A DNA stretch of 64,000 nt, taken from contig NZ_JANLCM010000001.1 of NCBI RefSeq assembly GCF_024979235.1, forward strand, positions 682,001 to 746,000. Reading direction: 5' to 3'. The translations under genes were made by a program, and so were the position numbers. Within the stretch, counting starts at the first letter, position 1. Each line of letters opens with the position of its first letter. The notes below the pieces were generated by a model. That model saw only the letters and a program-made list of their open reading frames with translations, was not told the DNA's origin and did not search any database. This DNA comes from Herbiconiux aconitum. GTDB taxonomy: Bacteria; Actinomycetota; Actinomycetes; Actinomycetales; Microbacteriaceae. This document shows positions 1 to 64,000 of this stretch, one piece after another.

Positions 1-2340
1 ACCGGCGCGGCATCCGGGATCGACCTCGTCGACGGCCTGGACTCGCTCGTGAATGCAAACCTCGACGTCATTCGCACCGAGCTCAGCCGCTTCGGGCGGC
101 AGATCTCGGGCTACTCGCTCGAACACTTGCTGCCCGAGAACGGGCGCGACCTCGCCAAGGCGCTGGTGGGAACCGAGGGCACCTGCGTCGCGGTACTCGG
201 CGCCACCGTGCGGCTGGTCGACCTGCCGCGCGATCCGGTGCTCGTGGTGCTCGGCTACCCCGACATGGCCTCGGCGGCGGATGCGGTGCCCGCCCTGCTT
301 CCGCACCACCCGATGGCGATCGAGGGGCTGGATGCGCGGCTGATCGACGCCGTCGTACGACACAGTGGGCCGTTGGCCGCGCCCACCCTGCCCGCCGGCG
401 GGGGCTGGCTGCTGGTCGAGGTGGCCGACCGCGAACCCGGCGACGCGCTCGATCGCGCCGAGCGCCTCGCACGCGACGCCGGAACCGCCGCCGTTCGCAT
501 CCTGCCCGCCGGGCCTGAGGCCCGTGCCCTCTGGCGCATCCGCGAAGACGGCGCGGGCCTGGCCGGCCGCACCCCGGCGAACCGGCAGGCCTGGCCCGGG
601 GTGGAAGACGCCGCGGTTCCGCCCGAGCGACTCGGCGCCTACCTGCGCGACTTCGACGACCTGCTCGGCCGCTACGGGTTGCACGGCTTGCCTTACGGCC
701 ATTTCGGCGACGGATGCGTGCACGTGCGTCTCGACATCCCACTCGACACCGACGGCGACGTGTTGCGGTCGTTCATGGAGGATGCCGCGATCCTGATCGC
801 CTCGCACGGCGGCTCACTCTCGGGCGAACACGGCGACGGTCGCGCCCGCAGCGACCTGTTGCGACACATGTACTCGCCGCGCATGCTCGATGTCTTCGGC
901 GCGTTCAAGCACCTCTTCGACCCGGCGGATGTGTTGAATCCGGGGGTGATCGTGCGTCCGGCATCCGTCGACGCCGAGCTGCGCCGCCCGCACGCGTTGC
1001 CCATCGCCGCGATCAATGGTCTCGCCTTCGCCCACGACGACGGCGACTTCACGAAGGCCGTGCACCGGTGCGTCGGGATCGGCAAGTGCCGGGCCGACAA
1101 CAGCGTCTCGGGCGGGTTCATGTGCCCCAGCTTCCTCGCCACGAAAGACGAGAAGGACTCCACCCGGGGCCGCGCCCGCGTGCTGCAAGACATGATCAAC
1201 GGCACCCTGATCGAAGGCGGGTGGCGAGCACCCGAGGTGGAGGAGTCGCTCGACCTCTGCCTCTCCTGCAAGGCTTGCGCGAGCGACTGTCCGGCCGGAG
1301 TCGACATGGCCGCCTACAAATCCGAGGTGCTGCACCGGAGCTACCGCGGGCGCATCCGGCCCGTCACGCACTACACACTGGGGTGGCTGCCGCGCTGGGC
1401 GCGCATTGCCACCGGTGCGCGCGTCTCGGCAGTCGCGAATGCGGTGCTCTCGGTGCGGGCGTTCGAGAAGCTGGTGCTGCTGGCGGGCGGAATGGATGCG
1501 CGGCGTGCGATCCCGCCGTTCGCGCGGCGGCCGTTCCGGGCCTGGTGGAAAGCGCGGCCGGTCAGCGCCGACCGCGCCGCGGGCGCGGACCGCGGCGCCG
1601 CTGCCCCCGCCCGCAAGCGTGTGCTGCTCTGGGTCGATACCTTCTCCGACAACTTCTCCCCCACCATCGGCCGCGCCGCCGTGTCGGTGCTCGAGTCGGC
1701 CGGCTACGAGATCGTGGTGCCGAACCAGGCCGTGTGCTGCGGACTGACTTGGATCACCACGGGCCAGCTCACCGGGGCGCGCAAGAAGTTGGCGCACCTG
1801 GTGGAGGTGTTCCATCCGTATGTGGCCGACGGCATCCCGATTCTCGGCCTCGAACCGTCGTGCACGGCGGTGCTTCGCTCCGATCTCCTCGAACTACTGC
1901 CCGGTGATCCGCGGGCGCGCGACATCGCATCCGCCACCTATACGCTGGCCGAACTGCTTGCGGCCGAGGAGCCGGTCGGCCCCGGCGCCGCCTGGGTCGC
2001 ACCCGACTTGAGCGGCCGGAGCGTGGTGGTGCAGCCGCACTGCCACCATCACTCGGTGATGGGATTCGGGCCCGACGCGAAGCTGCTGACATCGTTGGGC
2101 GCCGAGACGACCACGATCAGCGGATGCTGCGGCCTCGCCGGGAACTTCGGGATGGAGCGCGGCCACTACGACGTGTCGGTCGCGGTGGCGGAGAATTCCC
2201 TGCTGCCGGGGCTTCGCTCGGCGCCCGAGGGGAGCATCCTGCTCGCCGACGGTCTGTCGTGCCGAACCCAGGCCGAGCAGCTCGCGGGCACGAAGGGCGT
2301 GCACCTGGCCGAGTTGCTGGCGGGCGTGCTGCCTCGCTAG
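1..2340 (+). CDS. FAD-linked oxidase / Fe-S 2-hydroxyacid dehydrogenase, 5' truncated
   Basis: The frame is open from base 1 and runs through a possible GTG at 49. That GTG lies inside conserved FAD-oxidase sequence (SGYSLEHLLPENG follows), so the real start is left of the window; 779 residues are visible. Order: C-terminal part of the FAD-binding oxidase domain (GHFGDGCVHVRLD near residue 238), its closing LNPGVI motif, then a ferredoxin-like region with CVGIGKC and CLSCKACASDC clusters. Two CCG (cysteine-rich) modules follow (CCGLTW, CCGLAGNF). This is the GlcD/GlpC-type fusion that oxidises D-lactate, glycolate or a related 2-hydroxyacid and passes electrons to the respiratory chain. The substrate is not predictable. 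A complete relative lies at 9106-11955. It is followed after 25 bp by a convergent small membrane-protein gene. Confidence 0.85.
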   Translation, partial: TGAASGIDLVDGLDSLVNANLDVIRTELSRFGRQISGYSLEHLLPENGRDLAKALVGTEGTCVAVLGATVRLVDLPRDPVLVVLGYPDMASAADAVPALLPHHPMAIEGLDARLIDAVVRHSGPLAAPTLPAGGGWLLVEVADREPGDALDRAERLARDAGTAAVRILPAGPEARALWRIREDGAGLAGRTPANRQAWPGVEDAAVPPERLGAYLRDFDDLLGRYGLHGLPYGHFGDGCVHVRLDIPLDTDGDVLRSFMEDAAILIASHGGSLSGEHGDGRARSDLLRHMYSPRMLDVFGAFKHLFDPADVLNPGVIVRPASVDAELRRPHALPIAAINGLAFAHDDGDFTKAVHRCVGIGKCRADNSVSGGFMCPSFLATKDEKDSTRGRARVLQDMINGTLIEGGWRAPEVEESLDLCLSCKACASDCPAGVDMAAYKSEVLHRSYRGRIRPVTHYTLGWLPRWARIATGARVSAVANAVLSVRAFEKLVLLAGGMDARRAIPPFARRPFRAWWKARPVSADRAAGADRGAAAPARKRVLLWVDTFSDNFSPTIGRAAVSVLESAGYEIVVPNQAVCCGLTWITTGQLTGARKKLAHLVEVFHPYVADGIPILGLEPSCTAVLRSDLLELLPGDPRARDIASATYTLAELLAAEEPVGPGAAWVAPDLSGRSVVVQPHCHHHSVMGFGPDAKLLTSLGAETTTISGCCGLAGNFGMERGHYDVSVAVAENSLLPGLRSAPEGSILLADGLSCRTQAEQLAGTKGVHLAELLAGVLPR

Positions 2341-2365
2341 CTAACGGGCCACCTCGCGCGAACGG

Positions 2366-2470
2366 TCAGCTCTTGTAAGGCGAACGCACCATCTCGACGA
2401 GCGCGGCGATGCCGAGCACGCCGCCGACGAGAGTGATCAGTCCGACGATCCCGAGCAGTATTGCGGCCAT
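2366..2470 (-). CDS. 34-residue single-pass membrane protein
   Basis: This small gene encodes 34 residues starting MAAILLGIVGLI and ending VEMVRSPYKS. Almost the whole chain is one hydrophobic segment with a short basic tail. A good ribosome site (GGAGAGG) sits 5 bases upstream of the ATG, which is why I choose this start over a longer overlapping frame. It lies between the stop of the flavoprotein gene (convergent) and argG, which is upstream on the same strand. No family is recognised. It could be a membrane-associated micropeptide. The translated composition and ribosome site make it likely real. Confidence 0.55.
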   Translation of the reverse strand: MAAILLGIVGLITLVGGVLGIAALVEMVRSPYKS

Positions 2471-2522
2471 GAGCCTCTCCAGTTCTGTGGGTGTTGCAAG
2501 AATATCAAGCCGAGGCGGCGGT

Positions 2523-4497
<1,975 letters not shown>

Positions 4498-4536
4498 CGG
4501 GTTCTCCCTCGTTCGGTTTTGTCTTCCACGATCGTG

Positions 4537-4583
4537 TCTACGGTGTAGATCTACACTGTAGACATTGGCATCTACACCGTAGA
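4537..4583. promoter_or_regulatory. Triple palindromic operator between TetR and its divergent target
   Basis: Three copies of the 13-bp palindrome TCTAC-N3-GTAGA start at 4537, 4550 and 4571. The middle three bases are GGT, ACT and ACC. Copies 1 and 2 abut and together make a 26-bp near-perfect dyad; copy 3 is 21 bp further on. A fourth half-site, GTAGA, lies at 4602-4606. Position between divergent starts (4497 and 4616) fits autoregulation plus control of the reductase. That the neighbouring TetR binds here is inference. Confidence 0.8.
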
Positions 4584-4615
4584 GAGTCAAGACCCGACGC
4601 CGTAGACTTCGGGAG

Positions 4616-5374
4616 ATGCCTGCCCTCGATGCACCGGATGCGACCCCACCCCTGACCCGCGCCGTCACCGATCGCCTGTCCCGCGGCAAGGTGGTGGAAG
4701 CAGCGCTCGCCTATGCCGATCGCCACGGCAGCGAGGCCCTCAGCATGCGCAAGCTCGGTGAGCAGCTCGGCGTCGATCCGATGACCGTCTACCGGCACGT
4801 ACGCGACAAGGACGACCTGCTCGCCGCGATCTCCGATATGGCCGTCAGCCGCATCGCGGTGGTCGACGCGAGGCCTGGAGAGGGGTGGGCCGTGACGCTC
4901 CGCCGGCAGATCCTCGCCGCGCGGCAGACGACACTTCAGCACCCCTGGCTTCCGCGCGTGCTGGAGGCGCGAGCGGAGCCCACGCCGGCGGCGCTCGACC
5001 ACCTCGATCGCGTGCTCGGCATCCTGCGCGCCGGAGGATTCTCGGTCGATCTCTCGCACCACACGCTGCACGTGCTCGGCAGCCGCGTACTCGGATTCAG
5101 TCAAGACCTGTTCGACGACTCCCCCGGCACCCGGCCGACGGCGGCTGAGGCCCAGGCGCAGGCCGCGGCGTGGGCCACGTCGCATCCGCACCTCGCCGAG
5201 CTCGCGCTCCAAGCCACCCATGAGGGCGCGCTCGGCGGGTGCGACGACGACGAGGAGTTCGCGTTCTCGCTCGACCTCATCCTCGAGGGTCTCGAGCGGC
5301 GCCGGGCGCAGGCTGCGGGGGCGGCGGGATCGGGCGCGGCGGCGGCTGGGGCGGCGGAGGGCACGTCGAGCTAG
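4616..5374 (+). CDS. TetR-family regulator with tetracycline-repressor-type C-terminal domain
   Basis: The 252-residue protein has an N-terminal helix-turn-helix at about residues 20-70, with the recognition segment LGVDPMTVYRHVRDKDDLL. The C-terminal domain resembles TetR_C_1. The last 20 residues are Ala/Gly-rich and probably disordered. It should repress its own promoter and the divergent F420-type reductase through the TCTAC-N3-GTAGA sites at 4537-4583, and be released by a small hydrophobic ligand. The ATG at 4616 starts ten or so residues before the DNA-binding helices. There is no strong ribosome site apart from GGGAG immediately upstream. Confidence 0.85.
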   Translation: MPALDAPDATPPLTRAVTDRLSRGKVVEAALAYADRHGSEALSMRKLGEQLGVDPMTVYRHVRDKDDLLAAISDMAVSRIAVVDARPGEGWAVTLRRQILAARQTTLQHPWLPRVLEARAEPTPAALDHLDRVLGILRAGGFSVDLSHHTLHVLGSRVLGFSQDLFDDSPGTRPTAAEAQAQAAAWATSHPHLAELALQATHEGALGGCDDDEEFAFSLDLILEGLERRRAQAAGAAGSGAAAAGAAEGTSS

Positions 5375-5415
5375 GCCGGGCAGCGTGGGGCGGCCGGAAC
5401 GTCGGCTCGTAGCGG

Positions 5416-6090
5416 TCAGACCGCTTCGTCGACCGACACCGCGTCGGCACTGGCGATCGCTGCAGCCAGGCGGTCGCTCGCCCGGCCGAGGTGACCGCGC
5501 AGACGCGCCACGGCCTGCTCGGCGTCGCCGGCCGCGATGCTCTCCAAGATCTCCTGATGCTCGGCGGCGATCTGCTCGACGCCGAGCAGGCTCCGGCCCT
5601 GCACCTGCGACATGCACAGCCGCACCTCGTCGACGAGCGAGCGATACATCCGTTCGAGCCGCGGGCTGCCGACCGCCTGCACGAGGGCCGCATGGAAAAG
5701 CATGTCGGGTTCGACCGAGCCGAGTGCCGGGCCGCTTCCGGATGCGCGCACGCGCCCGTTGGCCTCGGTCGCGGCCTCGGGCACCCGCCTCTCCGCCGCC
5801 AGTTCGCGCAGAGCCTCGCCCTCGAGCCGGAGCCGGGTGCTGTAGATGTCGCGCACGTCGTCGGGGCCGAGATCGGGCACCCGCGGGGATTTGTGGGTGC
5901 CGCGCTGCAGGAGCCCTTCGGTCACGAGTTTCTCGACGGCGGCCTTTCCTGTCGAGCGGGAGATCGCGTACTCCGCCGCGATGGCCACCTCGGTGAGCGC
6001 GGTGCCGCGCAGCTCGCCGGCGAACAGTCGGCGCCGGAGATCGTCGCTCACGGCGTCGACCACGGAGACGGGGCTCACCTGACGGATCAT
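5416..6090 (-). CDS. GntR-family regulator, FCD subfamily
   Basis: The 224-residue protein has a winged-helix domain (residues about 10-75, with ISRSTGKAAVEKLVTEGLL) and an all-helical FCD ligand domain. FCD domains bind small organic acids through a metal site; FHAAL and the later EHQEIL supply the expected histidines. A clear GAGGGGAG ribosome site precedes the ATG at 6090. The recognition helix reads STGKAAVEKL where most GntR proteins read TPVREALRRL, which may change operator choice. It is convergent with the TetR gene and upstream of no obvious partner, so its targets are unknown. Confidence 0.85.
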   Translation of the reverse strand: MIRQVSPVSVVDAVSDDLRRRLFAGELRGTALTEVAIAAEYAISRSTGKAAVEKLVTEGLLQRGTHKSPRVPDLGPDDVRDIYSTRLRLEGEALRELAAERRVPEAATEANGRVRASGSGPALGSVEPDMLFHAALVQAVGSPRLERMYRSLVDEVRLCMSQVQGRSLLGVEQIAAEHQEILESIAAGDAEQAVARLRGHLGRASDRLAAAIASADAVSVDEAV

Positions 6091-6127
6091 GCTGCTCCCC
6101 TCAGGCGGGTCGTGGTGATGATCCAGC

Positions 6128-7189
6128 CTATTGCCCCAGGGCGGCCACATGGGCCTCCACGGCGGCGGCGAACCGCCGACGCTGCACCACGCGCCGACGT
6201 CGGACGAGCACGATAGCCAGCACCACCAGACCCACGAGGAGCACGAAGGCGATCGCCTCGAGCCAGGGGATCGCCGGGATGCCGAACTCGGTCGACGTCG
6301 TCGTCAGATCGGCGGGCACCGTGTCGTCGCCGACGATCGTCGGCACGATGTTGAGGGAGCCGGTGATCCAGAACAGCGGCCAGACCTCGACCTCCTCGGT
6401 GAGCGCGACCTCCTGGCCGGGGAGCACCTCGCGCACCGGCTCCGCCTCGGTCGACGTCGGCAGCAGCCCGAACGGCCCCGCGGTGGTGACCACCGGCTCG
6501 AGGCCGAGCCGCACGTTGCCGGAGTTCACGACCACGGTCTCGATCCGGAGCCGGCTCGGCTGGAAGGGGCTCCACGCGTAGTCGAGAGTGGCGCTCTGCG
6601 ATTTCACGGTCAGCGCCGGCGCCAGCTCGCCGGTCACCCGGAGGTGCAGGCGCACCCCGACGCGCGCCGAGAATCCGACCCCCGCGCTGTCCGCGCCAGC
6701 AAGCTCGGCCACCACGCCGGCCGGGTGATCGCCCGGCGTCGCGGTCGCCGGAGGGTCGATCTGGAACTCCACGATCGTCGTCGCGCCCCCGGGAACGCGG
6801 AGTTCGACCACGTCGACCGCCTTCTGGCCGCTCGCGGGATCGGTGAACCCGATCCAGGAGCCGCCGTCTTTCGCCTCTTCGTCGGCGGAGAGCAGGTCGA
6901 AGTCGCCGTTCGGCGCCACGATCCCGTCGCTCGCGTAGACCAGGAGGTCGGCCTCCTCCGCCCCGTAGTTCGTGACGGCGACATGGTCGGTCAGGCCGAC
7001 GCCCGGATCCATCGTCTGGCGGATCGACACGCGGCCGTCCGCCCCGGACTCGGACGAGGGCGCGATCGACCACGTCGTGTCGCCCTCCGCCGCCGATGCC
7101 GACGTCGCTGCCGACCCCGCGATGAGCAGGCCCGCCATCAGGGCGACCCCGGTGCGCACCAGGCCCCGGCGGAATTGACCAGTTAGCAT
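6128..7189 (-). CDS. Secreted, membrane-anchored surface protein (DUF916/WxL-interacting-like)
   Basis: The 353-residue protein starts with a signal peptide (RRGLVRTGVALMAGLLIAG ... ASA). It continues as beta-rich sequence and ends in a transmembrane helix (about residues 308-330) followed by a basic RRRRVVQRRR tail. Topology and beta content resemble the DUF916-type partners of WxL surface proteins: two Ig-like lobes outside and a C-terminal anchor. The next gene upstream (7282-8868, same strand, 92 bp away) encodes an exported protein with a C-terminal domain of WxL-like character, so the two may assemble on the surface. An AAGGATCGAG ribosome site supports the ATG at 7189. Family assignment is by overall resemblance only. 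Confidence 0.6.
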   Translation of the reverse strand: MLTGQFRRGLVRTGVALMAGLLIAGSAATSASAAEGDTTWSIAPSSESGADGRVSIRQTMDPGVGLTDHVAVTNYGAEEADLLVYASDGIVAPNGDFDLLSADEEAKDGGSWIGFTDPASGQKAVDVVELRVPGGATTIVEFQIDPPATATPGDHPAGVVAELAGADSAGVGFSARVGVRLHLRVTGELAPALTVKSQSATLDYAWSPFQPSRLRIETVVVNSGNVRLGLEPVVTTAGPFGLLPTSTEAEPVREVLPGQEVALTEEVEVWPLFWITGSLNIVPTIVGDDTVPADLTTTSTEFGIPAIPWLEAIAFVLLVGLVVLAIVLVRRRRVVQRRRFAAAVEAHVAALGQ

Positions 7190-7281
7190 TCTCGATCCTT
7201 CATGCTCAGTGCGGCCTCGTGACCGCATCCGGCCCATCGAGGGGGCGGACCACATCCGGCCCGCCCCCTCGACGTGTCGAC

Positions 7282-8868
7282 TCAGTCGACGGGGAACAGC
7301 GACAGCGTCACCCGAGCCGAGTAGTCGCCCTCGGTCGCGGCCACCGGCAGATCGAGAACCAGACCGGCCGAAACGGTGGCGGTCCCTCGACGGTCGGCGT
7401 TACCCGCTGAGGCGAGCGGCGACGACGAGGCGAGACCGGTTCCGCCATCGAGCTTCGTCACCGAGGGGCTGCCCAGGGTGACTCCGGGTCGGGTGCCCAC
7501 GAGGCGCGGCTCCCAGCCGAGGTGGTCAGGCGTCAGCGTGGCGGTCGCGGCCGTGAACTCCGACGACTGCCCTGCGGCAGCCCAGCCACCACCCGCGGCC
7601 TGAGACGCGTTGCGCGAGTCGGTGATGGTCACCTCGGGCAGGTCGCCGGTGTAGCGCCAGCGATCCGTCGGGCTCGCGACCCGGGTGAGGCCGACTGCGT
7701 CGCCATAGCTGCCGACGGTCAGCGTCAGCGCGCCCGGGTCATCCACCACGGCGACCTCGAGGGGAATACCCTCGGCGTCGTCGGGCGCCGCACCGCGGGC
7801 GACGTTACGCTGCCAGACGAGGAGGTCGTCGATCTTGGCGTCGAGGTCGGCCGAACCGAGCTCCGCGGCGACATCCTCCAGCTGAAGGAGGGTCGCTACC
7901 GCCCCGGTCGCGTTGCGGGCGTCAGCCTGACCCTGGGCTGCGTCGAGTCCGTTCGACACGGCCGAGGTCACGGCGGCGTCTCCGCCGACGTTCGCCAGCA
8001 CTCCGCGTACCTCGCGGAACGAGACGCAGTCACCGCCGCCGCTCGTGAGGCCCGCGGTCCACTTGATGCCCTCGAGGTAGTGGGTGAGGAAGACCGGGTC
8101 GGCCCAGGACTGGTCGGTGTGACCGGCAGCCTCGTACCAGGAACGGCCGCCCTCGAAGTTCTGGCACCAGGAGATCGGGTGGTCCGCCCCCATACGCCCA
8201 TTACCGGGGTTGTAGGTCGTCTCGTCCAGCGTGATGAGGACGTGCACGTCCTTACGCGGGTTGGTCGTGAAGTTGTACCACTCGTCGAAGCGGTTCCACT
8301 CGGCGGGCAGGTCGAGTGTCGACGGGTGCCCGGGGTCCTCGACCCGCATGGTCGCGTTCTGCTGCGCGGGGTGGTTGCGGAAACGCGCGCTGCCACCGCT
8401 CAGCTGGCTGTACCACGGCACCGCGTGCATCGCATCCGTCGCGGCGTGCATGCCGAGGTAGCCGCCGCCGTTGCGGATGTAGCCCTGCAGCGCGGCGAGC
8501 TGGGTGTCGTCCAGCAGTCGCGGCGAGGCGGGGTTCTGGCTGTTCGTCCCGTCGACAGGGGAGGCGAACACGATCGTGGCGTACTGCTCGAGGTTCTCCG
8601 CGGTGGTGAAGGGCGAGCTGGCCAGGCTCAGCTCCGGCTGCGCCGGGTCCCACACGTCGACGGTGAAGCCGTTCGCCTCCCCGAGCGCGATCGTGGCCTG
8701 GGTGGTCACCGGGATGTGGCCGTGGCGGTACCCGAGGGTCTGCCCGACCACGAGCACTTTGTACGGATCCGCCTCGTCGGCGTAGGCGGGGGTGGCTGCG
8801 AGTCCGACTCCGACGGCGAGTCCGGCCGCAAGCGCAAGCCCCCCTCCCCGCATGATCTGTTGCTTCAT
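7282..8868 (-). CDS. Secreted ThuA-domain protein with C-terminal WxL-like domain
   Basis: The 528-residue protein begins with a Sec signal (MKQQIMRGGGLALAAGLAVG ... YADEA). A ThuA-like glutamine-amidotransferase fold follows at about residues 33-265 (YKVLVVGQTLGYRHGHIP, then GYLGMHAATDAMH). ThuA domains occur in secreted and cytosolic sugar-processing proteins, but their chemistry is poorly defined. After a short helical FIVAR-like stretch (residues about 280-355), the C-terminus (TITDSRN, GWAAAGQSSEFTA, LGWEPRL) matches the pattern of WxL-like surface-binding domains. The ATG at 8868 has a GGAGAG ribosome site 6 bases upstream; an upstream in-frame ATG would add 15 hydrophilic residues before the signal peptide. 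It pairs with the anchored protein downstream. Confidence 0.75.
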   Translation of the reverse strand: MKQQIMRGGGLALAAGLAVGVGLAATPAYADEADPYKVLVVGQTLGYRHGHIPVTTQATIALGEANGFTVDVWDPAQPELSLASSPFTTAENLEQYATIVFASPVDGTNSQNPASPRLLDDTQLAALQGYIRNGGGYLGMHAATDAMHAVPWYSQLSGGSARFRNHPAQQNATMRVEDPGHPSTLDLPAEWNRFDEWYNFTTNPRKDVHVLITLDETTYNPGNGRMGADHPISWCQNFEGGRSWYEAAGHTDQSWADPVFLTHYLEGIKWTAGLTSGGGDCVSFREVRGVLANVGGDAAVTSAVSNGLDAAQGQADARNATGAVATLLQLEDVAAELGSADLDAKIDDLLVWQRNVARGAAPDDAEGIPLEVAVVDDPGALTLTVGSYGDAVGLTRVASPTDRWRYTGDLPEVTITDSRNASQAAGGGWAAAGQSSEFTAATATLTPDHLGWEPRLVGTRPGVTLGSPSVTKLDGGTGLASSSPLASAGNADRRGTATVSAGLVLDLPVAATEGDYSARVTLSLFPVD

Positions 8869-9105
8869 CCAGAACTCTCCTTTGAGTTGTGCGTCGCTCA
8901 ATTTGTTGTTCATAGCGACTAATACGCGCTCATGCTAAGTGTCTGCATTCAGCAATGTCAACGAGCCCGATAAATCCGGCTCATTCGAGGCTTCATCAGT
9001 TTGTATGGAGTCAGGAATAACTCACGTGAAAGGCAATCGAGCGGCTCCTCGGCTTGTTCGCGTTGTCAACTTGTTGAACAATATGAGGAGTACCGAGAGG
9101 AACCC
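8869..9105. promoter_or_regulatory. Divergent promoter region with a 20-bp palindrome
   Basis: This AT-richer 237-bp gap separates the ThuA gene (minus) from the FAD/Fe-S dehydrogenase (plus). It holds GAGCCcGATaaATCcGGCTC at 8963-8982, a 20-bp dyad with one mismatched pair. It also holds TTGTTGAACAA, an 11-bp perfect palindrome, at 9071-9081, just upstream of the dehydrogenase ribosome site. Both are candidate operators. The cognate regulator is not identified. Confidence 0.55.
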
Positions 9106-11955
9106 ATGCCCGCACCGAGCATCGCCGCCCGTTTCGACAGGGACGAGGCGCACCCTCTCGACCTCTCCACCCGCCCGATCGACCTCCACGCGAACGCCCA
9201 CGACGCGTCGCATTTCCTTCTCATTCCCGAAGCCGTGGTGGTGGCCAAAGACGCCGCCGAGGTGGGCCGCCTCCTCCGCGCCGGAGCCCGCACGGGCACT
9301 CCCGTGACTCTCCGCTCGGGCGGCACGAGCCTGAGCGGCCAGGGTGTCACCGACGGCGTGCTCGTCGACGTGCGCCGCAACTTCCGTCGCATCGAGGTCG
9401 AAGACGACGGCCGCCGCGTGCGCGTGCAACCCGGCGCCACCGTGCGCCAGGTCAACGCCCGCCTGGCCCGATACGGCCGCAAGCTCGGGCCCGATCCGGC
9501 GAGCGAGTCGGCCTGCACCATCGGCGGCGTCGTCGCCAACAACTCCAGCGGCATGGCCTGCGGCATCACCGGCAACACCTACCGCACCCTCGAGTCGATG
9601 ACCGTCGTGCTGCCGAGCGGCACCGTCGTCGACACCGGGGCGACGGATGCCGACGCCCGGCTCGCACACGACGAACCCGCCCTCACCGCCGGCCTCCTGC
9701 GCCTCCGCGACCGCGTGCGCGGCAACGCCTCGTCGGTGCGCATCCTGCAGCACCAGTTCTCGATGAAGAACACCATGGGCTACGGCCTCAATTCCTTCCT
9801 CGACCACGACACCCCCGCCCAGTTACTGGCCCACCTCGTGATCGGCAGCGAAGGCACACTCGGTTTCGTCGCCGAGGCCGTGTTCCAGACTCTCCCACTG
9901 CTCGAGAGGGCCGCGACCGGACTGCTCGTCTTCGACGACCTGCTGGCGGCCAACGAAGCCCTCCCCGGCATCGTCGCGAGCGGTGCCGCCGCCGTGGAAC
10001 TGATGGATGCGCAGTCGTTGCGCGTGGGCAAGGCAGAAGCGGATGCGCATCCCCTCATCCGCGACCTCACCGTCGACAAGCAGGCCGCCCTGCTGGTCGA
10101 ATACCAAGCCGCGACCGCCGAAGAGTTGAGCGCGGCCCAGGCGACCGGCCAACAAGCGCTGGACGTGCTGCGCACCAGCACCCCCACCGTGCTCTCGACC
10201 GACCCCGCCACCCGAGCCGCACTCTGGCACCTGCGCAAAGGCCTCTACGCCACCGTCGCCGGCGCCCGCCCTTCCGGCACCACGGCCCTGCTCGAAGACG
10301 TCGTGGTTCCGGTCGAGTCGCTCGCCCGCACCTGCGAGCGCCTGATCGACCTCTTCGGCCGCTACGACTATGACAACAACGTCATCTTCGGCCACGCCAA
10401 AGACGGCAACATCCACTTCATGCTCACCGACTTGTTCGAGGGCGCAGGGCTCGACCGTTACGCCGCGTTCACCGACGACATGGTCGACCTCATCCTCGGC
10501 GAAGGCGGATCGCTGAAGGCCGAGCACGGCACCGGCCGAGTGATGGCCCCGTACGTGCAGCGGCAGTACGGCGACGAGCTCTACGCCGTGATGCGCGAGC
10601 TCAAAGTCCTCTGCGACCCGAGCGGGATGCTCAACCCGGGCGTCATCATCACCGACGACCCCGCGGTGCACCTGAAAGACATCAAGCGCACCCCGACCAT
10701 CGAGGTCGAAGCCGACCGCTGCGTGGAGTGCGGCTACTGCGAACCCGTGTGCCCGAGCCGTGACCTCACCCTCACACCCCGCCAGCGGATCGTCGTGAAG
10801 CGCGCGATCGCGAGCGCCACCGCCGACGGCGACACCGCTCTCGCCGAGGAACTCGAGCGCGACTACGGCTACCAGGGTGTGCAGACCTGCGCGGTCGACG
10901 GCATGTGCCAGACCGCCTGCCCGGTTCTCATCAACACGGGCGACCTTGTACGGCGCCTGCGCAAGTCCGAGCACTCGGGCGTCGAGAAGGCGGTGTGGAA
11001 GACCGCGGCCCAGCACTGGGGCGCGACGACCCGCATCGCGAGCACCGCACTCACCGTCGCCGACAAGGTGCCGTCGCCCGTCATCGCGATCCCGAACCGG
11101 CTCGGCCGGGTCGTGGTGGGCGACGACGTGCTGCCGCTGTGGTCGGGTGAGCTGCCGGCCGGCGGGGCACGGCGATCACGCCCCGCCTTGCCGCCGAGTG
11201 CTGAGCCCGAGGCGGTCTACGTTCCCGCCTGCGTCAACGCGATGTTCGGACCAGCGGATGCCGCGGGGGGCGCGATCGGCCCCGGCGTGCAGCGCAGCTT
11301 CGAGCAGCTCTGCGAGCAGGCCGGCGTCACCGTGCTCGTTCCCACCGACATCGACTCACTCTGCTGCGGCACCCCCTGGTCGTCGAAGGGCCTGCCCGAC
11401 GGCGCCGCCATCATGCGCGACCGCGTGCTCGCGAGCCTGCGCGCCGCCACCCGCGACGGCGAGCTACCCATCATCTGCGACGCCTCCTCCTGCACCGAGG
11501 GCCTGCTGCACACCATCGAGGCCGACCCGGCGCCCGCTGCCACCGGAGCACCACGGATGCGTGTGGTCGACGTGGTCGACTTCGTCGCCACCCGCATCCT
11601 CCCGGCCCTGCCCGAGCACGAGCGCATCGAGAAGCTCGCCCTGCACCCCACCTGCTCGTCGACCCGGTTGGGCATCAACCCGCAGCTCACCGCGGTGGCC
11701 GAGGCCGTGGCCGAGACCGTCGTGGTGCCCGACGACTGGGGTTGCTGCGCCTTCGCCGGAGACCGCGGGATGCTGCATCCGGAGCTCACCGCGTCGGCGA
11801 CCCGTTCGCAGGCGGCCGAGGTGCGCGCATCCGGAGCCACCGCCCACGCCAGCTGCAACCGCACCTGCGAGCTCGGCATGACCCGCGCCACCGGGGCCGA
11901 GTACCAGCACGTGCTCGAGCTCTTGGCCGAGGCCACCCGCCCCGTGGCCCGGTAG
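9106..11955 (+). CDS. FAD-binding / Fe-S D-lactate dehydrogenase-type protein (Dld-II-like)
   Basis: The 949-residue protein is a complete membrane-peripheral flavo-iron-sulfur dehydrogenase. An FAD_binding_4 domain comes first (residues about 35-215, with TLRSGGTSLSGQ and CTIGGVVANNSSGMACG). The FAD-oxidase C domain follows (FGHAKDGNIHF, then LNPGVIIT). Two 4Fe-4S clusters come next (CVECGYCEPVCP near 537, CAVDGMCQTACP near 593). Two CCG modules close it (CCGTPW near 752, CCAFAGDRG near 880). Such enzymes oxidise D-lactate or other D-2-hydroxyacids to 2-oxoacids. The ATG at 9106 has GAGAGG 5 bases upstream. It is not in an operon. Its 3' end is marked by a long inverted repeat. It is a paralogue of the truncated gene at the left edge. 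Confidence 0.9.
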   Translation: MPAPSIAARFDRDEAHPLDLSTRPIDLHANAHDASHFLLIPEAVVVAKDAAEVGRLLRAGARTGTPVTLRSGGTSLSGQGVTDGVLVDVRRNFRRIEVEDDGRRVRVQPGATVRQVNARLARYGRKLGPDPASESACTIGGVVANNSSGMACGITGNTYRTLESMTVVLPSGTVVDTGATDADARLAHDEPALTAGLLRLRDRVRGNASSVRILQHQFSMKNTMGYGLNSFLDHDTPAQLLAHLVIGSEGTLGFVAEAVFQTLPLLERAATGLLVFDDLLAANEALPGIVASGAAAVELMDAQSLRVGKAEADAHPLIRDLTVDKQAALLVEYQAATAEELSAAQATGQQALDVLRTSTPTVLSTDPATRAALWHLRKGLYATVAGARPSGTTALLEDVVVPVESLARTCERLIDLFGRYDYDNNVIFGHAKDGNIHFMLTDLFEGAGLDRYAAFTDDMVDLILGEGGSLKAEHGTGRVMAPYVQRQYGDELYAVMRELKVLCDPSGMLNPGVIITDDPAVHLKDIKRTPTIEVEADRCVECGYCEPVCPSRDLTLTPRQRIVVKRAIASATADGDTALAEELERDYGYQGVQTCAVDGMCQTACPVLINTGDLVRRLRKSEHSGVEKAVWKTAAQHWGATTRIASTALTVADKVPSPVIAIPNRLGRVVVGDDVLPLWSGELPAGGARRSRPALPPSAEPEAVYVPACVNAMFGPADAAGGAIGPGVQRSFEQLCEQAGVTVLVPTDIDSLCCGTPWSSKGLPDGAAIMRDRVLASLRAATRDGELPIICDASSCTEGLLHTIEADPAPAATGAPRMRVVDVVDFVATRILPALPEHERIEKLALHPTCSSTRLGINPQLTAVAEAVAETVVVPDDWGCCAFAGDRGMLHPELTASATRSQAAEVRASGATAHASCNRTCELGMTRATGAEYQHVLELLAEATRPVAR

Positions 11956-11958
11956 CCG

Positions 11959-12030
11959 CGGACTTCTCCAAGGCAAACGGCGAGCGCGCCGACAGGGCGT
12001 CGCGGTGCGGAGCACGTTTGGAGAAGTCCG
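11959..12030. repeat. Long inverted repeat at convergent gene ends, copy 1 (terminator-like)
   Basis: Perfect 13-bp arms, CGGACTTCTCCAA (11959-11971) and TTGGAGAAGTCCG (12018-12030), enclose 46 bp. With a 3-base bulge the stem extends outward through GCCGCG/CGCGGC to both stop codons. It lies exactly between two convergent genes, so it probably works as a bidirectional terminator. The same arm sequence recurs at 19257 and 34087. Confidence 0.85.
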
Positions 12031-12036
12031 GCGCGG

Positions 12037-13098
12037 CTAGCGCCAGGGGTCGATCAGCACCTTGCCGTCGAGCTTGCCCTGCACGAGCCGCTCGAGCTGC
12101 TCACCGAGTTCGTCGAGCGCCACCACGTTCTCGAGCAGCTCCGGCCCCACCACACCCTCGGCGAGGATGGCGAGCGCGGGCCGCAGATCGGAGTCGCAGA
12201 CGTGGGCCAGCGAGGAGTCGATCGTGATCTCGCGGAACACCAGGGAGTGCACATCGAGTTCGGGCTTGGCCTTCGGCAGCCCCACGGCCAGCACACGACC
12301 GCCGTCGCGCACGAGCGACACGGCCGTGGCGAGTTGCCCTGGCGCTCCGCTGGCCTCGATCACCACGTCGGGTCGGGCGCCGTCGAACGCATCCACCACC
12401 TCCGCCGCCAGATCGGGGCCGGGGCTCAGCACCGCCGAGGCGCCGAAGCGCAGCGCGCGATCCTGCTTCGGTCCGGCGAACTCCACCACGAGCACCTCGG
12501 CATCGACCAGGTGCTTGAGCCCGGCGAGCACGAACGACGCGATCGCTCCTCCCCCGATGATCACCACCCGGTCGCCGTCGACCGCACCCGAGCGCCGGGC
12601 GGCGTGGATGCCCACGGCCAGCGGCTGCGCGAGAGCGGCGTGGTCGTCGGACAGGCCCGCCGGAATCGGCGCCAGGTTGCGCGCCGGCGTCGACACGTAG
12701 CCGGCCATCCCGCCATCGGTGCTGAGACCGTAGGTGTAGTAGCGCTCGCACATGTTGGTGCGACCCTCGAGGCAGCGTTTGCACTCGCCGCACCAGACAC
12801 CGGCGCCGCTCGCCACACGATCGCCGGGGCGGAAGCCGCTCTCGTCATCGGCGGACACCACCTCGCCGACGAACTCGTGACCCAGGATCATCGGTCCGAG
12901 GTGACCGGTGACCCGGTGCGCCACGGCCACCGGGAAGACCTTGGGGCCCACGGCCCACTCGGTCGCGTCGGTGCCGCAGAGCCCCGACCGGGTCACCCGG
13001 ATGAGCACCTCCCCCGGCGCACGCGACGGCATCGGAACGCGGCCGACCCGGATGTCGTGGTCGCCGTGGTAGACGGCTGCACGCATGTTCTCGCTCAT
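12037..13098 (-). CDS. Zinc-dependent alcohol/polyol dehydrogenase (MDR family)
   Basis: The 353-residue medium-chain dehydrogenase has a catalytic-zinc region (GLCGTDATEW, then GHEFVGEV). The structural-zinc cysteines are complete (WCGECKRCLEGRTNMC), and a Rossmann fold follows (VIIGGGAIAS). The acidic VVEF end of the second strand favours NAD. Relatives oxidise secondary alcohols such as 2,3-butanediol, threonine or sugar alcohols. It is the last gene of an importer operon: its ATG overlaps the stop of the fused ABC transporter by 4 bp, so the imported compound is probably its substrate. An inverted repeat follows its stop. Confidence 0.85.
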   Translation of the reverse strand: MSENMRAAVYHGDHDIRVGRVPMPSRAPGEVLIRVTRSGLCGTDATEWAVGPKVFPVAVAHRVTGHLGPMILGHEFVGEVVSADDESGFRPGDRVASGAGVWCGECKRCLEGRTNMCERYYTYGLSTDGGMAGYVSTPARNLAPIPAGLSDDHAALAQPLAVGIHAARRSGAVDGDRVVIIGGGAIASFVLAGLKHLVDAEVLVVEFAGPKQDRALRFGASAVLSPGPDLAAEVVDAFDGARPDVVIEASGAPGQLATAVSLVRDGGRVLAVGLPKAKPELDVHSLVFREITIDSSLAHVCDSDLRPALAILAEGVVGPELLENVVALDELGEQLERLVQGKLDGKVLIDPWR

Positions 13099-15605
13099 AC
13101 GAGGGTCTTCCTGCGGCGGCGCGCGATCGAGTAGAAGATGGCGGCGACCAGGATCAGCACACCCTGGAAGATGTACTGCCACATCTGCGACAGCCCCAGG
13201 AAGGTGGTGGCGTTCAGCACCTGGATGATGAGGATCGACCCGAACAGACTGCCGATGAACGTTCCGCGGCCACCGAGCAGAGAGGTTCCGCCGAGCACCA
13301 CCGCAGTGATGCTGGAGAGCGTGTAGCTCACACCCTGCGCGGGGTCGCCGACGCCGATCTGCGTCATCAGCACCATCGCGCCGAGGAACACGAGCACCGA
13401 AGTGGTGGCGTAGGCGAGCACGACGGTCTTGTTGACGTTGACGCCGATGCGCCGAGCCGCTTCCTCGTCGGACCCGGTCGCCCGCAGCCGCCAGCCCCAG
13501 CGGCGCTTGCGCAGCAGCAGTTCGAGCGCCACGGCCAGCAGCACGAGCACGATGAAGACGACCGGGATCGGGCCGACCCGCGTGGTCATCACCGCGGTGA
13601 ACCCGGCCGCGATGTAGCCGCCAGGCGAGTCCCGCAGCAGGAAGCTGAGCCCCTGCAGGGCGATGTACAGCGTCAGGGTCGCGGCGATGGCCGTGAACTT
13701 GCCGAAGCGGATCAGCGATCCGTTGATCAACCCGGTGGCTATCGCGAGCACGAACATCAGCAGGATGCCGAGCCCCACCACCCCGAAAGGCTTGTCGTCG
13801 TTCACGAAGAACGACCCGACCACCACCAGGAACCCGGCCAACGGCCCCACCGACAGGTCGATGCCGCCGATCAGCAACGAGATGGTCTGGCCGAGGGCGA
13901 TGAAGCCCAGCGCCGAAACCAGCATCAGCACCGAGAAGATGTTGAAGTCGGAGAGATAGCGCGCGTTCTGGCTGAAGATGAAAGCGCCGAGCAGCACGAT
14001 CACACCGACGAGCAACGCGGAGGGCGCGCAGTCGCCCTGCACGAAGCGGCGGAACGGCGTCGAGCGCACGATCTTGTCGGTCGTGGCGAGCGGCGTGTTC
14101 GCGGTGTGCGCGGTCGAGGTCACGGCCGCCTGCACGATCCGTGACTCCGTGATGCCGTCGCCGAGCAGGGTGTCGACCGCGTTGCCGCGCGACATCACGA
14201 TCACCTGGTCGCAGAGCCCTTCGAGCTCCTTCGCATCCGAGGAGGCGACGACCACCGGGATGCCCGAGGCCGAGACCTCGCGCAGGATCTTGTAGATCTC
14301 GAGGCGGGCGCCGACATCCACACCCTGGGTGGGCTCGTCGGCGATCACGAGCGACGGCTCGGAGAGCAGGGCGCGAGCCATCACGACCTTCTGCTGGTTT
14401 CCGCCGGAGAGGGAGGAGACGACCGAATCCATCGACGCCGCCTTCACGCTGAGGGAGTCGAGGGTGCCACCCACCGTCTCGACCTCGCGTGTGTGGCTGA
14501 GCAGTGCCCAGCGCTTGAAGCGTTTGAGGGCTGCGACCGCCGCGTTCTCGCGCACGGTGAGCGACATCATCAGTCCCTCGGAGTGGCGGTCGGCCGGCAT
14601 GTAGGCCGCCTTCTCGAGCAGGGAGGACGAATTCGACTCCCGGCCGTTCACCACCACCCGACCGCTGAAGGGCTGCAGGCCCGCGAGTGCGCGCAGCAAC
14701 TCGCTCTGCCCGTTGCCGACCACGCCCGCGATGCCGAGGATCTCGCCCCGTTTCACAGCGGCGGAGACCTCGGTGAAGCCGTCTCCCGTGAGCCCGTCGA
14801 CGACGAGGTTGATCTCGTCGGCATCCGTCGCCTCGTATTTCGGCGGGAAGGTCGACTCCATCTGACGACCGACGATCATCGTGAGCAACTCGTCGTCGGA
14901 GACGTCGTCGACGTTCGCGACACCGCGGAGTTTGCCGTCACGAAGAACGGTGACGCGGTCGGCCAGCTGCCGCACCTCCGCCATCCGGTGTGTGATGTAG
15001 ACCACCGCGGTGCCGCGGGCGACGGCGGCCCGCACACGGGCGAAGAGCAGGTCGACCGAATCCTGGCCGAGCGGCGCCGTCGGCTCGTCGAGCACCAGCA
15101 CCTTCGGCTCAAGCGCGAGCGCCTTCGTGATCTCGAGCAGGTGCTTCTGCGCCACCGTGAGCGTCTCGACACGATCACCGAGGTGCACCCGGAGTCCGGA
15201 TTCGCCGAGGATCGTCGACGCGTACTGTTCGAGCGAACCCTTGCCCTCGAACACCGAGGCGGGCAGGGCCACCCGCAGGTTCTCGAGCACCGTCATGTCG
15301 GGCAGCACGGCCGGATGCTGATGCACGATCGCGATGCCGAGCTTGGCCGCGAGGGCGGGGCTCAGCGTCTCGATCGGCTCTCCGTTCACCCGGATGGTGC
15401 CGCCGTCGGGCTGCACGGTTCCGGATGCGACGTTCATCAGCGTCGACTTGCCTGCGCCGTTCTCACCGAGCAACGCGTGCACCTCACCGGGCAGCACGTC
15501 GAGCGACACGTCGGTGAGTGCCGCGACCCCGGAATACGACTTCGAGATCCCGGTGAGGGAGAGCACGGCGACGGAGGTGTCGACGTCTTCGAGTTGTGTG
15601 TCCAC
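13095..15605 (-). CDS. Ribose-type ABC importer: ATPase and permease fused in one chain
   Basis: This 836-residue protein joins what are normally two subunits. Residues about 12-505 are a double-ATPase RbsA-type protein: NBD1 has a Walker A GENGAGKST at 47-55 and VLVLDEPTAPLG. NBD2 has the usual degenerate Walker A (GVVGNGQSE) but an intact LSGGNQQK signature and VIADEPTQGVD. Residues about 530-830 are a complete RbsC-type permease with several membrane spans (SLLIGGIDLSVG, LGGTSLLGGRGT). It should import a sugar or polyol delivered by the binding protein encoded upstream. The start is a GTG with AAAGG 8 bases upstream. A separate permease gene in the same operon (16948-17958) suggests a heteromeric channel. 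Confidence 0.9.
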   Translation of the reverse strand: MDTQLEDVDTSVAVLSLTGISKSYSGVAALTDVSLDVLPGEVHALLGENGAGKSTLMNVASGTVQPDGGTIRVNGEPIETLSPALAAKLGIAIVHQHPAVLPDMTVLENLRVALPASVFEGKGSLEQYASTILGESGLRVHLGDRVETLTVAQKHLLEITKALALEPKVLVLDEPTAPLGQDSVDLLFARVRAAVARGTAVVYITHRMAEVRQLADRVTVLRDGKLRGVANVDDVSDDELLTMIVGRQMESTFPPKYEATDADEINLVVDGLTGDGFTEVSAAVKRGEILGIAGVVGNGQSELLRALAGLQPFSGRVVVNGRESNSSSLLEKAAYMPADRHSEGLMMSLTVRENAAVAALKRFKRWALLSHTREVETVGGTLDSLSVKAASMDSVVSSLSGGNQQKVVMARALLSEPSLVIADEPTQGVDVGARLEIYKILREVSASGIPVVVASSDAKELEGLCDQVIVMSRGNAVDTLLGDGITESRIVQAAVTSTAHTANTPLATTDKIVRSTPFRRFVQGDCAPSALLVGVIVLLGAFIFSQNARYLSDFNIFSVLMLVSALGFIALGQTISLLIGGIDLSVGPLAGFLVVVGSFFVNDDKPFGVVGLGILLMFVLAIATGLINGSLIRFGKFTAIAATLTLYIALQGLSFLLRDSPGGYIAAGFTAVMTTRVGPIPVVFIVLVLLAVALELLLRKRRWGWRLRATGSDEEAARRIGVNVNKTVVLAYATTSVLVFLGAMVLMTQIGVGDPAQGVSYTLSSITAVVLGGTSLLGGRGTFIGSLFGSILIIQVLNATTFLGLSQMWQYIFQGVLILVAAIFYSIARRRRKTLV

Positions 15606-15714
15606 TGAGTTTGCCTTTGATCCTTGACGACTGATCGGTGACGACTGATCGACGACTTCCGTCGAGCCGGCCTCCCACCTGGTGGGCCGGCCCGACGGCT
15701 GTCGGTCGGGGTGG
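15606..15714. other. Operon spacer with direct repeat and hairpin
   Basis: The gap between binding-protein stop and transporter start holds a 13-bp direct repeat, TGACGACTGATCG, at 15625-15637 and 15639-15651. It also holds a bulged hairpin at 15666-15691 with arms GCCGG/CCGGC and an inner CCCAC/GTGGG. A hairpin here commonly stabilises or partly terminates the binding-protein message, so that the binding protein is made in excess. That role is inferred. Confidence 0.55.
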
Positions 15715-16824
15715 TTACTTCAGGAGTGCTGCTTGATCTTCAGGAGACATCTCCGCCGAGAGGAAGATGTCGCCGGGCAGATCGTCGCGGCACTCGACCG
15801 GGTTCGGCGTGCCGGACACCGAGTCCTCGAACACCGGGGCGTCGAAGGTGGTGGTGTCGGGCAGCGTGCCGCCGGTGGCCTTCGCCACCGCGTACTGCAC
15901 CGCGAGGCGCACGTTGTCGTTACCGGTGGCGACCGTCATCATCTTGAAGTCGGGGTTCGCCGCCTCGTTGTCCTTCCAGAAGCAGCCGAGCACGTTGCCG
16001 TCGGAGGTGACGAGAGCCGGGATCGACCGGCCGCTCTTCGTGAACTCCGGCAGTGCGCCGACCAGCGACGGACCGAAGTCCGAGACGATCACGTCGATCT
16101 GCGGGTTCTTCGCGATGGCGCTCGTGAGCACCTGCTGGGTGACCGCGGGGTCCCAGTTGGTGGGCTCGAAGGGCTGCTCGCCGATGAACTTGTAGGAGTC
16201 ATCGCCGATCACCGTCTTCATGCCGGCCAGCTCGTCTTCGCCCTGGCTGTTGCCCTTGGGGCCCGAGAGGAAGAGGATGTTGGCTCCGTCGGGGAAGTTG
16301 GTCTTGATCCAGTCGCCCCAGTTCTTGCCGTCGGTGGTGAAGTCGGCGCCGATCCAGGCGTCGTAGTCCACGCCGTCCTTGCCGCCCGGGTTGACCCGGT
16401 AGGGAACGGTGACGACGCCGGCCTGGAAGGCCGAGCGCAGAGCGGGAAGCATGGCCTCGCCCGCATCCGGGAAGACGACGAGGGCGTTGACGCCCTTCGC
16501 GACCATGCCCTGGATGTCGGCGATCGACTTCTGGGTGTCGCCCTGACCATCCGCGTATTCGTAGCCGGTGACGCTCGGGCACTTGGCGACCTCGTCGGCG
16601 CCGGCCGCGGTGGTGATCTTGCGCCAGCTGTTGCCGCCGAAGCCGTCGAGGAGGCCCAGAGTGATCTCGTTCGGTCCGCACCAGTCGGGCGCGCCGGCGA
16701 CCGGAGCACCGGTCTCCGATCCGCCACCGTTCGACGACGGGGCGCCACTGCTACAGGCCGTCAGTGCGATAGCCGCGACACCGACGACCGCAGCCATCGT
16801 CGCGATTCTCTTTCGGATTACCAT
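15715..16824 (-). CDS. Sugar-type ABC substrate-binding lipoprotein
   Basis: The 369-residue protein has a lipoprotein signal with lipobox LTAC (Cys24), a Ser/Gly-rich tether, and a periplasmic-binding-protein type 1 (ribose/LacI-like) fold. Typical segments are GLLDGFGGNSWRK and IQGMVAKGVNALVVFPDAG. It would capture the substrate outside the membrane for the fused transporter (13095-15605) and the permease at 16948. The ATG at 16824 is preferred because the basic signal start MVIRKR follows immediately and a GAGAGGAAA ribosome site precedes it. The ligand cannot be read from sequence; the downstream alcohol dehydrogenase suggests a polyol or sugar. Confidence 0.88.
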   Translation of the reverse strand: MVIRKRIATMAAVVGVAAIALTACSSGAPSSNGGGSETGAPVAGAPDWCGPNEITLGLLDGFGGNSWRKITTAAGADEVAKCPSVTGYEYADGQGDTQKSIADIQGMVAKGVNALVVFPDAGEAMLPALRSAFQAGVVTVPYRVNPGGKDGVDYDAWIGADFTTDGKNWGDWIKTNFPDGANILFLSGPKGNSQGEDELAGMKTVIGDDSYKFIGEQPFEPTNWDPAVTQQVLTSAIAKNPQIDVIVSDFGPSLVGALPEFTKSGRSIPALVTSDGNVLGCFWKDNEAANPDFKMMTVATGNDNVRLAVQYAVAKATGGTLPDTTTFDAPVFEDSVSGTPNPVECRDDLPGDIFLSAEMSPEDQAALLK

Positions 16825-16947
16825 CTCTTGGTTTCCTCTCACATCGAGCGGCGCCTCTGCCGCTGTCATTTTCGACGTCCTCGTCGAAGTTTCGGGTGGA
16901 TATGTGATCCGGACGGATCGGGTGCGGGTGAAGGGAGCGCAGCGGCC

Positions 16948-17958
16948 TCAGGCCGGTGCCTTCACCCGTGGGCGGAACAACCGGGCTCGTAGGGCGGCCC
17001 AGTTGATCGTGTACATGCCGACGCCGACGGCGAGGGCAGCGGCCTGAACGATCGAGCGCACCGCGTAGGGCACGCCGACGGCCAGGACGAACTGGTCGAG
17101 CTGGCTGAGGAACAGCGCAGCGACGATGGTGGCGAGGGGGTAGCCCCGGCCACCGAGCAGGGAGGTTCCGGCGAGCACCACGACCGCGACACCGGGAATG
17201 AGGTAGGTGTTGCCCTGGAACGCGGTGGGCTGCGCGGTGATGCCCGCAAGCAGGATGCCGGCGAGGCAGTAGAGCAGCTGCGCCCAGACGTAGGCGGCGC
17301 TCTGGTGCACCCGCACCCGGAGGCCCGTGGCCCGAGCGGCGACCGGGTTCGCGCCGATCGCCTCGAAGCGGCGGCCGGCCACGGTCTTCTTCAGCAGGAT
17401 CGTGAGGATGAGGAACGCGCCGACCGCGAAGAACACCGAGTTCGGGATGCCGAAGGTGAGTCCGCCGGCGATGCTCTGCAGGAGGCGGGTGGTGGTGGTC
17501 GGGCTTCCGCCGGAGATGCCGATCACGACCGCGAACAGCAGGGCGTTCGTGCCGAGCGTCGCGATGATGGCGTTGAGCTTCAACCAGCCGACCAGGATGC
17601 CGTTCAGCACGCCCGCGAGCACCGCGAGCAGCACGGCCAGCAGGATCGCGGGCAGGAGCACCGAGTTGTCGCCGTTCGGCACCTTGCTGACCACCACGAT
17701 GGCGAGCGACACGGCGCCGGGGATCGAGAGGTCGATGCCGCCCTGCTGCACGACCAGCATCTGGCCGAGACCGACGCAGGCGAGGATGGAGGCGAAGGGC
17801 AGCATCCCGAGCACCGCCCCCTGCGACACGCTCGAAGGGGCGAGGATCGCACTCAGCACGAAGAGCACCACGACGGCGATTCCCACGGTCAGGAGACCAC
17901 GCGATATCGTCCATCGGGAACTCTTCAGTCCCGGTTCATGCCGCACCGTTGCGCTCAT
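16948..17958 (-). CDS. Ribose-type ABC importer permease
   Basis: The 336-residue membrane protein has about eight to ten hydrophobic segments and the RbsC signatures LVVQQGGIDLSIPG and LAGTSLLGGRGYPL. It is first in the operon permease - binding protein - fused ATPase/permease - alcohol dehydrogenase. Since the third gene already carries a permease domain, the membrane channel is probably a heterodimer of the two. GGAGAG lies 2-7 bases upstream of the ATG. The promoter region is shared with the divergent SDR gene at 18166. Confidence 0.9.
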   Translation of the reverse strand: MSATVRHEPGLKSSRWTISRGLLTVGIAVVVLFVLSAILAPSSVSQGAVLGMLPFASILACVGLGQMLVVQQGGIDLSIPGAVSLAIVVVSKVPNGDNSVLLPAILLAVLLAVLAGVLNGILVGWLKLNAIIATLGTNALLFAVVIGISGGSPTTTTRLLQSIAGGLTFGIPNSVFFAVGAFLILTILLKKTVAGRRFEAIGANPVAARATGLRVRVHQSAAYVWAQLLYCLAGILLAGITAQPTAFQGNTYLIPGVAVVVLAGTSLLGGRGYPLATIVAALFLSQLDQFVLAVGVPYAVRSIVQAAALAVGVGMYTINWAALRARLFRPRVKAPA

Positions 17959-18165
17959 GCTCTCTCCATGATCAATCGAGGGTCTTCGTCGAACTCATCG
18001 TTGAGTATAGCTTTACAGAAGGGCCGTAGTGTTCACAACAACTTTCGGTAACGATTCCGGAAAATCGCGAATCTCGCGGAATCCCGGCAAATATCGCTGG
18101 CCGCCGGGACAAACCGTACAGCTGCTGTGTACATTTATTGTGAACAGCACGAGGAAGGCACACAC
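17959..18165. promoter_or_regulatory. Divergent promoter region with paired TGTTCACAA sites
   Basis: The AT-rich 207-bp gap separates the importer operon from the SDR gene. It holds TGTTCACAACAA at 18030-18041 and its mirror copy TTATTGTGAACA at 18135-18146. They share a perfect 9-bp core (TGTTCACAA), one copy near each start. This layout suggests one regulator controlling both transcription units. The regulator is not identified. Confidence 0.6.
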
Positions 18166-19251
18166 ATGTCAACAGACGACGCTCAACGACGAGCACTGGT
18201 CATCGGAGCGACGGGGATCGCGGGGCAGTCGCTCTGCCGTGCGCTCCTGAACGAAGGTTTCCAGACGTACGGACTCTCCCGCAGCGCGAACGCCCCGGTG
18301 GAGGGCGTCATCCCGCTGGCCGCCGATCTGCTCGACCCCGCGAGCCTGGCGACGGCCGTCGCCGGCGTGCAACCGCAGCTGGTGTTCATCACCGCCTGGA
18401 TGCGTCAGGACAGCGAGAGCGAGAACATCCGGGTGAACAGCGCCATCGTGCGCAACACCCTCGACGCGGTGACCGCGGGCGGCCACGGATCAGTCGAACA
18501 CGTCGCGCTGCTCACAGGCCTCAAGCACTACCTCGGCCCCTTCGACGACTACGCGACCGGCGTCATGGCCGACACCCCCTTCCACGAAGAGGAGCCGCGG
18601 CTGTCGACCCCCAACTTCTACTACGCGCAGGAGGACGAGCTCTTCGCCGCAGCGGAACGCGACAACTTCACCTGGAGCGTGCACCGCGCGCACACCGTCT
18701 TCGGCTACGCGGTGGGCAACGCGATGAACATGGCGCTGACCCTCTCGGTCTACGCCACGATCTGCAAGCGCACGGGCGAGGTGTTCCGCTTCCCCGGCTC
18801 CGAGATGCAGTGGAACGGCGTCACCGACGTCACCGATTCCGACCTGCTCGCCGAGCAGCTGGTGTGGGCGGCCACGCATGCGGAGGGGCGCAACGAGGCC
18901 TTCAACATCGCGAACGGCGACGTGTTCCGCTGGCGCTGGCTCTGGCCGCGCATCGCGGAGAAGTTCGGCGTGGAGTGGGCCGGGTTCGACGGTTCGCCGG
19001 CTCCCCTGGCGTCGCGGATGGATCACGCCGCGGCCGAGTGGACCGCCATCGCCGCCGAGAACTCACTGGTCGAGGCCGACGTCAACCGGCTCGCGAGCTG
19101 GTGGCACACCGACGGCGACCTCGGCCGCAACCTCGAGTGCTTCACAAGCATGGACAAGAGCCGGCTGGCCGGCTTCCAGGGCTTCCGCTCGACGCCGGAG
19201 TCGTTCTTCGACAAGGTCGACCGCTACCGCGAGGCGCGCATCATCCCCTGA
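18166..19251 (+). CDS. SDR-family NAD(P)-dependent oxidoreductase, PRISE-like (enone reductase type)
   Basis: The 361-residue extended SDR has the nucleotide motif GATGIAG at residues 14-20. Instead of the classical YxxxK it has NFYYAQEDEL near 150-159, typical of the progesterone 5-beta-reductase/iridoid-synthase-like (PRISE) group. Those enzymes reduce activated C=C bonds with NADPH, and many bacterial members have unknown substrates. The tryptophan-rich tail (WRWLWPRIAEKFG) also fits. An AGGAAGG ribosome site supports the ATG at 18166. It is divergent from the importer operon and shares its TGTTCACAA sites, so it may act on the imported compound or a derivative. Confidence 0.78.
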   Translation: MSTDDAQRRALVIGATGIAGQSLCRALLNEGFQTYGLSRSANAPVEGVIPLAADLLDPASLATAVAGVQPQLVFITAWMRQDSESENIRVNSAIVRNTLDAVTAGGHGSVEHVALLTGLKHYLGPFDDYATGVMADTPFHEEEPRLSTPNFYYAQEDELFAAAERDNFTWSVHRAHTVFGYAVGNAMNMALTLSVYATICKRTGEVFRFPGSEMQWNGVTDVTDSDLLAEQLVWAATHAEGRNEAFNIANGDVFRWRWLWPRIAEKFGVEWAGFDGSPAPLASRMDHAAAEWTAIAAENSLVEADVNRLASWWHTDGDLGRNLECFTSMDKSRLAGFQGFRSTPESFFDKVDRYREARIIP

Positions 19252-19256
19252 AGTGT

Positions 19257-19326
19257 GGACTTCTCCAATCCTCGCGGTGACCGGGCCCGAAGAGAGCGCC
19301 GGTCGCCGCGAGGATTGGAGTTCTCC
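19257..19326. repeat. Long inverted repeat at convergent gene ends, copy 2 (terminator-like)
   Basis: Arms of 28 bp (19257-19284 and 19299-19326) match at 24 positions and enclose a 14-base loop. The left arm starts GGACTTCTCCAATCC and the right arm ends ATTGGAGTTCTCC. It fills the 78-bp gap between the convergent SDR and alcohol dehydrogenase genes. Length and outer sequence match the copies at 11959 and 34087, while the inner stem differs. Confidence 0.85.
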
Positions 19327-19329
19327 GGT

Positions 19330-20313
19330 CTATGCGACCGGAACGGGAGCGTTGAACTCGATGTGAGCCTTGATGACGCCGGTCTGCGCCTTGGCCTTGG
19401 CCACCGCATCCGTCGCCTCCGAGGCGCCGAGCACCTGCGTGATCAGCGGGCTGAGGTCGATGCCGCTGTTCGCGAGGAAGCGCAGCGTCTCGGGCCACAC
19501 CCCGGGCGAACCGATGGTGCCGGTGATCCGCAGTTCCTTCGACTGGACGAGGCCGAGCTGCGCCGGAGCCGAGCGGCCCACGTCGATGCCGATGAAGGCG
19601 ATCCGGGCACCGAAGCCGGCCAGTTCGAGGGCCGTGGCCATGACCTCCGGGCGCCCGCTGCACTCCACTACGACGTCGGCGCCTCGCCCGCCCGAAAGTC
19701 GGTCGAGGATGTCTGCGACGGCATCCGGATGCACGGCCTCGTTCGCGCCGAGCTCGAGCGCCACTGCGCGGCGGGCCTCACTCGGCTCCACCACGATCGT
19801 CACTGCCCCCAGAGCATGGGCGGCCGCCGTGACGGCCAGCCCGATCGGGCCGGCGCCGAGCACCACGAGCACGTCGCTGGCATCCACGTTGCCCGCCCGG
19901 AGCAGCGCGTAATAGGCCACCGAGAAGGGCTCGACGAGGGCACCGGCGTCGAAGCCCAACTCGTCGGGAAGCTTGTGCAGCCAGGCGGGCTTCACCACGA
20001 AGTAGTCGGCGGCGGCTCCGGAGATCGAGAAGCCGAAGTGGTCGTCGCCGATCACGCACTCCCCCACGACCCGGTCGCCCACGGCGAAGTCGGTCACGGC
20101 GTCGCCGATCGCGGCCACCTCGCCCGACCACTCGTGGCCCGGGATGACGGGGTAGGAGAAGGGGATGATGTAGCGGCCCTCGAGCAGCTCGATGTCGGAG
20201 TGGCACACTCCGACCCGGCGCGAGGCGACGAGGATCTCGTCGGCAGCGATCTCGGGCACCGGGATGTCGCGCACCTCGGCCACGCCTTCTTCGACGAACT
20301 GCAATGCCTTCAT
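19330..20313 (-). CDS. MDR-family alcohol dehydrogenase lacking the structural-zinc lobe
   Basis: The 327-residue protein has the catalytic-zinc residues (GVCHSDIELLEG, then GHEWSGEV) and a Rossmann motif (VVLGAGPIGLAV). The four-cysteine structural-zinc loop is replaced by GECVIGDDHFGFSISG, so it is a shorter MDR variant. EPSE after the second strand suggests NAD. It is translated from an ATG with AGAGGAAG upstream, 14 bp after the stop of a second dehydrogenase gene on the same strand. The two form an operon that begins at 21383. The frame continues upstream without stops, but that stretch is antisense-type shadow within the partner gene and not part of this protein. Confidence 0.82.
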   Translation of the reverse strand: MKALQFVEEGVAEVRDIPVPEIAADEILVASRRVGVCHSDIELLEGRYIIPFSYPVIPGHEWSGEVAAIGDAVTDFAVGDRVVGECVIGDDHFGFSISGAAADYFVVKPAWLHKLPDELGFDAGALVEPFSVAYYALLRAGNVDASDVLVVLGAGPIGLAVTAAAHALGAVTIVVEPSEARRAVALELGANEAVHPDAVADILDRLSGGRGADVVVECSGRPEVMATALELAGFGARIAFIGIDVGRSAPAQLGLVQSKELRITGTIGSPGVWPETLRFLANSGIDLSPLITQVLGASEATDAVAKAKAQTGVIKAHIEFNAPVPVA

Positions 20314-20327
20314 GTGCTGCTTCCTCT

Positions 20328-21383
20328 CTAGCGTGCGTTGATCAGGACTTTGACCTGGTCGCCGCGCGGCGAGAGCAGGGTCTCGAAACCGGACACCACG
20401 TCGGCCATGCCGACCTGGGCCGTCACGACCTTCTCCACGGGGTAGCGTCCGCGGGCGATGAGGTCGATGATGCGCGGCCAGTCGGTGACCGGGTAGCACC
20501 AGGTTCCGGTGAGGGTGATGTCGTGCTCCGACAGCACCATCGGATCGATCGAGGCCGCCTTCGTGTGCAGGCCCGTCTGCGAGATCCGGCCGGCTGAACG
20601 CACCGAGGCGATGGCGGCCTGCAGCGCGCGCTCGTTGCCCGAGCACTCGACCACGGCATCGACGCCGACGCCGTCCGTGGCGTCTTTGAGAAAGGCGGGA
20701 ACGTCGACCTGGGTGGGGTCGATGACCGTGCCCACGTCGAGACCGCGGGCGAGATCGGCGCGGAAGGGGTTGACCTCGGAGATGAAGACGTTGGCGCCGA
20801 TCGACGCGGAGTAGAGGGCGGCGAGGGCTCCGATCGGGCCGGCGCCGGTGATCAGCACCGTGTCGCCGGGGCGCACGTTCGCCGTGTCGACACCGTAGGC
20901 GGCCACGGCGGCGGGCTCGACGAGCGCGCCCTGGAGGTCGCTCACCGTCTCGGGCAACACGCTCACGTGGGTGGCGGGCACGACCGCGAGCTCGGCGATC
21001 CCGCCCCAGGCGAAGCTCAGACCGATGCAGCCCATCCGCTGGCAGAGGTGGTTGAGCGCGCGGCGGCAGTAGTAGCAGGTGCCGCAGGAGAGCAGGGGCA
21101 TCACCGAGACGCGGTCGCCGACCGTCACGTTCGTGACGCCGGCGCCCACTTCGAGCACCTCGGCCGAGAACTCGTGCCCGAGGATCTGTGGGGCTTGTGC
21201 CCCGGTGAGGGCGTGCGGGGTGCTCGGGATGACGATCGGACCCATCGCGTATTCGTGCAGGTCGGTGCCGCAGATGCCGCACCAGTACGGTCGCACCAGC
21301 ACCTCTCCCGGGCCCGCTCCGGCCGGGTCGGCGACGTCCTCGACCCGGATGTCGTGTGCTGCGTGAAAGACCGCTGCCTTCAT
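20328..21383 (-). CDS. Zinc-dependent dehydrogenase, 2,3-butanediol/polyol type
   Basis: The 351-residue protein starts MKAAVFHAAHDIRVEDV. It has the catalytic region GICGTDLHEYAMGPIVIP, the GHEFSAEV motif, all four structural-zinc cysteines (CGTCYYCRRALNHLC) and a Rossmann turn (ITGAGPIGAL). The DLHEY segment and the insertion after it are typical of (R,R)-butanediol dehydrogenase-like enzymes. Thus the likely reaction is NAD-dependent oxidation of a vicinal diol or hydroxyketone. It is first in a two-gene operon with the shorter dehydrogenase. The promoter is shared with the divergent VOC gene. Confidence 0.87.
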   Translation of the reverse strand: MKAAVFHAAHDIRVEDVADPAGAGPGEVLVRPYWCGICGTDLHEYAMGPIVIPSTPHALTGAQAPQILGHEFSAEVLEVGAGVTNVTVGDRVSVMPLLSCGTCYYCRRALNHLCQRMGCIGLSFAWGGIAELAVVPATHVSVLPETVSDLQGALVEPAAVAAYGVDTANVRPGDTVLITGAGPIGALAALYSASIGANVFISEVNPFRADLARGLDVGTVIDPTQVDVPAFLKDATDGVGVDAVVECSGNERALQAAIASVRSAGRISQTGLHTKAASIDPMVLSEHDITLTGTWCYPVTDWPRIIDLIARGRYPVEKVVTAQVGMADVVSGFETLLSPRGDQVKVLINAR

Positions 21384-21481
21384 CCCGTGCTCCTTTGCTT
21401 GGAAAGTTCATGATTACTGTACACTCTGATGTTCAGTAGGACTATTCATTGCTCATTGCCGAGCGACACGAGGAGACAACG
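21384..21481. promoter_or_regulatory. Divergent promoter region with TGTTCA half-sites
   Basis: The 98-bp AT-rich gap between the dehydrogenase operon and the VOC gene contains AGTTCA (21405-21410) and TGTTCA (21430-21435) around an ACTGTACACT core. These resemble the sites at 18030 and 27767. A shared regulator is a hypothesis only. Confidence 0.4.
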
Positions 21482-21928
21482 ATGGCGTTCGTACTCGAAG
21501 GGGTGCACCACGTGGGCATCACCGTTCGCGACATCCGACGGTCACGCGACTGGTATGCGCGGATGTTCGATCTGGAACCCGGCCCGGTCAACCACGGCAT
21601 CGGCGAAGACCTCGCGCGGAGTGTGCAGGTTCCGGATGCCGAACTCAGCTTCTCGATGATCGCCATCGGATCGACGCGCATCGAGTTCCTCGAGTACCAC
21701 GAGCCGATCGGCGACGACTTCGACCGCCGCAACTGCGACGTCGGGGCCGCCCACGTCTGCTTCGAAGTCTCCGACATCGACGCGGCGTACGCCGACCTGA
21801 ACGAGAAGGGCGCGGTCTTCAGCGGTCCCCCCGTCTCGATCGACGAGGGTGCGCTGGCCGGTTCCCGCTGGGCCTACCTCCGCGACCCCGACGGCATCCA
21901 GCTCGAGATCTGGCAGTCGCCGCGCTGA
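21482..21928 (+). CDS. VOC (glyoxalase/bleomycin-resistance/dioxygenase) family protein
   Basis: The 148-residue protein has the paired beta-alpha-beta-beta-beta modules of the vicinal-oxygen-chelate fold. The first is VHHVGITVRDIRRSRDWYAR and the second is AAHVCFEVSDIDAAYADLNE, ending in the usual RDPDGIQLEIWQ. Metal ligands would be His in HHVGI, His in AAHVCF and Glu in the final strand. Members act as lyases, isomerases, epimerases or dioxygenases, so the activity cannot be named. GAGGAGAC upstream supports the ATG at 21482. It is divergent from the dehydrogenase operon and ends 11 bp before the convergent FAD oxidase. Confidence 0.85.
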   Translation: MAFVLEGVHHVGITVRDIRRSRDWYARMFDLEPGPVNHGIGEDLARSVQVPDAELSFSMIAIGSTRIEFLEYHEPIGDDFDRRNCDVGAAHVCFEVSDIDAAYADLNEKGAVFSGPPVSIDEGALAGSRWAYLRDPDGIQLEIWQSPR

Positions 21929-21939
21929 GGTCGTGCGGG

Positions 21940-23259
21940 TCAGCGGGCGCGGGCGAAGAGGCCCGTAGGGTCGTAGCGGGTCGCCAGCGCTCGCACGCGG
22001 GCGCCGACGGCACCGGGGAAGGCGCGCTCGAAGGTCGCATCGGTGGGGTGGCTCTCGAAGTTGCGGTAGGCGCCCTCCGCGTGCGGCCAGAGCGGCCGCA
22101 CGGCGGCGCTCAGCTGACCGATGCCGGCCGGCGGGAAGGTGCTCAGCACCGCGAGCACCTCCTGGTCGCGATGGGAGTACGCCGTCGCAGAGCGGTCGAG
22201 GTCGTTCACCGCCCCGCCGAGCGAGCGCAGCTGCACGAGTGGCGAACCCGGCTGAGCCGCGACCTCCATGAGGGCACCTGCACTGTCGTCCGTGAGCGTC
22301 GGGAAGAGCGCGTTCGTCGTGGTCGACACCTGCTGACCGAGATTCGGATGCAGATGCGCCGTGGGCACCAGCATCGAGTAGGGGCCGAGCTGCGCCTCGA
22401 GAGCGAGGGTGCGCACTCCGAGCCGCGCCACCGGCTCGACCAGTGAGCGGATGCGGTCGGGCTCGCCGTCTGCCACCACGGCCGTGAGCTGCAGCACGAA
22501 CGTAGGGCCGTTCGCCAAGAGCATCCCGTTGGTGGTGAGCTCCCGCGGAGCCTCCGCCAGGTGCTCCGACCAGCGCCGGAGCGTCGCCCCGCCGCGGTCG
22601 GCCTCGATCGCGATCTGCGCGATGCCGATCGTGTCGAGGCGCACCGCCTCGATCTCGAACTCGGTGACCACCCCGACCGCGTCGCCCGCTCCACGCACGG
22701 CCCAGAACAGCTCGGGCTCGTGTTCGGCGTCGGTGCGCACGATGCGGCCGTCGGCCAGCACGACGGTGGCGGCGCGGATGCGGTCGATCGTGAGTCCGTA
22801 GCTGCGGGCGAGCCAGCCGGCACCGCCCGCGGTGGCGAGCCCGCCGACGCCGACGTTGCCATGGTCGCCCGAGCTGATGACGAGACCGTGCGGCTCGAGG
22901 GCCGCGGCCACCCGCGCCCAGCGCGCGCCGGCCTGCACCCGCACGAGGCGGGTATCCGGATCGACGACGTCGACCGCGTTCATCGCCGAGAGGTCGACGA
23001 CGATGCCGCCGTCGTTCGACGACCGGCCACTCAGCCCGTGACCGCCGCTGCGGATGGAGAGCCGGAAGTCGGTGCCGCCGGCGAAGCGGAGCGCCTCAGC
23101 GACCTCCGCTTCGCTCTCGGGGAGCAGCACGACAGCCGGCGACGACTGCGTGGTGTAGGTCGAACGGAGGCTCGCATACCGGGAGTCGCCCGGCACCACG
23201 GCTCGATCGCGGAGCGTGACAGGGAGGTCGGTGCGAGACAAACCGTCACGACGCGTCAT
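21940..23259 (-). CDS. FAD-binding oxidoreductase (PCMH / berberine-bridge type)
   Basis: The 439-residue protein has an FAD_binding_4 domain (RSGGHGLSGRSSNDGG near residues 70-85, then GGLATAGGAGWLARSYGLTID). It ends in a short BBE-like tail (YRNFESHPTD). The His in SGGHG is the usual 8-alpha-histidyl FAD attachment site; the second cysteine of bicovalent enzymes is replaced (GNVGVGGL), so monocovalent FAD is expected. Such enzymes oxidise sugars, alcohols or secondary metabolites. The ATG at 23259 overlaps the stop of the LLM gene by 4 bp, so both are in one operon. Upstream in-frame sequence belongs to the LLM gene in another frame. Confidence 0.85.
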   Translation of the reverse strand: MTRRDGLSRTDLPVTLRDRAVVPGDSRYASLRSTYTTQSSPAVVLLPESEAEVAEALRFAGGTDFRLSIRSGGHGLSGRSSNDGGIVVDLSAMNAVDVVDPDTRLVRVQAGARWARVAAALEPHGLVISSGDHGNVGVGGLATAGGAGWLARSYGLTIDRIRAATVVLADGRIVRTDAEHEPELFWAVRGAGDAVGVVTEFEIEAVRLDTIGIAQIAIEADRGGATLRRWSEHLAEAPRELTTNGMLLANGPTFVLQLTAVVADGEPDRIRSLVEPVARLGVRTLALEAQLGPYSMLVPTAHLHPNLGQQVSTTTNALFPTLTDDSAGALMEVAAQPGSPLVQLRSLGGAVNDLDRSATAYSHRDQEVLAVLSTFPPAGIGQLSAAVRPLWPHAEGAYRNFESHPTDATFERAFPGAVGARVRALATRYDPTGLFARAR

Positions 23260-24164
23260 GCCTGCGCCCGCCGTTCTGCGACGCGCGCCCGCACAGCGGG
23301 AACGACCTCGGAGGCGAAGATCTCCAGCTGACCCGGCGCATCCGTGGCCGGCCAGAAGAGGAAGGTGTCGAAGCCGAGCTCGACCGCCCACTCCGTGAGC
23401 GTCTCCACCCACAGCGACACCGGGCCGACCAGCCCGTTGCCCCCTCGGAAGGCGCCGATCGCACCGGTCACGTTGTAGATGCGCCGCACCTCCCGCGGGT
23501 CGCGACCGGCCTTCCGCGCGGCGGTATCGATGATCTCCTGCCGCTCGGGCACCTCCTCCGGCGCGATGTAGATGTTGAGCGGGCACACCCAGCCGTCGCC
23601 CGAGCGGCCCGTCACGCCGAGCATCCGCGGCATCTGACTGCCGACCCACACCTCCACCGGCTGCGGGGGAACCGGCCCGGCTTGGTAGCCGGCGATCCGG
23701 TGCTGCTCGGTGTCGGCCTGCACGACGCCGCCGCGCAACGCGCGCCGCAGGATCTGCACCGCCTCGTCGGTGAACTCCACCATCTCGCGACCACGGCGCG
23801 GCACTCCGCCCATCGCGGCCACGCCCTGCGCACTCGCGCCGCCACCGACGCCGAGGTGCACGCGACCGCCCGCCATCGTGGCGAGCGACGCGGCCGCCTT
23901 GGCGAGGATGGTCGGCGGTCGCAGCTGCAGGTCGAGCACGTCGGAGACGACGGCGATCCGTTCGGTGCGGTCGACCAGGATCGACATGAGCGTGAGCGCG
24001 TCGAGGTGGGACGGCTGGTAGGGGTGATCCTGCACCGCGAGGTACTCGAGTCCCAAGCGGTCCGCCTGCTGCGCGAGAGCCAGCGACTCCGCGAAATCGG
24101 CGGCCGCCGGATCGATGCTGATTCCGAATGTCAAAGGGTGTCCGTAGTCGACCATGTCCGACAT
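23256..24164 (-). CDS. LLM-class flavin/F420-dependent oxidoreductase
   Basis: The 302-residue luciferase-like TIM-barrel protein begins MSDMVDYGHPLTFGISID. It shows family segments LEYLAVQDHPYQPSHLD, LGVGGGASAQGVAAMGG and VEVWVGSQMPRMLGVTG. These enzymes are monooxygenases (FMN) or F420 oxidoreductases; the gene content elsewhere makes F420 possible. It is first in an operon with the FAD oxidase and is divergent from an HxlR regulator only 58 bp away. The HxlR protein probably controls it. The ATG at 24164 or a second at 24155 could serve. Confidence 0.85.
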   Translation of the reverse strand: MSDMVDYGHPLTFGISIDPAAADFAESLALAQQADRLGLEYLAVQDHPYQPSHLDALTLMSILVDRTERIAVVSDVLDLQLRPPTILAKAAASLATMAGGRVHLGVGGGASAQGVAAMGGVPRRGREMVEFTDEAVQILRRALRGGVVQADTEQHRIAGYQAGPVPPQPVEVWVGSQMPRMLGVTGRSGDGWVCPLNIYIAPEEVPERQEIIDTAARKAGRDPREVRRIYNVTGAIGAFRGGNGLVGPVSLWVETLTEWAVELGFDTFLFWPATDAPGQLEIFASEVVPAVRARVAERRAQA

Positions 24165-24202
24165 CCTGCGCGCTCCGCCGAACCCAGCGAAAAGTCAGAT
24201 TA

Positions 24203-24222
24203 GGTACTTACTATTGGTAACC
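24203..24222. promoter_or_regulatory. HxlR-type operator abutting the regulator start
   Basis: GGTACTTACTATTGGTAACC is an imperfect dyad (GGTnAC / GTnACC) that ends exactly at the HxlR ATG. There is no ribosome site between it and the ATG, which fits a leaderless mRNA and an operator overlapping the shared promoter. The sequence style matches HxlR operators elsewhere, and binding is inferred. Confidence 0.6.
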
Positions 24223-24579
24223 ATGAGCATCATCGCCACCGATCCCCGTCCGCAGCCTCCGATCCTCGCGGAGGAGGAGTGCCGCGGGTTCCAGACGGCG
24301 ATCGAACTCGTGGGCCGGCGCTGGACCGGAGCGATCCTGCTCAGCATCACCCGCGGCGCTCGACGGTTCGGCGAGATCATCCGTTCGGTCGACGGGCTGT
24401 CCGACCGCTTGCTCTCCCAGCGCCTCAAAGAGCTCGAGGCCGAGGGTCTGGTGGAGCGCACGGTCGTGCCGACCACACCTGCCCACTCCCGCTACACGCT
24501 CTCGACCCGGGGGTTCCGGCTGATGGAGGCGCTCCAGCCGCTGGTCGAGTGGGGCGTCAGCGACAACGCGCGGGGCTAG
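24223..24579 (+). CDS. HxlR-family winged-helix regulator
   Basis: The 118-residue protein has the HxlR fold: an N-terminal cysteine (EEECRGFQTAIELVGRRW) followed by FGEIIRSVDGLSDRLLSQRLKEL and the wing TPAHSRYTL. HxlR proteins often sense aldehydes, quinones or redox state through cysteines. The ATG at 24223 starts directly after the operator and is probably leaderless. It is divergent from the LLM-FAD oxidase operon, which is its likely target. Its stop codon overlaps the stop of the convergent dehydrogenase gene (CTAG). Confidence 0.88.
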   Translation: MSIIATDPRPQPPILAEEECRGFQTAIELVGRRWTGAILLSITRGARRFGEIIRSVDGLSDRLLSQRLKELEAEGLVERTVVPTTPAHSRYTLSTRGFRLMEALQPLVEWGVSDNARG

Positions 24580-25469
24580 AGCGAACGGCGGCGGGTGACC
24601 TCGGCGATGGAGGCCCAGTCGAGGTTCTCCTGACCGGCCGAGAGCGCCGATTCGAAGACCGAGCGGAGGGCGTTCTCCGACGGGAACGAGACGCCGGTCG
24701 AGTGGGCGGCATCGAGCGCCAGCATGAGGTCTTTGAAACCGAGCTCGGTGGTGAACCCGGGCGGCGAGTAGGAGCTGGTCGCGATGGCTTTGCCATAGCC
24801 GGAGTAGACGACGCCGGGAAAGAGACTGTCGCTCATCAGCTCGACGAAACGCTGGGTGTCGATGTCGCGCTTCTCGAGCATCGTGATCGCCTCCGCCAAC
24901 GCCTGCAGCGCGTGGATGATGAGGTAGTTGGCCCCGATCTTCACCGCGTTCGCCGCGCTCGGGTCGGTGCCGAAATCCCACACCCGACGGCCGATCGTCT
25001 CGAGCACGGGGCGCACCCGTTCCACGAGCACCGGATCGCCCGCGGCGAGCACCGTGAGCTGCCCCGCCGCCGCGACCGGCGGCCGGCCGAGCACGGGCGC
25101 CGCCACGTATCCGACGCCGTTGCGCTCGTGCAGCTCGGCCAGGCGGGTGGCCGCGGAGACGCCGATGGTGGCCATGTCGACGTGCACGGTTCCCTCGGGA
25201 GCCGCGGAGAGCGCATCCCCGTCGAAGAGGTCGAAGACGACGGATTCGTTCGACAGGATGGAGAAGACCGTGCCGGTGGCCAGCACCTCGGCCAGCGACG
25301 CGGCACGAACGGCACCACGGGCCACGTGCTCGTCGGCGGCGGACTCGGAGCGGTTCCAGACCACCAGTTCGTAGCCCTCGTCGATGAGGTGGCCGGCGAT
25401 CGCCGATCCCATCGAGCCGAGCCCCACAAATCCGATCGGTGACCCTGTCGGGCCCGGCCCGTCGGTCAC
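24576..25469 (-). CDS. Beta-hydroxyacid dehydrogenase (3-hydroxyisobutyrate dehydrogenase family)
   Basis: The 297-residue protein has GFVGLGSMGSAIAG at the N-terminus (NAD(P) binding). VVWNRSES follows, where Asn-Arg suggests NADP, and the catalytic lysine is in NAVKIGANYL (about residue 173). The helical C-terminal domain is typical. It should oxidise or reduce a beta-hydroxyacid such as 3-hydroxyisobutyrate or tartronate semialdehyde. The start is a GTG that overlaps the stop of the M24 gene (GTGA), so it is translationally coupled as the third gene of the SDR-M24 operon. Confidence 0.87.
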   Translation of the reverse strand: MTDGPGPTGSPIGFVGLGSMGSAIAGHLIDEGYELVVWNRSESAADEHVARGAVRAASLAEVLATGTVFSILSNESVVFDLFDGDALSAAPEGTVHVDMATIGVSAATRLAELHERNGVGYVAAPVLGRPPVAAAGQLTVLAAGDPVLVERVRPVLETIGRRVWDFGTDPSAANAVKIGANYLIIHALQALAEAITMLEKRDIDTQRFVELMSDSLFPGVVYSGYGKAIATSSYSPPGFTTELGFKDLMLALDAAHSTGVSFPSENALRSVFESALSAGQENLDWASIAEVTRRRSL

Positions 25470-26851
25470 GCGCCCGGCTCCCCGCGACCGGCCGCCGTGT
25501 TGAGGTGCGACTGAGAGTCCCGGAGGAGCGGCAACGAGCCGCCGACCGAGAAGTAGCGCGGGCCGGCGACCAGAAGTTCTTCGGCCGGGAACTTCGTGAT
25601 CACCTGGCAGCCATCGGCGGTCACCACCACTTCCTCTTCGATGCGGGCCGCGCCGATGCCGTCGGCCGAGGGCCAGTAGGTCTCGAGGGCGAACACCATG
25701 CCCTCCTTGAGCTCCTCAGGATGGTCGAGTGAGACCAGGCGCGAGAAGATCGGCTTCTCCCAGATCGACAGACCGACCCCGTGCCCGTACTGCAGGGCGA
25801 ACGCGGCCTCCTCGTCGGCGAAACCGAACTCCTGGGCGGTGGGCCAGACCTTCACGATGTCGGCCGTGGTGGCGCCGGGGCGCACCAGAGCGATCGCGCG
25901 GTCCATGTATTCGCGGGCTCGGGTGTAGGCATCCCGCTGCGCGGAGCTCGCCGACCCTACCGCGAAGGTGCGGTAGTAGCAGGTGCGGTAGCCGTTGAAG
26001 GAATGCAGGATGTCGAAGAACGCCGGGTCACCGGGCCGGATCAGGCGGTCGGAGAAGACATGCGGATGCGGTGAGCAGCGCTCGCCGGAGATCGCGTTCA
26101 CGCCCTCCACGTACTCCGAGCCCAGGTCGTAGAGCTTCTTCGAGACCAGCCCGACGCACTCGTTCTCTTTGACGCCGGGGCGCAGGAACTCGTAGAGATC
26201 CTCGTAGGCCGCATCCACCATCGACGCCGCCTGAGTGAGCAGCGAGATCTCGTCGCCGGTCTTGATGCGGCGGGCCTCCATGAACACCTGCTGGCCGTCG
26301 ACCACCTGGATGCCGAGCTTCTGCAGCGCGAACAACACCGGCAGCTCGATCACGTCGACGCCGAGCGGCTCGTTGGCCACCCCGAACTTCTCGAGCTCTC
26401 TCTTGATCTTGGCGGCCACCCGGTCGGCGATCTCGGCGTCGGGACTGAAGGCTCCGCGCAGGGTCGAGATGCCGGCGCGAGATCCCGACTCGGCGCGCGG
26501 TCGCACGGCGCCGTGGTGCGGGGCGTGCGGATCGGCATCCGCTTCGGCCGTCGTGGTGTCGAGCCAGGGGTTGAAGAGCGAGTGATGCTTCGCGGCCGAG
26601 CCGAAGTCCCAAATGATCGGGTCGGTCTTGCGGGTGAGCAGGCTGAAGCGGATCAGCTTGTCCATCGCCCAGGTGCCGATGTGCGTCGACGTCATGTAGC
26701 GGATGTTCGAGAAGTCGAAGGCGAGCACGGCGCCGAAGTGGGAGCCGTCGAGCTCCGCCTTCAGCCGGGCCAGGCGCTCGCTGCGCAGGCGATCGAAGTC
26801 GACTCTCGTCTCCCAATCGACCGCATTGGTTCCGCTGGTAGCTGTGGGCAT
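25466..26851 (-). CDS. M24-family (pita-bread fold) protein with altered metal site
   Basis: The 461-residue protein has the two-domain creatinase/aminopeptidase-P layout: a creatinase-like N-domain (FSNIRYMTSTHIGTWAMDK) and a C-terminal pita-bread domain. Of the five classical metal ligands, the first Asp (FFDILHSF), the His (GHGVGLSIW), and both Glu (ALETYW, ARIEEEVV) are present. The second Asp, expected in GYxxDxTRT, is Cys here (GYRTCYYRTF). So the protein may be a lyase or C-N hydrolase, as creatinase is, instead of a dipeptidase. The ATG at 26851 has AAAGGAGT upstream. The gene lies between the SDR and the beta-hydroxyacid dehydrogenase. Confidence 0.8.
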   Translation of the reverse strand: MPTATSGTNAVDWETRVDFDRLRSERLARLKAELDGSHFGAVLAFDFSNIRYMTSTHIGTWAMDKLIRFSLLTRKTDPIIWDFGSAAKHHSLFNPWLDTTTAEADADPHAPHHGAVRPRAESGSRAGISTLRGAFSPDAEIADRVAAKIKRELEKFGVANEPLGVDVIELPVLFALQKLGIQVVDGQQVFMEARRIKTGDEISLLTQAASMVDAAYEDLYEFLRPGVKENECVGLVSKKLYDLGSEYVEGVNAISGERCSPHPHVFSDRLIRPGDPAFFDILHSFNGYRTCYYRTFAVGSASSAQRDAYTRAREYMDRAIALVRPGATTADIVKVWPTAQEFGFADEEAAFALQYGHGVGLSIWEKPIFSRLVSLDHPEELKEGMVFALETYWPSADGIGAARIEEEVVVTADGCQVITKFPAEELLVAGPRYFSVGGSLPLLRDSQSHLNTAAGRGEPGA

Positions 26852-26916
26852 GGTTGCAGTACTCCTTTGGGGCGGGGTGGTCACGAAGTCCGAGCCGGTC
26901 GACAGATCCTGGATGG

Positions 26917-27705
26917 TCAAACGAGCACCATCCCGCCGTCGATCATGATCACCTGGGCGGTGAGGTAGTCGGAGTCGGAGGAGGCCAGGTAGAGGGTGGT
27001 GCCCATGATGTCGGCGACCTGGGCGGTGCGGCCGCGGATGATTCCGGCGCCGTATTCGTTCATCGCCTCGCCGGCCTGCTTGGTCTCGCCGATCGCGAGC
27101 AGATCTTCGTCGAGCTTGATCCAGAGCGGGGTGTCGACGATGCCGGGGGCGAAGGCGTTCACCGTGATGTCGTGCTCGGCGAGGGCCTTCGCGGCCGACT
27201 GGGTGAGCGAGATGACGGCCGCTTTCGACGCCGAGTAGGGGGCGAAGGCCGGGAAGCCCTGCCGGCCCGCCATCGACGAGGTGTTGATGATCTTGCCGCC
27301 GCCACCCTGCGCGATGAACTGCTTCGCCGCCTCCTGCATGCCGATCAGCGTGCCGAGCGCGTTGACCTCCATGATGGCGCGCCAGTTGTCTTCGGTGACG
27401 TCGAGGAATTGCAGCGGGGCGTTGAACCCGGCGTTGTTGAACCAGACGTCGATGCGACCGAAGGCCTGCACGGCCTGTTCCACGACGTTCCTCACGTCGT
27501 CGCGCACCGAGACATCCGAACGCACACCGATCGCACGGGAGCCCGATTGCTCGATCGACGCCGCAGCTGCCGCCGCGGCATCCGCGTTCAGATCGGCGAT
27601 CACGACCGACGCGCCTTCGCCCGCGAGCGTCGTCGCGATTCCGAGGCCCATGCCGCTGGCGCCTCCGGTGACGACGACCACTCTGCCGCTCATACGATTC
27701 GCCAT
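26917..27705 (-). CDS. Classical SDR oxidoreductase
   Basis: The 262-residue protein is a classical SDR: TGGASGMGLGIA for the coenzyme, IADLN (Asp, NAD preference), NNAG, a catalytic Ser in NTSSMAG and YSASK as the Tyr-Lys pair, then PGIVDT. It would oxidise a secondary alcohol. It is first in the operon SDR - M24 - beta-hydroxyacid dehydrogenase. An AAAGGAAC ribosome site precedes the ATG at 27705; an internal ATG at 27693 is possible. Upstream is a perfect TGAACATGTTCA palindrome. Confidence 0.9.
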   Translation of the reverse strand: MANRMSGRVVVVTGGASGMGLGIATTLAGEGASVVIADLNADAAAAAAASIEQSGSRAIGVRSDVSVRDDVRNVVEQAVQAFGRIDVWFNNAGFNAPLQFLDVTEDNWRAIMEVNALGTLIGMQEAAKQFIAQGGGGKIINTSSMAGRQGFPAFAPYSASKAAVISLTQSAAKALAEHDITVNAFAPGIVDTPLWIKLDEDLLAIGETKQAGEAMNEYGAGIIRGRTAQVADIMGTTLYLASSDSDYLTAQVIMIDGGMVLV

Positions 27706-28017
27706 TGATTCGTTCCTTTCGTGCAGGCCTCACCGCTCGCGTCGTCGCCGAGCTCTGCGAGTCAGTTGAACATGTTCAGTCTAGCTTGTCAATGTGTTCA
27801 GCATAACAACACACCGGCTGATCCAAATTGAGACAGAAGGGCGAATCCATGCGGATGTTGGGAAACAACCGACTGCAGTGGGGCTGTAGCATACAATCGA
27901 GCCCACGGGGGCAAGGTCGCCTCCTCGTATACCCATGCTGCACAGGCCATTCATGGCGACGGCTCTCGCGGCTCCTGAGCAAGGAGAAAAATCATCACCG
28001 GTGACATCGGACCCCGG
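27706..28017. promoter_or_regulatory. Divergent intergenic region with TGAACATGTTCA palindrome
   Basis: I see no gene in this 312-bp gap. It contains a perfect 12-bp palindrome TGAACATGTTCA (27767-27778) and a further TGTTCA (27795-27800), both closest to the SDR operon. AT-rich promoter-like sequence runs to about 27900. At the right end is a strong ribosome site, AAGGAG (27981-27986), followed by ATC codons in the frame of the XRE-cupin gene and no ATG, GTG or TTG before 28018. Confidence 0.6.
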
Positions 28018-28800
28018 TTGCGCGCAGCGCGAATCGCCCGGGGAATCAGCCTTCGTAGCGTCGCATCAGCACTCGGTGTCTCGGCGAGTCTCATCTCCCA
28101 GGTCGAGACCGGCAAGACCCAGCCCTCCGTGAGCACGCTCTACGCGCTGGTCAACCACCTCGGCATCTCCTTCGACGACCTGCTGAGCGGGTCGGATGCG
28201 CCGGGTCCCGGCGTGGTCGGCGGCTCGGGCGGGGCGCGGGGCACCGCCGGCGGGTCGGAAGGGCGCTCGGCCACGGTCGCCGGTTCCGGGTCGGGATCGG
28301 CCTCGGGCGACGGCGGCGACGTGCACCCGCTCCTCGGCGGCGACGCCGGCGTGGGCGGGATGCCCGGACTCCTGCAGCGAGGCTCCGAGAACCCTGTGCT
28401 CGAGATGGAGAACGGGGTGCGGTGGGAGCGCCTGGCCGCGAGCCGTGACGGGTCGGTCGATCCGCTGCTCGTCACTTACGACCCCGGGGCTTCCAGCTCG
28501 ATCGAGGGTCGCATGATGCGCCACAGCGGAGTCGAGTACGCCTACCTGCTGTCGGGGGAGCTCACCGTGCGCCTCGATTTCGACACCTTCACGCTGCATC
28601 CGGGCGACTCGCTCAGCTTCGACTCGGTTCGGCCTCACATGTACATCAACCAGGGCACCGTGCCGGCCAAAGGCCTCTGGTTCGTGGTGGGGCGCCGCGA
28701 ATTCTCGCAGGAGATGCCCGAATCCGGGCATCCGGAGCGCAACGCCAGCGGACTCACCTCCGCGGTCGACGTGCTGCAGGCGATGGACCGCCTGGCCTGA
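28018..28800 (+). CDS. XRE-family regulator with C-terminal cupin domain
   Basis: An HTH_3 domain (RLRAARIARGISLRSVASAL ... SLISQVETGKTQPSVSTLYAL) is joined to a cupin (EYAYLLSGELTVRLDF, LHPGDSLSF, RPHMYIN) by an unusually long Gly/Ser-rich linker of about 60 residues. The cupin senses a small molecule. Start choice is odd: the family N-terminus begins before the TTG at 28018, and residues ITGDIGPR are encoded upstream in frame. The AAGGAG site at 27981-27986 is spaced for an ATC at 27991 or 27994. Coordinates give the first conventional start (TTG); I think initiation at an AUC codon is likely. The divergent SDR operon or the E1-E2 genes are possible targets. Confidence 0.82.
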   Translation: MRAARIARGISLRSVASALGVSASLISQVETGKTQPSVSTLYALVNHLGISFDDLLSGSDAPGPGVVGGSGGARGTAGGSEGRSATVAGSGSGSASGDGGDVHPLLGGDAGVGGMPGLLQRGSENPVLEMENGVRWERLAASRDGSVDPLLVTYDPGASSSIEGRMMRHSGVEYAYLLSGELTVRLDFDTFTLHPGDSLSFDSVRPHMYINQGTVPAKGLWFVVGRREFSQEMPESGHPERNASGLTSAVDVLQAMDRLA

Positions 28801-28845
28801 CGCAGCCGCGGCGGGTCGCCCGGTCGCTCGCTCGTTCGCTGACGC

Positions 28846-30459
28846 TCAGAGCAGGATGCTCAGCGGGTTCTCGATGCGCTTCGTGAACGCCGCGAGCCAC
28901 TGGGCGGCGAGCGCGCCGTCGACGGCACGGTGATCGACCGAGAGCGTGCAGCGCATCACGGTGGCCACGGCGAGTTCGCCGTCGATCACGACCGCCTGCT
29001 GCTTCGCCGCGCCGACCGCGAGGATGCCCGACTGCGGCGGGTTCAGGATCGCCGAGAACTCGACCGTGCCGTACATGCCGAGGTTCGAGACCGAGAAGCT
29101 GCCGCCCTCGAGTTCGTCTTGCTTCAGTCGCTTGTCTTTCGCCTTGGCCACGAGCTCCTGGATGGTCGAGCTCACCGCGGTGAGGCTCTTCGAGTCGACG
29201 CCGCGCACCACCGGTGTGAGGAGGCCGCCGTCGGTCGCGACCGCCACGGCGATGTCGACCGCGTGGTGCTTGCGCATCCCCTCGTCAGACCACGTGACGT
29301 TCGCCTCAGGCACCTCGGCGAATGCCGCAGCGACGGCTTTCACCACGAAGTCGTTCACCGAGACGCGCACCGGTGATTGGGCGTTGACCTCGGCGCGCAG
29401 CGCGAGCAGAGCGTCGACCCGGGGCTCGGCGGTGAGGTAGAAGTGCGGCACCGTCGACTTGCTCTCGGTGAGCCGACGCGCGATGGCGCGGCGCATCCCG
29501 GTGTGCGGGATGAGGTCCCAGTCGCCGGTGGTGGCCGTGGATGCGGCGCTCGCGGGCGCGGGTGCGGCCGGCGCAGCAGGTACTCCGGAGGCGGCGGGGC
29601 TCGCGGACGCGGACGCCGGGGAGGCCGGTGCAGCGGCGGTCACGCTTCCGGAGGCGAGCGCCTCCTCGACGTCGCGGCGCACGATGCGGCCGCCGGGGCC
29701 GGAGCCCGCGATGGTGGCCGGGTCGAGTCCCCGCTCCCGCGCGAGCTTGCGGGCGATCGGGCTCACGAACAAGCGATCACCGGATGCGTCACCCACGCGG
29801 CTCGCGGAGGTGCCACCGGGCGCGGTGCCGGATGCGTCACCCTCGCCGGATGGGTCACCCTGGCCGGATGCGGCCCCCTGGCCGGATGCGACGGGCGCGG
29901 ACCCGGTGGTCGTCGCGGTCGCTGAGGCGGACGCTGCCGGGTCGAGGGTGTCGGCGGCCGACGCGGCCTGCGCCACCGATGCGGCCTCGGCCACGGGCGC
30001 GCCGGACTCCGGGTCGCGCGCCGAGGCGCCCGACTCAGGTTCCACGGTGCCAGCCGCACCGGCGGGGGCCGAGAGCGCGGAAGCGCCGGAGGCGGTGGGT
30101 GACGCAGCAGGGGTGGCCGGCGCATCCGTCGTTGCCTCCGAAGCCGTGTCGGCCGCAGCGGCAGCAGCCGGCGCAGCAGGCGACCCACCGAGGGCGGCAT
30201 CGATGTCGGCGGCGGTCTCGCCCTCGGCGATCAGCACTGCGATCGGGGCACCGATCTCGCCCGATTCGCCGGCCGCGAGCAGCACGCGCCCCACGATCCC
30301 GGCTTCTTCGGCGTTGTACTCCACGATGGCCTTCTCGGTCTCGATCTCGGCGAGCGGTTCGCCGACAGCGATGACCTGACCCTCCGTCACGAGCCAGTTG
30401 GCGATCGCCGCTTCTTCGGAGCCCGCGAGAACGCTGGGCATCCGGATGATCTGGGCCAT
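28846..30459 (-). CDS. 2-oxoacid dehydrogenase complex E2 (dihydrolipoamide acyltransferase)
   Basis: The 537-residue protein has one N-terminal lipoyl domain with lipoylated Lys43 in EIETEKAIVE. A roughly 150-residue Ala/Ser/Gly/Pro linker follows, then a peripheral-subunit-binding domain (VSPIARKLARERGLDPATI) and a catalytic CoA-acyltransferase domain with the His/Asp motif DHRAVDGALAAQW. It forms the core of a complex that converts a 2-oxoacid to acyl-CoA. The linker is exceptionally long and contains GQGAASGQGDPSGEGD-like repeats. Its ATG is 1 bp from the stop of the E1 gene, so it is co-translated with it. No E3 gene lies in the window. Confidence 0.93.
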   Translation of the reverse strand: MAQIIRMPSVLAGSEEAAIANWLVTEGQVIAVGEPLAEIETEKAIVEYNAEEAGIVGRVLLAAGESGEIGAPIAVLIAEGETAADIDAALGGSPAAPAAAAAADTASEATTDAPATPAASPTASGASALSAPAGAAGTVEPESGASARDPESGAPVAEAASVAQAASAADTLDPAASASATATTTGSAPVASGQGAASGQGDPSGEGDASGTAPGGTSASRVGDASGDRLFVSPIARKLARERGLDPATIAGSGPGGRIVRRDVEEALASGSVTAAAPASPASASASPAASGVPAAPAAPAPASAASTATTGDWDLIPHTGMRRAIARRLTESKSTVPHFYLTAEPRVDALLALRAEVNAQSPVRVSVNDFVVKAVAAAFAEVPEANVTWSDEGMRKHHAVDIAVAVATDGGLLTPVVRGVDSKSLTAVSSTIQELVAKAKDKRLKQDELEGGSFSVSNLGMYGTVEFSAILNPPQSGILAVGAAKQQAVVIDGELAVATVMRCTLSVDHRAVDGALAAQWLAAFTKRIENPLSILL

Positions 30460-30460
30460 C

Positions 30461-32674
30461 TCAGGCCCCCTTCCGAGCAGCAGCAGCCGACGCGCCGCCG
30501 AACCCGGCGCGCACGCGTTCGAGCCCCGCGACGACCTCATCGGCCCGCGCGATCGCAGCCCGCTCGAGCACCTTCGAGATGCTCGGCGACGCCTCAGACC
30601 CGGTCACCCGTTGCACCGGCTGGTCGAGCCAGTCGAAGTAGCGGCGCTGGATCTCGTCGGCCAGCCACGCTCCATACGAGGTGCCTTGCGCACCTTGCTC
30701 CACGATCAGCACCGCGTTGGTCTTCTCGATGCTCCGGCCGATGGTGTCCCAGTCGATCGAGGCGCGGTCGAGGAAGCGCAGGTCGATCAGCTCGGCGTCG
30801 ATGCCGGCCTGCTCGATCGCGCGAGCGCTTTCTCCCACCATCGAGAGGTAGCTGATGACGGTCACGTCCGACCCTTCGCGACGCACGGCCGCCTTGCCGA
30901 ACGGGATCTGGTAGTCCAGGTCTTCCGGAATCGAACCCGACTCGGCATAGAGGTCGACGTGCTCGATCATCAGCACCGGGTCGTCGATCGCGAGCGCCGC
31001 GTTCATCAGTCCGATGTAGTCGTAGGGCGTGGAGGCGGCCATGATGCGCCAGCCGGGGCTGGTGGCGAAGATGCCCGCCGGGTCCATCAGGTGCTGCGAG
31101 CCGTAGCCCGAGCCCATCGCGATCTTGGTGCGCAGCACCAGTGGCACGGCGTTGTCGCCGCCGAACATGTGCCGGGCCTTGCCGATCTGGTTGAACACCT
31201 GGTCGGCCGCCACCCACATGAAGTCGGGGTACATGAACTCCACCACCGGGCGGAAGCGGGTGTCGAGGGCGATGCCGCCGCCCAACCCCGCGAAGGCGTT
31301 CTCGCTGATCGGGGTGCCGAGCACACGGCCCGGATACTTCTCGGCCAGGCCCTTGGTGGCGCCGTTCGTGCCCCCCTTCAGGCGATGGATGTCTTCGCCG
31401 AGTACCACGATCCGCTCGTCTTCACCCATCCGGCGGTCCATCACGGCCGCAACGGCGTCGACGAACTTGCCCTGGGCCGACTCGCCGGCGTAGGCATCCT
31501 GTTCCTGGGTGCGCGCATCCTGAATCTCGGAGAGGTCGCCCCGGATGCCCACGTCGACGAACCCGGGGTCGGGCCAGAGATCGGGGCGGATGCGTCGAAC
31601 GCCCGCCTTGCCCTCGGGGTCGGCTTCGGTGAGTTCGGCGGAGGCCCGGCGCACGGCGTCCTGCGCCTGGGCACGCACAGCGGCCACGCCCTCGTCGTCG
31701 ATGAGCCCCAGCGCGGTCATCTCCTTGGCCACCCGCAGCAGCGGGTCGCGGGCGCGCCATTCGGCCTCCTCCTCCTTGGAGCGGTAGCCGAAGGCGCTGC
31801 CCGGGTAGGGGCCGTTCTGGTGGAAGTAGCGGTAGACCTCGGCTTCGATGACGGCGGGGCCGTCGCCGGCGCGCATCCGCTCGGTCGCCTTCTCCATGGC
31901 CAGGTGCACGGCCAGCGGGTCCATTCCGTCGACGCGCCAGGCCGGGATGTTGAAGCCGAGGGCGCGTGCGGACAGGCGCGGCTCGGCGGTGACCTCGTCG
32001 ACCTTCGTCGACACGGCGTAGAGGTTGTTCTCGATGAAGAAGCAGAACGGCAGCTTCCAGGCCGCGGCGAGGTTCATGCTCTCGAGCACCGAGCCGATGT
32101 TGGTGGCGCCGTCGCCGAAGTAGCTCACCGTGAGGTCGGTGGTGCCGGCGTGCTTCTGGGCCCAGGCGTTGCCGGCTCCGAGCGGCACGCCACCGCCGAC
32201 GATGGCATTGGTGCCGAGCGCGCCGGCCTCGAACCACTGCAGGTGCATCGAACCGCCGCGGCCACGGCAGTAGCCCTGGGCGAGGCCGAGGATCTCGGCG
32301 AGGGTGCGCTGCAGCACCGTCTGCACGGCGGGAGTCACCAGAGCGGCGAGGTCGAGGCCGTCGGGCGCGACGTGGGCGAGGGCCTTGGCGAGGAACTGGT
32401 GGTGACCGCGGTGCGATCCGTTCACCCCGTCGCTGGAGCGCAGCGCCACGATCGAGCCGACCGCCCCGCCCTCCTGGCCGATCGACGAGTGTGCGGGGCC
32501 GTGCACGAGGCCGGCGCCGGCGAGGTCGAGCACCTCCTCTTCGAAGGCGCGGATCAGGTGGAGCTGCCCGAGCATGGTCGACAGGAGCGCCGGATCGGCG
32601 TTCTTCCAGTCGCTGGGTGTGGTGCGCAGCTCGACCCAACTCGATCCAGGCTGCAGACGTTTCTCGCGGGGCAT
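30461..32674 (-). CDS. 2-oxoacid dehydrogenase E1, alpha and beta subunits fused
   Basis: The 737-residue protein contains E1-alpha (residues about 30-370; thiamine-diphosphate motif GDGATNIGSVLESMNLAAAW ending in ENN) and E1-beta (about 395-725; GEDIHRLKGGTNGATKGL, then TPISENAFAGLGGGIA). With the E2 gene it makes a pyruvate/acetoin/branched-chain-type complex. HSSIGQEGGAVG and RGRGGSMHL are typical of the acetoin/2-oxoacid E1 group. It is first in the E1-E2 operon and divergent from a VOC gene. Palindromic half-sites (AATGTATCCA) lie in the shared promoter, and an FCD-GntR gene is two genes away. AAAGGAG precedes the ATG. Confidence 0.92.
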   Translation of the reverse strand: MPREKRLQPGSSWVELRTTPSDWKNADPALLSTMLGQLHLIRAFEEEVLDLAGAGLVHGPAHSSIGQEGGAVGSIVALRSSDGVNGSHRGHHQFLAKALAHVAPDGLDLAALVTPAVQTVLQRTLAEILGLAQGYCRGRGGSMHLQWFEAGALGTNAIVGGGVPLGAGNAWAQKHAGTTDLTVSYFGDGATNIGSVLESMNLAAAWKLPFCFFIENNLYAVSTKVDEVTAEPRLSARALGFNIPAWRVDGMDPLAVHLAMEKATERMRAGDGPAVIEAEVYRYFHQNGPYPGSAFGYRSKEEEAEWRARDPLLRVAKEMTALGLIDDEGVAAVRAQAQDAVRRASAELTEADPEGKAGVRRIRPDLWPDPGFVDVGIRGDLSEIQDARTQEQDAYAGESAQGKFVDAVAAVMDRRMGEDERIVVLGEDIHRLKGGTNGATKGLAEKYPGRVLGTPISENAFAGLGGGIALDTRFRPVVEFMYPDFMWVAADQVFNQIGKARHMFGGDNAVPLVLRTKIAMGSGYGSQHLMDPAGIFATSPGWRIMAASTPYDYIGLMNAALAIDDPVLMIEHVDLYAESGSIPEDLDYQIPFGKAAVRREGSDVTVISYLSMVGESARAIEQAGIDAELIDLRFLDRASIDWDTIGRSIEKTNAVLIVEQGAQGTSYGAWLADEIQRRYFDWLDQPVQRVTGSEASPSISKVLERAAIARADEVVAGLERVRAGFGGASAAAARKGA

Positions 32675-32730
32675 TCCACTTTCTCCTTTGCAAGTGAGAG
32701 ATGCGCTCTCGAGAGTCAGAGTACGCGGTG

Positions 32731-32794
32731 AATGTATCCATTACAAGCCTTTCCTTCGTCCTTATGGTCTTGTATCGTTTTGTTTGGATACATT
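32731..32794. promoter_or_regulatory. Paired AATGTATCCA operator sites in a divergent promoter
   Basis: AATGTATCCA (32731-32740) and its exact mirror TGGATACATT (32785-32794) lie in the AT-rich gap between the E1-E2 operon and the VOC-GntR genes, one near each start. TGTATNCA-type sequences are usual for FCD-GntR regulators, and such a gene is encoded just downstream (33395). Binding is inferred. Confidence 0.65.
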
Positions 32795-32812
32795 GATGCT
32801 TGGAGGTCGAGG

Positions 32813-33343
32813 ATGCCACTACCTGGATTGCGCGGCGCCGAGCACATCGGCTTCACCGTCCCCGACCTCGACGAAGCGCACCGCTTCTTCGTCGACGTGA
32901 TCGGGTGCGACTTCGTGTATTCGCTGCCCGCCATGCGGCGCGACGAGGGGGACGACTGGATGCGCGAGCACCTGAACGTCGATCCGCGGAGCGTCGTGAA
33001 CGAGATCCGGTTCTACCGCTGCGGATTCGGGCCCAACTTCGAGGTGTTCGAATACGCTCCGACCCCCTCGCAACGCCCCGAGCCGCTCAACAGCGACATC
33101 GGAGGGCATCACATCGCGTTCTACGTCGACGATCTGAATGCCGCGGTCGACCACCTGCGGGAGTCGGGCATCCGGGTGCTCGGAGATCCGACCGCGAGTC
33201 GCAACGCCTCGGAGGGGCAGCGCTGGGTCTACTTCCTCAGCCCTTGGGGCATGCAGTTCGAGCTGGTGAGCTACCCCGCGGGCAAGGCGTACGAGCGAGA
33301 TGCGCCGGTGGTGCTGTGGCATCCGGCGCGGCCGGCGGAGTGA
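32813..33343 (+). CDS. VOC-family protein (dioxygenase/lactoylglutathione lyase-like)
   Basis: The 176-residue protein has two VOC modules: RGAEHIGFTVPDLDEAHRFF and DIGGHHIAFYVDDLNAAVDH. It closes with PWGMQFELVSYPAGKAYE, giving metal-ligand His, His and Glu. The long insertion (MRRDEGDDWMREHLNVDPRS) is seen in members acting on larger substrates. The reaction is unknown. TGGAGGTCGAGG supports the ATG at 32813. It is followed 51 bp on by an FCD-GntR regulator in the same direction and is divergent from the 2-oxoacid dehydrogenase operon, with shared operator-like sites. Confidence 0.85.
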   Translation: MPLPGLRGAEHIGFTVPDLDEAHRFFVDVIGCDFVYSLPAMRRDEGDDWMREHLNVDPRSVVNEIRFYRCGFGPNFEVFEYAPTPSQRPEPLNSDIGGHHIAFYVDDLNAAVDHLRESGIRVLGDPTASRNASEGQRWVYFLSPWGMQFELVSYPAGKAYERDAPVVLWHPARPAE

Positions 33344-33394
33344 GCGGCCGCGATCGCGTCCGCCTCGTGCCGGGCCGCGAGTAGGATTCGACGG

Positions 33395-34081
33395 ATGACT
33401 GCCCTCAGCGACGCGGCGAACCCCGCCACCGCGGCGAACCCCGTGAACGTGGCGAGCCATCGCATCGCCGACAGCCTGCGGCACGAGATCCTGGGCGGGC
33501 AGCTCGCGCCCGGCACCCGCATCCGGCAAGAAGACCTCGCCGAGCGCTTCGGGGCGAGCCGCATCCCGGTGCGTGAGGCGATCCGGATGCTGCACGCCGA
33601 CGGTCTCATCACGATGGTGGCCAATTCGGGGGCCTGGGTCTCGCGGCTCACGCTCGCCGAGTGCGTGGAGGTGTACTCGATCCGGGAACGGCTCGAACCT
33701 CTGCTCCTGCGCATGAGCATGCCGAATCTCTCGGCCGAGACCATCGACCACCTCGACGCACTGGCCGACGGGATGGCGGCGAACACCGACGTCGACTATT
33801 TCGTGGAGCACGACCGCGAGCTGCACCTCTCGAGCTACTCGGGCGCGCCGCGGGGGGCGTTGTGGGACATCATCCACCGCCTCTGGAACACCACGCAGCA
33901 TTACCGGCGGGCCTACGCGACGCTCGTCGGCGTGGAGGGCATCGGGGTGACGCACATGGAGCACCACCTGCTGGTGGACTGCATCCGGCGCCAAGACCCG
34001 GATGACGCCGAACGGATGCTCGTCACCCACATCCGCCGCACCCGCCTCGAGCTCGAACGCCACCCCGAACTCTTCGCGTAG
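33395..34081 (+). CDS. GntR-family regulator, FCD subfamily
   Basis: The 228-residue protein has a winged-helix domain (RIRQEDLAERFGASRIPVRE at about residues 43-62). An FCD domain follows, with likely metal residues in DRELHLSSY, HMEHHLLVD and THIRRTR. FCD-GntR proteins typically respond to organic-acid catabolites and bind TNGTNNNACNA-like or TGTATNCA-like sites. The candidate operators are AATGTATCCA at 32731 and 32785, which would let it control VOC-GntR and E1-E2 together. The ATG at 33395 is preceded by an AGGATTCGACGG stretch. A long inverted repeat follows the gene. Confidence 0.87.
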   Translation: MTALSDAANPATAANPVNVASHRIADSLRHEILGGQLAPGTRIRQEDLAERFGASRIPVREAIRMLHADGLITMVANSGAWVSRLTLAECVEVYSIRERLEPLLLRMSMPNLSAETIDHLDALADGMAANTDVDYFVEHDRELHLSSYSGAPRGALWDIIHRLWNTTQHYRRAYATLVGVEGIGVTHMEHHLLVDCIRRQDPDDAERMLVTHIRRTRLELERHPELFA

Positions 34082-34086
34082 GCGCC

Positions 34087-34156
34087 GGAGTTCTCCAAAC
34101 GAGGCGCCTACCGCAGCCTCCAGTCGCTGAGGTCTCCACGACGATTGGAGTTGTCC
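34087..34156. repeat. Long inverted repeat at convergent gene ends, copy 3 (terminator-like)
   Basis: Outer arms GGAGTTCTCCAA (34087-34098) and TTGGAGTTGTCC (34145-34156) pair at 9 of 12 positions and span 70 bp, the same length as the copies at 11959 (72 bp) and 19257 (70 bp). The interior has its own GAGGC/GCCTC pairing. It lies between the convergent GntR and zinc-ribbon nuclease genes. Confidence 0.75.
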
Positions 34157-34181
34157 GCGGAATTCGAGGTGCGGGGGTGGG

Positions 34182-34778
34182 TCAGGGGCGGCGGGAGCCG
34201 GCGAGCGCCAGGGCCTCGCTGCGCCAGCGGTCGTAGAGGGCCCAGGGGTCGTCGACGCCGGCCGCGAGGGCGCGGATGTGTGCGTCGAGCTCATCGTGCG
34301 GCGCGAACCACTCGCCACCGAGGCGGTGCGCGGCGAACTGAACGTGCCGGCGCTGCTCGAGCAGACGCGTGCCTCGTTCTAGCGCGAGCAGCTCGTCGAC
34401 GTGCAACTGCGCGAGCCGACCGCGCGGGTTGGCGGAGGTGCCGATCTTGATGCGATCGCCGAATCGCACGTAGTAGACCACGTCGACCCGCACCACGAGC
34501 TCCTCGTCGTCATCCGGCCGCTCGCCCAGACGCCACTCGCACACCGCGCACAGCCAGCCCGACGGATACCGCACCCCGAGCCGCGACCCGCACGCCAGAC
34601 ACGGCGAGGGCAGCGCATCCGTCACGCCCACGTCTCCGACCACCCACTCGTAGGCCGCGAGGAGGTGCCGGGTGCAGAGCGGGAGCGGGGCGGATGCGTC
34701 GACCGGGGCGCCGCACACCGCGTCGGTCTGCGCGCCGGTCGCGCTGCGGATGCCGCACCGCCGATGTTGAGCCTCCAT
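34182..34778 (-). CDS. Zinc-ribbon protein with GIY-YIG-like (T5orf172/MUG113) nuclease domain
   Basis: The 198-residue protein starts with cysteine-rich segments (CGIR, CGAP, CTRH, then CLACGSRLG and CAVCEW) that look like zinc ribbons. It ends with a MUG113/T5orf172-type domain: VVYYVRFGDRIKIGTSANPR, then RRHVQFAAHRLGGEWF. This is a divergent branch of the GIY-YIG nuclease fold: Tyr-Tyr, Lys-Ile-Gly, and the Glu of GEWF would form the active site. It is divergent from the gene at 34881, which also joins a zinc ribbon to a nuclease-like domain. There is no clear ribosome site, so the mRNA may be leaderless. Targets are unknown; phage-defence or DNA-repair roles are possible. Confidence 0.75.
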   Translation of the reverse strand: MEAQHRRCGIRSATGAQTDAVCGAPVDASAPLPLCTRHLLAAYEWVVGDVGVTDALPSPCLACGSRLGVRYPSGWLCAVCEWRLGERPDDDEELVVRVDVVYYVRFGDRIKIGTSANPRGRLAQLHVDELLALERGTRLLEQRRHVQFAAHRLGGEWFAPHDELDAHIRALAAGVDDPWALYDRWRSEALALAGSRRP

Positions 34779-34800
34779 GCCCGAACCCTAGCCGCGGCCG

Positions 34801-34827
34801 CCGACATCGGTGACGGGTGGATGTCGG
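34801..34827. promoter_or_regulatory. Inverted repeat between the divergent nuclease-like genes
   Basis: CCGACATC (34801-34808) and GATGTCGG (34820-34827) form perfect 8-bp arms around an 11-bp spacer in the 102-bp divergent gap. An alternative ATG for the rightward gene (34821) falls inside the right arm. It is a candidate shared operator. Confidence 0.45.
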
Positions 34828-34880
34828 AGGTGCGGGATAGCGTCTGCCCAACCGAATCGATCGCGGAAGGAGGATGCGCG

Positions 34881-36149
34881 GTGCCCGAGAACATCGAGGC
34901 CTGGTGGGCGCGCCGGCAGCGGTCGAAAGAGCTCGCGGTGCCATATGCGGTCGGAACCTACCGCGCCGAGTGGGCGAAGTTCCCGATGCTGGTGCGGCAG
35001 TACCACCCCGACCTCAATCGCGAGATCACCCTCACGCAGATTCCGCCGGCCGCCGATGTGTACCTCACCTGGCAGTGCGACACGGGGCACCTCTTCGTGG
35101 CGACGCCCGAGGAGCAGCGTTCCCGCCCCGGTCGGGTGCGCCGGCGTTCGACCTGGTGTCCCGTCTGCACCGACCTGGCCGCGCCCCGTCGCATCCGCCC
35201 CACCGCACTCTGGCCGGTTGCGTCACCCGCACCTGCGCCGCATGCGTCACCGCCACCATTCGAGCCCCCCGCGCCGGAGGCGCCACCCGCGCCGGACTCG
35301 TCACCCCCACCATCTGCGCCAACTTCGTCACCCGCAGACATTCGGCCCGGCGGCGAACCTCGGCAAGCGCCCACCCCGCGATCCGGTGGTGGCGAGCGGG
35401 TCGCCCGACCAGGCGCTGCCGGGCAGCCGACCCGGTCAGCCCACACCGGGTGGTCGAACCGATCAGCCGGAGGTGAGCGCGCCGGGCGACCAGCCGAGAG
35501 CGAGCCGGCCGCACGACCAGCAGGGTGGGCGCAGACCGGAGGACCAGCCGGGGGCGAGCGGGCCGGCCGGCCAGCCGAGAGCGAGCCAGCCCCACGACCC
35601 GCAGGGTGGGCGCGGCCCGGAGGACCAGCCGGGAGCCAGCGCGCCAGCCGGTCAGCGGCAGGCGGACGATCGAGCCGCTCGGCCCGAGACCGGCAACCGC
35701 TGAGGGCACCCGGGGAGGCGTTCCGCAGCTCCCACGCGCCCGCACCCGCCTCGGCCGCCGAAGCACTGCTGCGTCAGAAGCTCGCGGCGCGCCTCGAATA
35801 CGATCCCGCGCCCAACGCGGTCTCCGTCGCGCGACCCTTCCACGGTCGGTTCGAGGTGTGGCCTGACATCGTGATCCCCGAGTTGCGGGTGGCGCTCGAA
35901 TACGACACGGTCGGCCGCTTCGGGCTCGAGCACGTCGGCCCCCGCGAAGACTCCGACCGAAGCAAAGACCGGTTGTTGCGGGCGGCGGGGTGGGAGGTGG
36001 TGCGCATCCGGTGCGCTCCGCTCCCGCCGCTTGGGCTGCACGACCTCGTCGCCTCTTCCACCGTCACCGACCGTCTGATCACGCGCCTCCTCGACACCCT
36101 GCGCGCGGTGCGCGGCGACCTCATCGTCAACGCGTACCTCCGGCCCTGA
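34881..36149 (+). CDS. Zinc-ribbon protein with C-terminal PD-(D/E)XK nuclease-like domain
   Basis: The 422-residue protein has an N-terminal region (ENIEAWWARRQRSKELAVPY) and a zinc ribbon (WQCDTGHLFVATPEEQ ... WCPVCTD) at about residues 55-95. A long Pro/Gly/Arg-rich middle follows, then a C-terminal nuclease-like fold: VWPDIVIPELRVALEYD with SKDRLLRAAGWEVVRIRC. The spacing Asp, Val-Ala-Leu-Glu-Tyr and the GWEVVRIR strand resembles Vsr/DUF559-type endonucleases. The middle holds a 27-residue tandem repeat (81 bp units at 35492 and 35573). The GTG at 34881 is chosen for its AGGAGG ribosome site; an ATG at 34821 would add 20 residues. It is paired divergently with the GIY-YIG-like gene. Confidence 0.72.
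   Translation: MPENIEAWWARRQRSKELAVPYAVGTYRAEWAKFPMLVRQYHPDLNREITLTQIPPAADVYLTWQCDTGHLFVATPEEQRSRPGRVRRRSTWCPVCTDLAAPRRIRPTALWPVASPAPAPHASPPPFEPPAPEAPPAPDSSPPPSAPTSSPADIRPGGEPRQAPTPRSGGGERVARPGAAGQPTRSAHTGWSNRSAGGERAGRPAESEPAARPAGWAQTGGPAGGERAGRPAESEPAPRPAGWARPGGPAGSQRASRSAAGGRSSRSARDRQPLRAPGEAFRSSHAPAPASAAEALLRQKLAARLEYDPAPNAVSVARPFHGRFEVWPDIVIPELRVALEYDTVGRFGLEHVGPREDSDRSKDRLLRAAGWEVVRIRCAPLPPLGLHDLVASSTVTDRLITRLLDTLRAVRGDLIVNAYLRP
35492..35653 (+). repeat. 81-bp in-frame tandem repeat in the nuclease gene
   Basis: Two imperfect 81-bp units start at 35492 and 35573, each beginning AGCCGAGAGCGAGCC. They encode 27-residue units with the theme AESEPAxRPAGWA. Being a multiple of three, unit gain or loss keeps the frame, so linker length could vary between strains. 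Confidence 0.75.
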
Positions 36150-36278
36150 TGAGCAGCCGACCGACTTCCCATCGGCCCACCGCTCCTCCGGGCACGTTCA
36201 CCGAACGCAGCGGCCCGCCGACCAACCGGCAGACCCGGCCCGGCCCGCACACCGCGAGCAGCGACCCTACCGACCGAC

Positions 36279-36821
36279 CTAGACGGGCCCGCGAGCACCC
36301 CACTGCGCCCGCAACGAAGCGCCGACGAAGATGTTCGTGATGAACGGAACCACCAAGAAGATCGCGAGCCCGACCAACCCGAATTCGGTGGTGCGGAAGA
36401 ACAGCAGAGCCCCGATCGCCACGACCGCGGCGACGATCGAGGTGAAGATCGAGCGTCGGCGCACGGCCGAGGTCCACTCCGATCCGACGCCGATCATCAC
36501 GAGGCCCGCGATCCAGCCGAGAACCGGCACGACGTACCATCCGACGATCAGCACGATGGCGGTGATCGTGGGGTAGACCTTCGACGCCGCCCGATCGGGA
36601 TTCATCGAACGCACCTGCGCCGACGCGTCGGCCGCGATCGCGCGCGGGTCGCCCAACTCCTCGATCCGCGCCCGCGCCTCCGCGTCGCTCAGGCCGTCGA
36701 GCGAGGCACCGATGTCGGAGACGATCTCGGTTCTGAGGGCTGCGGGCGCTGCCGCAAGGGCCGCATCCAGCTCGCCCAGGTAACGCTGAGCGGCGACGCT
36801 TCGGGACTGACTGGTGGTCAT
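36279..36821 (-). CDS. HAAS-domain membrane protein (DUF1700-like)
   Basis: The 180-residue protein has an N-terminal helical HAAS domain (YLGELDAALAAAPAALRTEI, then SDAEARARIEELGDPRAIA). Four hydrophobic segments follow between about residues 80 and 170. HAAS proteins are usually encoded with a PadR regulator, as here: a PadR gene lies 101 bp upstream on the same strand. They are thought to work as membrane partners or targets of PadR control, sometimes with a sporulation- or envelope-related role. GAGAAGAG precedes the ATG. The leader between the genes holds a short GGCAGGACA tandem repeat. Confidence 0.8.
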   Translation of the reverse strand: MTTSQSRSVAAQRYLGELDAALAAAPAALRTEIVSDIGASLDGLSDAEARARIEELGDPRAIAADASAQVRSMNPDRAASKVYPTITAIVLIVGWYVVPVLGWIAGLVMIGVGSEWTSAVRRRSIFTSIVAAVVAIGALLFFRTTEFGLVGLAIFLVVPFITNIFVGASLRAQWGARGPV

Positions 36822-36922
36822 CGGACTCTTCTCTCGTGAAGTCGGTCAGGGCAGGACAGGCAGGACAGGCAGCCCGGCTCGGCACGGCCGGCAGAGCGGC
36901 GAACCGCCGCGACACAACGCTG

Positions 36923-37261
36923 TCACTCCAGCGCGGTCATCCGGTCGACGGCCACCGCGAACGGTTCCCATTGCCGCCGGAACTGCTCGAGCTGCTCCCG
37001 GCCCTCTGGCGTCAGCGTGTAGTACTTGCGCGGCCGGGCGGAATCGGATTCGTCGGCGTGCGCCACGATCAGCCGTTGCTCGCGCAGACGCGCCAGCAAC
37101 GGATAGAGGGTGCCGATGCTGCCGATCAGGCCGAGTTCGACGAGCTGCTCCGAGATCTTCCAGCCGTAGGCCGGAGCTCGCCGCAGGATGCCGAGAACGC
37201 AGTACTCGACGACACCCTTCCGGAGTTGCGCACCGACATCGTTTACCATGCAATGCATCAT
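36923..37261 (-). CDS. PadR-family transcriptional regulator
   Basis: The 112-residue protein is a typical PadR winged helix: LRKGVVEYCVLGILRRAPAYGWKISEQL, SIGTLYPLLARLREQRLI and the wing RPRKYYTLTPEGREQL. It should form dimers through its C-terminal helix and repress its own operon. ATGs at 37261 and 37249 are both possible (MMHCMVNDVG); the second lies at the usual distance from the conserved start. A near-perfect CATATG-centred palindrome overlaps the first ATG. It precedes the HAAS membrane protein gene in an operon. Confidence 0.88.
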   Translation of the reverse strand: MMHCMVNDVGAQLRKGVVEYCVLGILRRAPAYGWKISEQLVELGLIGSIGTLYPLLARLREQRLIVAHADESDSARPRKYYTLTPEGREQLEQFRRQWEPFAVAVDRMTALE

Positions 37262-37274
37262 ATGCTGCGATGCA
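37255..37274. promoter_or_regulatory. PadR operator candidate overlapping the padR start
   Basis: GCATCATATGCTGC (37255-37268) is a 14-bp dyad with one mismatched pair. It is nested in the wider repeat TGCATC-N9-GATGCA (37254-37274). It covers the first possible ATG of the PadR gene, so a bound repressor would block transcription or initiation. Autoregulation is inferred from the family. Confidence 0.5.
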
Positions 37275-37330
37275 CGACTACCGCACGCCGCACCGACGCC
37301 CGCGCCGACACCGACCCCGACCCCGATCGC

Positions 37331-38860
37331 CTAGGCCTGCGGCGCATCCCCCGACGCCATGTCGATCGCGGCAAGCAGAGCCCAGAGCTCGGCCCGATCC
37401 TGAAAGCGATCCAGCGACAGCCCGAGCGCCCGCTCGACCCCCTCCACCCGCGACCGCAGGCTGTGCCGGTGGATGCCGAGCTCGCGCGCCGCCGGATCCC
37501 ATTGCCCGTTGTGCCGCAGCCAGACCGTGGCCTCGAACAGACGCTGTCGCCCCTCCGCGCTCTCGAGCAGGTCGTGCAGGCGTGAGCGGGCGACATCCGC
37601 CACCGCCGTCGCCGAGAGCAGCCCGAAGAAGCTCGACGACACCAGGGTGGCGAAGTCGACGATCTCGTGCTCCCCGGCCCGGTCGAGGGAGCGGGCCGCC
37701 TGCACGAGTCCGGCATCCAGGCTGTCCCAGTCCACCCCACCCGAGACACCCGCGCGCACCTGCCGGGCGGCGAGCAACCGGCGGAGCTCCGGCCAGCGGC
37801 GTTCATCGGCGAGCAGAACGAAGACATCGCCGTGCTCCACGACGAAGAGGCGATTGCGGCGATCCGACGCCCGTCGCTCGAGGGTGTCGCGCAGCGCCGG
37901 CCCGGTCTCGTCGCTGCGGAGCGACACCACCACGAAGCGGCGGTCGGGAAGGCCGGTCGGGATGTCGCCGAGCGCCTTGCGCACGGCATCCACCCTCCCG
38001 TCGCGCAGCAGCTCGAACAACTGCACCATCAGGGCGCGGAGGCTCATCCGCTGGTCCTGACTGCGCTCGAGCGACACCTCGGCGAGGGCGATCAGGGTGG
38101 TCACCACCGACAGCTCGGCCGCGTCGAACGGGCCCGCCTTCGCCAGGGCGAGCACCCCACGGAGGCGCCGGCTGCTGCCGAGGGTCTGCAACGAGACGTG
38201 CCGGCCTCCGACTTCCACGTCGACCCGCGCACGCCGCTGGTTCTGCAGCAGATTCTGCACCTCGGGCCGGATGCTCGCGAAGGCCCGGCGGGATGCCGCC
38301 GACAACGCGGAGTCGGCCGTGGACACCTCGGCGTCGGGGTCGAAGACCGCGATGTCGCACCCCAACCCGCTCGCCGTCGTGCGCACCGCGGCCGCGAGCC
38401 CTCCTCCGGCGAGCGCCGCCAGCGAGACCGAACGCTGCGTGGTGAGGGCCCAGTCGACGCGGGACCGCGCCTCGGTGGACTGCACTTCGGCCACCCAGCG
38501 GGCGATCGCGATGAACGGGGTCTGGTAGGGCACCTCGACGAGCGGCATGCCGAGTCGAGCGCAGGCCTCGACGAGCTCGACGGGCGTACCCGCACGCACC
38601 ACCTCGGTGCCGAAGCCGAGTGCCACGACCCCCGCGGCCTGCAGGCGGGCGACGTAGCGTTCGGCGAAATCGGCCGAGCCGTCAGAGGAGAACTGCCCCC
38701 CGGTCGTGAGCAGCATCTGGCCTTCGACCAGGAACGGCGACGGGTCGTCGAGGTCGGAACCGTGCGCCCAGGCGATCGGCACCGGCTGCTCGGGGATGGC
38801 TGCGAGGCCGCGGAGCAGGAAGGGGCGGTGCGCGAGGAGCGCCGAGAGGGTGGCGGGCAT
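37331..38860 (-). CDS. PucR-family regulator
   Basis: The 509-residue protein has an N-terminal PucR sensor (PFLVEGQMLLTTGGQF, VALGFGTEVVRAGTPVELV) and a GGDEF-like middle region. The C-terminal helix-turn-helix (HTH_30) is LFEATVWLRHNGQWDPAARELGIHRHSLRSRVEGVER. PucR proteins activate purine or amine catabolism genes in response to substrate. It is divergent from gabT-glutamate dehydrogenase 136 bp away, so GABA or another amine is the likely signal. The ATG at 38860 is the first before the conserved start; upstream in-frame codons run into the intergenic region. Confidence 0.88.
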   Translation of the reverse strand: MPATLSALLAHRPFLLRGLAAIPEQPVPIAWAHGSDLDDPSPFLVEGQMLLTTGGQFSSDGSADFAERYVARLQAAGVVALGFGTEVVRAGTPVELVEACARLGMPLVEVPYQTPFIAIARWVAEVQSTEARSRVDWALTTQRSVSLAALAGGGLAAAVRTTASGLGCDIAVFDPDAEVSTADSALSAASRRAFASIRPEVQNLLQNQRRARVDVEVGGRHVSLQTLGSSRRLRGVLALAKAGPFDAAELSVVTTLIALAEVSLERSQDQRMSLRALMVQLFELLRDGRVDAVRKALGDIPTGLPDRRFVVVSLRSDETGPALRDTLERRASDRRNRLFVVEHGDVFVLLADERRWPELRRLLAARQVRAGVSGGVDWDSLDAGLVQAARSLDRAGEHEIVDFATLVSSSFFGLLSATAVADVARSRLHDLLESAEGRQRLFEATVWLRHNGQWDPAARELGIHRHSLRSRVEGVERALGLSLDRFQDRAELWALLAAIDMASGDAPQA

Positions 38861-38889
38861 GCGCCCAGCGTACGCGGCAGCCTGCCACT

Positions 38890-38932
38890 CCGTCAGATCG
38901 CAGATGAGATCAGGACGATCCGGCACTGACGG
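38890..38932. promoter_or_regulatory. Inverted repeat in the PucR-gabT intergenic region
   Basis: CCGTCAG (38890-38896) and CTGACGG (38926-38932) are perfect 7-bp arms 29 bp apart in the 136-bp gap between PucR and gabT. Two bound dimers or a looped complex would fit an activator site. Assignment to PucR rests on position only. Confidence 0.4.
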
Positions 38933-38996
38933 GCTCGCGTCGCGCTGCCTACCGTCAGGGTACTTCCCTCCCCTCGAATCCTGAGAACGGATACGC

Positions 38997-40376
38997 ATGA
39001 CGCTCACCGAAACCCCCACCTCCGCGAGCCCACCGCCGCCGGCGCCACTCGGCGGCCCCGAGCTGCCGCAGCGCCGCGAGCTCGTGACCGCGATCCCCGG
39101 CCCGCGTTCCGTCGCGCTGCAGCAACGCAAGTCGGCAGCCGTCGCGAACGGGGTCGGCATCACGCTGCCCGTCTTCGTGCAGGCCGCGGGAGGCGGAATC
39201 GTTCTCGACGTCGACGGCAACTCCCTCATCGACCTGGGCTCGGGGATCGCCGTCACCGGCGTCGGCAACTCCGCACCCGCTGTCGTCGAGGCGGTCAACC
39301 GCCAGGTCGCGCAGTTCACTCACACCTGCTTCACGATCACGGGCTACGAAGGCTACGTCGAGCTGGCCGAGGTGCTCAACGCCCTCACCCCCGGCAACCA
39401 CGAGAAGCGCACCGCCCTGTTCAACTCCGGCGCCGAAGCCGTCGAGAACGCGATCAAGATCGCCCGTCACTTCACCGGCAAGCAGGCCGTCGTGGCCTTC
39501 GATCACGCCTACCACGGCCGCACCAACCTCACCATGGGCCTCACGTCCAAGTCGATGCCCTACAAGAGCGGCTTCGGGCCGTTCGCTCCCGAGATCTACC
39601 GAGCTCCGATGTCGTATCCCTTCCGCGACGGCGGCCTCTCGGGCGCCGAAGCGGCCGCGCGCGCCATCACGCAGATCGAGAAGCAGATCGGTGCCTCCAC
39701 CCTCGCCGCGCTCATCATCGAGCCCATCCAGGGTGAGGGCGGGTTCATCGTTCCTGCCCCCGGCTTCCTGCCCGCGCTCGCCGACTGGGCCCGCGCCAAC
39801 GACGTCGTGTTCATCGCCGACGAGGTGCAGACCGGATTCGCCCGCACCGGCGCGATGTTCGCCTCCGAGCACGAGGGCATCGTGCCCGACCTCATCGTCA
39901 CGGCGAAGGGCATCGCCGGCGGCCTGCCGCTCTCGGCCGTCACCGGACGCTCCGACATCATGGATTCCTCGCACGTCGGCGGACTCGGCGGCACCTACGG
40001 CGGCAATCCTCTTTCCTGTGCGGCAGCGCTCGCCACGATCCGGAGCTACGTCGACGACGATCTGTCGGGCCGGGCGCGCGCGATCGAGACGGTGCTGCGC
40101 GGGCAACTCAACGCCCTCCGTGCCGCCGACCCTCGTGTCGGAGACGTGCGCGGGCGGGGCGCGATGATCGCCATCGAACTCGTCGATCCTGACACGGGAG
40201 AACCGGATGCGGTACTCACCGCAGCCGTGGCCCGCGCCGCCCACGCAGAGGGCGTCATCCTGCTCACCTGCGGAACGTACGGCAACGTCATCCGCTTCCT
40301 CCCGCCGCTCACCATCTCCGACGACCTGCTCCGCGACGGCCTCGCCGTGGTGCGGAAAGCACTGGCCGCATCATGA
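38997..40376 (+). CDS. gabT: 4-aminobutyrate transaminase
   Basis: The 459-residue class III aminotransferase moves the amino group of GABA to 2-oxoglutarate, giving succinate semialdehyde and glutamate. Visible marks are FNSGAEAVENAIKIAR (PLP phosphate cup), YHGRTNLTMG, IIEPIQGEGGFIVP, the Asp of FIADEVQTGFARTG and the PLP lysine in TAKGIAGGLPLSAV. The order and the AYHGRTNLTMGLTSKSMPYK segment match actinobacterial GabT. The ATG at 38997 comes shortly after a divergent PucR gene. Its stop overlaps the start of the glutamate dehydrogenase gene by 4 bp. No succinate-semialdehyde dehydrogenase gene is in the window. Confidence 0.9.
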   Translation: MTLTETPTSASPPPPAPLGGPELPQRRELVTAIPGPRSVALQQRKSAAVANGVGITLPVFVQAAGGGIVLDVDGNSLIDLGSGIAVTGVGNSAPAVVEAVNRQVAQFTHTCFTITGYEGYVELAEVLNALTPGNHEKRTALFNSGAEAVENAIKIARHFTGKQAVVAFDHAYHGRTNLTMGLTSKSMPYKSGFGPFAPEIYRAPMSYPFRDGGLSGAEAAARAITQIEKQIGASTLAALIIEPIQGEGGFIVPAPGFLPALADWARANDVVFIADEVQTGFARTGAMFASEHEGIVPDLIVTAKGIAGGLPLSAVTGRSDIMDSSHVGGLGGTYGGNPLSCAAALATIRSYVDDDLSGRARAIETVLRGQLNALRAADPRVGDVRGRGAMIAIELVDPDTGEPDAVLTAAVARAAHAEGVILLTCGTYGNVIRFLPPLTISDDLLRDGLAVVRKALAAS

Positions 40377-41698
40377 CCCTCACCTCTCCCCTGCCCGTCA
40401 TCCATGCCTCGACCTCATCGGCCGCCTCGTCGACGCTCTCCGCTCCCGCGCACGACAACACGCTGGCGGATGCCCAGGCCCAGCTGGCCGACGCCATCGC
40501 GCTTCTCGGCTACGACGAGGGCATCCACGCGATGCTCGCCGCGGCCCGCCGCGAACTCACCGTGAGCGTGCCGCTGCGCCGCGACGACGGCTCCACCCAG
40601 GTGCTCACCGGCTACCGCGTGCAGCACAACATCTCGCGCGGCCCGGCAAAGGGCGGTCTCCGCTACAGCCCCTCGGTGACACTCGACGAGGTGCGGGCGC
40701 TCGCGATGTGGATGACCTGGAAGTGCGCCCTGCTCGACGTGCCCTACGGGGGCGCGAAGGGCGGCATCGCGATCGATCCGCGCCAGTACAGCCAGGCCGA
40801 GCTGGAGCGTGTGACCCGGCGCTACACCAGCGAGATCCTGCCGATCATCGGGCCGCAGCAAGACATCCCTGCCCCCGACATCGGCACCGACGAACAGACG
40901 ATGGCCTGGATCATGGACACCTACTCGGTCACCCAGGGCCACACCGTGCCGGGGGTCGTCACCGGCAAGCCGCTCAGCCTCGGCGGGTCGCTCGGTCGGC
41001 CGAGTGCCACCTCGCGCGGAGTCGTGCACATCGCCGGAGCCGCTCTCGAACGGGCCGGCATCGCGGTCTCGGGGGCCAGCGCCGCGGTGCAAGGGTTCGG
41101 CAAGGTCGGGCGCGACGCGGCCCGCTTCCTGGCCGAGCGCGGTGTTCGCGTGGTGGCGATCGCCGACCAGTACGGGGCGGTGCACTCCACAGCTCCCGGC
41201 GGCATCGACGTCGACGCGCTCGCCCGCCATGTCGACGAGGAGGGCACCGTGCTGGGCTTCGCCGGCGCCGATGCGCTCGCCGCGTCAGAGCTGCTCGAAC
41301 TCGACGTCGACCTGCTCGTGCCCGCCGCCGTCGAAGGAGTTCTGCACGAGGGCAACGCCGCGCGGGTGCGGGCGCGCATCGTGGTGGAGGGCGCCAACGG
41401 ACCCACCACCCGTGAGGCCGACCGCATCCTGCAGCAGAACGACGTGCTCGTGGTGCCCGACATCCTCGCGAACGCCGGCGGCGTCATCGTCTCCTACTTC
41501 GAGTGGGTGCAGGCCAACCAGTCCTACCGCTGGGAGGCCCGCGACGTCGAAGCACGCCTGGGCGAACGGATGCTCGCCGCCTGGGCGGGAGTCACCACCC
41601 ACGCCGCCGAGCTCGACATCACCCTGCGCGCGGCAGCCACGAGTCTGGCCGTCGCCCGGGTGACGGAGGCGCACCGCCTGCGGGGGCTCTACCCCTGA
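40373..41698 (+). CDS. Glu/Leu/Phe/Val dehydrogenase (glutamate dehydrogenase type)
   Basis: The 441-residue enzyme oxidatively deaminates glutamate to 2-oxoglutarate. It has the glutamate/Lys motif RVQHNISRGPAKGGLRYSP, the catalytic-lysine region WKCALLDVPYGGAKGGI, the PAPDIGTDEQTMAWIMDTY segment and a Rossmann fold (VQGFGKVGRDAARFLAERG). No Asp or Arg decides the coenzyme with certainty. The GNN context and catabolic neighbour favour NAD. Overlap with gabT (ATGA) couples the two. Glutamate made by the transaminase is turned back to 2-oxoglutarate, releasing ammonia, so the pair can run on GABA as a nitrogen source. The start at 40373 gives an extra 35-residue Ala/Ser-rich N-terminus. Confidence 0.9.
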   Translation: MTLTSPLPVIHASTSSAASSTLSAPAHDNTLADAQAQLADAIALLGYDEGIHAMLAAARRELTVSVPLRRDDGSTQVLTGYRVQHNISRGPAKGGLRYSPSVTLDEVRALAMWMTWKCALLDVPYGGAKGGIAIDPRQYSQAELERVTRRYTSEILPIIGPQQDIPAPDIGTDEQTMAWIMDTYSVTQGHTVPGVVTGKPLSLGGSLGRPSATSRGVVHIAGAALERAGIAVSGASAAVQGFGKVGRDAARFLAERGVRVVAIADQYGAVHSTAPGGIDVDALARHVDEEGTVLGFAGADALAASELLELDVDLLVPAAVEGVLHEGNAARVRARIVVEGANGPTTREADRILQQNDVLVVPDILANAGGVIVSYFEWVQANQSYRWEARDVEARLGERMLAAWAGVTTHAAELDITLRAAATSLAVARVTEAHRLRGLYP

Positions 41699-41699
41699 G

Positions 41700-42740
41700 C
41701 TAGACCCTCGCCGCCAGGATCAGGTCGATGTTCTCGGGCGATCGGTCGAGCTCCCCCGCCTCGATGCGACGGGCGAGCTCGACCGTGAGGGCGTTGGCGG
41801 GAGCCGAGCCGCCGATGCGGGCTTGCTCGTCGACCACGAGACCGTTGATCTCGTGCACTTCGTTGCGGCGGCCCTTGATCCAGTCCTGGAGCGAGGTGGT
41901 GCGGGTGTCGGGCGACGAGAAGCGCGTCAGCACCTGCTCGAACAACTGTTCGGCGAAGCGGTCGGGGTTCGCGAGGTCGGCCTCGGGCATCCCGAAGATC
42001 GGACGCAACCGGATGCCCGTCTCCATCGCCGTGCGCGCAGCCTCCCGACCGCAGCTCAGCATGAATTCGTACATGCCGGGCACCTCGACGGCCTTGGCGA
42101 GCTGCATGTCGAGGATGGCCGAGGGCACCAGCTCCGCAGCGTTCACGATGAGCTTCATCCACTTCGACGAACGGATGTCGTCGGAGATCTCGACGGTGCC
42201 GGCGAACTGCAGCACGTCGGCCACCTCCTGCTCGCGGCCCACCACGGCGGGGTGGATGCCGCCGATCGCGAACCACGCCTCTTCGGGCGGGGTCTCGCGG
42301 TTCGTGATGCCGGGTTCGTACATGTTCGAGGCCACCTCGATGACGGCGCCCACGGTGCGCTCGGGCCCCATGATGTCGGCGATGTCGTCAAGCGACATGC
42401 CGTTCTGCAGCCCCACGACGAGTCCGTCGGGCTTCACGAGCGGCTTGATGAGCTCGCAGGCCCAGCGGGTGTCGTAGGCCTTCACCACGATGAAGACGAT
42501 GTCGAACGGGTCGCGCAGGGTCGCGACCTCGCAGAGGTTGTAGACCGTCACCGGCGTCACTTCGGTGCGGTCGGGCATCACGACGGTGATGCCGTGCTCA
42601 CGCATCGCATCGACGTGCGCGGGCCACTGCTCGATGAAGGTGACGTCGAGGCCGGCGCGGGTGAGATCGGCGGCGATCCCCGCCCCGTTCGCTCCGGTTC
42701 CGACGAAGGCGATTTTCTTAGAGGTCATCGACGCTGACAC
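41700..42740 (-). CDS. Ketopantoate reductase (ApbA/PanE)-family dehydrogenase
   Basis: The 346-residue protein has the N-terminal Rossmann motif KIAFVGTGANGAGIAADL and the ApbA segments VVKAYDTRWACELI and VGLQNGMSLDDI. Its C-terminal helical domain has the catalytic-lysine region SSKWMKLIVNAAELVPS and the ending NEVHEINGLVVDEQARIGG. Members reduce ketopantoate or other 2-oxoacids with NADPH; many catabolic relatives exist, and the location here suggests catabolism. GTG 42740 and ATG 42728 are both possible starts, with ATG nearer the conserved region. It is divergent from an alpha/beta hydrolase, with an inverted GTTCA/TGAAC repeat between them. Confidence 0.82.
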   Translation of the reverse strand: MSASMTSKKIAFVGTGANGAGIAADLTRAGLDVTFIEQWPAHVDAMREHGITVVMPDRTEVTPVTVYNLCEVATLRDPFDIVFIVVKAYDTRWACELIKPLVKPDGLVVGLQNGMSLDDIADIMGPERTVGAVIEVASNMYEPGITNRETPPEEAWFAIGGIHPAVVGREQEVADVLQFAGTVEISDDIRSSKWMKLIVNAAELVPSAILDMQLAKAVEVPGMYEFMLSCGREAARTAMETGIRLRPIFGMPEADLANPDRFAEQLFEQVLTRFSSPDTRTTSLQDWIKGRRNEVHEINGLVVDEQARIGGSAPANALTVELARRIEAGELDRSPENIDLILAARV

Positions 42741-42757
42741 CTGCTCCCTGTTTCAAA

Positions 42758-42774
42758 GTTCAGTTGAGGTGAAC
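42758..42774. promoter_or_regulatory. GTTCA-N7-TGAAC inverted repeat upstream of the ketopantoate-reductase-like gene
   Basis: GTTCA (42758-42762) and TGAAC (42770-42774) are spaced by 7 bp, 18 bp upstream of the minus-strand start. It resembles the TGAACATGTTCA palindrome at 27767 in its half-site, though spacing differs. Confidence 0.35.
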
Positions 42775-42891
42775 AGTCTATCGGCGAGTTCATCAAAACT
42801 ACACAGTGAGATTCGACTGGTGCGGGGAACGAATGTGTGCAACACTCTGAACAAGAACGAACGTTCTGTCTGTCACCGGAAGGAATCCCTC

Positions 42892-43602
42892 ATGTCCACT
42901 CCCACCGTCCTCCTCGTCCACGGTGCTTTCGCCGACGGCTCCAGCTGGTCGAAGGTCGCCTCCCACCTCCGCGAGGCCGGCATCGAATCGCGCACCGTGT
43001 CGAACCCTCTGCGCGGCCTGAGCTTCGACGGCGAGTACGTCGCGAGCGTCGTGGCCCAAACCCCAGGCGACGTGGTGCTCGTCGGTCACAGCTACGGCGG
43101 GCCGGTCATCACCTACGCCGGCAGCAGCGCCGAGAACGTGAAGGGTCTCGTCTACGTGGCCTCGTTCGGCCTCGACAAGGGCATGAGCGTGCAGGAGTCG
43201 ACGGCCGGGTTCCCCGACTCCGAATTGGTGAGCTCCCTGCAGCCGTGGACCTTCCCGGGCAGCGAACTGCCCGAGTTCACGATTCAGCAGGACAAGTACC
43301 GCTCCGCCTTCGCCGCCGACGTGACCGATGAGGAGGCCGTGTTCGGCGCCGCCAACCAGCGTCCGGCAGCCGCCTTGGCGCTCGGTGAGCCGCTGGCCGT
43401 CGAGCCGGCCTGGAAGCGCGTTCCCAGCTGGTGGGCGCTCTCCGGTTCTGACAACGCGATCAACCCGGACTCGCAGCGGGCGGCGGCGGCGCGAGTCGGC
43501 GCATCCGTCACCGAACTCGAAGGCGGGTCGCATTCGATCGCCGTGTCGCGCTCGCGCGAGGTGGCCGACGTGATCATCGCCGCGGTGCGCGCCGTCAGCT
43601 GA
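42892..43602 (+). CDS. Alpha/beta hydrolase
   Basis: The 237-residue protein has the alpha/beta-hydrolase core: oxyanion motif LLVHGAFADGSSWSKV, nucleophile elbow GHSYGGPVI (Ser near residue 67), Asp or Glu in ALSGSDNAINPDSQR and the catalytic His in ELEGGSHSIAVSRS. It belongs to the EstC/hydroxynitrile-lyase-like esterases, with an unknown ester or C-C substrate. GGAAGGAA precedes the ATG at 42892. It is divergent from the ketopantoate-reductase-like gene and followed by a strong hairpin before the ligase gene. Confidence 0.88.
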   Translation: MSTPTVLLVHGAFADGSSWSKVASHLREAGIESRTVSNPLRGLSFDGEYVASVVAQTPGDVVLVGHSYGGPVITYAGSSAENVKGLVYVASFGLDKGMSVQESTAGFPDSELVSSLQPWTFPGSELPEFTIQQDKYRSAFAADVTDEEAVFGAANQRPAAALALGEPLAVEPAWKRVPSWWALSGSDNAINPDSQRAAAARVGASVTELEGGSHSIAVSRSREVADVIIAAVRAVS

Positions 43603-43631
43603 CCCCTTCGGGGAGCCGGGTGGCCGGATTC

Positions 43632-43664
43632 GGCGGGAGGGGAGACGCGCAGGCCCCTCCCGCC
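43632..43664. terminator. Perfect 11-bp GC hairpin between hydrolase and ligase genes
   Basis: GGCGGGAGGGG (43632-43642) pairs perfectly with CCCCTCCCGCC (43654-43664) around an 11-base loop. It ends 13 bases before the ligase ATG and lacks a T-run. It may end hydrolase transcription, or form in the ligase leader and affect its translation. Confidence 0.7.
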
Positions 43665-43677
43665 GTAGGGTGTGGGC

Positions 43678-46212
43678 ATGGCCGCTGAGCTGACGCTGGG
43701 CGCTGAGGAGGAACTGCACCTCATCGACCTCCAGAGCGGAAAGTTGTCGGCGCGCGCGCCGCAGATTCTGTCGCGGCTTCCGGGCGCGAGCTATTCCGCC
43801 GAGTTGCAGCGCACCACTGTCGAGACGAACACGGCGGTGCAGACCACCCTCGACGGGCTCCGCACCGACATCCTGCAGCTCCGCGCCGGGCTTGTGGCAG
43901 CGGCGGCTCCGGAGGGCGTCGGCATCGCCTGCGTCGGCACCGCCCCCCGTTCCGAGTTCGCCGACTTCGAGCTGACCTCCTCGGGGCGCTTCGCCCGGAT
44001 GCAGGAGCAGTACCGCCTGCTGGTCGACGAGCAACTGATCTGCGGAACGCAGGTGCACGTCGGCGTCTCGGATCGCGACCTCGCCGTGGAGATCGCACAG
44101 CGCGTCGCCCGCGACCTCCCGGTTCTGCTCGCCCTCTCGGCCAGTTCGCCCTATTGGAATGGTCAGGACACCGGGTATTCGAGCATCCGATCGATCATCT
44201 GGCAGCGCTGGCCCAGCGCCGGAGCAACCGGCGAGATGGGATCGGGCGCCGAGTACGACGAGCTTCTGAGCGACTTGATCGCCACCGGGGTGATCGCCGA
44301 CGCGAAGATGGCCTACTTCGAAGTGCGCCCCTCGGCTCACGCGCCGACACTCGAGTTGAGAGTGTGCGACGCCTGCCCGATCGTGGATGACGCGGTGCTG
44401 ATCGCCGGATTGTTCCGGGCGGCGGTTCGCGCCGCCGAAATGGACATCGCGGCCGGGCGGCCCGCGGTGCTGGCCGCCGCACCCGTGCACCGTGCCGCCA
44501 TGTGGCAGGCGGCACGCACCGGTCTGAGCGGCGATCTGCTCGACGACACCGCGCATCCGCGCCCCCTGCCGGCAGCACAGGTGGTGCGCCGGTTGATCGG
44601 GCGACTGCGTCCGCAGCTCGAAGAGCTCGGCGACCACGCCGAGGTGGTCGACCTCGCCGAGACCCTGCTCGCCCGTGGCAACTCGGCCGACCGGCAGCGT
44701 GCGGCGTTCGCCGAGACCGGATCGCTCGACGCCGTGGTGCGGCTCGTGGTGGAGGAGACGCACGGTCCGGCGGGTGGACCACCACCGGCCGTTGCAGCGC
44801 TGCGCGGCTACCGCACCCGGGCGGGCGACGAGGCCGTGGGGCCCGGGGCGCGGCCGCGACCCGCATACGAACGGATCGCGCGGCACTACGAAGGACTGGC
44901 TCCCGAGCGGCTGGCACTCCGGATGCGCGAAGGACGGGCCTGGGTACGCGCCCGCGGGATGACGGTCGGAAATGCGGCCGGAAGCAAGCACGACTTCGAC
45001 GTCGACCTCGTGCCGCGCGTCATCACCGCGCACGAGTGGACGCGGATCGTCGCGGGGGTCACCCAGCGCGCCCGCGCACTCGAATCCTTCTTGCAAGACG
45101 TCTACGGGGAGCAGCGCATCGTCTACGACGGCGCGGTGACCCACGCGACTCTCGAGCGCTCTCCCGGCTGGATCGAGTCGGCCCGGATGCTGCCGCGCGG
45201 CGGGGTGCGCGCGCCGATCATGGCTTTCGACCTCGTGCGCAACGAGTTCGGCGACTGGCGGGTGCTCGAAGACAATCTCCGCAACCCTGTCGGCGTGGGC
45301 TATGCGATCGCCATCCGCGAGCTGATGGACGAGGTGGCGCCCGACGTGCCCCGACCCGAGGGACTGTATTCGCCGGCCGACGGATATGCCATGCTGCGCC
45401 GTTCGGTGCTCGGTCACGGCTCATCCGGGGCGCTGCTCTCCAGCGGACCGTCGAGTGCGGAATGGTTCGAGCACCGCGCGATCGCGGAGGGCGCCGGACT
45501 CGCCCTGCTCGGACTCGACGACGTGATCGTCGAGAACGGTCGGGTGTTCGCCCGGGCGCAACGAGTGCCGGTCGATGCCCTCTACCTGCGCCTGGATGTC
45601 GAGCTGCCGGATGCGGTCGACAGCGCCGGACGCGCGATCGGCCGCGAGATCATGGAGGTCGCGGCATCCGGTGGCGTCGCTCTGGCGAACGCCCCCGGCA
45701 ACGGCGTCGGCGACGACAAGGCGATGTACTGCGACGTGCCCGCCGTGATCGCCTACTACCTCGGCGAGCGCCCGTTGCTCGAGCAGGTTCCGACCTATCG
45801 CACCGTCGACGACATCGAATTGCTCGCCGTGCTCGAACGCGTGGGCGAGTTGGTGACGAAGCCGGTGGGCGGAGACGGCGGAGCCGGAGTGCTGGTCGGC
45901 CCTTCGGTGCCGGCCGCCGCTGTGGCGGAGCGCCGCTCGGCCATCGCCGCAGCGCCCGCCGACTGGGTGGCGCAGGAGGTGGTGCCGCTGTCGTCGCATC
46001 CGACCCTGGTGGAGGTGGATGCGCGCATCGGCGACCTCGGAGCCGTGCTGGAGCCGCGCCGTGTCGACCTGCGCGTGTTCGTCTTCGCGACGGAGGATTC
46101 AGGATTCGACGTGGCGCCGTTCGCCCTGACCCGGGTGGCCCCCGCGGGCAGCATGGTGGTGAGCGCCTCGCAAGGGGGCGGCGCGAAAGACACCTGGATC
46201 CTCCGCGGCTGA
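43678..46212 (+). CDS. Fusion of GCS2 carboxylate-amine ligase and circularly permuted ATP-grasp ligase
   Basis: The 844-residue protein joins two ATP-using ligase modules. Residues about 1-365 are a glutamate-cysteine-ligase family 2 (YbdK/EgtA-like) domain: LGAEEELHLIDLQSGKL, CGTQVHVGVSDRDLAV and TLELRVCDACP. Residues about 395-844 are a DUF404/DUF407 (CP_ATPgrasp) domain with VLEDNLRNPVGVGYAI, ANAPGNGVGDDKAMYCDVP and TKPVGGDGGAGVLVGPS. Each half normally forms amide bonds. Together they may make a di- or tripeptide-like product. The ATG at 43678 fits MAAELTLGAEEEL; a GTG at 43672 is possible. It follows a strong hairpin. The product is unknown, with no obvious partner besides a small membrane protein downstream. 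Confidence 0.85.
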   Translation: MAAELTLGAEEELHLIDLQSGKLSARAPQILSRLPGASYSAELQRTTVETNTAVQTTLDGLRTDILQLRAGLVAAAAPEGVGIACVGTAPRSEFADFELTSSGRFARMQEQYRLLVDEQLICGTQVHVGVSDRDLAVEIAQRVARDLPVLLALSASSPYWNGQDTGYSSIRSIIWQRWPSAGATGEMGSGAEYDELLSDLIATGVIADAKMAYFEVRPSAHAPTLELRVCDACPIVDDAVLIAGLFRAAVRAAEMDIAAGRPAVLAAAPVHRAAMWQAARTGLSGDLLDDTAHPRPLPAAQVVRRLIGRLRPQLEELGDHAEVVDLAETLLARGNSADRQRAAFAETGSLDAVVRLVVEETHGPAGGPPPAVAALRGYRTRAGDEAVGPGARPRPAYERIARHYEGLAPERLALRMREGRAWVRARGMTVGNAAGSKHDFDVDLVPRVITAHEWTRIVAGVTQRARALESFLQDVYGEQRIVYDGAVTHATLERSPGWIESARMLPRGGVRAPIMAFDLVRNEFGDWRVLEDNLRNPVGVGYAIAIRELMDEVAPDVPRPEGLYSPADGYAMLRRSVLGHGSSGALLSSGPSSAEWFEHRAIAEGAGLALLGLDDVIVENGRVFARAQRVPVDALYLRLDVELPDAVDSAGRAIGREIMEVAASGGVALANAPGNGVGDDKAMYCDVPAVIAYYLGERPLLEQVPTYRTVDDIELLAVLERVGELVTKPVGGDGGAGVLVGPSVPAAAVAERRSAIAAAPADWVAQEVVPLSSHPTLVEVDARIGDLGAVLEPRRVDLRVFVFATEDSGFDVAPFALTRVAPAGSMVVSASQGGGAKDTWILRG

Positions 46213-46285
46213 CGGCCGGACGGCGAGTCTGGGAAGGGCGATGAGTCCCCGGAGGCGTCATGAGGCGCGAAGGGGGTCGCGCCGC

Positions 46286-46420
46286 TCAGAGCCGGGTGAA
46301 GAAGCCGTGATCGGGGAGGCGCGGCCGGTCGTCGTTACCGCCACCGGGGCTGGTGGCGGCCAGGATCGCGAGGAAGGCGATCCAAAGTGCGAGGGCTGCG
46401 AGAAGCAGGAGGAAGAACAT
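46286..46420 (-). CDS. 44-residue single-pass membrane protein
   Basis: The protein starts MFFLLLLAALALWIAFLAIL, a single hydrophobic helix, and ends in a hydrophilic tail with GGGNDDRPRLPDHGFF. A GGAG ribosome site precedes the ATG at 46420. A longer frame starting at 46531 has no matching ribosome site. It is convergent with the ligase gene. No function is recognised. Confidence 0.5.
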   Translation of the reverse strand: MFFLLLLAALALWIAFLAILAATSPGGGNDDRPRLPDHGFFTRL

Positions 46421-46555
46421 GGTGGTCTCCAGAGGGAATGGGTGCGCTCGGTTGATGCGCACTCTCCACAGTCCTCGCTGAGGTGGGTGCTCCTCATCGG
46501 GCGATTTCCGTATTGTGAGGCGGCCGAGCATCTGCGCTGTAAGGCGACGCCATCA

Positions 46556-46621
46556 TTTCGGGAGGAGCTGAGCGTAAGCGACCCCGTATACGGCCTTCGT
46601 TCGCTTCTCCTCCTCCCGAAA
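46556..46621. terminator. Long hairpin downstream of the MFS gene
   Basis: TTTCGGGAGGAG (46556-46567) and CTCCTCCCGAAA (46610-46621) are perfect 12-bp arms. AAGCGA/TCGCTT adds a second stem inside, with CCGTATACGG near the loop. It begins 6 bp after the MFS stop codon and probably ends that transcript. Confidence 0.75.
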
Positions 46622-46626
46622 ACGCG

Positions 46627-47838
46627 TCAGGCGGGCGTGAGGACTCTCTGCCGCGGCATCCGGAGCGCGAAGACGGAAGCCGCGGCCATCAGCACGACGG
46701 CCGACCCGAACGCGGCGGGGAACGAGAAGGCGTCGACGAGCAGGCCCGCCACGAGCGGCCCGGCGATCGCGCCGACATCGGCGAAGGCCTGGAACACCGC
46801 GACCGGCTGCCCGCCTCGCGCCCCGGCCGCGTCACCGACCGCAGCCGCCGGTGCGGTGCCCATGAAGGCCGCCGCGACCCCGTAGAGGCAGAGCAGCACG
46901 ATCAGCATCCAGAGCTCGGTGACGAACGGGATGGCCAGCATGATCGCGGCGCCCACGGCGAACGACCCGATGATGGCCGGCCGGCGCCCGACGGTGTCGA
47001 CGAAACGGCCCGCGGGCAGCAACGTCAGGGTCTGCGCGACGGCCGCGATGGCGAAGGCGATGCCCGTCCAGGCCGGCTCGCCGTGCAGCACCTCGACCAC
47101 GAGCACGGGGATGAGCGCGCTCCGCACACCCATCGCCGACCACCCTTGCGCGAGATTCGCGAGCAGGGCCGCCTGATAACCCTTGTCGCGCAGCACCTCG
47201 CGGAACGGCCGCGCCGGCTCAGCGGCGGCCGTCGGATCGCGGTGATGGCGTCCGAGCAGGGCGAGCCCCACAGCGCCCGCCACCACGAGGGTGGCCGCGT
47301 AGAAGAAGAACGGGGCGTGCAGCGAGATTCCGGCGAGCAGGCCGCCCACCGCGGGGCCGGCCATGCCGCCGATCAGGAATCCGCCCTGGTAGAAGCCGAC
47401 CGCCCGGCCGCGCAGCCTCGGTTCGACCGAGGCGAGCAGCAGGGTCATCGCCGACACGGAGAACATGGCCGATCCGATGCCACCGGCCCCGCGAAGCACG
47501 AGCACCTGCCAATAGGTGTCGGCCAGGCCGACCAGGGCGCTCGAGAGGGCGACGATGCCGATGCCGGTGGCGAGGATGATCCGTTCCCCACCGAAGTCGA
47601 TGAGCTTGCCGACGAAGGGGTTCGCCACCAGTCGCATCACCGCGAACGCCGACACGACGGCGCCCACTTCGAAGTAGCCGACCCCGAAGCTCCGCACGTA
47701 GACGGGCAGCACCGGCACGACGACGCCGAAGCCGAGCATCACGAAGAAGGCGACGACCCCCAACACCACGACGTCGCGCGGCAGACCGGCCCCCCGACCC
47801 CAGGCCAGGCGGCGGAGGAGTTCGGATGCGCGGGCCAC
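46627..47838 (-). CDS. MFS transporter
   Basis: The 403-residue membrane protein has 12 predicted spans. The loop 2-3 motif is VANPFVGKLIDFGGERI, and RFVDTVGRRPAIIGSFA is the equivalent motif in the second half. It resembles drug or metabolite exporters of the 12-TM DHA1 type; the cargo is not predictable. The start is a GTG with no clear ribosome site, and an 8-bp GC hairpin lies just upstream. It is divergent from the DUF2188 gene and followed by a long terminator hairpin. Confidence 0.87.
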   Translation of the reverse strand: MARASELLRRLAWGRGAGLPRDVVVLGVVAFFVMLGFGVVVPVLPVYVRSFGVGYFEVGAVVSAFAVMRLVANPFVGKLIDFGGERIILATGIGIVALSSALVGLADTYWQVLVLRGAGGIGSAMFSVSAMTLLLASVEPRLRGRAVGFYQGGFLIGGMAGPAVGGLLAGISLHAPFFFYAATLVVAGAVGLALLGRHHRDPTAAAEPARPFREVLRDKGYQAALLANLAQGWSAMGVRSALIPVLVVEVLHGEPAWTGIAFAIAAVAQTLTLLPAGRFVDTVGRRPAIIGSFAVGAAIMLAIPFVTELWMLIVLLCLYGVAAAFMGTAPAAAVGDAAGARGGQPVAVFQAFADVGAIAGPLVAGLLVDAFSFPAAFGSAVVLMAAASVFALRMPRQRVLTPA

Positions 47839-47858
47839 CGGTCAAGCGTAGTTCGGCT

Positions 47859-47881
47859 GGGGCGGGTCGGAATCCCGCCCC
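47859..47881. promoter_or_regulatory. GC hairpin in the leader of the MFS gene
   Basis: GGGGCGGG (47859-47866) and CCCGCCCC (47874-47881) form a perfect 8-bp stem with a 7-base loop, 20 bp upstream of the MFS start. It may be an operator dyad or a structured 5' leader. No ribosome site is visible for the MFS gene. Confidence 0.45.
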
Positions 47882-47961
47882 GACCGATGGACTTCGGCAC
47901 ACCGCGTGACCTTCGCTCGCAACCGGTGTAGGACAGTAGGCAATCGATTCGAGGAGGAAAC

Positions 47962-48174
47962 ATGGCCGGCGGAGACGTTGAGACATTCCATGAGGGCGGC
48001 GCCTGGTACAACCGCGTCGACGGAGAGCACGGCGCGGTCGGGCCGTTCAAGACGAAGGCCGACGCGATCGACGCCGGTCGTCACGAGGCGCGGCGAGCCC
48101 GGCGCGAGCACGTCATCCGGGATGAGAACGGGCTCGTCGACGAGCGGATCGCGTTCGGCGACGAGACGCTCTGA
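47962..48174 (+). CDS. DUF2188 small protein
   Basis: The 70-residue protein matches the DUF2188 pattern: ETFHEGGAWYNRVDGE, a middle FKTKADAIDAGRHEARR and the end EHVIRDENGLVDERIAFG. These small actinobacterial proteins have unknown function and are often linked to stress. GAGGAGG lies 5 bases before the ATG. It is divergent from the MFS gene. Confidence 0.82.
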   Translation: MAGGDVETFHEGGAWYNRVDGEHGAVGPFKTKADAIDAGRHEARRARREHVIRDENGLVDERIAFGDETL

Positions 48175-48242
48175 CGCGAGCCGACGCGACGAGCGGCGCT
48201 GGGCCGGGCCCAGCCGAGCCCAGCCGAGCGCACGCTAGCGAC

Positions 48243-48282
48243 GATCCCGGCTCCCGGCGAGTAGACGCCGGGGGCCGGGATC
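48243..48282. terminator. 17-bp stem hairpin at a convergent junction
   Basis: The arms 48243-48259 and 48266-48282 pair over 17 bp with a single G-T-type mismatch, starting and ending in GATC, around a 6-base loop AGTAGA. It sits 4 bp from the stop of the DUF4832 gene and serves both convergent genes. There is no T-run. Confidence 0.8.
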
Positions 48283-48286
48283 GGGG

Positions 48287-49903
48287 TCACACGCGACGAG
48301 CGCGCATCCGGGTGATCACGAGGCCCGCCCCGAGCGCCAGCAGGAGAAGCGCGAGCCCTCCGGCGATCGGCGCCACCGGGCCCTCACCTGTGGCGGCGAG
48401 CGCGGCACCCGAGCCGGAGCCCGGGTCGGCCGGAGTCACCGGCGCGGCGAGATCCGCCGCCGCGATCGTGACCGTCTGGCCGAGCTCGTTCACACCCGTG
48501 GTGGTGTTCCAGGTGCCCACGTTGGCCGTCTGCACGGCGAAGCGCGGGTCGGCAGCGGTGCCCGCATCCGGAGCACGGAGCGCCAGGGCGAGCGAGTAGG
48601 TGCCGGCGGGCACCTCAGCGAGAGACGCGGTGACGGTGGTCGTCGTTCCCGGCAACCACCGGCGCGCGTCGGCGTTGCCGGTGAACGGCACGTCGGTGAC
48701 CGTGCCGTCGGCAGCGGTCAGCTCGAGCACCGCCGGCCGTGGCGTGTAGGGCGCGGCCCAACCGTCGTTGCGCACGTCGAGCGAGACCGTGGCCGTGCCG
48801 GCGTCAGCGCCCGGCGTCACCGTGCTCGAGGTCAGCACGAACCGGTAGCCGAGCCGCTGGGCCGTCTCCTTCAGGCCCGCCTCACCCCAGGTGTCCAGTA
48901 CGTCTTGGTTGTAGTCGGCGTTGAGGTAGCTGTAGTGGTAGCGCGCCATCTCGGCGGAGGCGCTCTCCCACTCCGAACGGGGCGGATTGACGGCACAGGT
49001 CTCGCCGCCCACCGGCACGTACAGGCTGTCGGCCTCGAGATACTCCTGGTCGAGCGTGATGGGGTCGGAGAGGAAGGTGCCGAAGTCGTCAGGCGCCGCG
49101 AGCAGGCAGTCGTTGTGGTGGCCCACCCGCGCGATCGGCGTGTCGGTGAAGGCCTGTTCGGCGGTCACCGCGCTGTCGGCGCTCGCCGGCACCCCGAGCA
49201 ACTCCTGCTTCGAGAGCATGGTGCGCACCTGCACGCCGCGGTCGGCGGGCAGCTCGTCGAGCAGCGCCTGCGTCACGGCGGAGCGGTTCGCCCAGTCCTC
49301 GGCGGTGACGACGCCCGGATCGGCCGGGTCGGCCACGAAGTGATCGGTGTAGTAGCCCTCGCCCCACAGCCCGACGAATCCGTTCTGCACCACCGGGATG
49401 ACATCGGCGTTCGCCCGCAAGATGGGTCCGAGCTGGTGGATGTGCGCGAGCACCACGTCGAGCGACGCGTCGCCGTACGGCGGCGAGTACGGCCAGTCGC
49501 CGCCTTGCACGTAGGCGAAGCGCGCGATCACCGAGATGCCGGCGGCCCGCGCCGTGTCGAAGTCGGCCTGCAGCAGCGCCAGGTAGGCGTCGTCGAGCAC
49601 CGGATTCGCCACGAACTTCTCGAGGTAGAACACGCGCACGATCTGCGTGATGCCCTCGGCGCGGTAGCCCTCGAGCGTGGCCTCGTCGAGCGGCGTGTAG
49701 CCCGATCCGTCGGCCTGGTAGTGGGTGTTGTTGGTGTGGTCGAAGCCGCGCTGCGGGTTCGCGATCACCTCGTCACTCGCCTCGTACGAGACGGTGGTCG
49801 CGCCCGGCGGGGCGTCGGCAGCCGCCGCGACGGCCGGCGCAGCGACCGCCGTCAGGCAGACGGCGGCCAGCGCGAGCGCAGGCAGACCGAGGATGCGTTT
49901 CAT
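48287..49903 (-). CDS. Wall-anchored DUF4874/DUF4832 protein with LAxTG sorting signal
   Basis: The 538-residue secreted protein has a signal peptide (MKRILGLPALALAAVCLTAV). A DUF4874 domain follows (NPQRGFDHTNN ... IVRVFYLEKF, residues about 45-225), then a DUF4832 domain (YLEADSLYVPVGGETC ... MARYHYSYLNADYN, about 255-470). The C-terminus is LAATGEG, a hydrophobic segment and a basic end RMRARRV, the layout of a class E sortase (LAxTG) cell-wall anchor. The TIM-barrel-like N-domain suggests a carbohydrate-active role, which is not proven. It is the last gene of an ABC importer operon, so it may capture or process the imported glycan at the surface. Confidence 0.82.
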   Translation of the reverse strand: MKRILGLPALALAAVCLTAVAAPAVAAAADAPPGATTVSYEASDEVIANPQRGFDHTNNTHYQADGSGYTPLDEATLEGYRAEGITQIVRVFYLEKFVANPVLDDAYLALLQADFDTARAAGISVIARFAYVQGGDWPYSPPYGDASLDVVLAHIHQLGPILRANADVIPVVQNGFVGLWGEGYYTDHFVADPADPGVVTAEDWANRSAVTQALLDELPADRGVQVRTMLSKQELLGVPASADSAVTAEQAFTDTPIARVGHHNDCLLAAPDDFGTFLSDPITLDQEYLEADSLYVPVGGETCAVNPPRSEWESASAEMARYHYSYLNADYNQDVLDTWGEAGLKETAQRLGYRFVLTSSTVTPGADAGTATVSLDVRNDGWAAPYTPRPAVLELTAADGTVTDVPFTGNADARRWLPGTTTTVTASLAEVPAGTYSLALALRAPDAGTAADPRFAVQTANVGTWNTTTGVNELGQTVTIAAADLAAPVTPADPGSGSGAALAATGEGPVAPIAGGLALLLLALGAGLVITRMRARRV

Positions 49904-49933
49904 GGTTCTCCTTCAATCACGGGAATGACTGGG

Positions 49934-50800
49934 TCACTTGAGTCCGCTGGAGGCGAGGCCGTTGATGACCCGGCGCTGCAGCAGGATGAACAGGATCAAG
50001 ATCGGTGCCATGGCCAGCAGGCTCGCCGCCATCACGAGCGGGAAGTCGGTGGTGCGGTCGCCGATCAGCGTCGCGAGCCCGGCCGAGAGCGGCATGTGCT
50101 CGCTGAAGGTGGTGACCACGAGCGGCCAGAGCAGCTCGTTCCACGACCAGAGCGCGGTGGTGATGGCCAGCACGCTGATGGTCGGCTTCGCGAGTGGCAG
50201 CATGATGCGCCAGAAGATGGTGAACGGATTCGCGCCGTCCAGCCGCGCGGCCTCCTCCAGCTCCACCGGCATCGCGAGGAACGCTGTGCGCATCAGATAG
50301 GTACCGAAGGCGCTGAAGAGCCCAGGCAGCACCAGCCCGCCGAGACTGTCGAGAAGGCCGAGACCCTGCACGATCTGGTACTGCGACAGCAGGTACACCT
50401 GCGAAGGCACCATCAGGATCGACAGCACGAGGGCGAGCAGGATCGCGCGGCCGCGGAAGCGCATCCGGGCGAAGGCATAGCCCGCGAGCGTGCAGAACAG
50501 GATCTGCGCGACCGTGCGGATGACGGTGATGAGCACCGAGGTCTGCAACTGGTCGAGGAACGGCAGGCGCTCGAAGACCCGCACGTAGTTGTCCCACTGC
50601 AACTCGGCCGGCCAGAGAGTGGGCGGCACACTCTGCACCTCGGCGGTCGTGGACAGCGACATGATGATCTGCCAGATGAACGGGAACGCCATGATCAGTC
50701 CGCCCACACCGAGCACGATGTGCGCCACGACGTGCGATCCGCCACGGCGGCGCTGACGACGGCGGCGGCTCATGGCCCGCACCGGGATGGCCTCAGTCAC
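49934..50800 (-). CDS. Carbohydrate ABC importer permease (MalG type)
   Basis: The 288-residue permease has six membrane spans and the EAA loop EEAARLDGANPFTIFWRIMLPL, which contacts the ATPase. The sequence belongs to the CUT1 sugar importers. Its start overlaps the end of the partner permease by 8 bp. An ATPase gene is absent, as is common in actinobacteria, where one shared ATPase (MsiK-like) serves many CUT1 importers. Confidence 0.9.
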   Translation of the reverse strand: MTEAIPVRAMSRRRRQRRRGGSHVVAHIVLGVGGLIMAFPFIWQIIMSLSTTAEVQSVPPTLWPAELQWDNYVRVFERLPFLDQLQTSVLITVIRTVAQILFCTLAGYAFARMRFRGRAILLALVLSILMVPSQVYLLSQYQIVQGLGLLDSLGGLVLPGLFSAFGTYLMRTAFLAMPVELEEAARLDGANPFTIFWRIMLPLAKPTISVLAITTALWSWNELLWPLVVTTFSEHMPLSAGLATLIGDRTTDFPLVMAASLLAMAPILILFILLQRRVINGLASSGLK

Positions 50801-51812
50801 CCTTCACCCACTTCCTCTGGAACCGGAACTGCAGAACGGTCACCAGGCCGATGATCAAGAAGATCACCATGGCGATGGCGGCCGCGAAGCCCTTGTCGTT
50901 GTTGACGAAGCCCTCGCGATAGAAGAAGTAGACGAGGGACATGCTCCGCGGCAGCACGGGGTTGCTGCTGCCGAGGATGGCGTAGAGCAGGTCGAAGAGC
51001 TGGAAGCTCGAGATGACGGTGACGATCGTGACGAAGAAGATCGTGGGCGACAGCAGTGGCACCGTGATCGAACGGAACTGCCGCCAGCGCGACGCGCCGT
51101 CGAGGTCGGCCGCTTCGTAAAGCTCCGGGGGGATGTTCTTGAGGCCTGCCGAGAGCACGATCAGGCTGAAGCCGAGCGATGACCACAGACCGACGATCGC
51201 CACGGCGACGATGGAGAATCCCGGCGTGGAGATCCAGTACGGCCCCTGGATGCCCACGAGGCTCAGCAGGTAGTTGAGCATGCCGTAGTCGCCGTTGAAG
51301 ATGATGCGCCACACCATCGCCACAGCGGTGGGCATCGCGACGTAGGGCAGGAAGAAGAGTACGCGGTACAGCGACGCGAAACGGAGACCCGGGAGGTTGA
51401 GCAGACTCGCGAGGTAGACGGAGATCGGCACGCCGAGCAGCACGATCAGCGTGTAGATGATGGTGTTCACCAGCGAGAGGTAGAGCTGCGGGTCGGCGAA
51501 GAGCGTGAGGTAGTTCACGATGCCGGAGAAGGTGGAGCCTCCGAAAGGGCCGGTCTCGGTGAGCGAGATCCAGGCGGTCTGCACGATCGGCCACAGGTAG
51601 AACACCACGACGCCCAGCACGAGTGGGGCGACGAACAGCCACGGCCAGAAGCCGTCGCCGCGGCGGCGCTTGTCCGAGCGCGGCGAGTCGGAGCCGGTCG
51701 GCCGGGTCGGGTCGAGGTCATCGGGGCCGGACGGGGCGGCTGCCCGGCCCCGCCCGGCCCCGCCCCGGAGGGACGAGGCGGGCGGAACCGTGCGGCGTGC
51801 GTCAGTCGTCAT
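50793..51812 (-). CDS. Carbohydrate ABC importer permease (MalF type)
   Basis: The 339-residue protein has a disordered basic/Pro-rich N-terminus of about 50 residues. Six spans follow, with the EAA loop YEAADLDGASRWRQFRSITVPLL and LFFLPYVAMPTAVAMVW. It pairs with the MalG-type permease downstream (8-bp overlap). The ATG at 51812 has AAGGAG upstream. It follows the binding-protein gene by 4 bp, so all are co-transcribed. Confidence 0.9.
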   Translation of the reverse strand: MTTDARRTVPPASSLRGGAGRGRAAAPSGPDDLDPTRPTGSDSPRSDKRRRGDGFWPWLFVAPLVLGVVVFYLWPIVQTAWISLTETGPFGGSTFSGIVNYLTLFADPQLYLSLVNTIIYTLIVLLGVPISVYLASLLNLPGLRFASLYRVLFFLPYVAMPTAVAMVWRIIFNGDYGMLNYLLSLVGIQGPYWISTPGFSIVAVAIVGLWSSLGFSLIVLSAGLKNIPPELYEAADLDGASRWRQFRSITVPLLSPTIFFVTIVTVISSFQLFDLLYAILGSSNPVLPRSMSLVYFFYREGFVNNDKGFAAAIAMVIFLIIGLVTVLQFRFQRKWVKGD

Positions 51813-51816
51813 CGGG

Positions 51817-53145
51817 TCACTCCTTCGCGAGAGCGGCGTCCATCTGATCGGAGAGTTCGGTCGCGACCTCGTCGACCGGCCGCTCACCCGAGAACGCCTG
51901 CGGCAGCAGGTCGGTCTCGAAGGCGTTCCAGACCGCCGTGTTGTTGCTCACCGGCAGCGGCACCGAGTAGTCGACGGCGTCGAGGAAGACCTGGAGGTCG
52001 GCGTCGGGCATCGAGTCGGTGAAGGCGCTCTGGGTTCCGGTGAAGGCGGGGATGATCGATCCGGCGTCGCCCTGCTGCTGCTGGGCATCCTTGCTGGCGA
52101 GGAAGACCTGCAATGCCTGAGCTGCCTGCATGTTCTTCGACTTCGCCGAGACGACGTTCGAGACACCGTGGATGACGGTCGCCTGCTTCTCACCGATCGG
52201 GAGCGGGAGAACCGTCACGTCGGCGGCCAGAGCGGGGTCGGTGAGGGCCGAACGGAACCAGCTGCCGCCCCAGTACATCGCCAGCTTGCCCGACACGAAC
52301 CACTGGTCGGCCGTGGTGTCGGTGAGCTGCTGGATCGAAGGCGATGCACCATCGGCGATCAGGTCGGTCCAGAACTGAAGGCCGGCCTCCGTCTCGGGGG
52401 TGGCATAGCCCGACTTGCCGTCGTCGATGACCTGGCCGCCGGCCTGGAAGATGGTGTCGTAGTAGGTGGTCTGGCCATCCATACCGCCGGCTGCACCGTA
52501 TTCTCCGTCGGCCTTCAGCGCCGTGGAGATCGCGCTCGCGGCCTGCTGGAACTCGTCCCAGGTCCAGTCGCCGGTGGGCAGCGCCACACCGGCTTTCTCG
52601 AACAGGGCCTTGTTCGCCCAGATGCCGATCGTGTCGAAGTCCTTCGGCACTCCGTACTGCACGTCGTCGATGGTGTAGAGGTCGACGAGCGACTTCGGGT
52701 AGTTGGCCGGGTCGATGTCACCCGCCTCGACCTCGCCGGTGATGGGCTGGATCTGGTCGTTCGAGGCGTAGAGGCCGATGTTCGGACCGTTCATCCAGAA
52801 CACGTCGGGCAGGGTGCCGCTGGAGGCCTGAGTCTGCAGCTTCGTCCAGTACTCGGCGTACGGGGTGACGTTCACCGTCACCTTGATGTTCGGGTAGATC
52901 TCGTTGAAGGCGGCGATGTTCTCATCGATCGCCGCCACCTGCTGCTGGTCCCAGACACCGTAGGTGATGTCGGCCGAGAGGTCTTTGGCCGGGGCTGCGT
53001 ACTCGCCCGAGGAGCCGGTGCCCGCACCGGAGCCGGAGCCGGCGCAACCGCTCGCGACCAGCGCCAGGCCGACGGCGAAGGCGGCGCCGGCGACGAGGCG
53101 GCGTGCGGCTCTACGTCGCGCGGGAGGGGGGAACGAGGAGTTCAT
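51817..53145 (-). CDS. CUT1 sugar-binding lipoprotein
   Basis: The 442-residue extracellular lipoprotein has a long basic N-terminus (RRRAARR), a lipobox VASGC and a type 1 extracellular solute-binding fold. Segments include FNEIYPNIKVTVNVTPYAEY, LPDVFWMNGPN, YGVPKDFDTIGIWANKALFE and MYWGGSW. CUT1 binding proteins take oligosaccharides, sugar phosphates or aminosugars. Its ATG overlaps the stop of the oxidoreductase gene by one base (TGATG). Nearness to the aminosugar operon suggests an N-acetylhexosamine ligand, an inference. Confidence 0.9.
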   Translation of the reverse strand: MNSSFPPPARRRAARRLVAGAAFAVGLALVASGCAGSGSGAGTGSSGEYAAPAKDLSADITYGVWDQQQVAAIDENIAAFNEIYPNIKVTVNVTPYAEYWTKLQTQASSGTLPDVFWMNGPNIGLYASNDQIQPITGEVEAGDIDPANYPKSLVDLYTIDDVQYGVPKDFDTIGIWANKALFEKAGVALPTGDWTWDEFQQAASAISTALKADGEYGAAGGMDGQTTYYDTIFQAGGQVIDDGKSGYATPETEAGLQFWTDLIADGASPSIQQLTDTTADQWFVSGKLAMYWGGSWFRSALTDPALAADVTVLPLPIGEKQATVIHGVSNVVSAKSKNMQAAQALQVFLASKDAQQQQGDAGSIIPAFTGTQSAFTDSMPDADLQVFLDAVDYSVPLPVSNNTAVWNAFETDLLPQAFSGERPVDEVATELSDQMDAALAKE

Positions 53146-54404
53146 CAGAAGGTCCTTCCAGTGGTGTTCGGGGAGAGGGATGGTGAAAGGAATGCTGCGG
53201 GAGCGAAGTGTGCGGCGACGTGCGCAGGAAGCAGGGGCACGTCGAGGGGGCGTGAACCGTCGCGGAGCGATGCCGCGGCGAGCGCTCCGGCGGCCACGGC
53301 CTCGCGGGCGGCCAGCGGACTGACCAGGGTGGGTCGGCCGTCGATGAGGTGGTCGAAGAATTCGGTCATGGTGAGCAGATCGGCATCCTCGTGCCCGCTC
53401 TCCACGCCCTCGATCGGGTACTCGAGGTCACCGGCGACCTGCCACTCGTGACGACGGTTCCACACCTTCACGACCCCGCCGGCCGTGTCGCCGACGTTCT
53501 CGAGCCGGCCCTCGGTGCCGATCACCGTGTAGTTGCGCCAGTAGTCCGGAGTGAAGTGGCACTGCTGGTAGCTCGCCATCACGCCGTTCTCGAGCGTCAT
53601 CATCATCATCGACACGTCTTCGACGTCGACGACCGGATTCAGGCCGATCTGGCTCGCGGGCGGCCAGTTGTCGAACGAGAACCAGTCGGTCATGAGCTCG
53701 CCGCGGCGGTCGCGACGGTCGGTGACGTCGCCGTAGACCATGAGATCGCCCATGCCAACGACGCGGCGCGTGTAGCTCGAGGCGAGGTAGTGCACCACGT
53801 CGATGTCGTGACTGGCCTTCTGCAGCAGCAGGGTGCCGGTCTTCGAACGGTCGGCGTGCCAGTCCTTGAAGTAGTAGTCGCCGCCGTTGCCCACGAAGTG
53901 GCGCACCCAGACGGCCTTGACCTGCCCGATCTCGCCGCGGTCGATCACGGCGCGCATGGTGCGCACCACGGCGGAGTGCCGCATGTTGTGGCCCACGTAG
54001 AGCACGGTGCCGGTCTCGGCGGCCGTGCTCAGCACGCGGTCGGCGCCTTCGAGGCTGATCGCGAGCGGCTTCTCGAGGTAGACGGCGATGCCGGCCTCCA
54101 GCAGCGCGACCGCGATGGCCTCGTGGGTGTGGTCGGGCGTGGTGACGATCGCGGCCGTCACCTGGCGCGCGGCGATCAGGTCGCCGATACTCGCGTGGAC
54201 CGTCGCCTCGGGGTAGGCCTGGCGCGCCCGCTCCTGGCCGACGGGGTCGGGCTCGACCACGGCGACCACGCGCGCACCGGGCCGCGCCTCAGGCACGTGC
54301 TGGGCGATCGCGGCGCGTTGGCCGAAGCCGATCACGGCGACCGGGACGGCGTTGCCGTCGGTGACTGGAATCGTCGGGCGCAGCGCCCTCACATCTTCGT
54401 GCAT
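53145..54404 (-). CDS. Gfo/Idh/MocA-family oxidoreductase
   Basis: The 419-residue protein has an N-terminal Rossmann fold (VPVAVIGFGQRAAIAQH), VTTPDHTHEAIAVALLEAG and the sugar-dehydrogenase EKPLAIS motif. It also has HNMRHSAVVRTMR and a beta-sheet domain with LLQKASHDIDVVHYL. It is NAD(P)-dependent on sugars, or, as in GH109, may use NAD as a cofactor for glycosidic cleavage of alpha-N-acetylgalactosaminides. The ATG at 54404 has AGGA upstream; a GTG at 54470 would add 22 residues. It is first in the operon oxidoreductase - binding protein - permeases - DUF4832 protein. Confidence 0.87.
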   Translation of the reverse strand: MHEDVRALRPTIPVTDGNAVPVAVIGFGQRAAIAQHVPEARPGARVVAVVEPDPVGQERARQAYPEATVHASIGDLIAARQVTAAIVTTPDHTHEAIAVALLEAGIAVYLEKPLAISLEGADRVLSTAAETGTVLYVGHNMRHSAVVRTMRAVIDRGEIGQVKAVWVRHFVGNGGDYYFKDWHADRSKTGTLLLQKASHDIDVVHYLASSYTRRVVGMGDLMVYGDVTDRRDRRGELMTDWFSFDNWPPASQIGLNPVVDVEDVSMMMMTLENGVMASYQQCHFTPDYWRNYTVIGTEGRLENVGDTAGGVVKVWNRRHEWQVAGDLEYPIEGVESGHEDADLLTMTEFFDHLIDGRPTLVSPLAAREAVAAGALAAASLRDGSRPLDVPLLPAHVAAHFAPAAFLSPSLSPNTTGRTF

Positions 54405-54559
54405 GACGACATCCTGCAACACTTGCGCGTATTTGTCACTACTGGTGCTGAAATGAGCATGTCCAGACACTAGCTTTCGACGAAGCGCTCACAAAGCGTG
54501 CAGAGAATTGTTAACGACCCTGTAACACGCGAGCGGTGGCGGCCCCGACGTCGGGCGGG

Positions 54560-55354
54560 TCAGGATGCGGGGGCGACGATGACCTCGACACCCGCGGCGT
54601 CGAATTCTCCGGCCAGCTCGCGCGACACCGGCTGATCCGTGACCAGCACGTCGATCCGCGACAGCGGGCAGATGCGCGCGAAGGTGCTGCGACCGAGCTT
54701 GGTGGCGTCGGCCGCGATCACGAGCCGGCGGGAGACCGCCGCGATCTCGCGGCTCGCCTCCGCCTCGCCCTCGTGCAGCGTCGTGGCCCCGAAGGTGCCG
54801 CTCAACCCATCGACCCCCAGCACGGCGATGTCGATGCTGAAGTCGCGGAGCGATGCCGCCACCAGGGGGCCGACCAGTTCGTAGGACTGCCGCCGGGGCA
54901 CCCCGCCGGTGACCACGATCTTGATGTGCTCGCGCACCGACATCTCGTACGCGATGTTCAGTGCATTCGTCACGATGGTGACACCCGCGGCATCCGCCCC
55001 GCCACGCAGTCGCTCGCTGCGCCCCAGCATCCGTGCGACCTCACTCGTCGTCGTGCCGCCGTTCAGCCCGACCGAGTCGCCGGGAGCGATCAGATCGGAC
55101 ACCGCCCGCGCGATCGCCACCTTGGCCTCGGCCTGCCGCGCGATCTTGTACTGCAGGGGCAGCTCGTAGCCCGACCCGAGAGCCGAGGCCCCGCCGTGGG
55201 TGCGCGTGACCAGGCGCTGATCGGAGAGGGTGTTGAGGTCGCGCCGCACGGTCGCGGTCGAGACCCCGAGCGCATCGCTCACCTCCGCGATCGACACGCT
55301 GCCGCGCTCGGAGACGAGTTCGAGTACGACGTTGAGACGTTGCTGCTGGGTCAT
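54560..55354 (-). CDS. DeoR-family regulator
   Basis: The 264-residue protein has the DeoR helix-turn-helix (SIAEVSDALGVSTATVRRDLNTL, residues about 20-42) and the DeoRC sensor. NGGTTTSEVARML is the phosphate-binding loop, followed by VVTGGVPRRQSYELVGPL. It binds a phosphorylated sugar intermediate as inducer. It is divergent from the aminosugar operon, with a TGATTGAT/ATCAATCA inverted repeat between, so it probably represses that operon, like AgaR or NagR-type DeoR proteins. The ATG at 55354 has AAGGATC upstream. Longer upstream frames would overlap the operator. Confidence 0.88.
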   Translation of the reverse strand: MTQQQRLNVVLELVSERGSVSIAEVSDALGVSTATVRRDLNTLSDQRLVTRTHGGASALGSGYELPLQYKIARQAEAKVAIARAVSDLIAPGDSVGLNGGTTTSEVARMLGRSERLRGGADAAGVTIVTNALNIAYEMSVREHIKIVVTGGVPRRQSYELVGPLVAASLRDFSIDIAVLGVDGLSGTFGATTLHEGEAEASREIAAVSRRLVIAADATKLGRSTFARICPLSRIDVLVTDQPVSRELAGEFDAAGVEVIVAPAS

Positions 55355-55411
55355 CTGGCGGCCGATCCTTCGTTGGGTGCTCCATTTTCGCACAGATGAT
55401 CTTGCGCGTTG

Positions 55412-55446
55412 TGATTGATTCTGCTCAAATACAGAGATATCAATCA
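55412..55446. promoter_or_regulatory. DeoR operator candidate (TGATTGAT / ATCAATCA)
   Basis: Perfect 8-bp arms TGATTGAT (55412-55419) and ATCAATCA (55439-55446) with a 19-bp AT-rich spacer lie midway in the divergent gap between DeoR and the aminosugar operon. Position and AT-richness fit a DeoR operator overlapping the promoter. Confidence 0.6.
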
Positions 55447-55496
55447 TTCCTGTTCTGTCTTCGCTCAGGACAGCTCCTGTGACCGAAAGAAGTCTC

Positions 55497-56375
55497 ATGC
55501 CCTCCACCTTCGTCGAAGCGGAAATCGCCTCCCAGCCCGACACCTGGAGACTCGCCGCCGAGCTGGTGGCCGACGTCGCCGGGCAGTTGCCGCGCGCCGG
55601 GGAACGCGTGGCGGTGGTCGGATGCGGCACCAGCTGGTTCATCGCCATGTCGTACGCCGTGCTGCGGGAGAGCGCCGGGCAGGGCGTGACCGACGCCTTC
55701 GCGGGCAGCGAATACCCCGCCTCCCGTCAGTACGACCGCGTCGTCGCGATCTCGCGCTCGGGCACCACAACCGAGATCATCGAGCTGCTCAAGGCGCTCG
55801 ACTCGACACCGACGACACTGATCACGGCCGTGGGCGACTCCCCCGCCGCACTGCACGCCGACGAGACCATCGCCCTCCCCTTCGCCGATGAGCGCTCCGT
55901 GGTGCAGACCCGCTTCGCCACCTCGGCACTCACCCTGTTGCGGGTGCACGTGGGCGACGACATCGCGTCGATCATCGCCGATGGCGAGCGCGCCCTGCAG
56001 ATCCCGATCGACGACCTGCTCACGGCGAACCAGTGCAGCTTTGTGGGCCTCGGCTGGGCGGTCGGCCTCACCTTCGAGGCGGCGCTCAAGACGCGCGAGG
56101 CCGCGCAGTTCTGGTCGGAGTCCTACCCGGCCATGGACTACCGTCACGGCCCGATCGCCATCGCAGAACCTGGCCGGCTCGTCTGGAGTCTCGGTGAAGC
56201 GCCTGTGGGCCTCGCCGAGGAGATCGCCGAGACCGGAGCGCGTTTCGTGCACCACGAACTCGACCCGCAGGCGGCCCTCGTGGTCGCTCAGCGGTTCGCC
56301 GTGGGCCTCGCCCTCTCGCGTGGCCTCGACCCGGACAACCCGCGCGCGCTCACGCGATCTGTCATCCTGGCCTGA
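55497..56375 (+). CDS. SIS-domain sugar isomerase/deaminase (AgaS-like)
   Basis: The 292-residue protein has two SIS domains: VVGCGTSWFIAMSYAVL and AISRSGTTTEIIELLKAL, then VGLGWAVGLTFEAALKTREA with the catalytic Glu region and a final FAVGLALSRGLDPD. It resembles GlmS-isomerase-like and AgaS proteins that turn galactosamine-6-phosphate into tagatose-6-phosphate plus ammonia. I choose the ATG at 55497 with GAAAGAAG upstream; GTG 55479 would add six residues. It is the first gene of a six-gene aminosugar operon. Confidence 0.85.
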   Translation: MPSTFVEAEIASQPDTWRLAAELVADVAGQLPRAGERVAVVGCGTSWFIAMSYAVLRESAGQGVTDAFAGSEYPASRQYDRVVAISRSGTTTEIIELLKALDSTPTTLITAVGDSPAALHADETIALPFADERSVVQTRFATSALTLLRVHVGDDIASIIADGERALQIPIDDLLTANQCSFVGLGWAVGLTFEAALKTREAAQFWSESYPAMDYRHGPIAIAEPGRLVWSLGEAPVGLAEEIAETGARFVHHELDPQAALVVAQRFAVGLALSRGLDPDNPRALTRSVILA

Positions 56376-56451
56376 CGACGATGGTGGCACCGAAGACGAC
56401 GGCGCGGCGACGGGTGGCCGAGCGACGAGTGGCGCGGAGGAGGCGCGAGCG

Positions 56452-57369
56452 ATGATCGGCATCGACGTGGGCGGAACGACCATCAAGGGCATCCGCGTAT
56501 CGATCGCGGATGCCGGCGCCGGAGCCGACGGAGCCGCCGCTCTCGCCGGCCCGATCGAGGCAGAGCTCCGAGTGCACACTCCCACGCCCGACCCGACGGG
56601 GGAACGGATCGTCGAAGCGGTCGCCGGTCTGGTCGAATCGCTCGGCGGCGCGACGGATGCGGCGATCGGCCTGGCCGTGCCCGGCATCGTCGATGAAGCG
56701 CGGGGCCTCGCCCTCTGGTCATCCAACGTGGGCCTCCGCGACGCCCCCATCCGGGCCCTGGCCGAGGGCAGGCTCGGCACCGCTGTCGCTCTCGGGCAAG
56801 ACGTGCGTGCGGGCGCCCTGGCCGAGGTGCGCTCCGGCGCCGCCCGCGATGTCGACGGGTCGGTCGCCTTCGTGCCCATCGGCACCGGTGTGGCCGCCGC
56901 CTTCCTGGTGCACGGGCATCCGCTGGTCTCGGGCGGCTGGGCCGGTGAGATCGGCCAGATCGTGCTCCGCTCGGGGCCGTTCGCCGGACTCCGTGTCGAA
57001 GAGGTGGCGTCGGCGTCGGCGACCGCACGCCGGGCCGGTGAGCCGAACGCCCGCGCGGTTGCTGTGCGGGTGGCGGCCGGCGACGAGTCGGCGATCGCCG
57101 TCTGGGCCGACACCATCTCGGTGCTGGCCGACGCCCTCGCGGGCATCGTGGTGACGGTCGCACCCACGGCGATCGTGGTCGGGGGCGGGCTCGCCCAGGC
57201 CGGGCCACTGCTCTTCGATCCGCTGCGCGTCGCGGTGGCGGAGCGTATCGGGCACCTCCGCGCGCCGCAGCTGGTCGCCGCCCGGCACGGCGATCAGGCG
57301 GGCGCACTCGGCGCCGCCTATCTGGCCGCCGACCTCGCAGCCGACCTCGCCGCGGGGCGGTCTTCGTGA
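56452..57369 (+). CDS. ROK-family sugar kinase
   Basis: The 305-residue protein has the ATP/sugar motif IGIDVGGTTIKGIRV, a second strand GLAVPGIVDE and SGGWAGEIGQIVL. The ROK zinc motif CxCGxxGC and the GH of GEIGH are absent (GQIVLRSGPFAGLRVEEVAS). It would phosphorylate an N-acetylhexosamine or glucosamine at O6, replacing a PTS step. GGAGGAG precedes the ATG. Its stop overlaps the nagA start (GTGA). Kinase specificity is not determined. Confidence 0.85.
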   Translation: MIGIDVGGTTIKGIRVSIADAGAGADGAAALAGPIEAELRVHTPTPDPTGERIVEAVAGLVESLGGATDAAIGLAVPGIVDEARGLALWSSNVGLRDAPIRALAEGRLGTAVALGQDVRAGALAEVRSGAARDVDGSVAFVPIGTGVAAAFLVHGHPLVSGGWAGEIGQIVLRSGPFAGLRVEEVASASATARRAGEPNARAVAVRVAAGDESAIAVWADTISVLADALAGIVVTVAPTAIVVGGGLAQAGPLLFDPLRVAVAERIGHLRAPQLVAARHGDQAGALGAAYLAADLAADLAAGRSS

Positions 57370-58499
57370 GCGGCGGTGTGTTCATACGGGCTCGCCGACT
57401 CGTCGACGGGGCAGGGCACGACGGCCCGGGCTGGCTGCAGGTGGCCGACGGCGTGATCGTGGCCGGCGGCGACGGCGGCGTCCCGACCGCCGGAGAGCAC
57501 GATGGCGTGCTCGATCTCGAGACCGTCATGCCCGGCTTCATCGACACCCACGTGCACGGAGCGATGGGCGCCGAGTTCAGCGCCCTCGGCACCGACCCCG
57601 CTCCCGCGATCGAACACCACGCCCACACGGGAAGCACGACCGTGGTGGCCTCCCTCGCCACCGGCGAGCGCACGACCACGATCGAACGGATGCGCGAACT
57701 CGCCCCGCTCGTCAGAGCCGGTGCGCTCGCCGGTCTGCACCTCGAGGGCCCGTTCCTCTCGGTCGAACGCCGTGGCGCTCACAACCCGTTGCTCCTCCGC
57801 GAACCCGCGGCGGGGTCGGTCGACGAATTGCTCGATGCGGCCGACGGCACACTGCTCATGGTCACCCTCGCTCCCGAGCTCCCCGGAGCGCTGGAGGCGA
57901 TCGCCCGCCTACGCGCGGCCGGCGTGACGGTCGCGATCGGCCACACCGCCGCATCCGCTGACCGGGTGCGTGAAGCGGTCGACACCGGCGCCACCGTCGT
58001 GACCCATCTCTTCAACGGGATGCCGCCACTGCACCATCGGGCCCCCGGCCCCGTGGGGATCGCTCTCACCGACGAACGACTCGTGGTGGAACTGATCGGC
58101 GACGGCCGGCACGTCGACGACGAGGCGATCGATGTGGCCCGGCGCGCGGCATCCGCTCGCTACGTGCTCGTGTCGGACGCGATGGCCGCAACGGGGCTCG
58201 GCGACGGGCGGTATCGCCTGGCCGGCTCCGAGGTCGTGGTGTCGGAGGGCGCTGCGATGCTGGCCGACGGCTCGTCGCTCGCCGGCAGCAGCACACCTGT
58301 CGCGGGGGCGGTCAGCCGCCTCCTCCGGCGCGGCGTCGACCTGCCCGAGATCGTCGCGGCTACGAACACCGTTCCCGCGCGGTCGCTTGGGCTCGCACCG
58401 CGCGCCTTGGTGCCCGGTGCGACCGCCGATCTGCTCGAACTGGCCGGCTCACGGGTCGCCCGGGTGATGAGGAGGGGAACATGGCTCGCGTCGTCGTGA
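57366..58499 (+). CDS. nagA: N-acetylhexosamine-6-phosphate deacetylase
   Basis: The 377-residue amidohydrolase has the metal-site motifs MPGFIDTHVHGAMG, HLEGPFLS (Glu), AIGHTAAS (His), THLFNGMPPLHHRAPG (His) and the catalytic Asp in VSDAMAATG. It removes the acetyl group of GlcNAc-6-P or GalNAc-6-P. The neighbouring SIS, tagatose-type kinase and aldolase suggest the galacto substrate (AgaA function). The start is a GTG that overlaps the kinase stop. Its end overlaps the next gene by 19 bp. Confidence 0.88.
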   Translation: MSGGVFIRARRLVDGAGHDGPGWLQVADGVIVAGGDGGVPTAGEHDGVLDLETVMPGFIDTHVHGAMGAEFSALGTDPAPAIEHHAHTGSTTVVASLATGERTTTIERMRELAPLVRAGALAGLHLEGPFLSVERRGAHNPLLLREPAAGSVDELLDAADGTLLMVTLAPELPGALEAIARLRAAGVTVAIGHTAASADRVREAVDTGATVVTHLFNGMPPLHHRAPGPVGIALTDERLVVELIGDGRHVDDEAIDVARRAASARYVLVSDAMAATGLGDGRYRLAGSEVVVSEGAAMLADGSSLAGSSTPVAGAVSRLLRRGVDLPEIVAATNTVPARSLGLAPRALVPGATADLLELAGSRVARVMRRGTWLASS

Positions 58500-59440
58500 T
58501 CACCCCGAACCCCGCGATCGACGTGACTTATCGCGTCGACGTACAGCGGCTCGGCGAGACCGTGCGCGTCGTCGACGCGACCCGTCGCGCCGGGGGCAAG
58601 GGCATCAACGTCGCGCGGGTGCTGCACGCGCTCGGCCGCCCGGTGATGGCGGTGCAGCCTCTCGGCGGTGCGAGCGGAGGGTGGATCGACGACGAACTGG
58701 CAGCCGCCGGCATCGACACAGTGTCCGTGCCCACCGGGCGCGAGACCCGGACCACGGTCGCCGTGGTGGACGGGCGCAGCCATCCCACGCTCTACTCCGA
58801 GCCGGGCGCCGCGCTCGACGACGGCGTCTGGCGGGCGCTCGAGTCCGCGATCGTCGAGCACTGCGGGCCTCAGGACATCCTCGTCATCGCCGGTTCGTTC
58901 CCGCCGGCGACGACGGCTCTGCAGGTCGCTTCGCTCGTGGCCGCCGGCACGTCGGCCGGTGCTCTCGTGGTGGTGGATGCCAGCGGTGAGGCGCTCGTCG
59001 CCGCCGCCGACGCGGGAGCCGACATCCTGAAGCCCAACGAATCGGAACTTCTCGAAGCCACCGGCACGTCGACGCTCGATGCGGGGCTCGCGGCGCTGTT
59101 CGCGCGGGGCGCCGGATGCCTCGTGATCTCGCGGGGGTCGGCCGGACTGATCGGCGCCTCAGCCGACGGCGACCGCGTGGCGCAGGACGGTGTTCCCGGG
59201 GTCTCCGGCAATCCCACCGGCGCCGGCGACGCGGCCACAGCCGGACTGGTGGCCGCACTCGCCGACGGCCTTCCCCTCCCCGAGGCGCTCCGCTGCGCAG
59301 CCATCACGGGAGCCGCCGCCGTGCTGGCACCGATCGCCGGGGTGATCGACCCCGCCGATCTCCCGCGCCTCGCTGCGCGTCTTGACGGCGGAAGCTTTCC
59401 TCTCGCCCTCCCCACCGCTTACCCCCCGACCCCGAGGTGA
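58481..59440 (+). CDS. PfkB-family kinase (1-phosphofructokinase / tagatose-6-phosphate kinase type)
   Basis: The 319-residue protein has TPNPAIDVTYRVD, RRAGGKGINVARVLHALG, LKPNESELLEATG and the anion-hole/base motif GNPTGAGDAATAGL near the C-terminus. It is of the LacC/FruK/AgaK group, phosphorylating a ketohexose phosphate at C1. In this operon the expected step is tagatose-6-phosphate to tagatose-1,6-bisphosphate. GAGGAGGGG precedes the ATG. The start overlaps nagA by 19 bp. Confidence 0.87.
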   Translation: MARVVVITPNPAIDVTYRVDVQRLGETVRVVDATRRAGGKGINVARVLHALGRPVMAVQPLGGASGGWIDDELAAAGIDTVSVPTGRETRTTVAVVDGRSHPTLYSEPGAALDDGVWRALESAIVEHCGPQDILVIAGSFPPATTALQVASLVAAGTSAGALVVVDASGEALVAAADAGADILKPNESELLEATGTSTLDAGLAALFARGAGCLVISRGSAGLIGASADGDRVAQDGVPGVSGNPTGAGDAATAGLVAALADGLPLPEALRCAAITGAAAVLAPIAGVIDPADLPRLAARLDGGSFPLALPTAYPPTPR

Positions 59441-59442
59441 CC

Positions 59443-60282
59443 ATGACGACAACCACCACCACCCACCCCGATCTCGTCGATCAAGCCCGTCGCGCGCAGC
59501 GCGGTCTCGGCGCGTTCAACGTGGTGCTGCTCGAACACGCGGAAGCCATCGTCGCCGGTGCCGAGCGGGCCGAGCTGCCGGTGGTGCTGCAGATCAGCCA
59601 CAACGCGGCGCGCTACCACGGCGGGCTCGAGCCGATCGCGCTGGCGAGTCTCGCCCTCGCGCGGGCGGCATCGGTGCCGGCCATCGTGCACCTCGACCAT
59701 GCCGAAGACGTCGCGCTGGTCGAACTCGCAGTGAGCCTCGGGGTGCACAGCGTGATGTTCGACGGATCAGCACTCCCCTACGACGAGAACGTCGCCACCA
59801 CCCGTTCGGTGGTGGATCTCTGCCATGCCAACGGGGTGCGGGTGGAGGCCGAGCTCGGTGAGGTGGGCGGCAAAGACGGCGTGCACGCGCCCGGAGTGCG
59901 CACCCGCCCCGAGGAGGCGGCCGCGTTCGTCGCCGCCACCGGTGTCGACTCGCTCGCCGTGGCGGTGGGCACCTCGCACGCCATGACGTCACGGGTGGCG
60001 ACCGTCGACCGGTCGCTCGTCGGCGAACTGGCCGCCGCGGTCGAGGTGCCGCTCGTGCTGCACGGCTCGTCGGGTCTCAGCGACGACGAGCTCATCGCGG
60101 CCGTGCACGCGGGCATGACGAAGATCAACATCTCCACGCATCTCAACGGCCTCTTCACGGGCGCGGTGCGCGACGCACTGTCGGCGGATACCGCGCTCGT
60201 CGACCCGCGCAAGTACATCGCGCCGGGGCGGGAGGCCGTGGCCGTCGAGGTCGCGCGCATCCTGCGGCTGCTCGCGTCGTGA
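59443..60282 (+). CDS. Class II ketose-bisphosphate aldolase (tagatose-bisphosphate aldolase type)
   Basis: The 279-residue protein has zinc ligands in HLDHAEDVAL, the EAELGEVGGKDG loop, GTSHAM and VLHGSSGLSDDEL. MTKINISTHLN follows. It splits tagatose- or fructose-1,6-bisphosphate to dihydroxyacetone phosphate and glyceraldehyde-3-phosphate and completes the pathway. The ATG at 59443 has GAGGTG 3 bases upstream. A GTG at 59437 overlaps the kinase stop and is possible. The N-terminus is Thr-rich (TTTTTT). Confidence 0.87.
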   Translation: MTTTTTTHPDLVDQARRAQRGLGAFNVVLLEHAEAIVAGAERAELPVVLQISHNAARYHGGLEPIALASLALARAASVPAIVHLDHAEDVALVELAVSLGVHSVMFDGSALPYDENVATTRSVVDLCHANGVRVEAELGEVGGKDGVHAPGVRTRPEEAAAFVAATGVDSLAVAVGTSHAMTSRVATVDRSLVGELAAAVEVPLVLHGSSGLSDDELIAAVHAGMTKINISTHLNGLFTGAVRDALSADTALVDPRKYIAPGREAVAVEVARILRLLAS

Positions 60283-61082
60283 GCGTCTCGCTGCTGGGCC
60301 TCGCGGCTCCGGACGTCGCGGCCCCGGATGTCGCGGCCGATCCTGCGTTCGTGGAGTGGCTCGCGTCGGCGATCGAGGGTGACGCGAGGGCCGACCGAGC
60401 CGTCGGCGAGGCCGAGGCGGAGACGGCGACCCGTCGCATCCGTCGCCCCGACCCCCGGCCCGACGAGGGCCGCGACGTGGCGCACCTCGCCGCCGCGTTC
60501 CTCGCGGTCGAGCCGGTCGCCGTGCAACGGCACCGTCGGCTCGGCCTCTCCGACGAGGTCACGGCGGCCACTCTCGCCGACGTCGGGCGCAAGATCGACG
60601 CCTATGGCGCATCCGTCGACCTGTCGTGGCTCGTCGGCCTCGCCCGGGCTGACGTGATCGCCTTGGGGCGGCTGCAGTTCGAGCGCTGGGCCTCCCCGGA
60701 GGGTCGCGCGCTGCACATCCCGGAGGGCGGGCCGCTCGACCCGCGCGCGGTCGACGACTCCCTACGGCAGGCGCGTGAGCTCTTCGGCGCCGGCCCGATC
60801 GTCTGCCACACCTGGCTCTTCGACCCGGCACTGCTGGCCCTCCCGGCGGAGAGCAACATCGTCGCCTTCGCGAGCCGTTTCGAAACGCTTCCCGCAGAAC
60901 CGGATGCCTCGGAGCCGGCAGCCGCCGACCACGCCGTCGCCAAGTTCGTCTTCCGTCGGCCCGTGGCCGATGTGCTCGATCCCGCTCGTGTGGTTCCGCG
61001 CACCGCGGTGGAGAGGATCGTGGCCGAGCGACTCCGCTCGGGCGCGCACTGGTCGGAGCGTCGCGGCATCCTCATCCGCTGA
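60279..61082 (+). CDS. Acyltransferase-domain protein (DUF5596-like)
   Basis: The 267-residue protein shows the pattern of the actinobacterial acyltransferase-domain family: LGRLQFERW, HIPEGGPLDPRAVDDSLRQARELFG, IVCHTWLFDPALLALPAESNIV and RFETLP. I recall the family as a helical N-part with a GNAT-like C-domain; this is by resemblance only. The start is a GTG overlapping the aldolase stop, so it is the sixth gene of the aminosugar operon. A likely role is acylating or deacylating an aminosugar intermediate. The function is not established. Confidence 0.7.
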   Translation: MSVSLLGLAAPDVAAPDVAADPAFVEWLASAIEGDARADRAVGEAEAETATRRIRRPDPRPDEGRDVAHLAAAFLAVEPVAVQRHRRLGLSDEVTAATLADVGRKIDAYGASVDLSWLVGLARADVIALGRLQFERWASPEGRALHIPEGGPLDPRAVDDSLRQARELFGAGPIVCHTWLFDPALLALPAESNIVAFASRFETLPAEPDASEPAAADHAVAKFVFRRPVADVLDPARVVPRTAVERIVAERLRSGAHWSERRGILIR

Positions 61083-61109
61083 TCAACCGGCGTCGCCGCT
61101 GCCGCGCGC

Positions 61110-61700
61110 CTAGGCGGGGAAGGCCAGGAGGGCCCGCTCGGCCGCACGCGCGAGCACGGCGCGGGGCGCACCCGCCGCCGCCTGCACGGCGAGACCGGCC
61201 GTCACCATCGCGAGGTACTTCGCCAAAGCCTCGGCGTCTTCACTCGCGGGCAGGTCGCCCTCGTCGATCGCCCGCTGGAAGCGCTCGGCGAACTTCGCCT
61301 CGCCGGCCGCGCGGCTGTCGTTGAGAAAGGTGACGACACGGTGGTGCTCGGGGCTGCCCGACAGGCCGCCCTGCACGGAGAGGCAGCCGGGTGGCCTGTC
61401 CGTCTCGGTGATCGCGATCACGTTGCTGCGCAGATAGTGCTCGGCCACCTGCCGCGCGGTGGGCTCGGCGATCGCATCGGCGGTGTAGGCCATGTCCACC
61501 ACCGCATAGCGCTCCACCGCTCGCTTGAAGGTCTCCTCCTTGTTGCCGAACGCCGCGTAGAGGCTCGGACGGCTGATCTTCATCGCCTCCGTCAGGTCGT
61601 CGAGCGTCGTGCCCTCGTAGCCCTGGCGCCAGAAGATCTCGATCGCCCGGTCGAGTGCGTCGTCGAGCGCGAACTCCCGGGGTCTACCGCGTTCTGCCAT
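61110..61700 (-). CDS. TetR-family regulator
   Basis: The 196-residue protein has the TetR helix-turn-helix (YEGTTLDDLTEAMKISRPSLYAAFGNKEETFKRAV) and a TetR_C domain with a conserved CLSVQGGL segment. It is divergent from the SDR-LLM operon; two copies of TGTACYNNNNRGAACA lie in the 107-bp gap. It should repress itself and that operon, and be released by a small toxic compound such as a quinone or aldehyde. A conserved cysteine in PPGCLSVQ may sense redox. Confidence 0.88.
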   Translation of the reverse strand: MAERGRPREFALDDALDRAIEIFWRQGYEGTTLDDLTEAMKISRPSLYAAFGNKEETFKRAVERYAVVDMAYTADAIAEPTARQVAEHYLRSNVIAITETDRPPGCLSVQGGLSGSPEHHRVVTFLNDSRAAGEAKFAERFQRAIDEGDLPASEDAEALAKYLAMVTAGLAVQAAAGAPRAVLARAAERALLAFPA

Positions 61701-61715
61701 GGCGACTCCCTTTTC

Positions 61716-61791
61716 TGTACTTCTTAGAACACATTTAGCGGGTTCGGGAATTCCCGCGTACCCCCACGACTTTTGTGTACCGAACGGAACA
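61716..61791. promoter_or_regulatory. Two TetR operators (TGTACYNNNNRGAACA)
   Basis: TGTACTTCTTAGAACA (61716-61731) and TGTACCGAACGGAACA (61776-61791) share the pattern TGTACY-N4-RGAACA, an imperfect dyad. They lie one near each divergent start, with centres 60 bp apart. Position, similarity and dyad form fit the TetR encoded at 61110. Confidence 0.78.
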
Positions 61792-61807
61792 GAAATAGGA
61801 GTTCATC

Positions 61808-62559
61808 ATGACCGCATCCACCACCCTTCCCCTCGCCGGCAAGACCGCCCTCGTCACCGGAGCCTCCCGGGGCATCGGCGCCGGCATCGCCCAGGAGCTG
61901 GCCCGCCAGGGCGCCCGCGTCGCCATCACCTACTGGTCGTCGCCCGAGCGCGCCGAGTCGGTCGTGCGGGAGATCGCCGAGGCGGGCGGCAGCGCCGTCG
62001 CCATCCGCGCGAACAACGCGGAATCGGCCGGGGCCCGCCAGGGAGTCACCGAAGCGGTGGCGGCGCTCGGATCTCTCGACATCCTCGTCAACAGCGCGGG
62101 CGGCGGATGGTTCGAGCCCTTCTCCGACGCCTCCGACGAGCACATCGAGCAGACCATCGATCTCAACATCCGCGGCACGCTCTACACGACCCATGAAGCC
62201 CTGAAGCACCTGCCCGACGGCGGTCGCATCATCACCATCGGCAGCGTGACCGCCGAGAGCATCCCGTTTCCCGGCGGCTCCGTCTACGGCATGAGCAAGG
62301 CGGCCCTGGTGGCCTTCACCCGCGGTCTGTCCCGCGACCTCGGCGAGCGCAAGATCACCGCGAACATCGTGCAGCCCGGCCCGATCGACACCGAGGGCAA
62401 CCCGTCCGACGGCCCGGCCGGCGATTACATGGCGAGCCTGACCTCCCTCAAGCAGTTCGCAGCGCCCAAGGATGTCGGGGCTCTCGTGGCGTGGATCGCC
62501 TCCGACCAAGCGCACTTCATGACCGGATCGATCGTGACGCTCGACGGCGGTTGGACGGC

Positions 62560-62563
<4 letters not shown>
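61808..62563 (+). CDS. SDR-family oxidoreductase
   Basis: The 251-residue classical SDR has TGASRGIGAGIAQEL, NSAGGG, Ser in TIGSVTAE and the YGMSK catalytic Tyr-Lys, with IVTLDGGWTA at the end. The segment ITYWSSPERAE after the second strand points to NADP. AGGAG precedes the ATG at 61808. Its stop overlaps the LLM start (ATGA), so it is first in a two-gene operon under the divergent TetR. Confidence 0.9.
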
Positions 62564-63436
<873 letters not shown>

Positions 63437-63456
<20 letters not shown>

Positions 63457-64000
63457 GCGCGGCGGGCTCACGCGCGTCGAGGCCCGCCAGGAAGAGGTCG
63501 ACCCCGAGTTCGAAGACCGCGGGGCCCTCGGGCGTTGCGCCGGAGGCCTCGGCGGGGTCGGTGGCGAACGGCTCGACCACCACACCCAGACTGTCGGCCT
63601 GCAGTCGCTGCTGCTCGTGCCAGGTCTGGCCGATCACGAAGTGGAGCAGGGCCTCTGCGGAGCGCTCGGCGATCATCCGGTCGAAGCCGCCGCGCTCGAT
63701 CGACGCCGCGAGGCGCCGACCCGCTTCACGCGCTCCGAGGCCCAGGGCCAGGGCGCTCGAGACCACCTCGGCGCCGTCTTTGAACGCCAAGAGCGCATCA
63801 TGCAACGCCATCGCGTCGAAATGCACGGCGTCGCGCCAGTCGTCGGCGGCAACCGGGCGGGTTCGCGTGCGGGACACGATCTCGTCGGCGACCGCCGCCA
63901 AGAGGGTCTGCTTGTTCGGAAAATGCCAGTAGAGGGCGCTGGCCTGCACACCGAGGCTCTCGGCGAGGTTGCGCATGGTGAGATCGGGCAGGCCCTGACG
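63437..64000 (-). CDS. TetR-family regulator, N-terminus beyond the right edge
   Basis: The frame remains open to base 64000. Codons upstream of the first internal Met (63976) read RQGLPDLT, which continues the TetR helix-turn-helix (TMRNLAESLGVQASALYWHF), so the protein starts outside the window. About 187 residues are visible. The C-terminal domain resembles the tetracycline-repressor type (FVIGQTWHEQQRL). It is convergent with, and overlaps by 20 bp, the LLM gene. Confidence 0.85.

Follow-up and report, generated by a model that had tools for sequence, protein, structure and literature searches.

Dispersed 70-bp palindromes in Herbiconiux with outer arms that follow the allele of an endonuclease-like gene

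The window analysed here, a 64,000-nucleotide stretch of the Herbiconiux aconitum genome (the genome is G000 below), carries three inverted repeats of one family, T1, and a palindrome of another type, T7. The initial annotation had described the three repeats as sharing an outer arm; they are real, the arm sequences and near-equal lengths quoted for all three are correct, and each unit measures 70 bp. Copy 1 had been given as 72 bp because T1 has a conserved outward G, present at 102 of 120 flanks of its arms. Genes were called with a codon-usage-based caller and no annotation.

11960..12029, no strand: T1 copy 1; the same arm, GGACTTCTCCAA, at 11960-11971 and 12018-12029; interior decayed
19257..19326, no strand: T1 copy 2; stem near-perfect; arms differ at positions 4-6, CTT versus GAA
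34087..34156, no strand: T1 copy 3; arms GTT versus CAA; interior largely unpaired
46555..46622, no strand: T7 palindrome, a type other than T1; 68 bp, arms TTTCGGGAGGAG; T7 borders the gene X2 in genome G152

By our own gene calls, copy 1 has a stop codon on each side, 4 bp away on the left and 7 bp on the right, and T1 occupies 3 of the 14 convergent junctions in the window. Arm matches with at most one mismatch number 7, against 0.87 expected from shuffles; six are exact, every one of them inside the three T1 copies. Copy 3 is missing from the syntenic junction in G155. The two halves of the T7 copy differ from the 16-base T7 half-site by 3 and 1 mismatches, and no Rfam family reaches its gathering threshold in the window.

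Each family has a fixed length (T1 70, T2 73 and T7 68 bp) and a characteristic pair of ends, GGA..TCC for T1 and GTTC..GAAC for T2. Near-fixed outer arms enclose a covarying stem, and the centre varies and is often asymmetric: across 58 unique T1 copies, columns 13-26 are 68% Watson-Crick paired in register versus 24-34% after a shift of 1 to 4 columns, relatedness among copies being ignored. The earlier statement that the interiors are self-complementary holds for copy 2 (fold z -9.0), but self-complementarity is much weaker in copy 1 (z -4.3, pairing chiefly via the arms) and in copy 3 (z -2.3, with 7 of 200 shuffles folding equally well). Within the arms, T1 positions 4-6 vary, in C/G-only and A/T-only fashion, with no clear left-right covariation (z -0.3, 1.5 and 1.8), and T2 position 9 covaries (z 3.1), again with relatedness ignored.

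A whole-genome search for arm pairs finds 39 T1 copies in G000, all of 70 bp except two of 69 bp. Exact arm pairs number 26 (24 of 70 bp and 2 of 69 bp), and 37 pairs span exactly 70 bp with at most three mismatches, far above the reversed-pattern control, which gave none in the whole genome. All 47 exact half-sites in G000 belong to 69- or 70-bp pairs, and thus no larger element with T1 ends is seen in this genome; a further 30 half-sites have one mismatch, 5 of them outside known copies. Viral contigs contained no exact T1. The claim that the family is confined to convergent gene ends does not hold genome-wide: 22 of the 39 copies are convergent, 12 tandem, 2 divergent and 3 within ORFs. The bias itself is real, and copies do not fall equally in tandem gaps, divergent gaps and genes. 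Specifically, 22 of 36 intergenic copies are convergent versus 4.5 expected by base pairs (p=7e-12, or 1e-6 by junction count), against a background of the window and 34 loci surrounding T1 copies, in which convergent junctions are over-represented because the loci were taken around such copies.

Among 16 genomes of the genus, T1 counts are 37 in G000, 14 in G155, 4 in G152, 2 each in G156 and G160, and 0 in the other 11; T2 counts are 24 each in G152 and G158, 18 in G162, 4 each in G153 and G161, 2 in G000 (one with a single mismatch only), and 0 in the other 10. The table used for copy-level analyses holds 127 copies, including 23 of 24 T2 copies from G158, 16 of 18 from G162, 2 of 4 from G161 and 0 of 4 from G153, and 3 of the 4 T1 copies from G152. 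Whole units come and go between relatives: of 16 G000 copies queried (out of 39, picked from those with no counterpart known in G152), 10 sites are empty in G152 and/or G155. The detail was inspected for 14 of the 16 (all but L034 and L043), and at the remaining four of these the palindrome is present or the junction is rearranged or longer.

At nine gene junctions a T1 copy in G000 stands opposite a T2 copy in its sister species H. ginsengi (G152). Both flanks align up to the palindrome at six of these; two lie around gene X (described below), with the flank beyond X syntenic, and one has a single good flank. Further cases are L044/L265 and L033/L261, the latter within one ORF. Since G155 also has T1 at five of the nine junctions (one of the five judged by one flank only), G152 is the likely switcher, and from this sequence comparison its lineage most likely went from T1 to T2. 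Evolution in place with a conserved core was considered and rejected, as the cores of 22 same-junction T1/T2 pairs are hardly more similar than random ones (0.688 versus 0.666; 616 of 20000 resamples). Intact arms are found in none of the 4 T1 copies of G152, but in just 8 of its 24 T2 copies, which hints only weakly that copies of the old type decay.

Palindromes also lie beside X, the gene of a DUF559/MTES_1575 endonuclease-like protein downstream of sufT. X adjoins sufT in 12 of the 16 genomes, and in all 12 a palindrome lies upstream of this X1 gene; in 10 a downstream one is of like type, judged by eye. In G151 and G159 the full palindrome is on the upstream side only, with a shorter hairpin overlapping the end of X in G151. 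Types T1b, T3 and T4 at X were likewise assigned by eye. The palindrome arm type follows the X allele, against the tree of the flanking genes: the X tree groups by palindrome type with the minimum of 4 changes and rejects a grouping of G000 with G152 (p-AU 6e-7). In the flank-gene tree, by contrast, these two group together with 100/100 support, and a clade of the T2 genomes is rejected (p-AU 1e-8). Note that the shared type of X and its two palindromes at sufT is partly hitchhiking, because they are physically linked; the case that X may act in trans rests on seven unlinked junctions and one clear switch, that of G152. G154, G011 and G157 have no X beside sufT; other hairpins are found there, and these genomes carry neither T1 nor T2. 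G160 also has no X beside sufT, yet retains a pair of T1 copies, each with 3 mismatches. The rule that a genome without X near sufT has no palindrome family is false generally, as G154 has other families; no X relative was found in a 400-kb sample of G154. An origin-flank candidate was also discarded: the pair at C2:716577/717644 has DnaA-box-like sequences nearby, but sits around X, where the suf operon ends.

The X protein, of about 300 aa, combines an AbiEi-like N-terminus with a Vsr/I-Bth0305I-like (DUF559/MTES_1575) C-terminus. A profile search matches 3hrl and 3r3p, and the predicted fold of the C-terminus gives TM scores, by target length, of 0.75 against I-Bth0305I (3r3p), 0.75 against 3hrl and 0.45 against Vsr (1cw0); that of the N-terminus matches an AbiEi antitoxin. 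Residues E225, H232 and D241, which we take to be the active site, are invariant in 44 sequences. The DUF559 family name by itself implies nothing, because such proteins are widespread; NCBIfam offers no name for X, and PADLOC returns weak homing-endonuclease and AbiEi matches. No relative was confirmed in viral contigs, and one, distant, was found on plasmids.

Within a 400-kb part of a G152 contig, both further X genes adjoin palindromes of other types: X2 is flanked on both sides by T7 (7 copies in the G152 sequence searched, 2 in G000), and X3 has T8 upstream, on one side only, with one other T8 copy (2 in total in the same sequence). The contig was chosen for carrying P0012, a further G152 paralogue, which lies outside the half examined. 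G152 has at least three enzyme/palindrome pairs. It looks as though every palindrome family has an endonuclease-like gene of its own, with T1b, T3, T4, T8 and T9 known from few loci.

How the concordance arises can be read in several ways. The palindromes could be binding sites of X as a regulator, insulator or chromosome organiser acting through its AbiEi-like domain, with X not moving them; the arms, as the operator of X, would then co-evolve with it, and ordinary mutation would account for the gain and loss of sites. That arm type tracks the X allele fits this, as do the conservation of the arms in sequence, the lack of pairing at most variable arm positions (T2 position 9 excepted) and the restricted variation at T1 positions 4-6, which may resemble groove readout by a protein. 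We nevertheless consider it unlikely, since close relatives differ by the presence of entire ~70-bp units, copies lie within open ORFs, a 70-bp palindromic stem exceeds the needs of a binding site, and point mutation of both arms at nine junctions in one lineage is implausible. Nucleoid-protein or chromosome-domain sites with no relation to X, one suggestion of the initial annotation for which nothing specific was found, would also have conserved arms at dispersed positions; this is hardly credible for a family whose type differs between sister species, which is linked to X paralogues, and which occurs in a minority of genus genomes and, for T1, in one of the 150 family genomes searched.

Alternatively, the units could be dedicated bidirectional terminators, fast-evolving hairpins kept for ending transcription, with the X link a coincidence at one locus. 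Their positions just past stop codons (within 31 bp of the nearest stop for 43 of 54 T1 and 50 of 61 T2 copies having one), the T-tract hairpins in the same place at sufT in G154 and G011, and the very stable predicted RNA hairpins (medians -42.5 kcal/mol for T1 and -51.7 kcal/mol for T2) are what such terminators would look like. However, both types lack the U-tract of an intrinsic terminator (at least four T in the next 10 nt at 0 of 72 sense 3' ends of T1 and 1 of 84 of T2), termination needs neither genome-wide invariant arms nor a fixed length, T1 copies also lie in divergent gaps and inside ORFs, and a coincidence does not explain the concordance with X alleles, X2 and X3. Position and hairpin fit the earlier terminator proposal, which leaves the conserved arms unexplained; we find it improbable, though termination is possible as an effect of the palindromes. 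A classical REP/RAYT system is more improbable still, as is a MITE derived from an ordinary insertion sequence. Dispersed extragenic palindromes enriched at convergent junctions are described for REPs in the accessible sections of PMC1525189, but the Y1 transposase (PF01797; positive in 5 of 14 control genomes) is in no genome with T1 or T2, its single occurrence among the 16 being in G011, which has neither. Nor does G000 contain a larger element with T1 ends, and no target-site duplication was found: T1 shows no direct-repeat excess (n=60 copies, maximum z 2.0 in 200 tests) and T2 one outlier (4 versus 0.6, z 3.6) in 200 tests (n=66 copies). A MITE of a DDE transposon fails on the same two counts, target duplication and a same-ended parent in the genome searched.

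Other known systems also differ. Integron attC sites end in RYYYAAC / GTTRRRY, motifs that T1 ends lack. DNA uptake sequences in terminators have an arm that is also frequent singly, and this analogy was rejected as exact T1 arms are never single in G000. Rickettsia palindromic elements lie mostly in-frame inside ORFs, versus 3 of 39 for T1, most others of which are past stop codons. EDxHD homing endonucleases resemble X, but X is not intronic and adjoins a genome-dispersed repeat family. In the accessible text of PMC10969869, the pneumococcal terminator-like repeat SPRITE and other MITEs share the short hairpin-forming, terminator-like form, but here no U-tract, target duplication or parent transposon is found and an endonuclease-like gene is linked; some copies of the Rickettsia elements are described by the same source within ORFs that stay open, as some T1 copies are here. 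The closest parallel is the REPtron (TnpA-REP/RAYT), which, in the available part of PMC8266576, has a palindrome-bordered gene, dispersed cognate copies and enzyme-repeat co-evolution; its enzyme is of the HUH/Y1 class, whereas X is Vsr/EDxHD-like with an AbiEi-like domain. X1 in 10 of its 12 genomes and X2 are, like a REPtron gene, bordered by their own repeats on both sides, X3 on one. REPs are 20-40 bp palindromes with an unpaired GTAG or CGTC tag at one end, according to the sections available of PMC3733652, whereas those described here span 68-73 bp and have neither tag.

The best reading of the dispersal, gain and loss, type difference in place, concordance with X alleles, linkage to X paralogues and predicted fold is that the palindromes are mobile, in the manner of a REPtron, with a nuclease that is Vsr/I-Bth0305I-like. 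Of the three earlier suggestions the REP-like mobile palindrome fits best, given dispersed copies, empty sites, copies inside ORFs and a repeat-bordered gene, with a DUF559/MTES_1575-like gene in place of the expected TnpA-REP transposase. T1 is, we think, probably one of several non-autonomous mobile palindrome families of the genus, each paired with one X gene. We infer that X binds the arms and cuts and mobilises the palindromes. An X gene would adjoin or sit between palindromes of its own family, and an X dimer would recognise both outer arms and cut or nick there. I-Bth0305I, whose nuclease-domain fold X is predicted to share, is described in the accessible part of PMC3943268 as forming a dimer on a nearly 60-bp target, comparable to the palindrome span here. 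Repair or copying would then place, replace or convert palindromes in trans, with insertions chiefly just past stop codons, where they would be tolerated, and in a lineage changing its X allele the palindromes would change arm type in place. Somewhat more tentatively, these may represent bacterial mobile repeats of a new class, in which AbiEi-DUF559 proteins maintain and spread cognate ~70-bp palindromes via the outer arms and a new enzyme allele converts the residents in place chromosome-wide, a kind of homing carried out by a dispersed repeat.

In the open-access literature we found no link of DUF559 or very-short-patch-repair endonucleases to palindromes, the DUF559 matches looking unrelated by their listing, and the accessible parts name no such repeats in Microbacteriaceae. 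The pairing of X with palindromes would appear to be a new version of the REP repeat-transposase partnership. An enzyme is not known for every REP-like palindrome family; CGTC-tagged REPs, for example, seem to lack a dedicated transposase, according to the available sections of one survey (PMC3733652). If X is the enzyme here, REP-like repeats would have a second route of origin, independent of HUH enzymes, and DUF559/AbiEi-type proteins, which are widespread, would gain a role; the T1-to-T2 difference between sister species provides a natural and direct test.

All three palindromes of about 70 bp described in the initial annotation lie where it placed them (window 11960-12029, 19257-19326 and 34087-34156), and they belong to a dispersed family, here called T1. 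An arm-pair search of the Herbiconiux aconitum genome (G000; 4.16 Mb in 5 contigs, the window being C1:682001-746000) returned 26 exact arm pairs, 24 of 70 bp and 2 of 69 bp. At exactly 70 bp and with up to 3 mismatches there were 37 pairs, against 0 for a reversed-pattern control, and the 70-bp and 69-bp sets combined give 39 copies. Exact half-sites in this genome occur in pairs in 47 of 47 cases, never singly. Among the species representatives of GTDB release 220 (one genome per species, a scan in which the window's own genome is possibly absent), the exact 70-bp pattern was found in 'Corynebacterium-like bacterium B27' (G155) alone. When up to 2 mismatches were allowed, T1 matched in just one of the 150 family genomes searched, H. 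aconitum itself, and among the genus genomes copies with at most 1 arm mismatch were found in H. aconitum and G155 only.

A second dispersed family, T2, is 73 bp long and has the arms GTTC[GA][AG]AANCG and a core resembling that of T1. We counted 24 copies in H. ginsengi (G152), 24 in G158 (sp. KACC 21604), 18 in G162 (sp. A18JL235), 4 each in G153 and G161, and 2 in H. aconitum; the reversed-pattern control gave 0. Copies with at most 1 arm mismatch occur in G152, G158, G162 and G161, with one more in H. aconitum, inside an ORF shared with H. ginsengi that we take to be a P-type ATPase.

By our own gene calls, the H. aconitum T1 copies lie between convergent (22/39), tandem (12/39) or divergent genes (2/39), or inside ORFs (3/39). 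As background we took the intergenic DNA in 272 kb of this genome, made up of the window plus 34 loci that surround T1 copies. By base pairs it predicts 4.5 convergent and 15.4 divergent placements among the 36 intergenic copies (p = 7e-12 and 1e-6), and the same bias is seen by junction number (p = 1e-6 and 0.009). With all genomes pooled, a stop codon lies within 31 bp of 43 of the 54 T1 and 50 of the 61 T2 copies having a nearest stop: the usual place of a copy is immediately after a stop codon.

The anatomy of the palindromes was computed on non-redundant copies, 58 of T1 and 66 of T2. The outer arm is nearly fixed, and its main variable positions (4-6 in T1, 5-6 in T2) show no clear left-right covariation (z -0.3 to 1.8), position 9 of T2 being the exception (z 3.1). 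Inside the arms is a covarying stem, at columns 16-24 in T1 (z 1.5-4.1) and 18-26 in T2 (z 2.6-6.4). In register, Watson-Crick pairing reaches 68% over T1 columns 13-26 and 82% over T2 columns 17-28; sliding the stem by 1 to 4 columns reduces it to 24-34% and 15-40%, respectively. The centre lacks symmetric pairing, and many T2 copies have a register shift of one or two bases. With hardly an exception, T1 arms have C or G at position 4 and A or T at positions 5-6, a choice of bases that suggests a protein reading the groove. No target-site duplication was found at the ends of T1 or T2. At L195:2111-2360, two adjacent T2 copies have identical arms and stems and differ in the central 15 bases, which suggests that the centre evolves more quickly than the arms and stem; in other close pairs (L050, L197) the differences are at other places.

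Copies have been gained or lost. The joined flanks of 16 of the 39 H. aconitum copies were searched in G152 and G155, and 14 were inspected. At 10 sites at least one of these relatives has the flanking genes side by side with no palindrome separating them, and window copy 3 (L039) is absent in G155.

Sites empty in at least one relative (flank search)
L036, L039, L040, L042, L044, L048, L055, L056, L057, L063

In H. ginsengi the 22-kb stretch bounded by copies 1 and 3 (window 12030-34086) is missing from this place: the genes on its outer sides, one left of copy 1 and one right of copy 3, are direct neighbours there, and no palindrome stands at their junction.

Palindromes inside genes leave the ORF open in four T1 cases (3 in H. 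aconitum, 1 in H. ginsengi) and four T2 cases (1 and 3), for example:

Palindromes inside ORFs that stay open
L033:3001-3069
L051:3001-3070
L064:3001-3069
L211:2230-2302

Two such positions are common to both species, and additionally, in one gene, an H. ginsengi T2 copy has the position occupied by the T1 copy of L033. L064 and L221 lie near the ORF start, where the start codon is our choice. Internal T1 copies are translated as G-x-L-Q... and T2 copies as F-E-x-A-N..., and 2 of the 3 T1 copies in H. aconitum ORFs have a length divisible by three (69 bp). In leaving ORFs open they are somewhat like the Rickettsia palindromic elements.

Two T2 copies of almost the same sequence enclose a gene in G158; the corresponding place in G162 has a single copy and lacks the gene. 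Genes between near-identical T2 pairs are seen at L192 (2587-3673, compared with L248) and L193 (1601-3211), with one palindrome and no gene in relatives; they are a glyoxalase-like gene and a CWB2 cell-wall-binding gene. Such gene cassettes may be lost or gained by recombination between palindromes.

Flank comparison gave nine junctions at which H. aconitum has T1 and H. ginsengi T2. Both flanks align up to the palindrome in six (L031, L035, L060, L061, L062, L066); of the others, two lie around the gene X described below, with a syntenic flank beyond it, and L032 has one good flank. The flank-gene tree joins the two species at 100 with G155 beside them, and G155 has T1 at 5 of the 9 junctions (L035 by one flank only), which makes H. 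ginsengi, not H. aconitum, most likely the lineage that changed type. Copies of the minority type have 2, 2, 2 and 3 arm mismatches (T1 in H. ginsengi) or 1 and 3 (T2 in H. aconitum). Arms are intact in 26 of 39 T1 copies in H. aconitum and in 8 of 24 T2 copies in H. ginsengi, so the contrast with a worn minority is clear for H. aconitum only. Cores of T1/T2 pairs at one junction have a mean similarity of 0.688, against 0.666 for random pairs (22 pairs), and three pairs exceed 0.8.

A large hairpin stands downstream of sufT in most of the 16 genus members. Its type differs between them, T2 being one of the types, and in H. aconitum an endonuclease-like gene lies there:

G000:C2:716653-717591, minus strand, gene X of H. 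aconitum (312 aa), between two palindromes

X matches Pfam DUF559 above the cut-off and MTES_1575 just below it. It occupies this place in 12 of the 16 genomes and was not found there in G154, G011, G157 and G160. A palindrome lies upstream of X in 12/12 and downstream in 10/12; G151 has a shorter hairpin overlapping the end of X, with nearly the same sequence in G159, and a 400-kb sample of G151 has T3-like hairpins around X only. X follows palindrome type: identity is 73% between H. aconitum and G155 and 80-82% between H. ginsengi and G158 or G162, but 55% between H. ginsengi and its sister H. aconitum. On the X tree the five palindrome types need 4 changes, the minimum (types T1b, T3 and T4 being assigned by eye from the palindromes adjoining X). 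This tree rejects H. aconitum with H. ginsengi (p-AU 6e-7) and these two with G155 (1e-5); on the flank-gene tree, grouping the five T2 genomes together is rejected (1e-8).

The link was also checked away from sufT, in 400 kb of one H. ginsengi contig, which holds two further paralogues, X2 and X3.

G152 contig, match from 215656, stop ending 216540: X2, T7 palindromes on both sides
Window 46555-46622: T7 palindrome, one of two H. aconitum copies

Upstream of X2, a T7 copy with 3 mismatches per half-site stands 15 bp beyond the gene before it; the downstream copy lies 4 bp after the X2 stop (1 and 0 mismatches). Seven T7 copies occur in the H. ginsengi sequence searched and two in H. aconitum, and all nine are 68 bp long although 45-90 was allowed. 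In H. aconitum, P0125 (67%) is a relative of X2, and P0134 (48%) is a further paralogue. X3, presumably between rimM and trmD, has a T8 palindrome upstream only, and there is one further T8 copy. A 400-kb sample of G154, which lacks X at sufT, contains other palindrome families; a search of the same sample for X relatives found none. One further family, with CGAYCCGTCA arms, occurs in G154, G152 and G155.

Palindromes with CGAYCCGTCA arms
L310:13459-13525
L311:5103-5191
L316:5124-5210
G152:C4 52614, 82219, 104045
L120:7880

A different dispersed repeat, ~60-120 bp long, is found close to some of the palindromes both in G155 and in H. aconitum (L018:1490-1613 compared with L030, L044, L052, L053, L054, L058, L063), and a divergent gap in the window holds, at 4537-4583, an interrupted repeat that looks like an operator, TCTACGGTGTAGA...TCTACACCGTAGA.

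AlphaFold2 gave a confident model of X (44 homologues; mean pLDDT 93.8, pTM 0.89). By TM score on target length, its predicted C-terminus resembles 3hrl (0.75), the domain of the homing endonuclease I-Bth0305I (0.75, E 1e-3) and, at 0.45, Vsr; its predicted N-terminus resembles an AbiEi antitoxin (E 2e-5). The X profile finds 3hrl and 3r3p by sequence too. E225, H232 and D241 are conserved in every aligned sequence, and we take them, after the EDxHD family name, to be the putative active site. I-Bth0305I is described as forming a dimer on a target nearly 60 bp long (PMC3943268), a length near the distance from arm to arm in the palindromes here.

The simplest account is a mobile palindrome family that depends on its own nuclease, which would explain the patchy copy number, the empty sites, the copies in ORFs, the fixed length, the invariant arms, the difference of type in place and the concordance of X with type. 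X likely recognises the arms, and we infer that it moves or converts palindromes. The weakest point of this account is conversion in place, in which the old palindrome would be cleaved and then repaired from a copy of the new type. The initial annotation had considered a REP-like palindrome; the proposed palindrome/X system would work like a REPtron (REP palindromes with their Y1 transposase), yet is not a member, having no Y1 enzyme, no tag and a different size. A terminator effect is plausible because of where the hairpins sit, as a by-product of their location.
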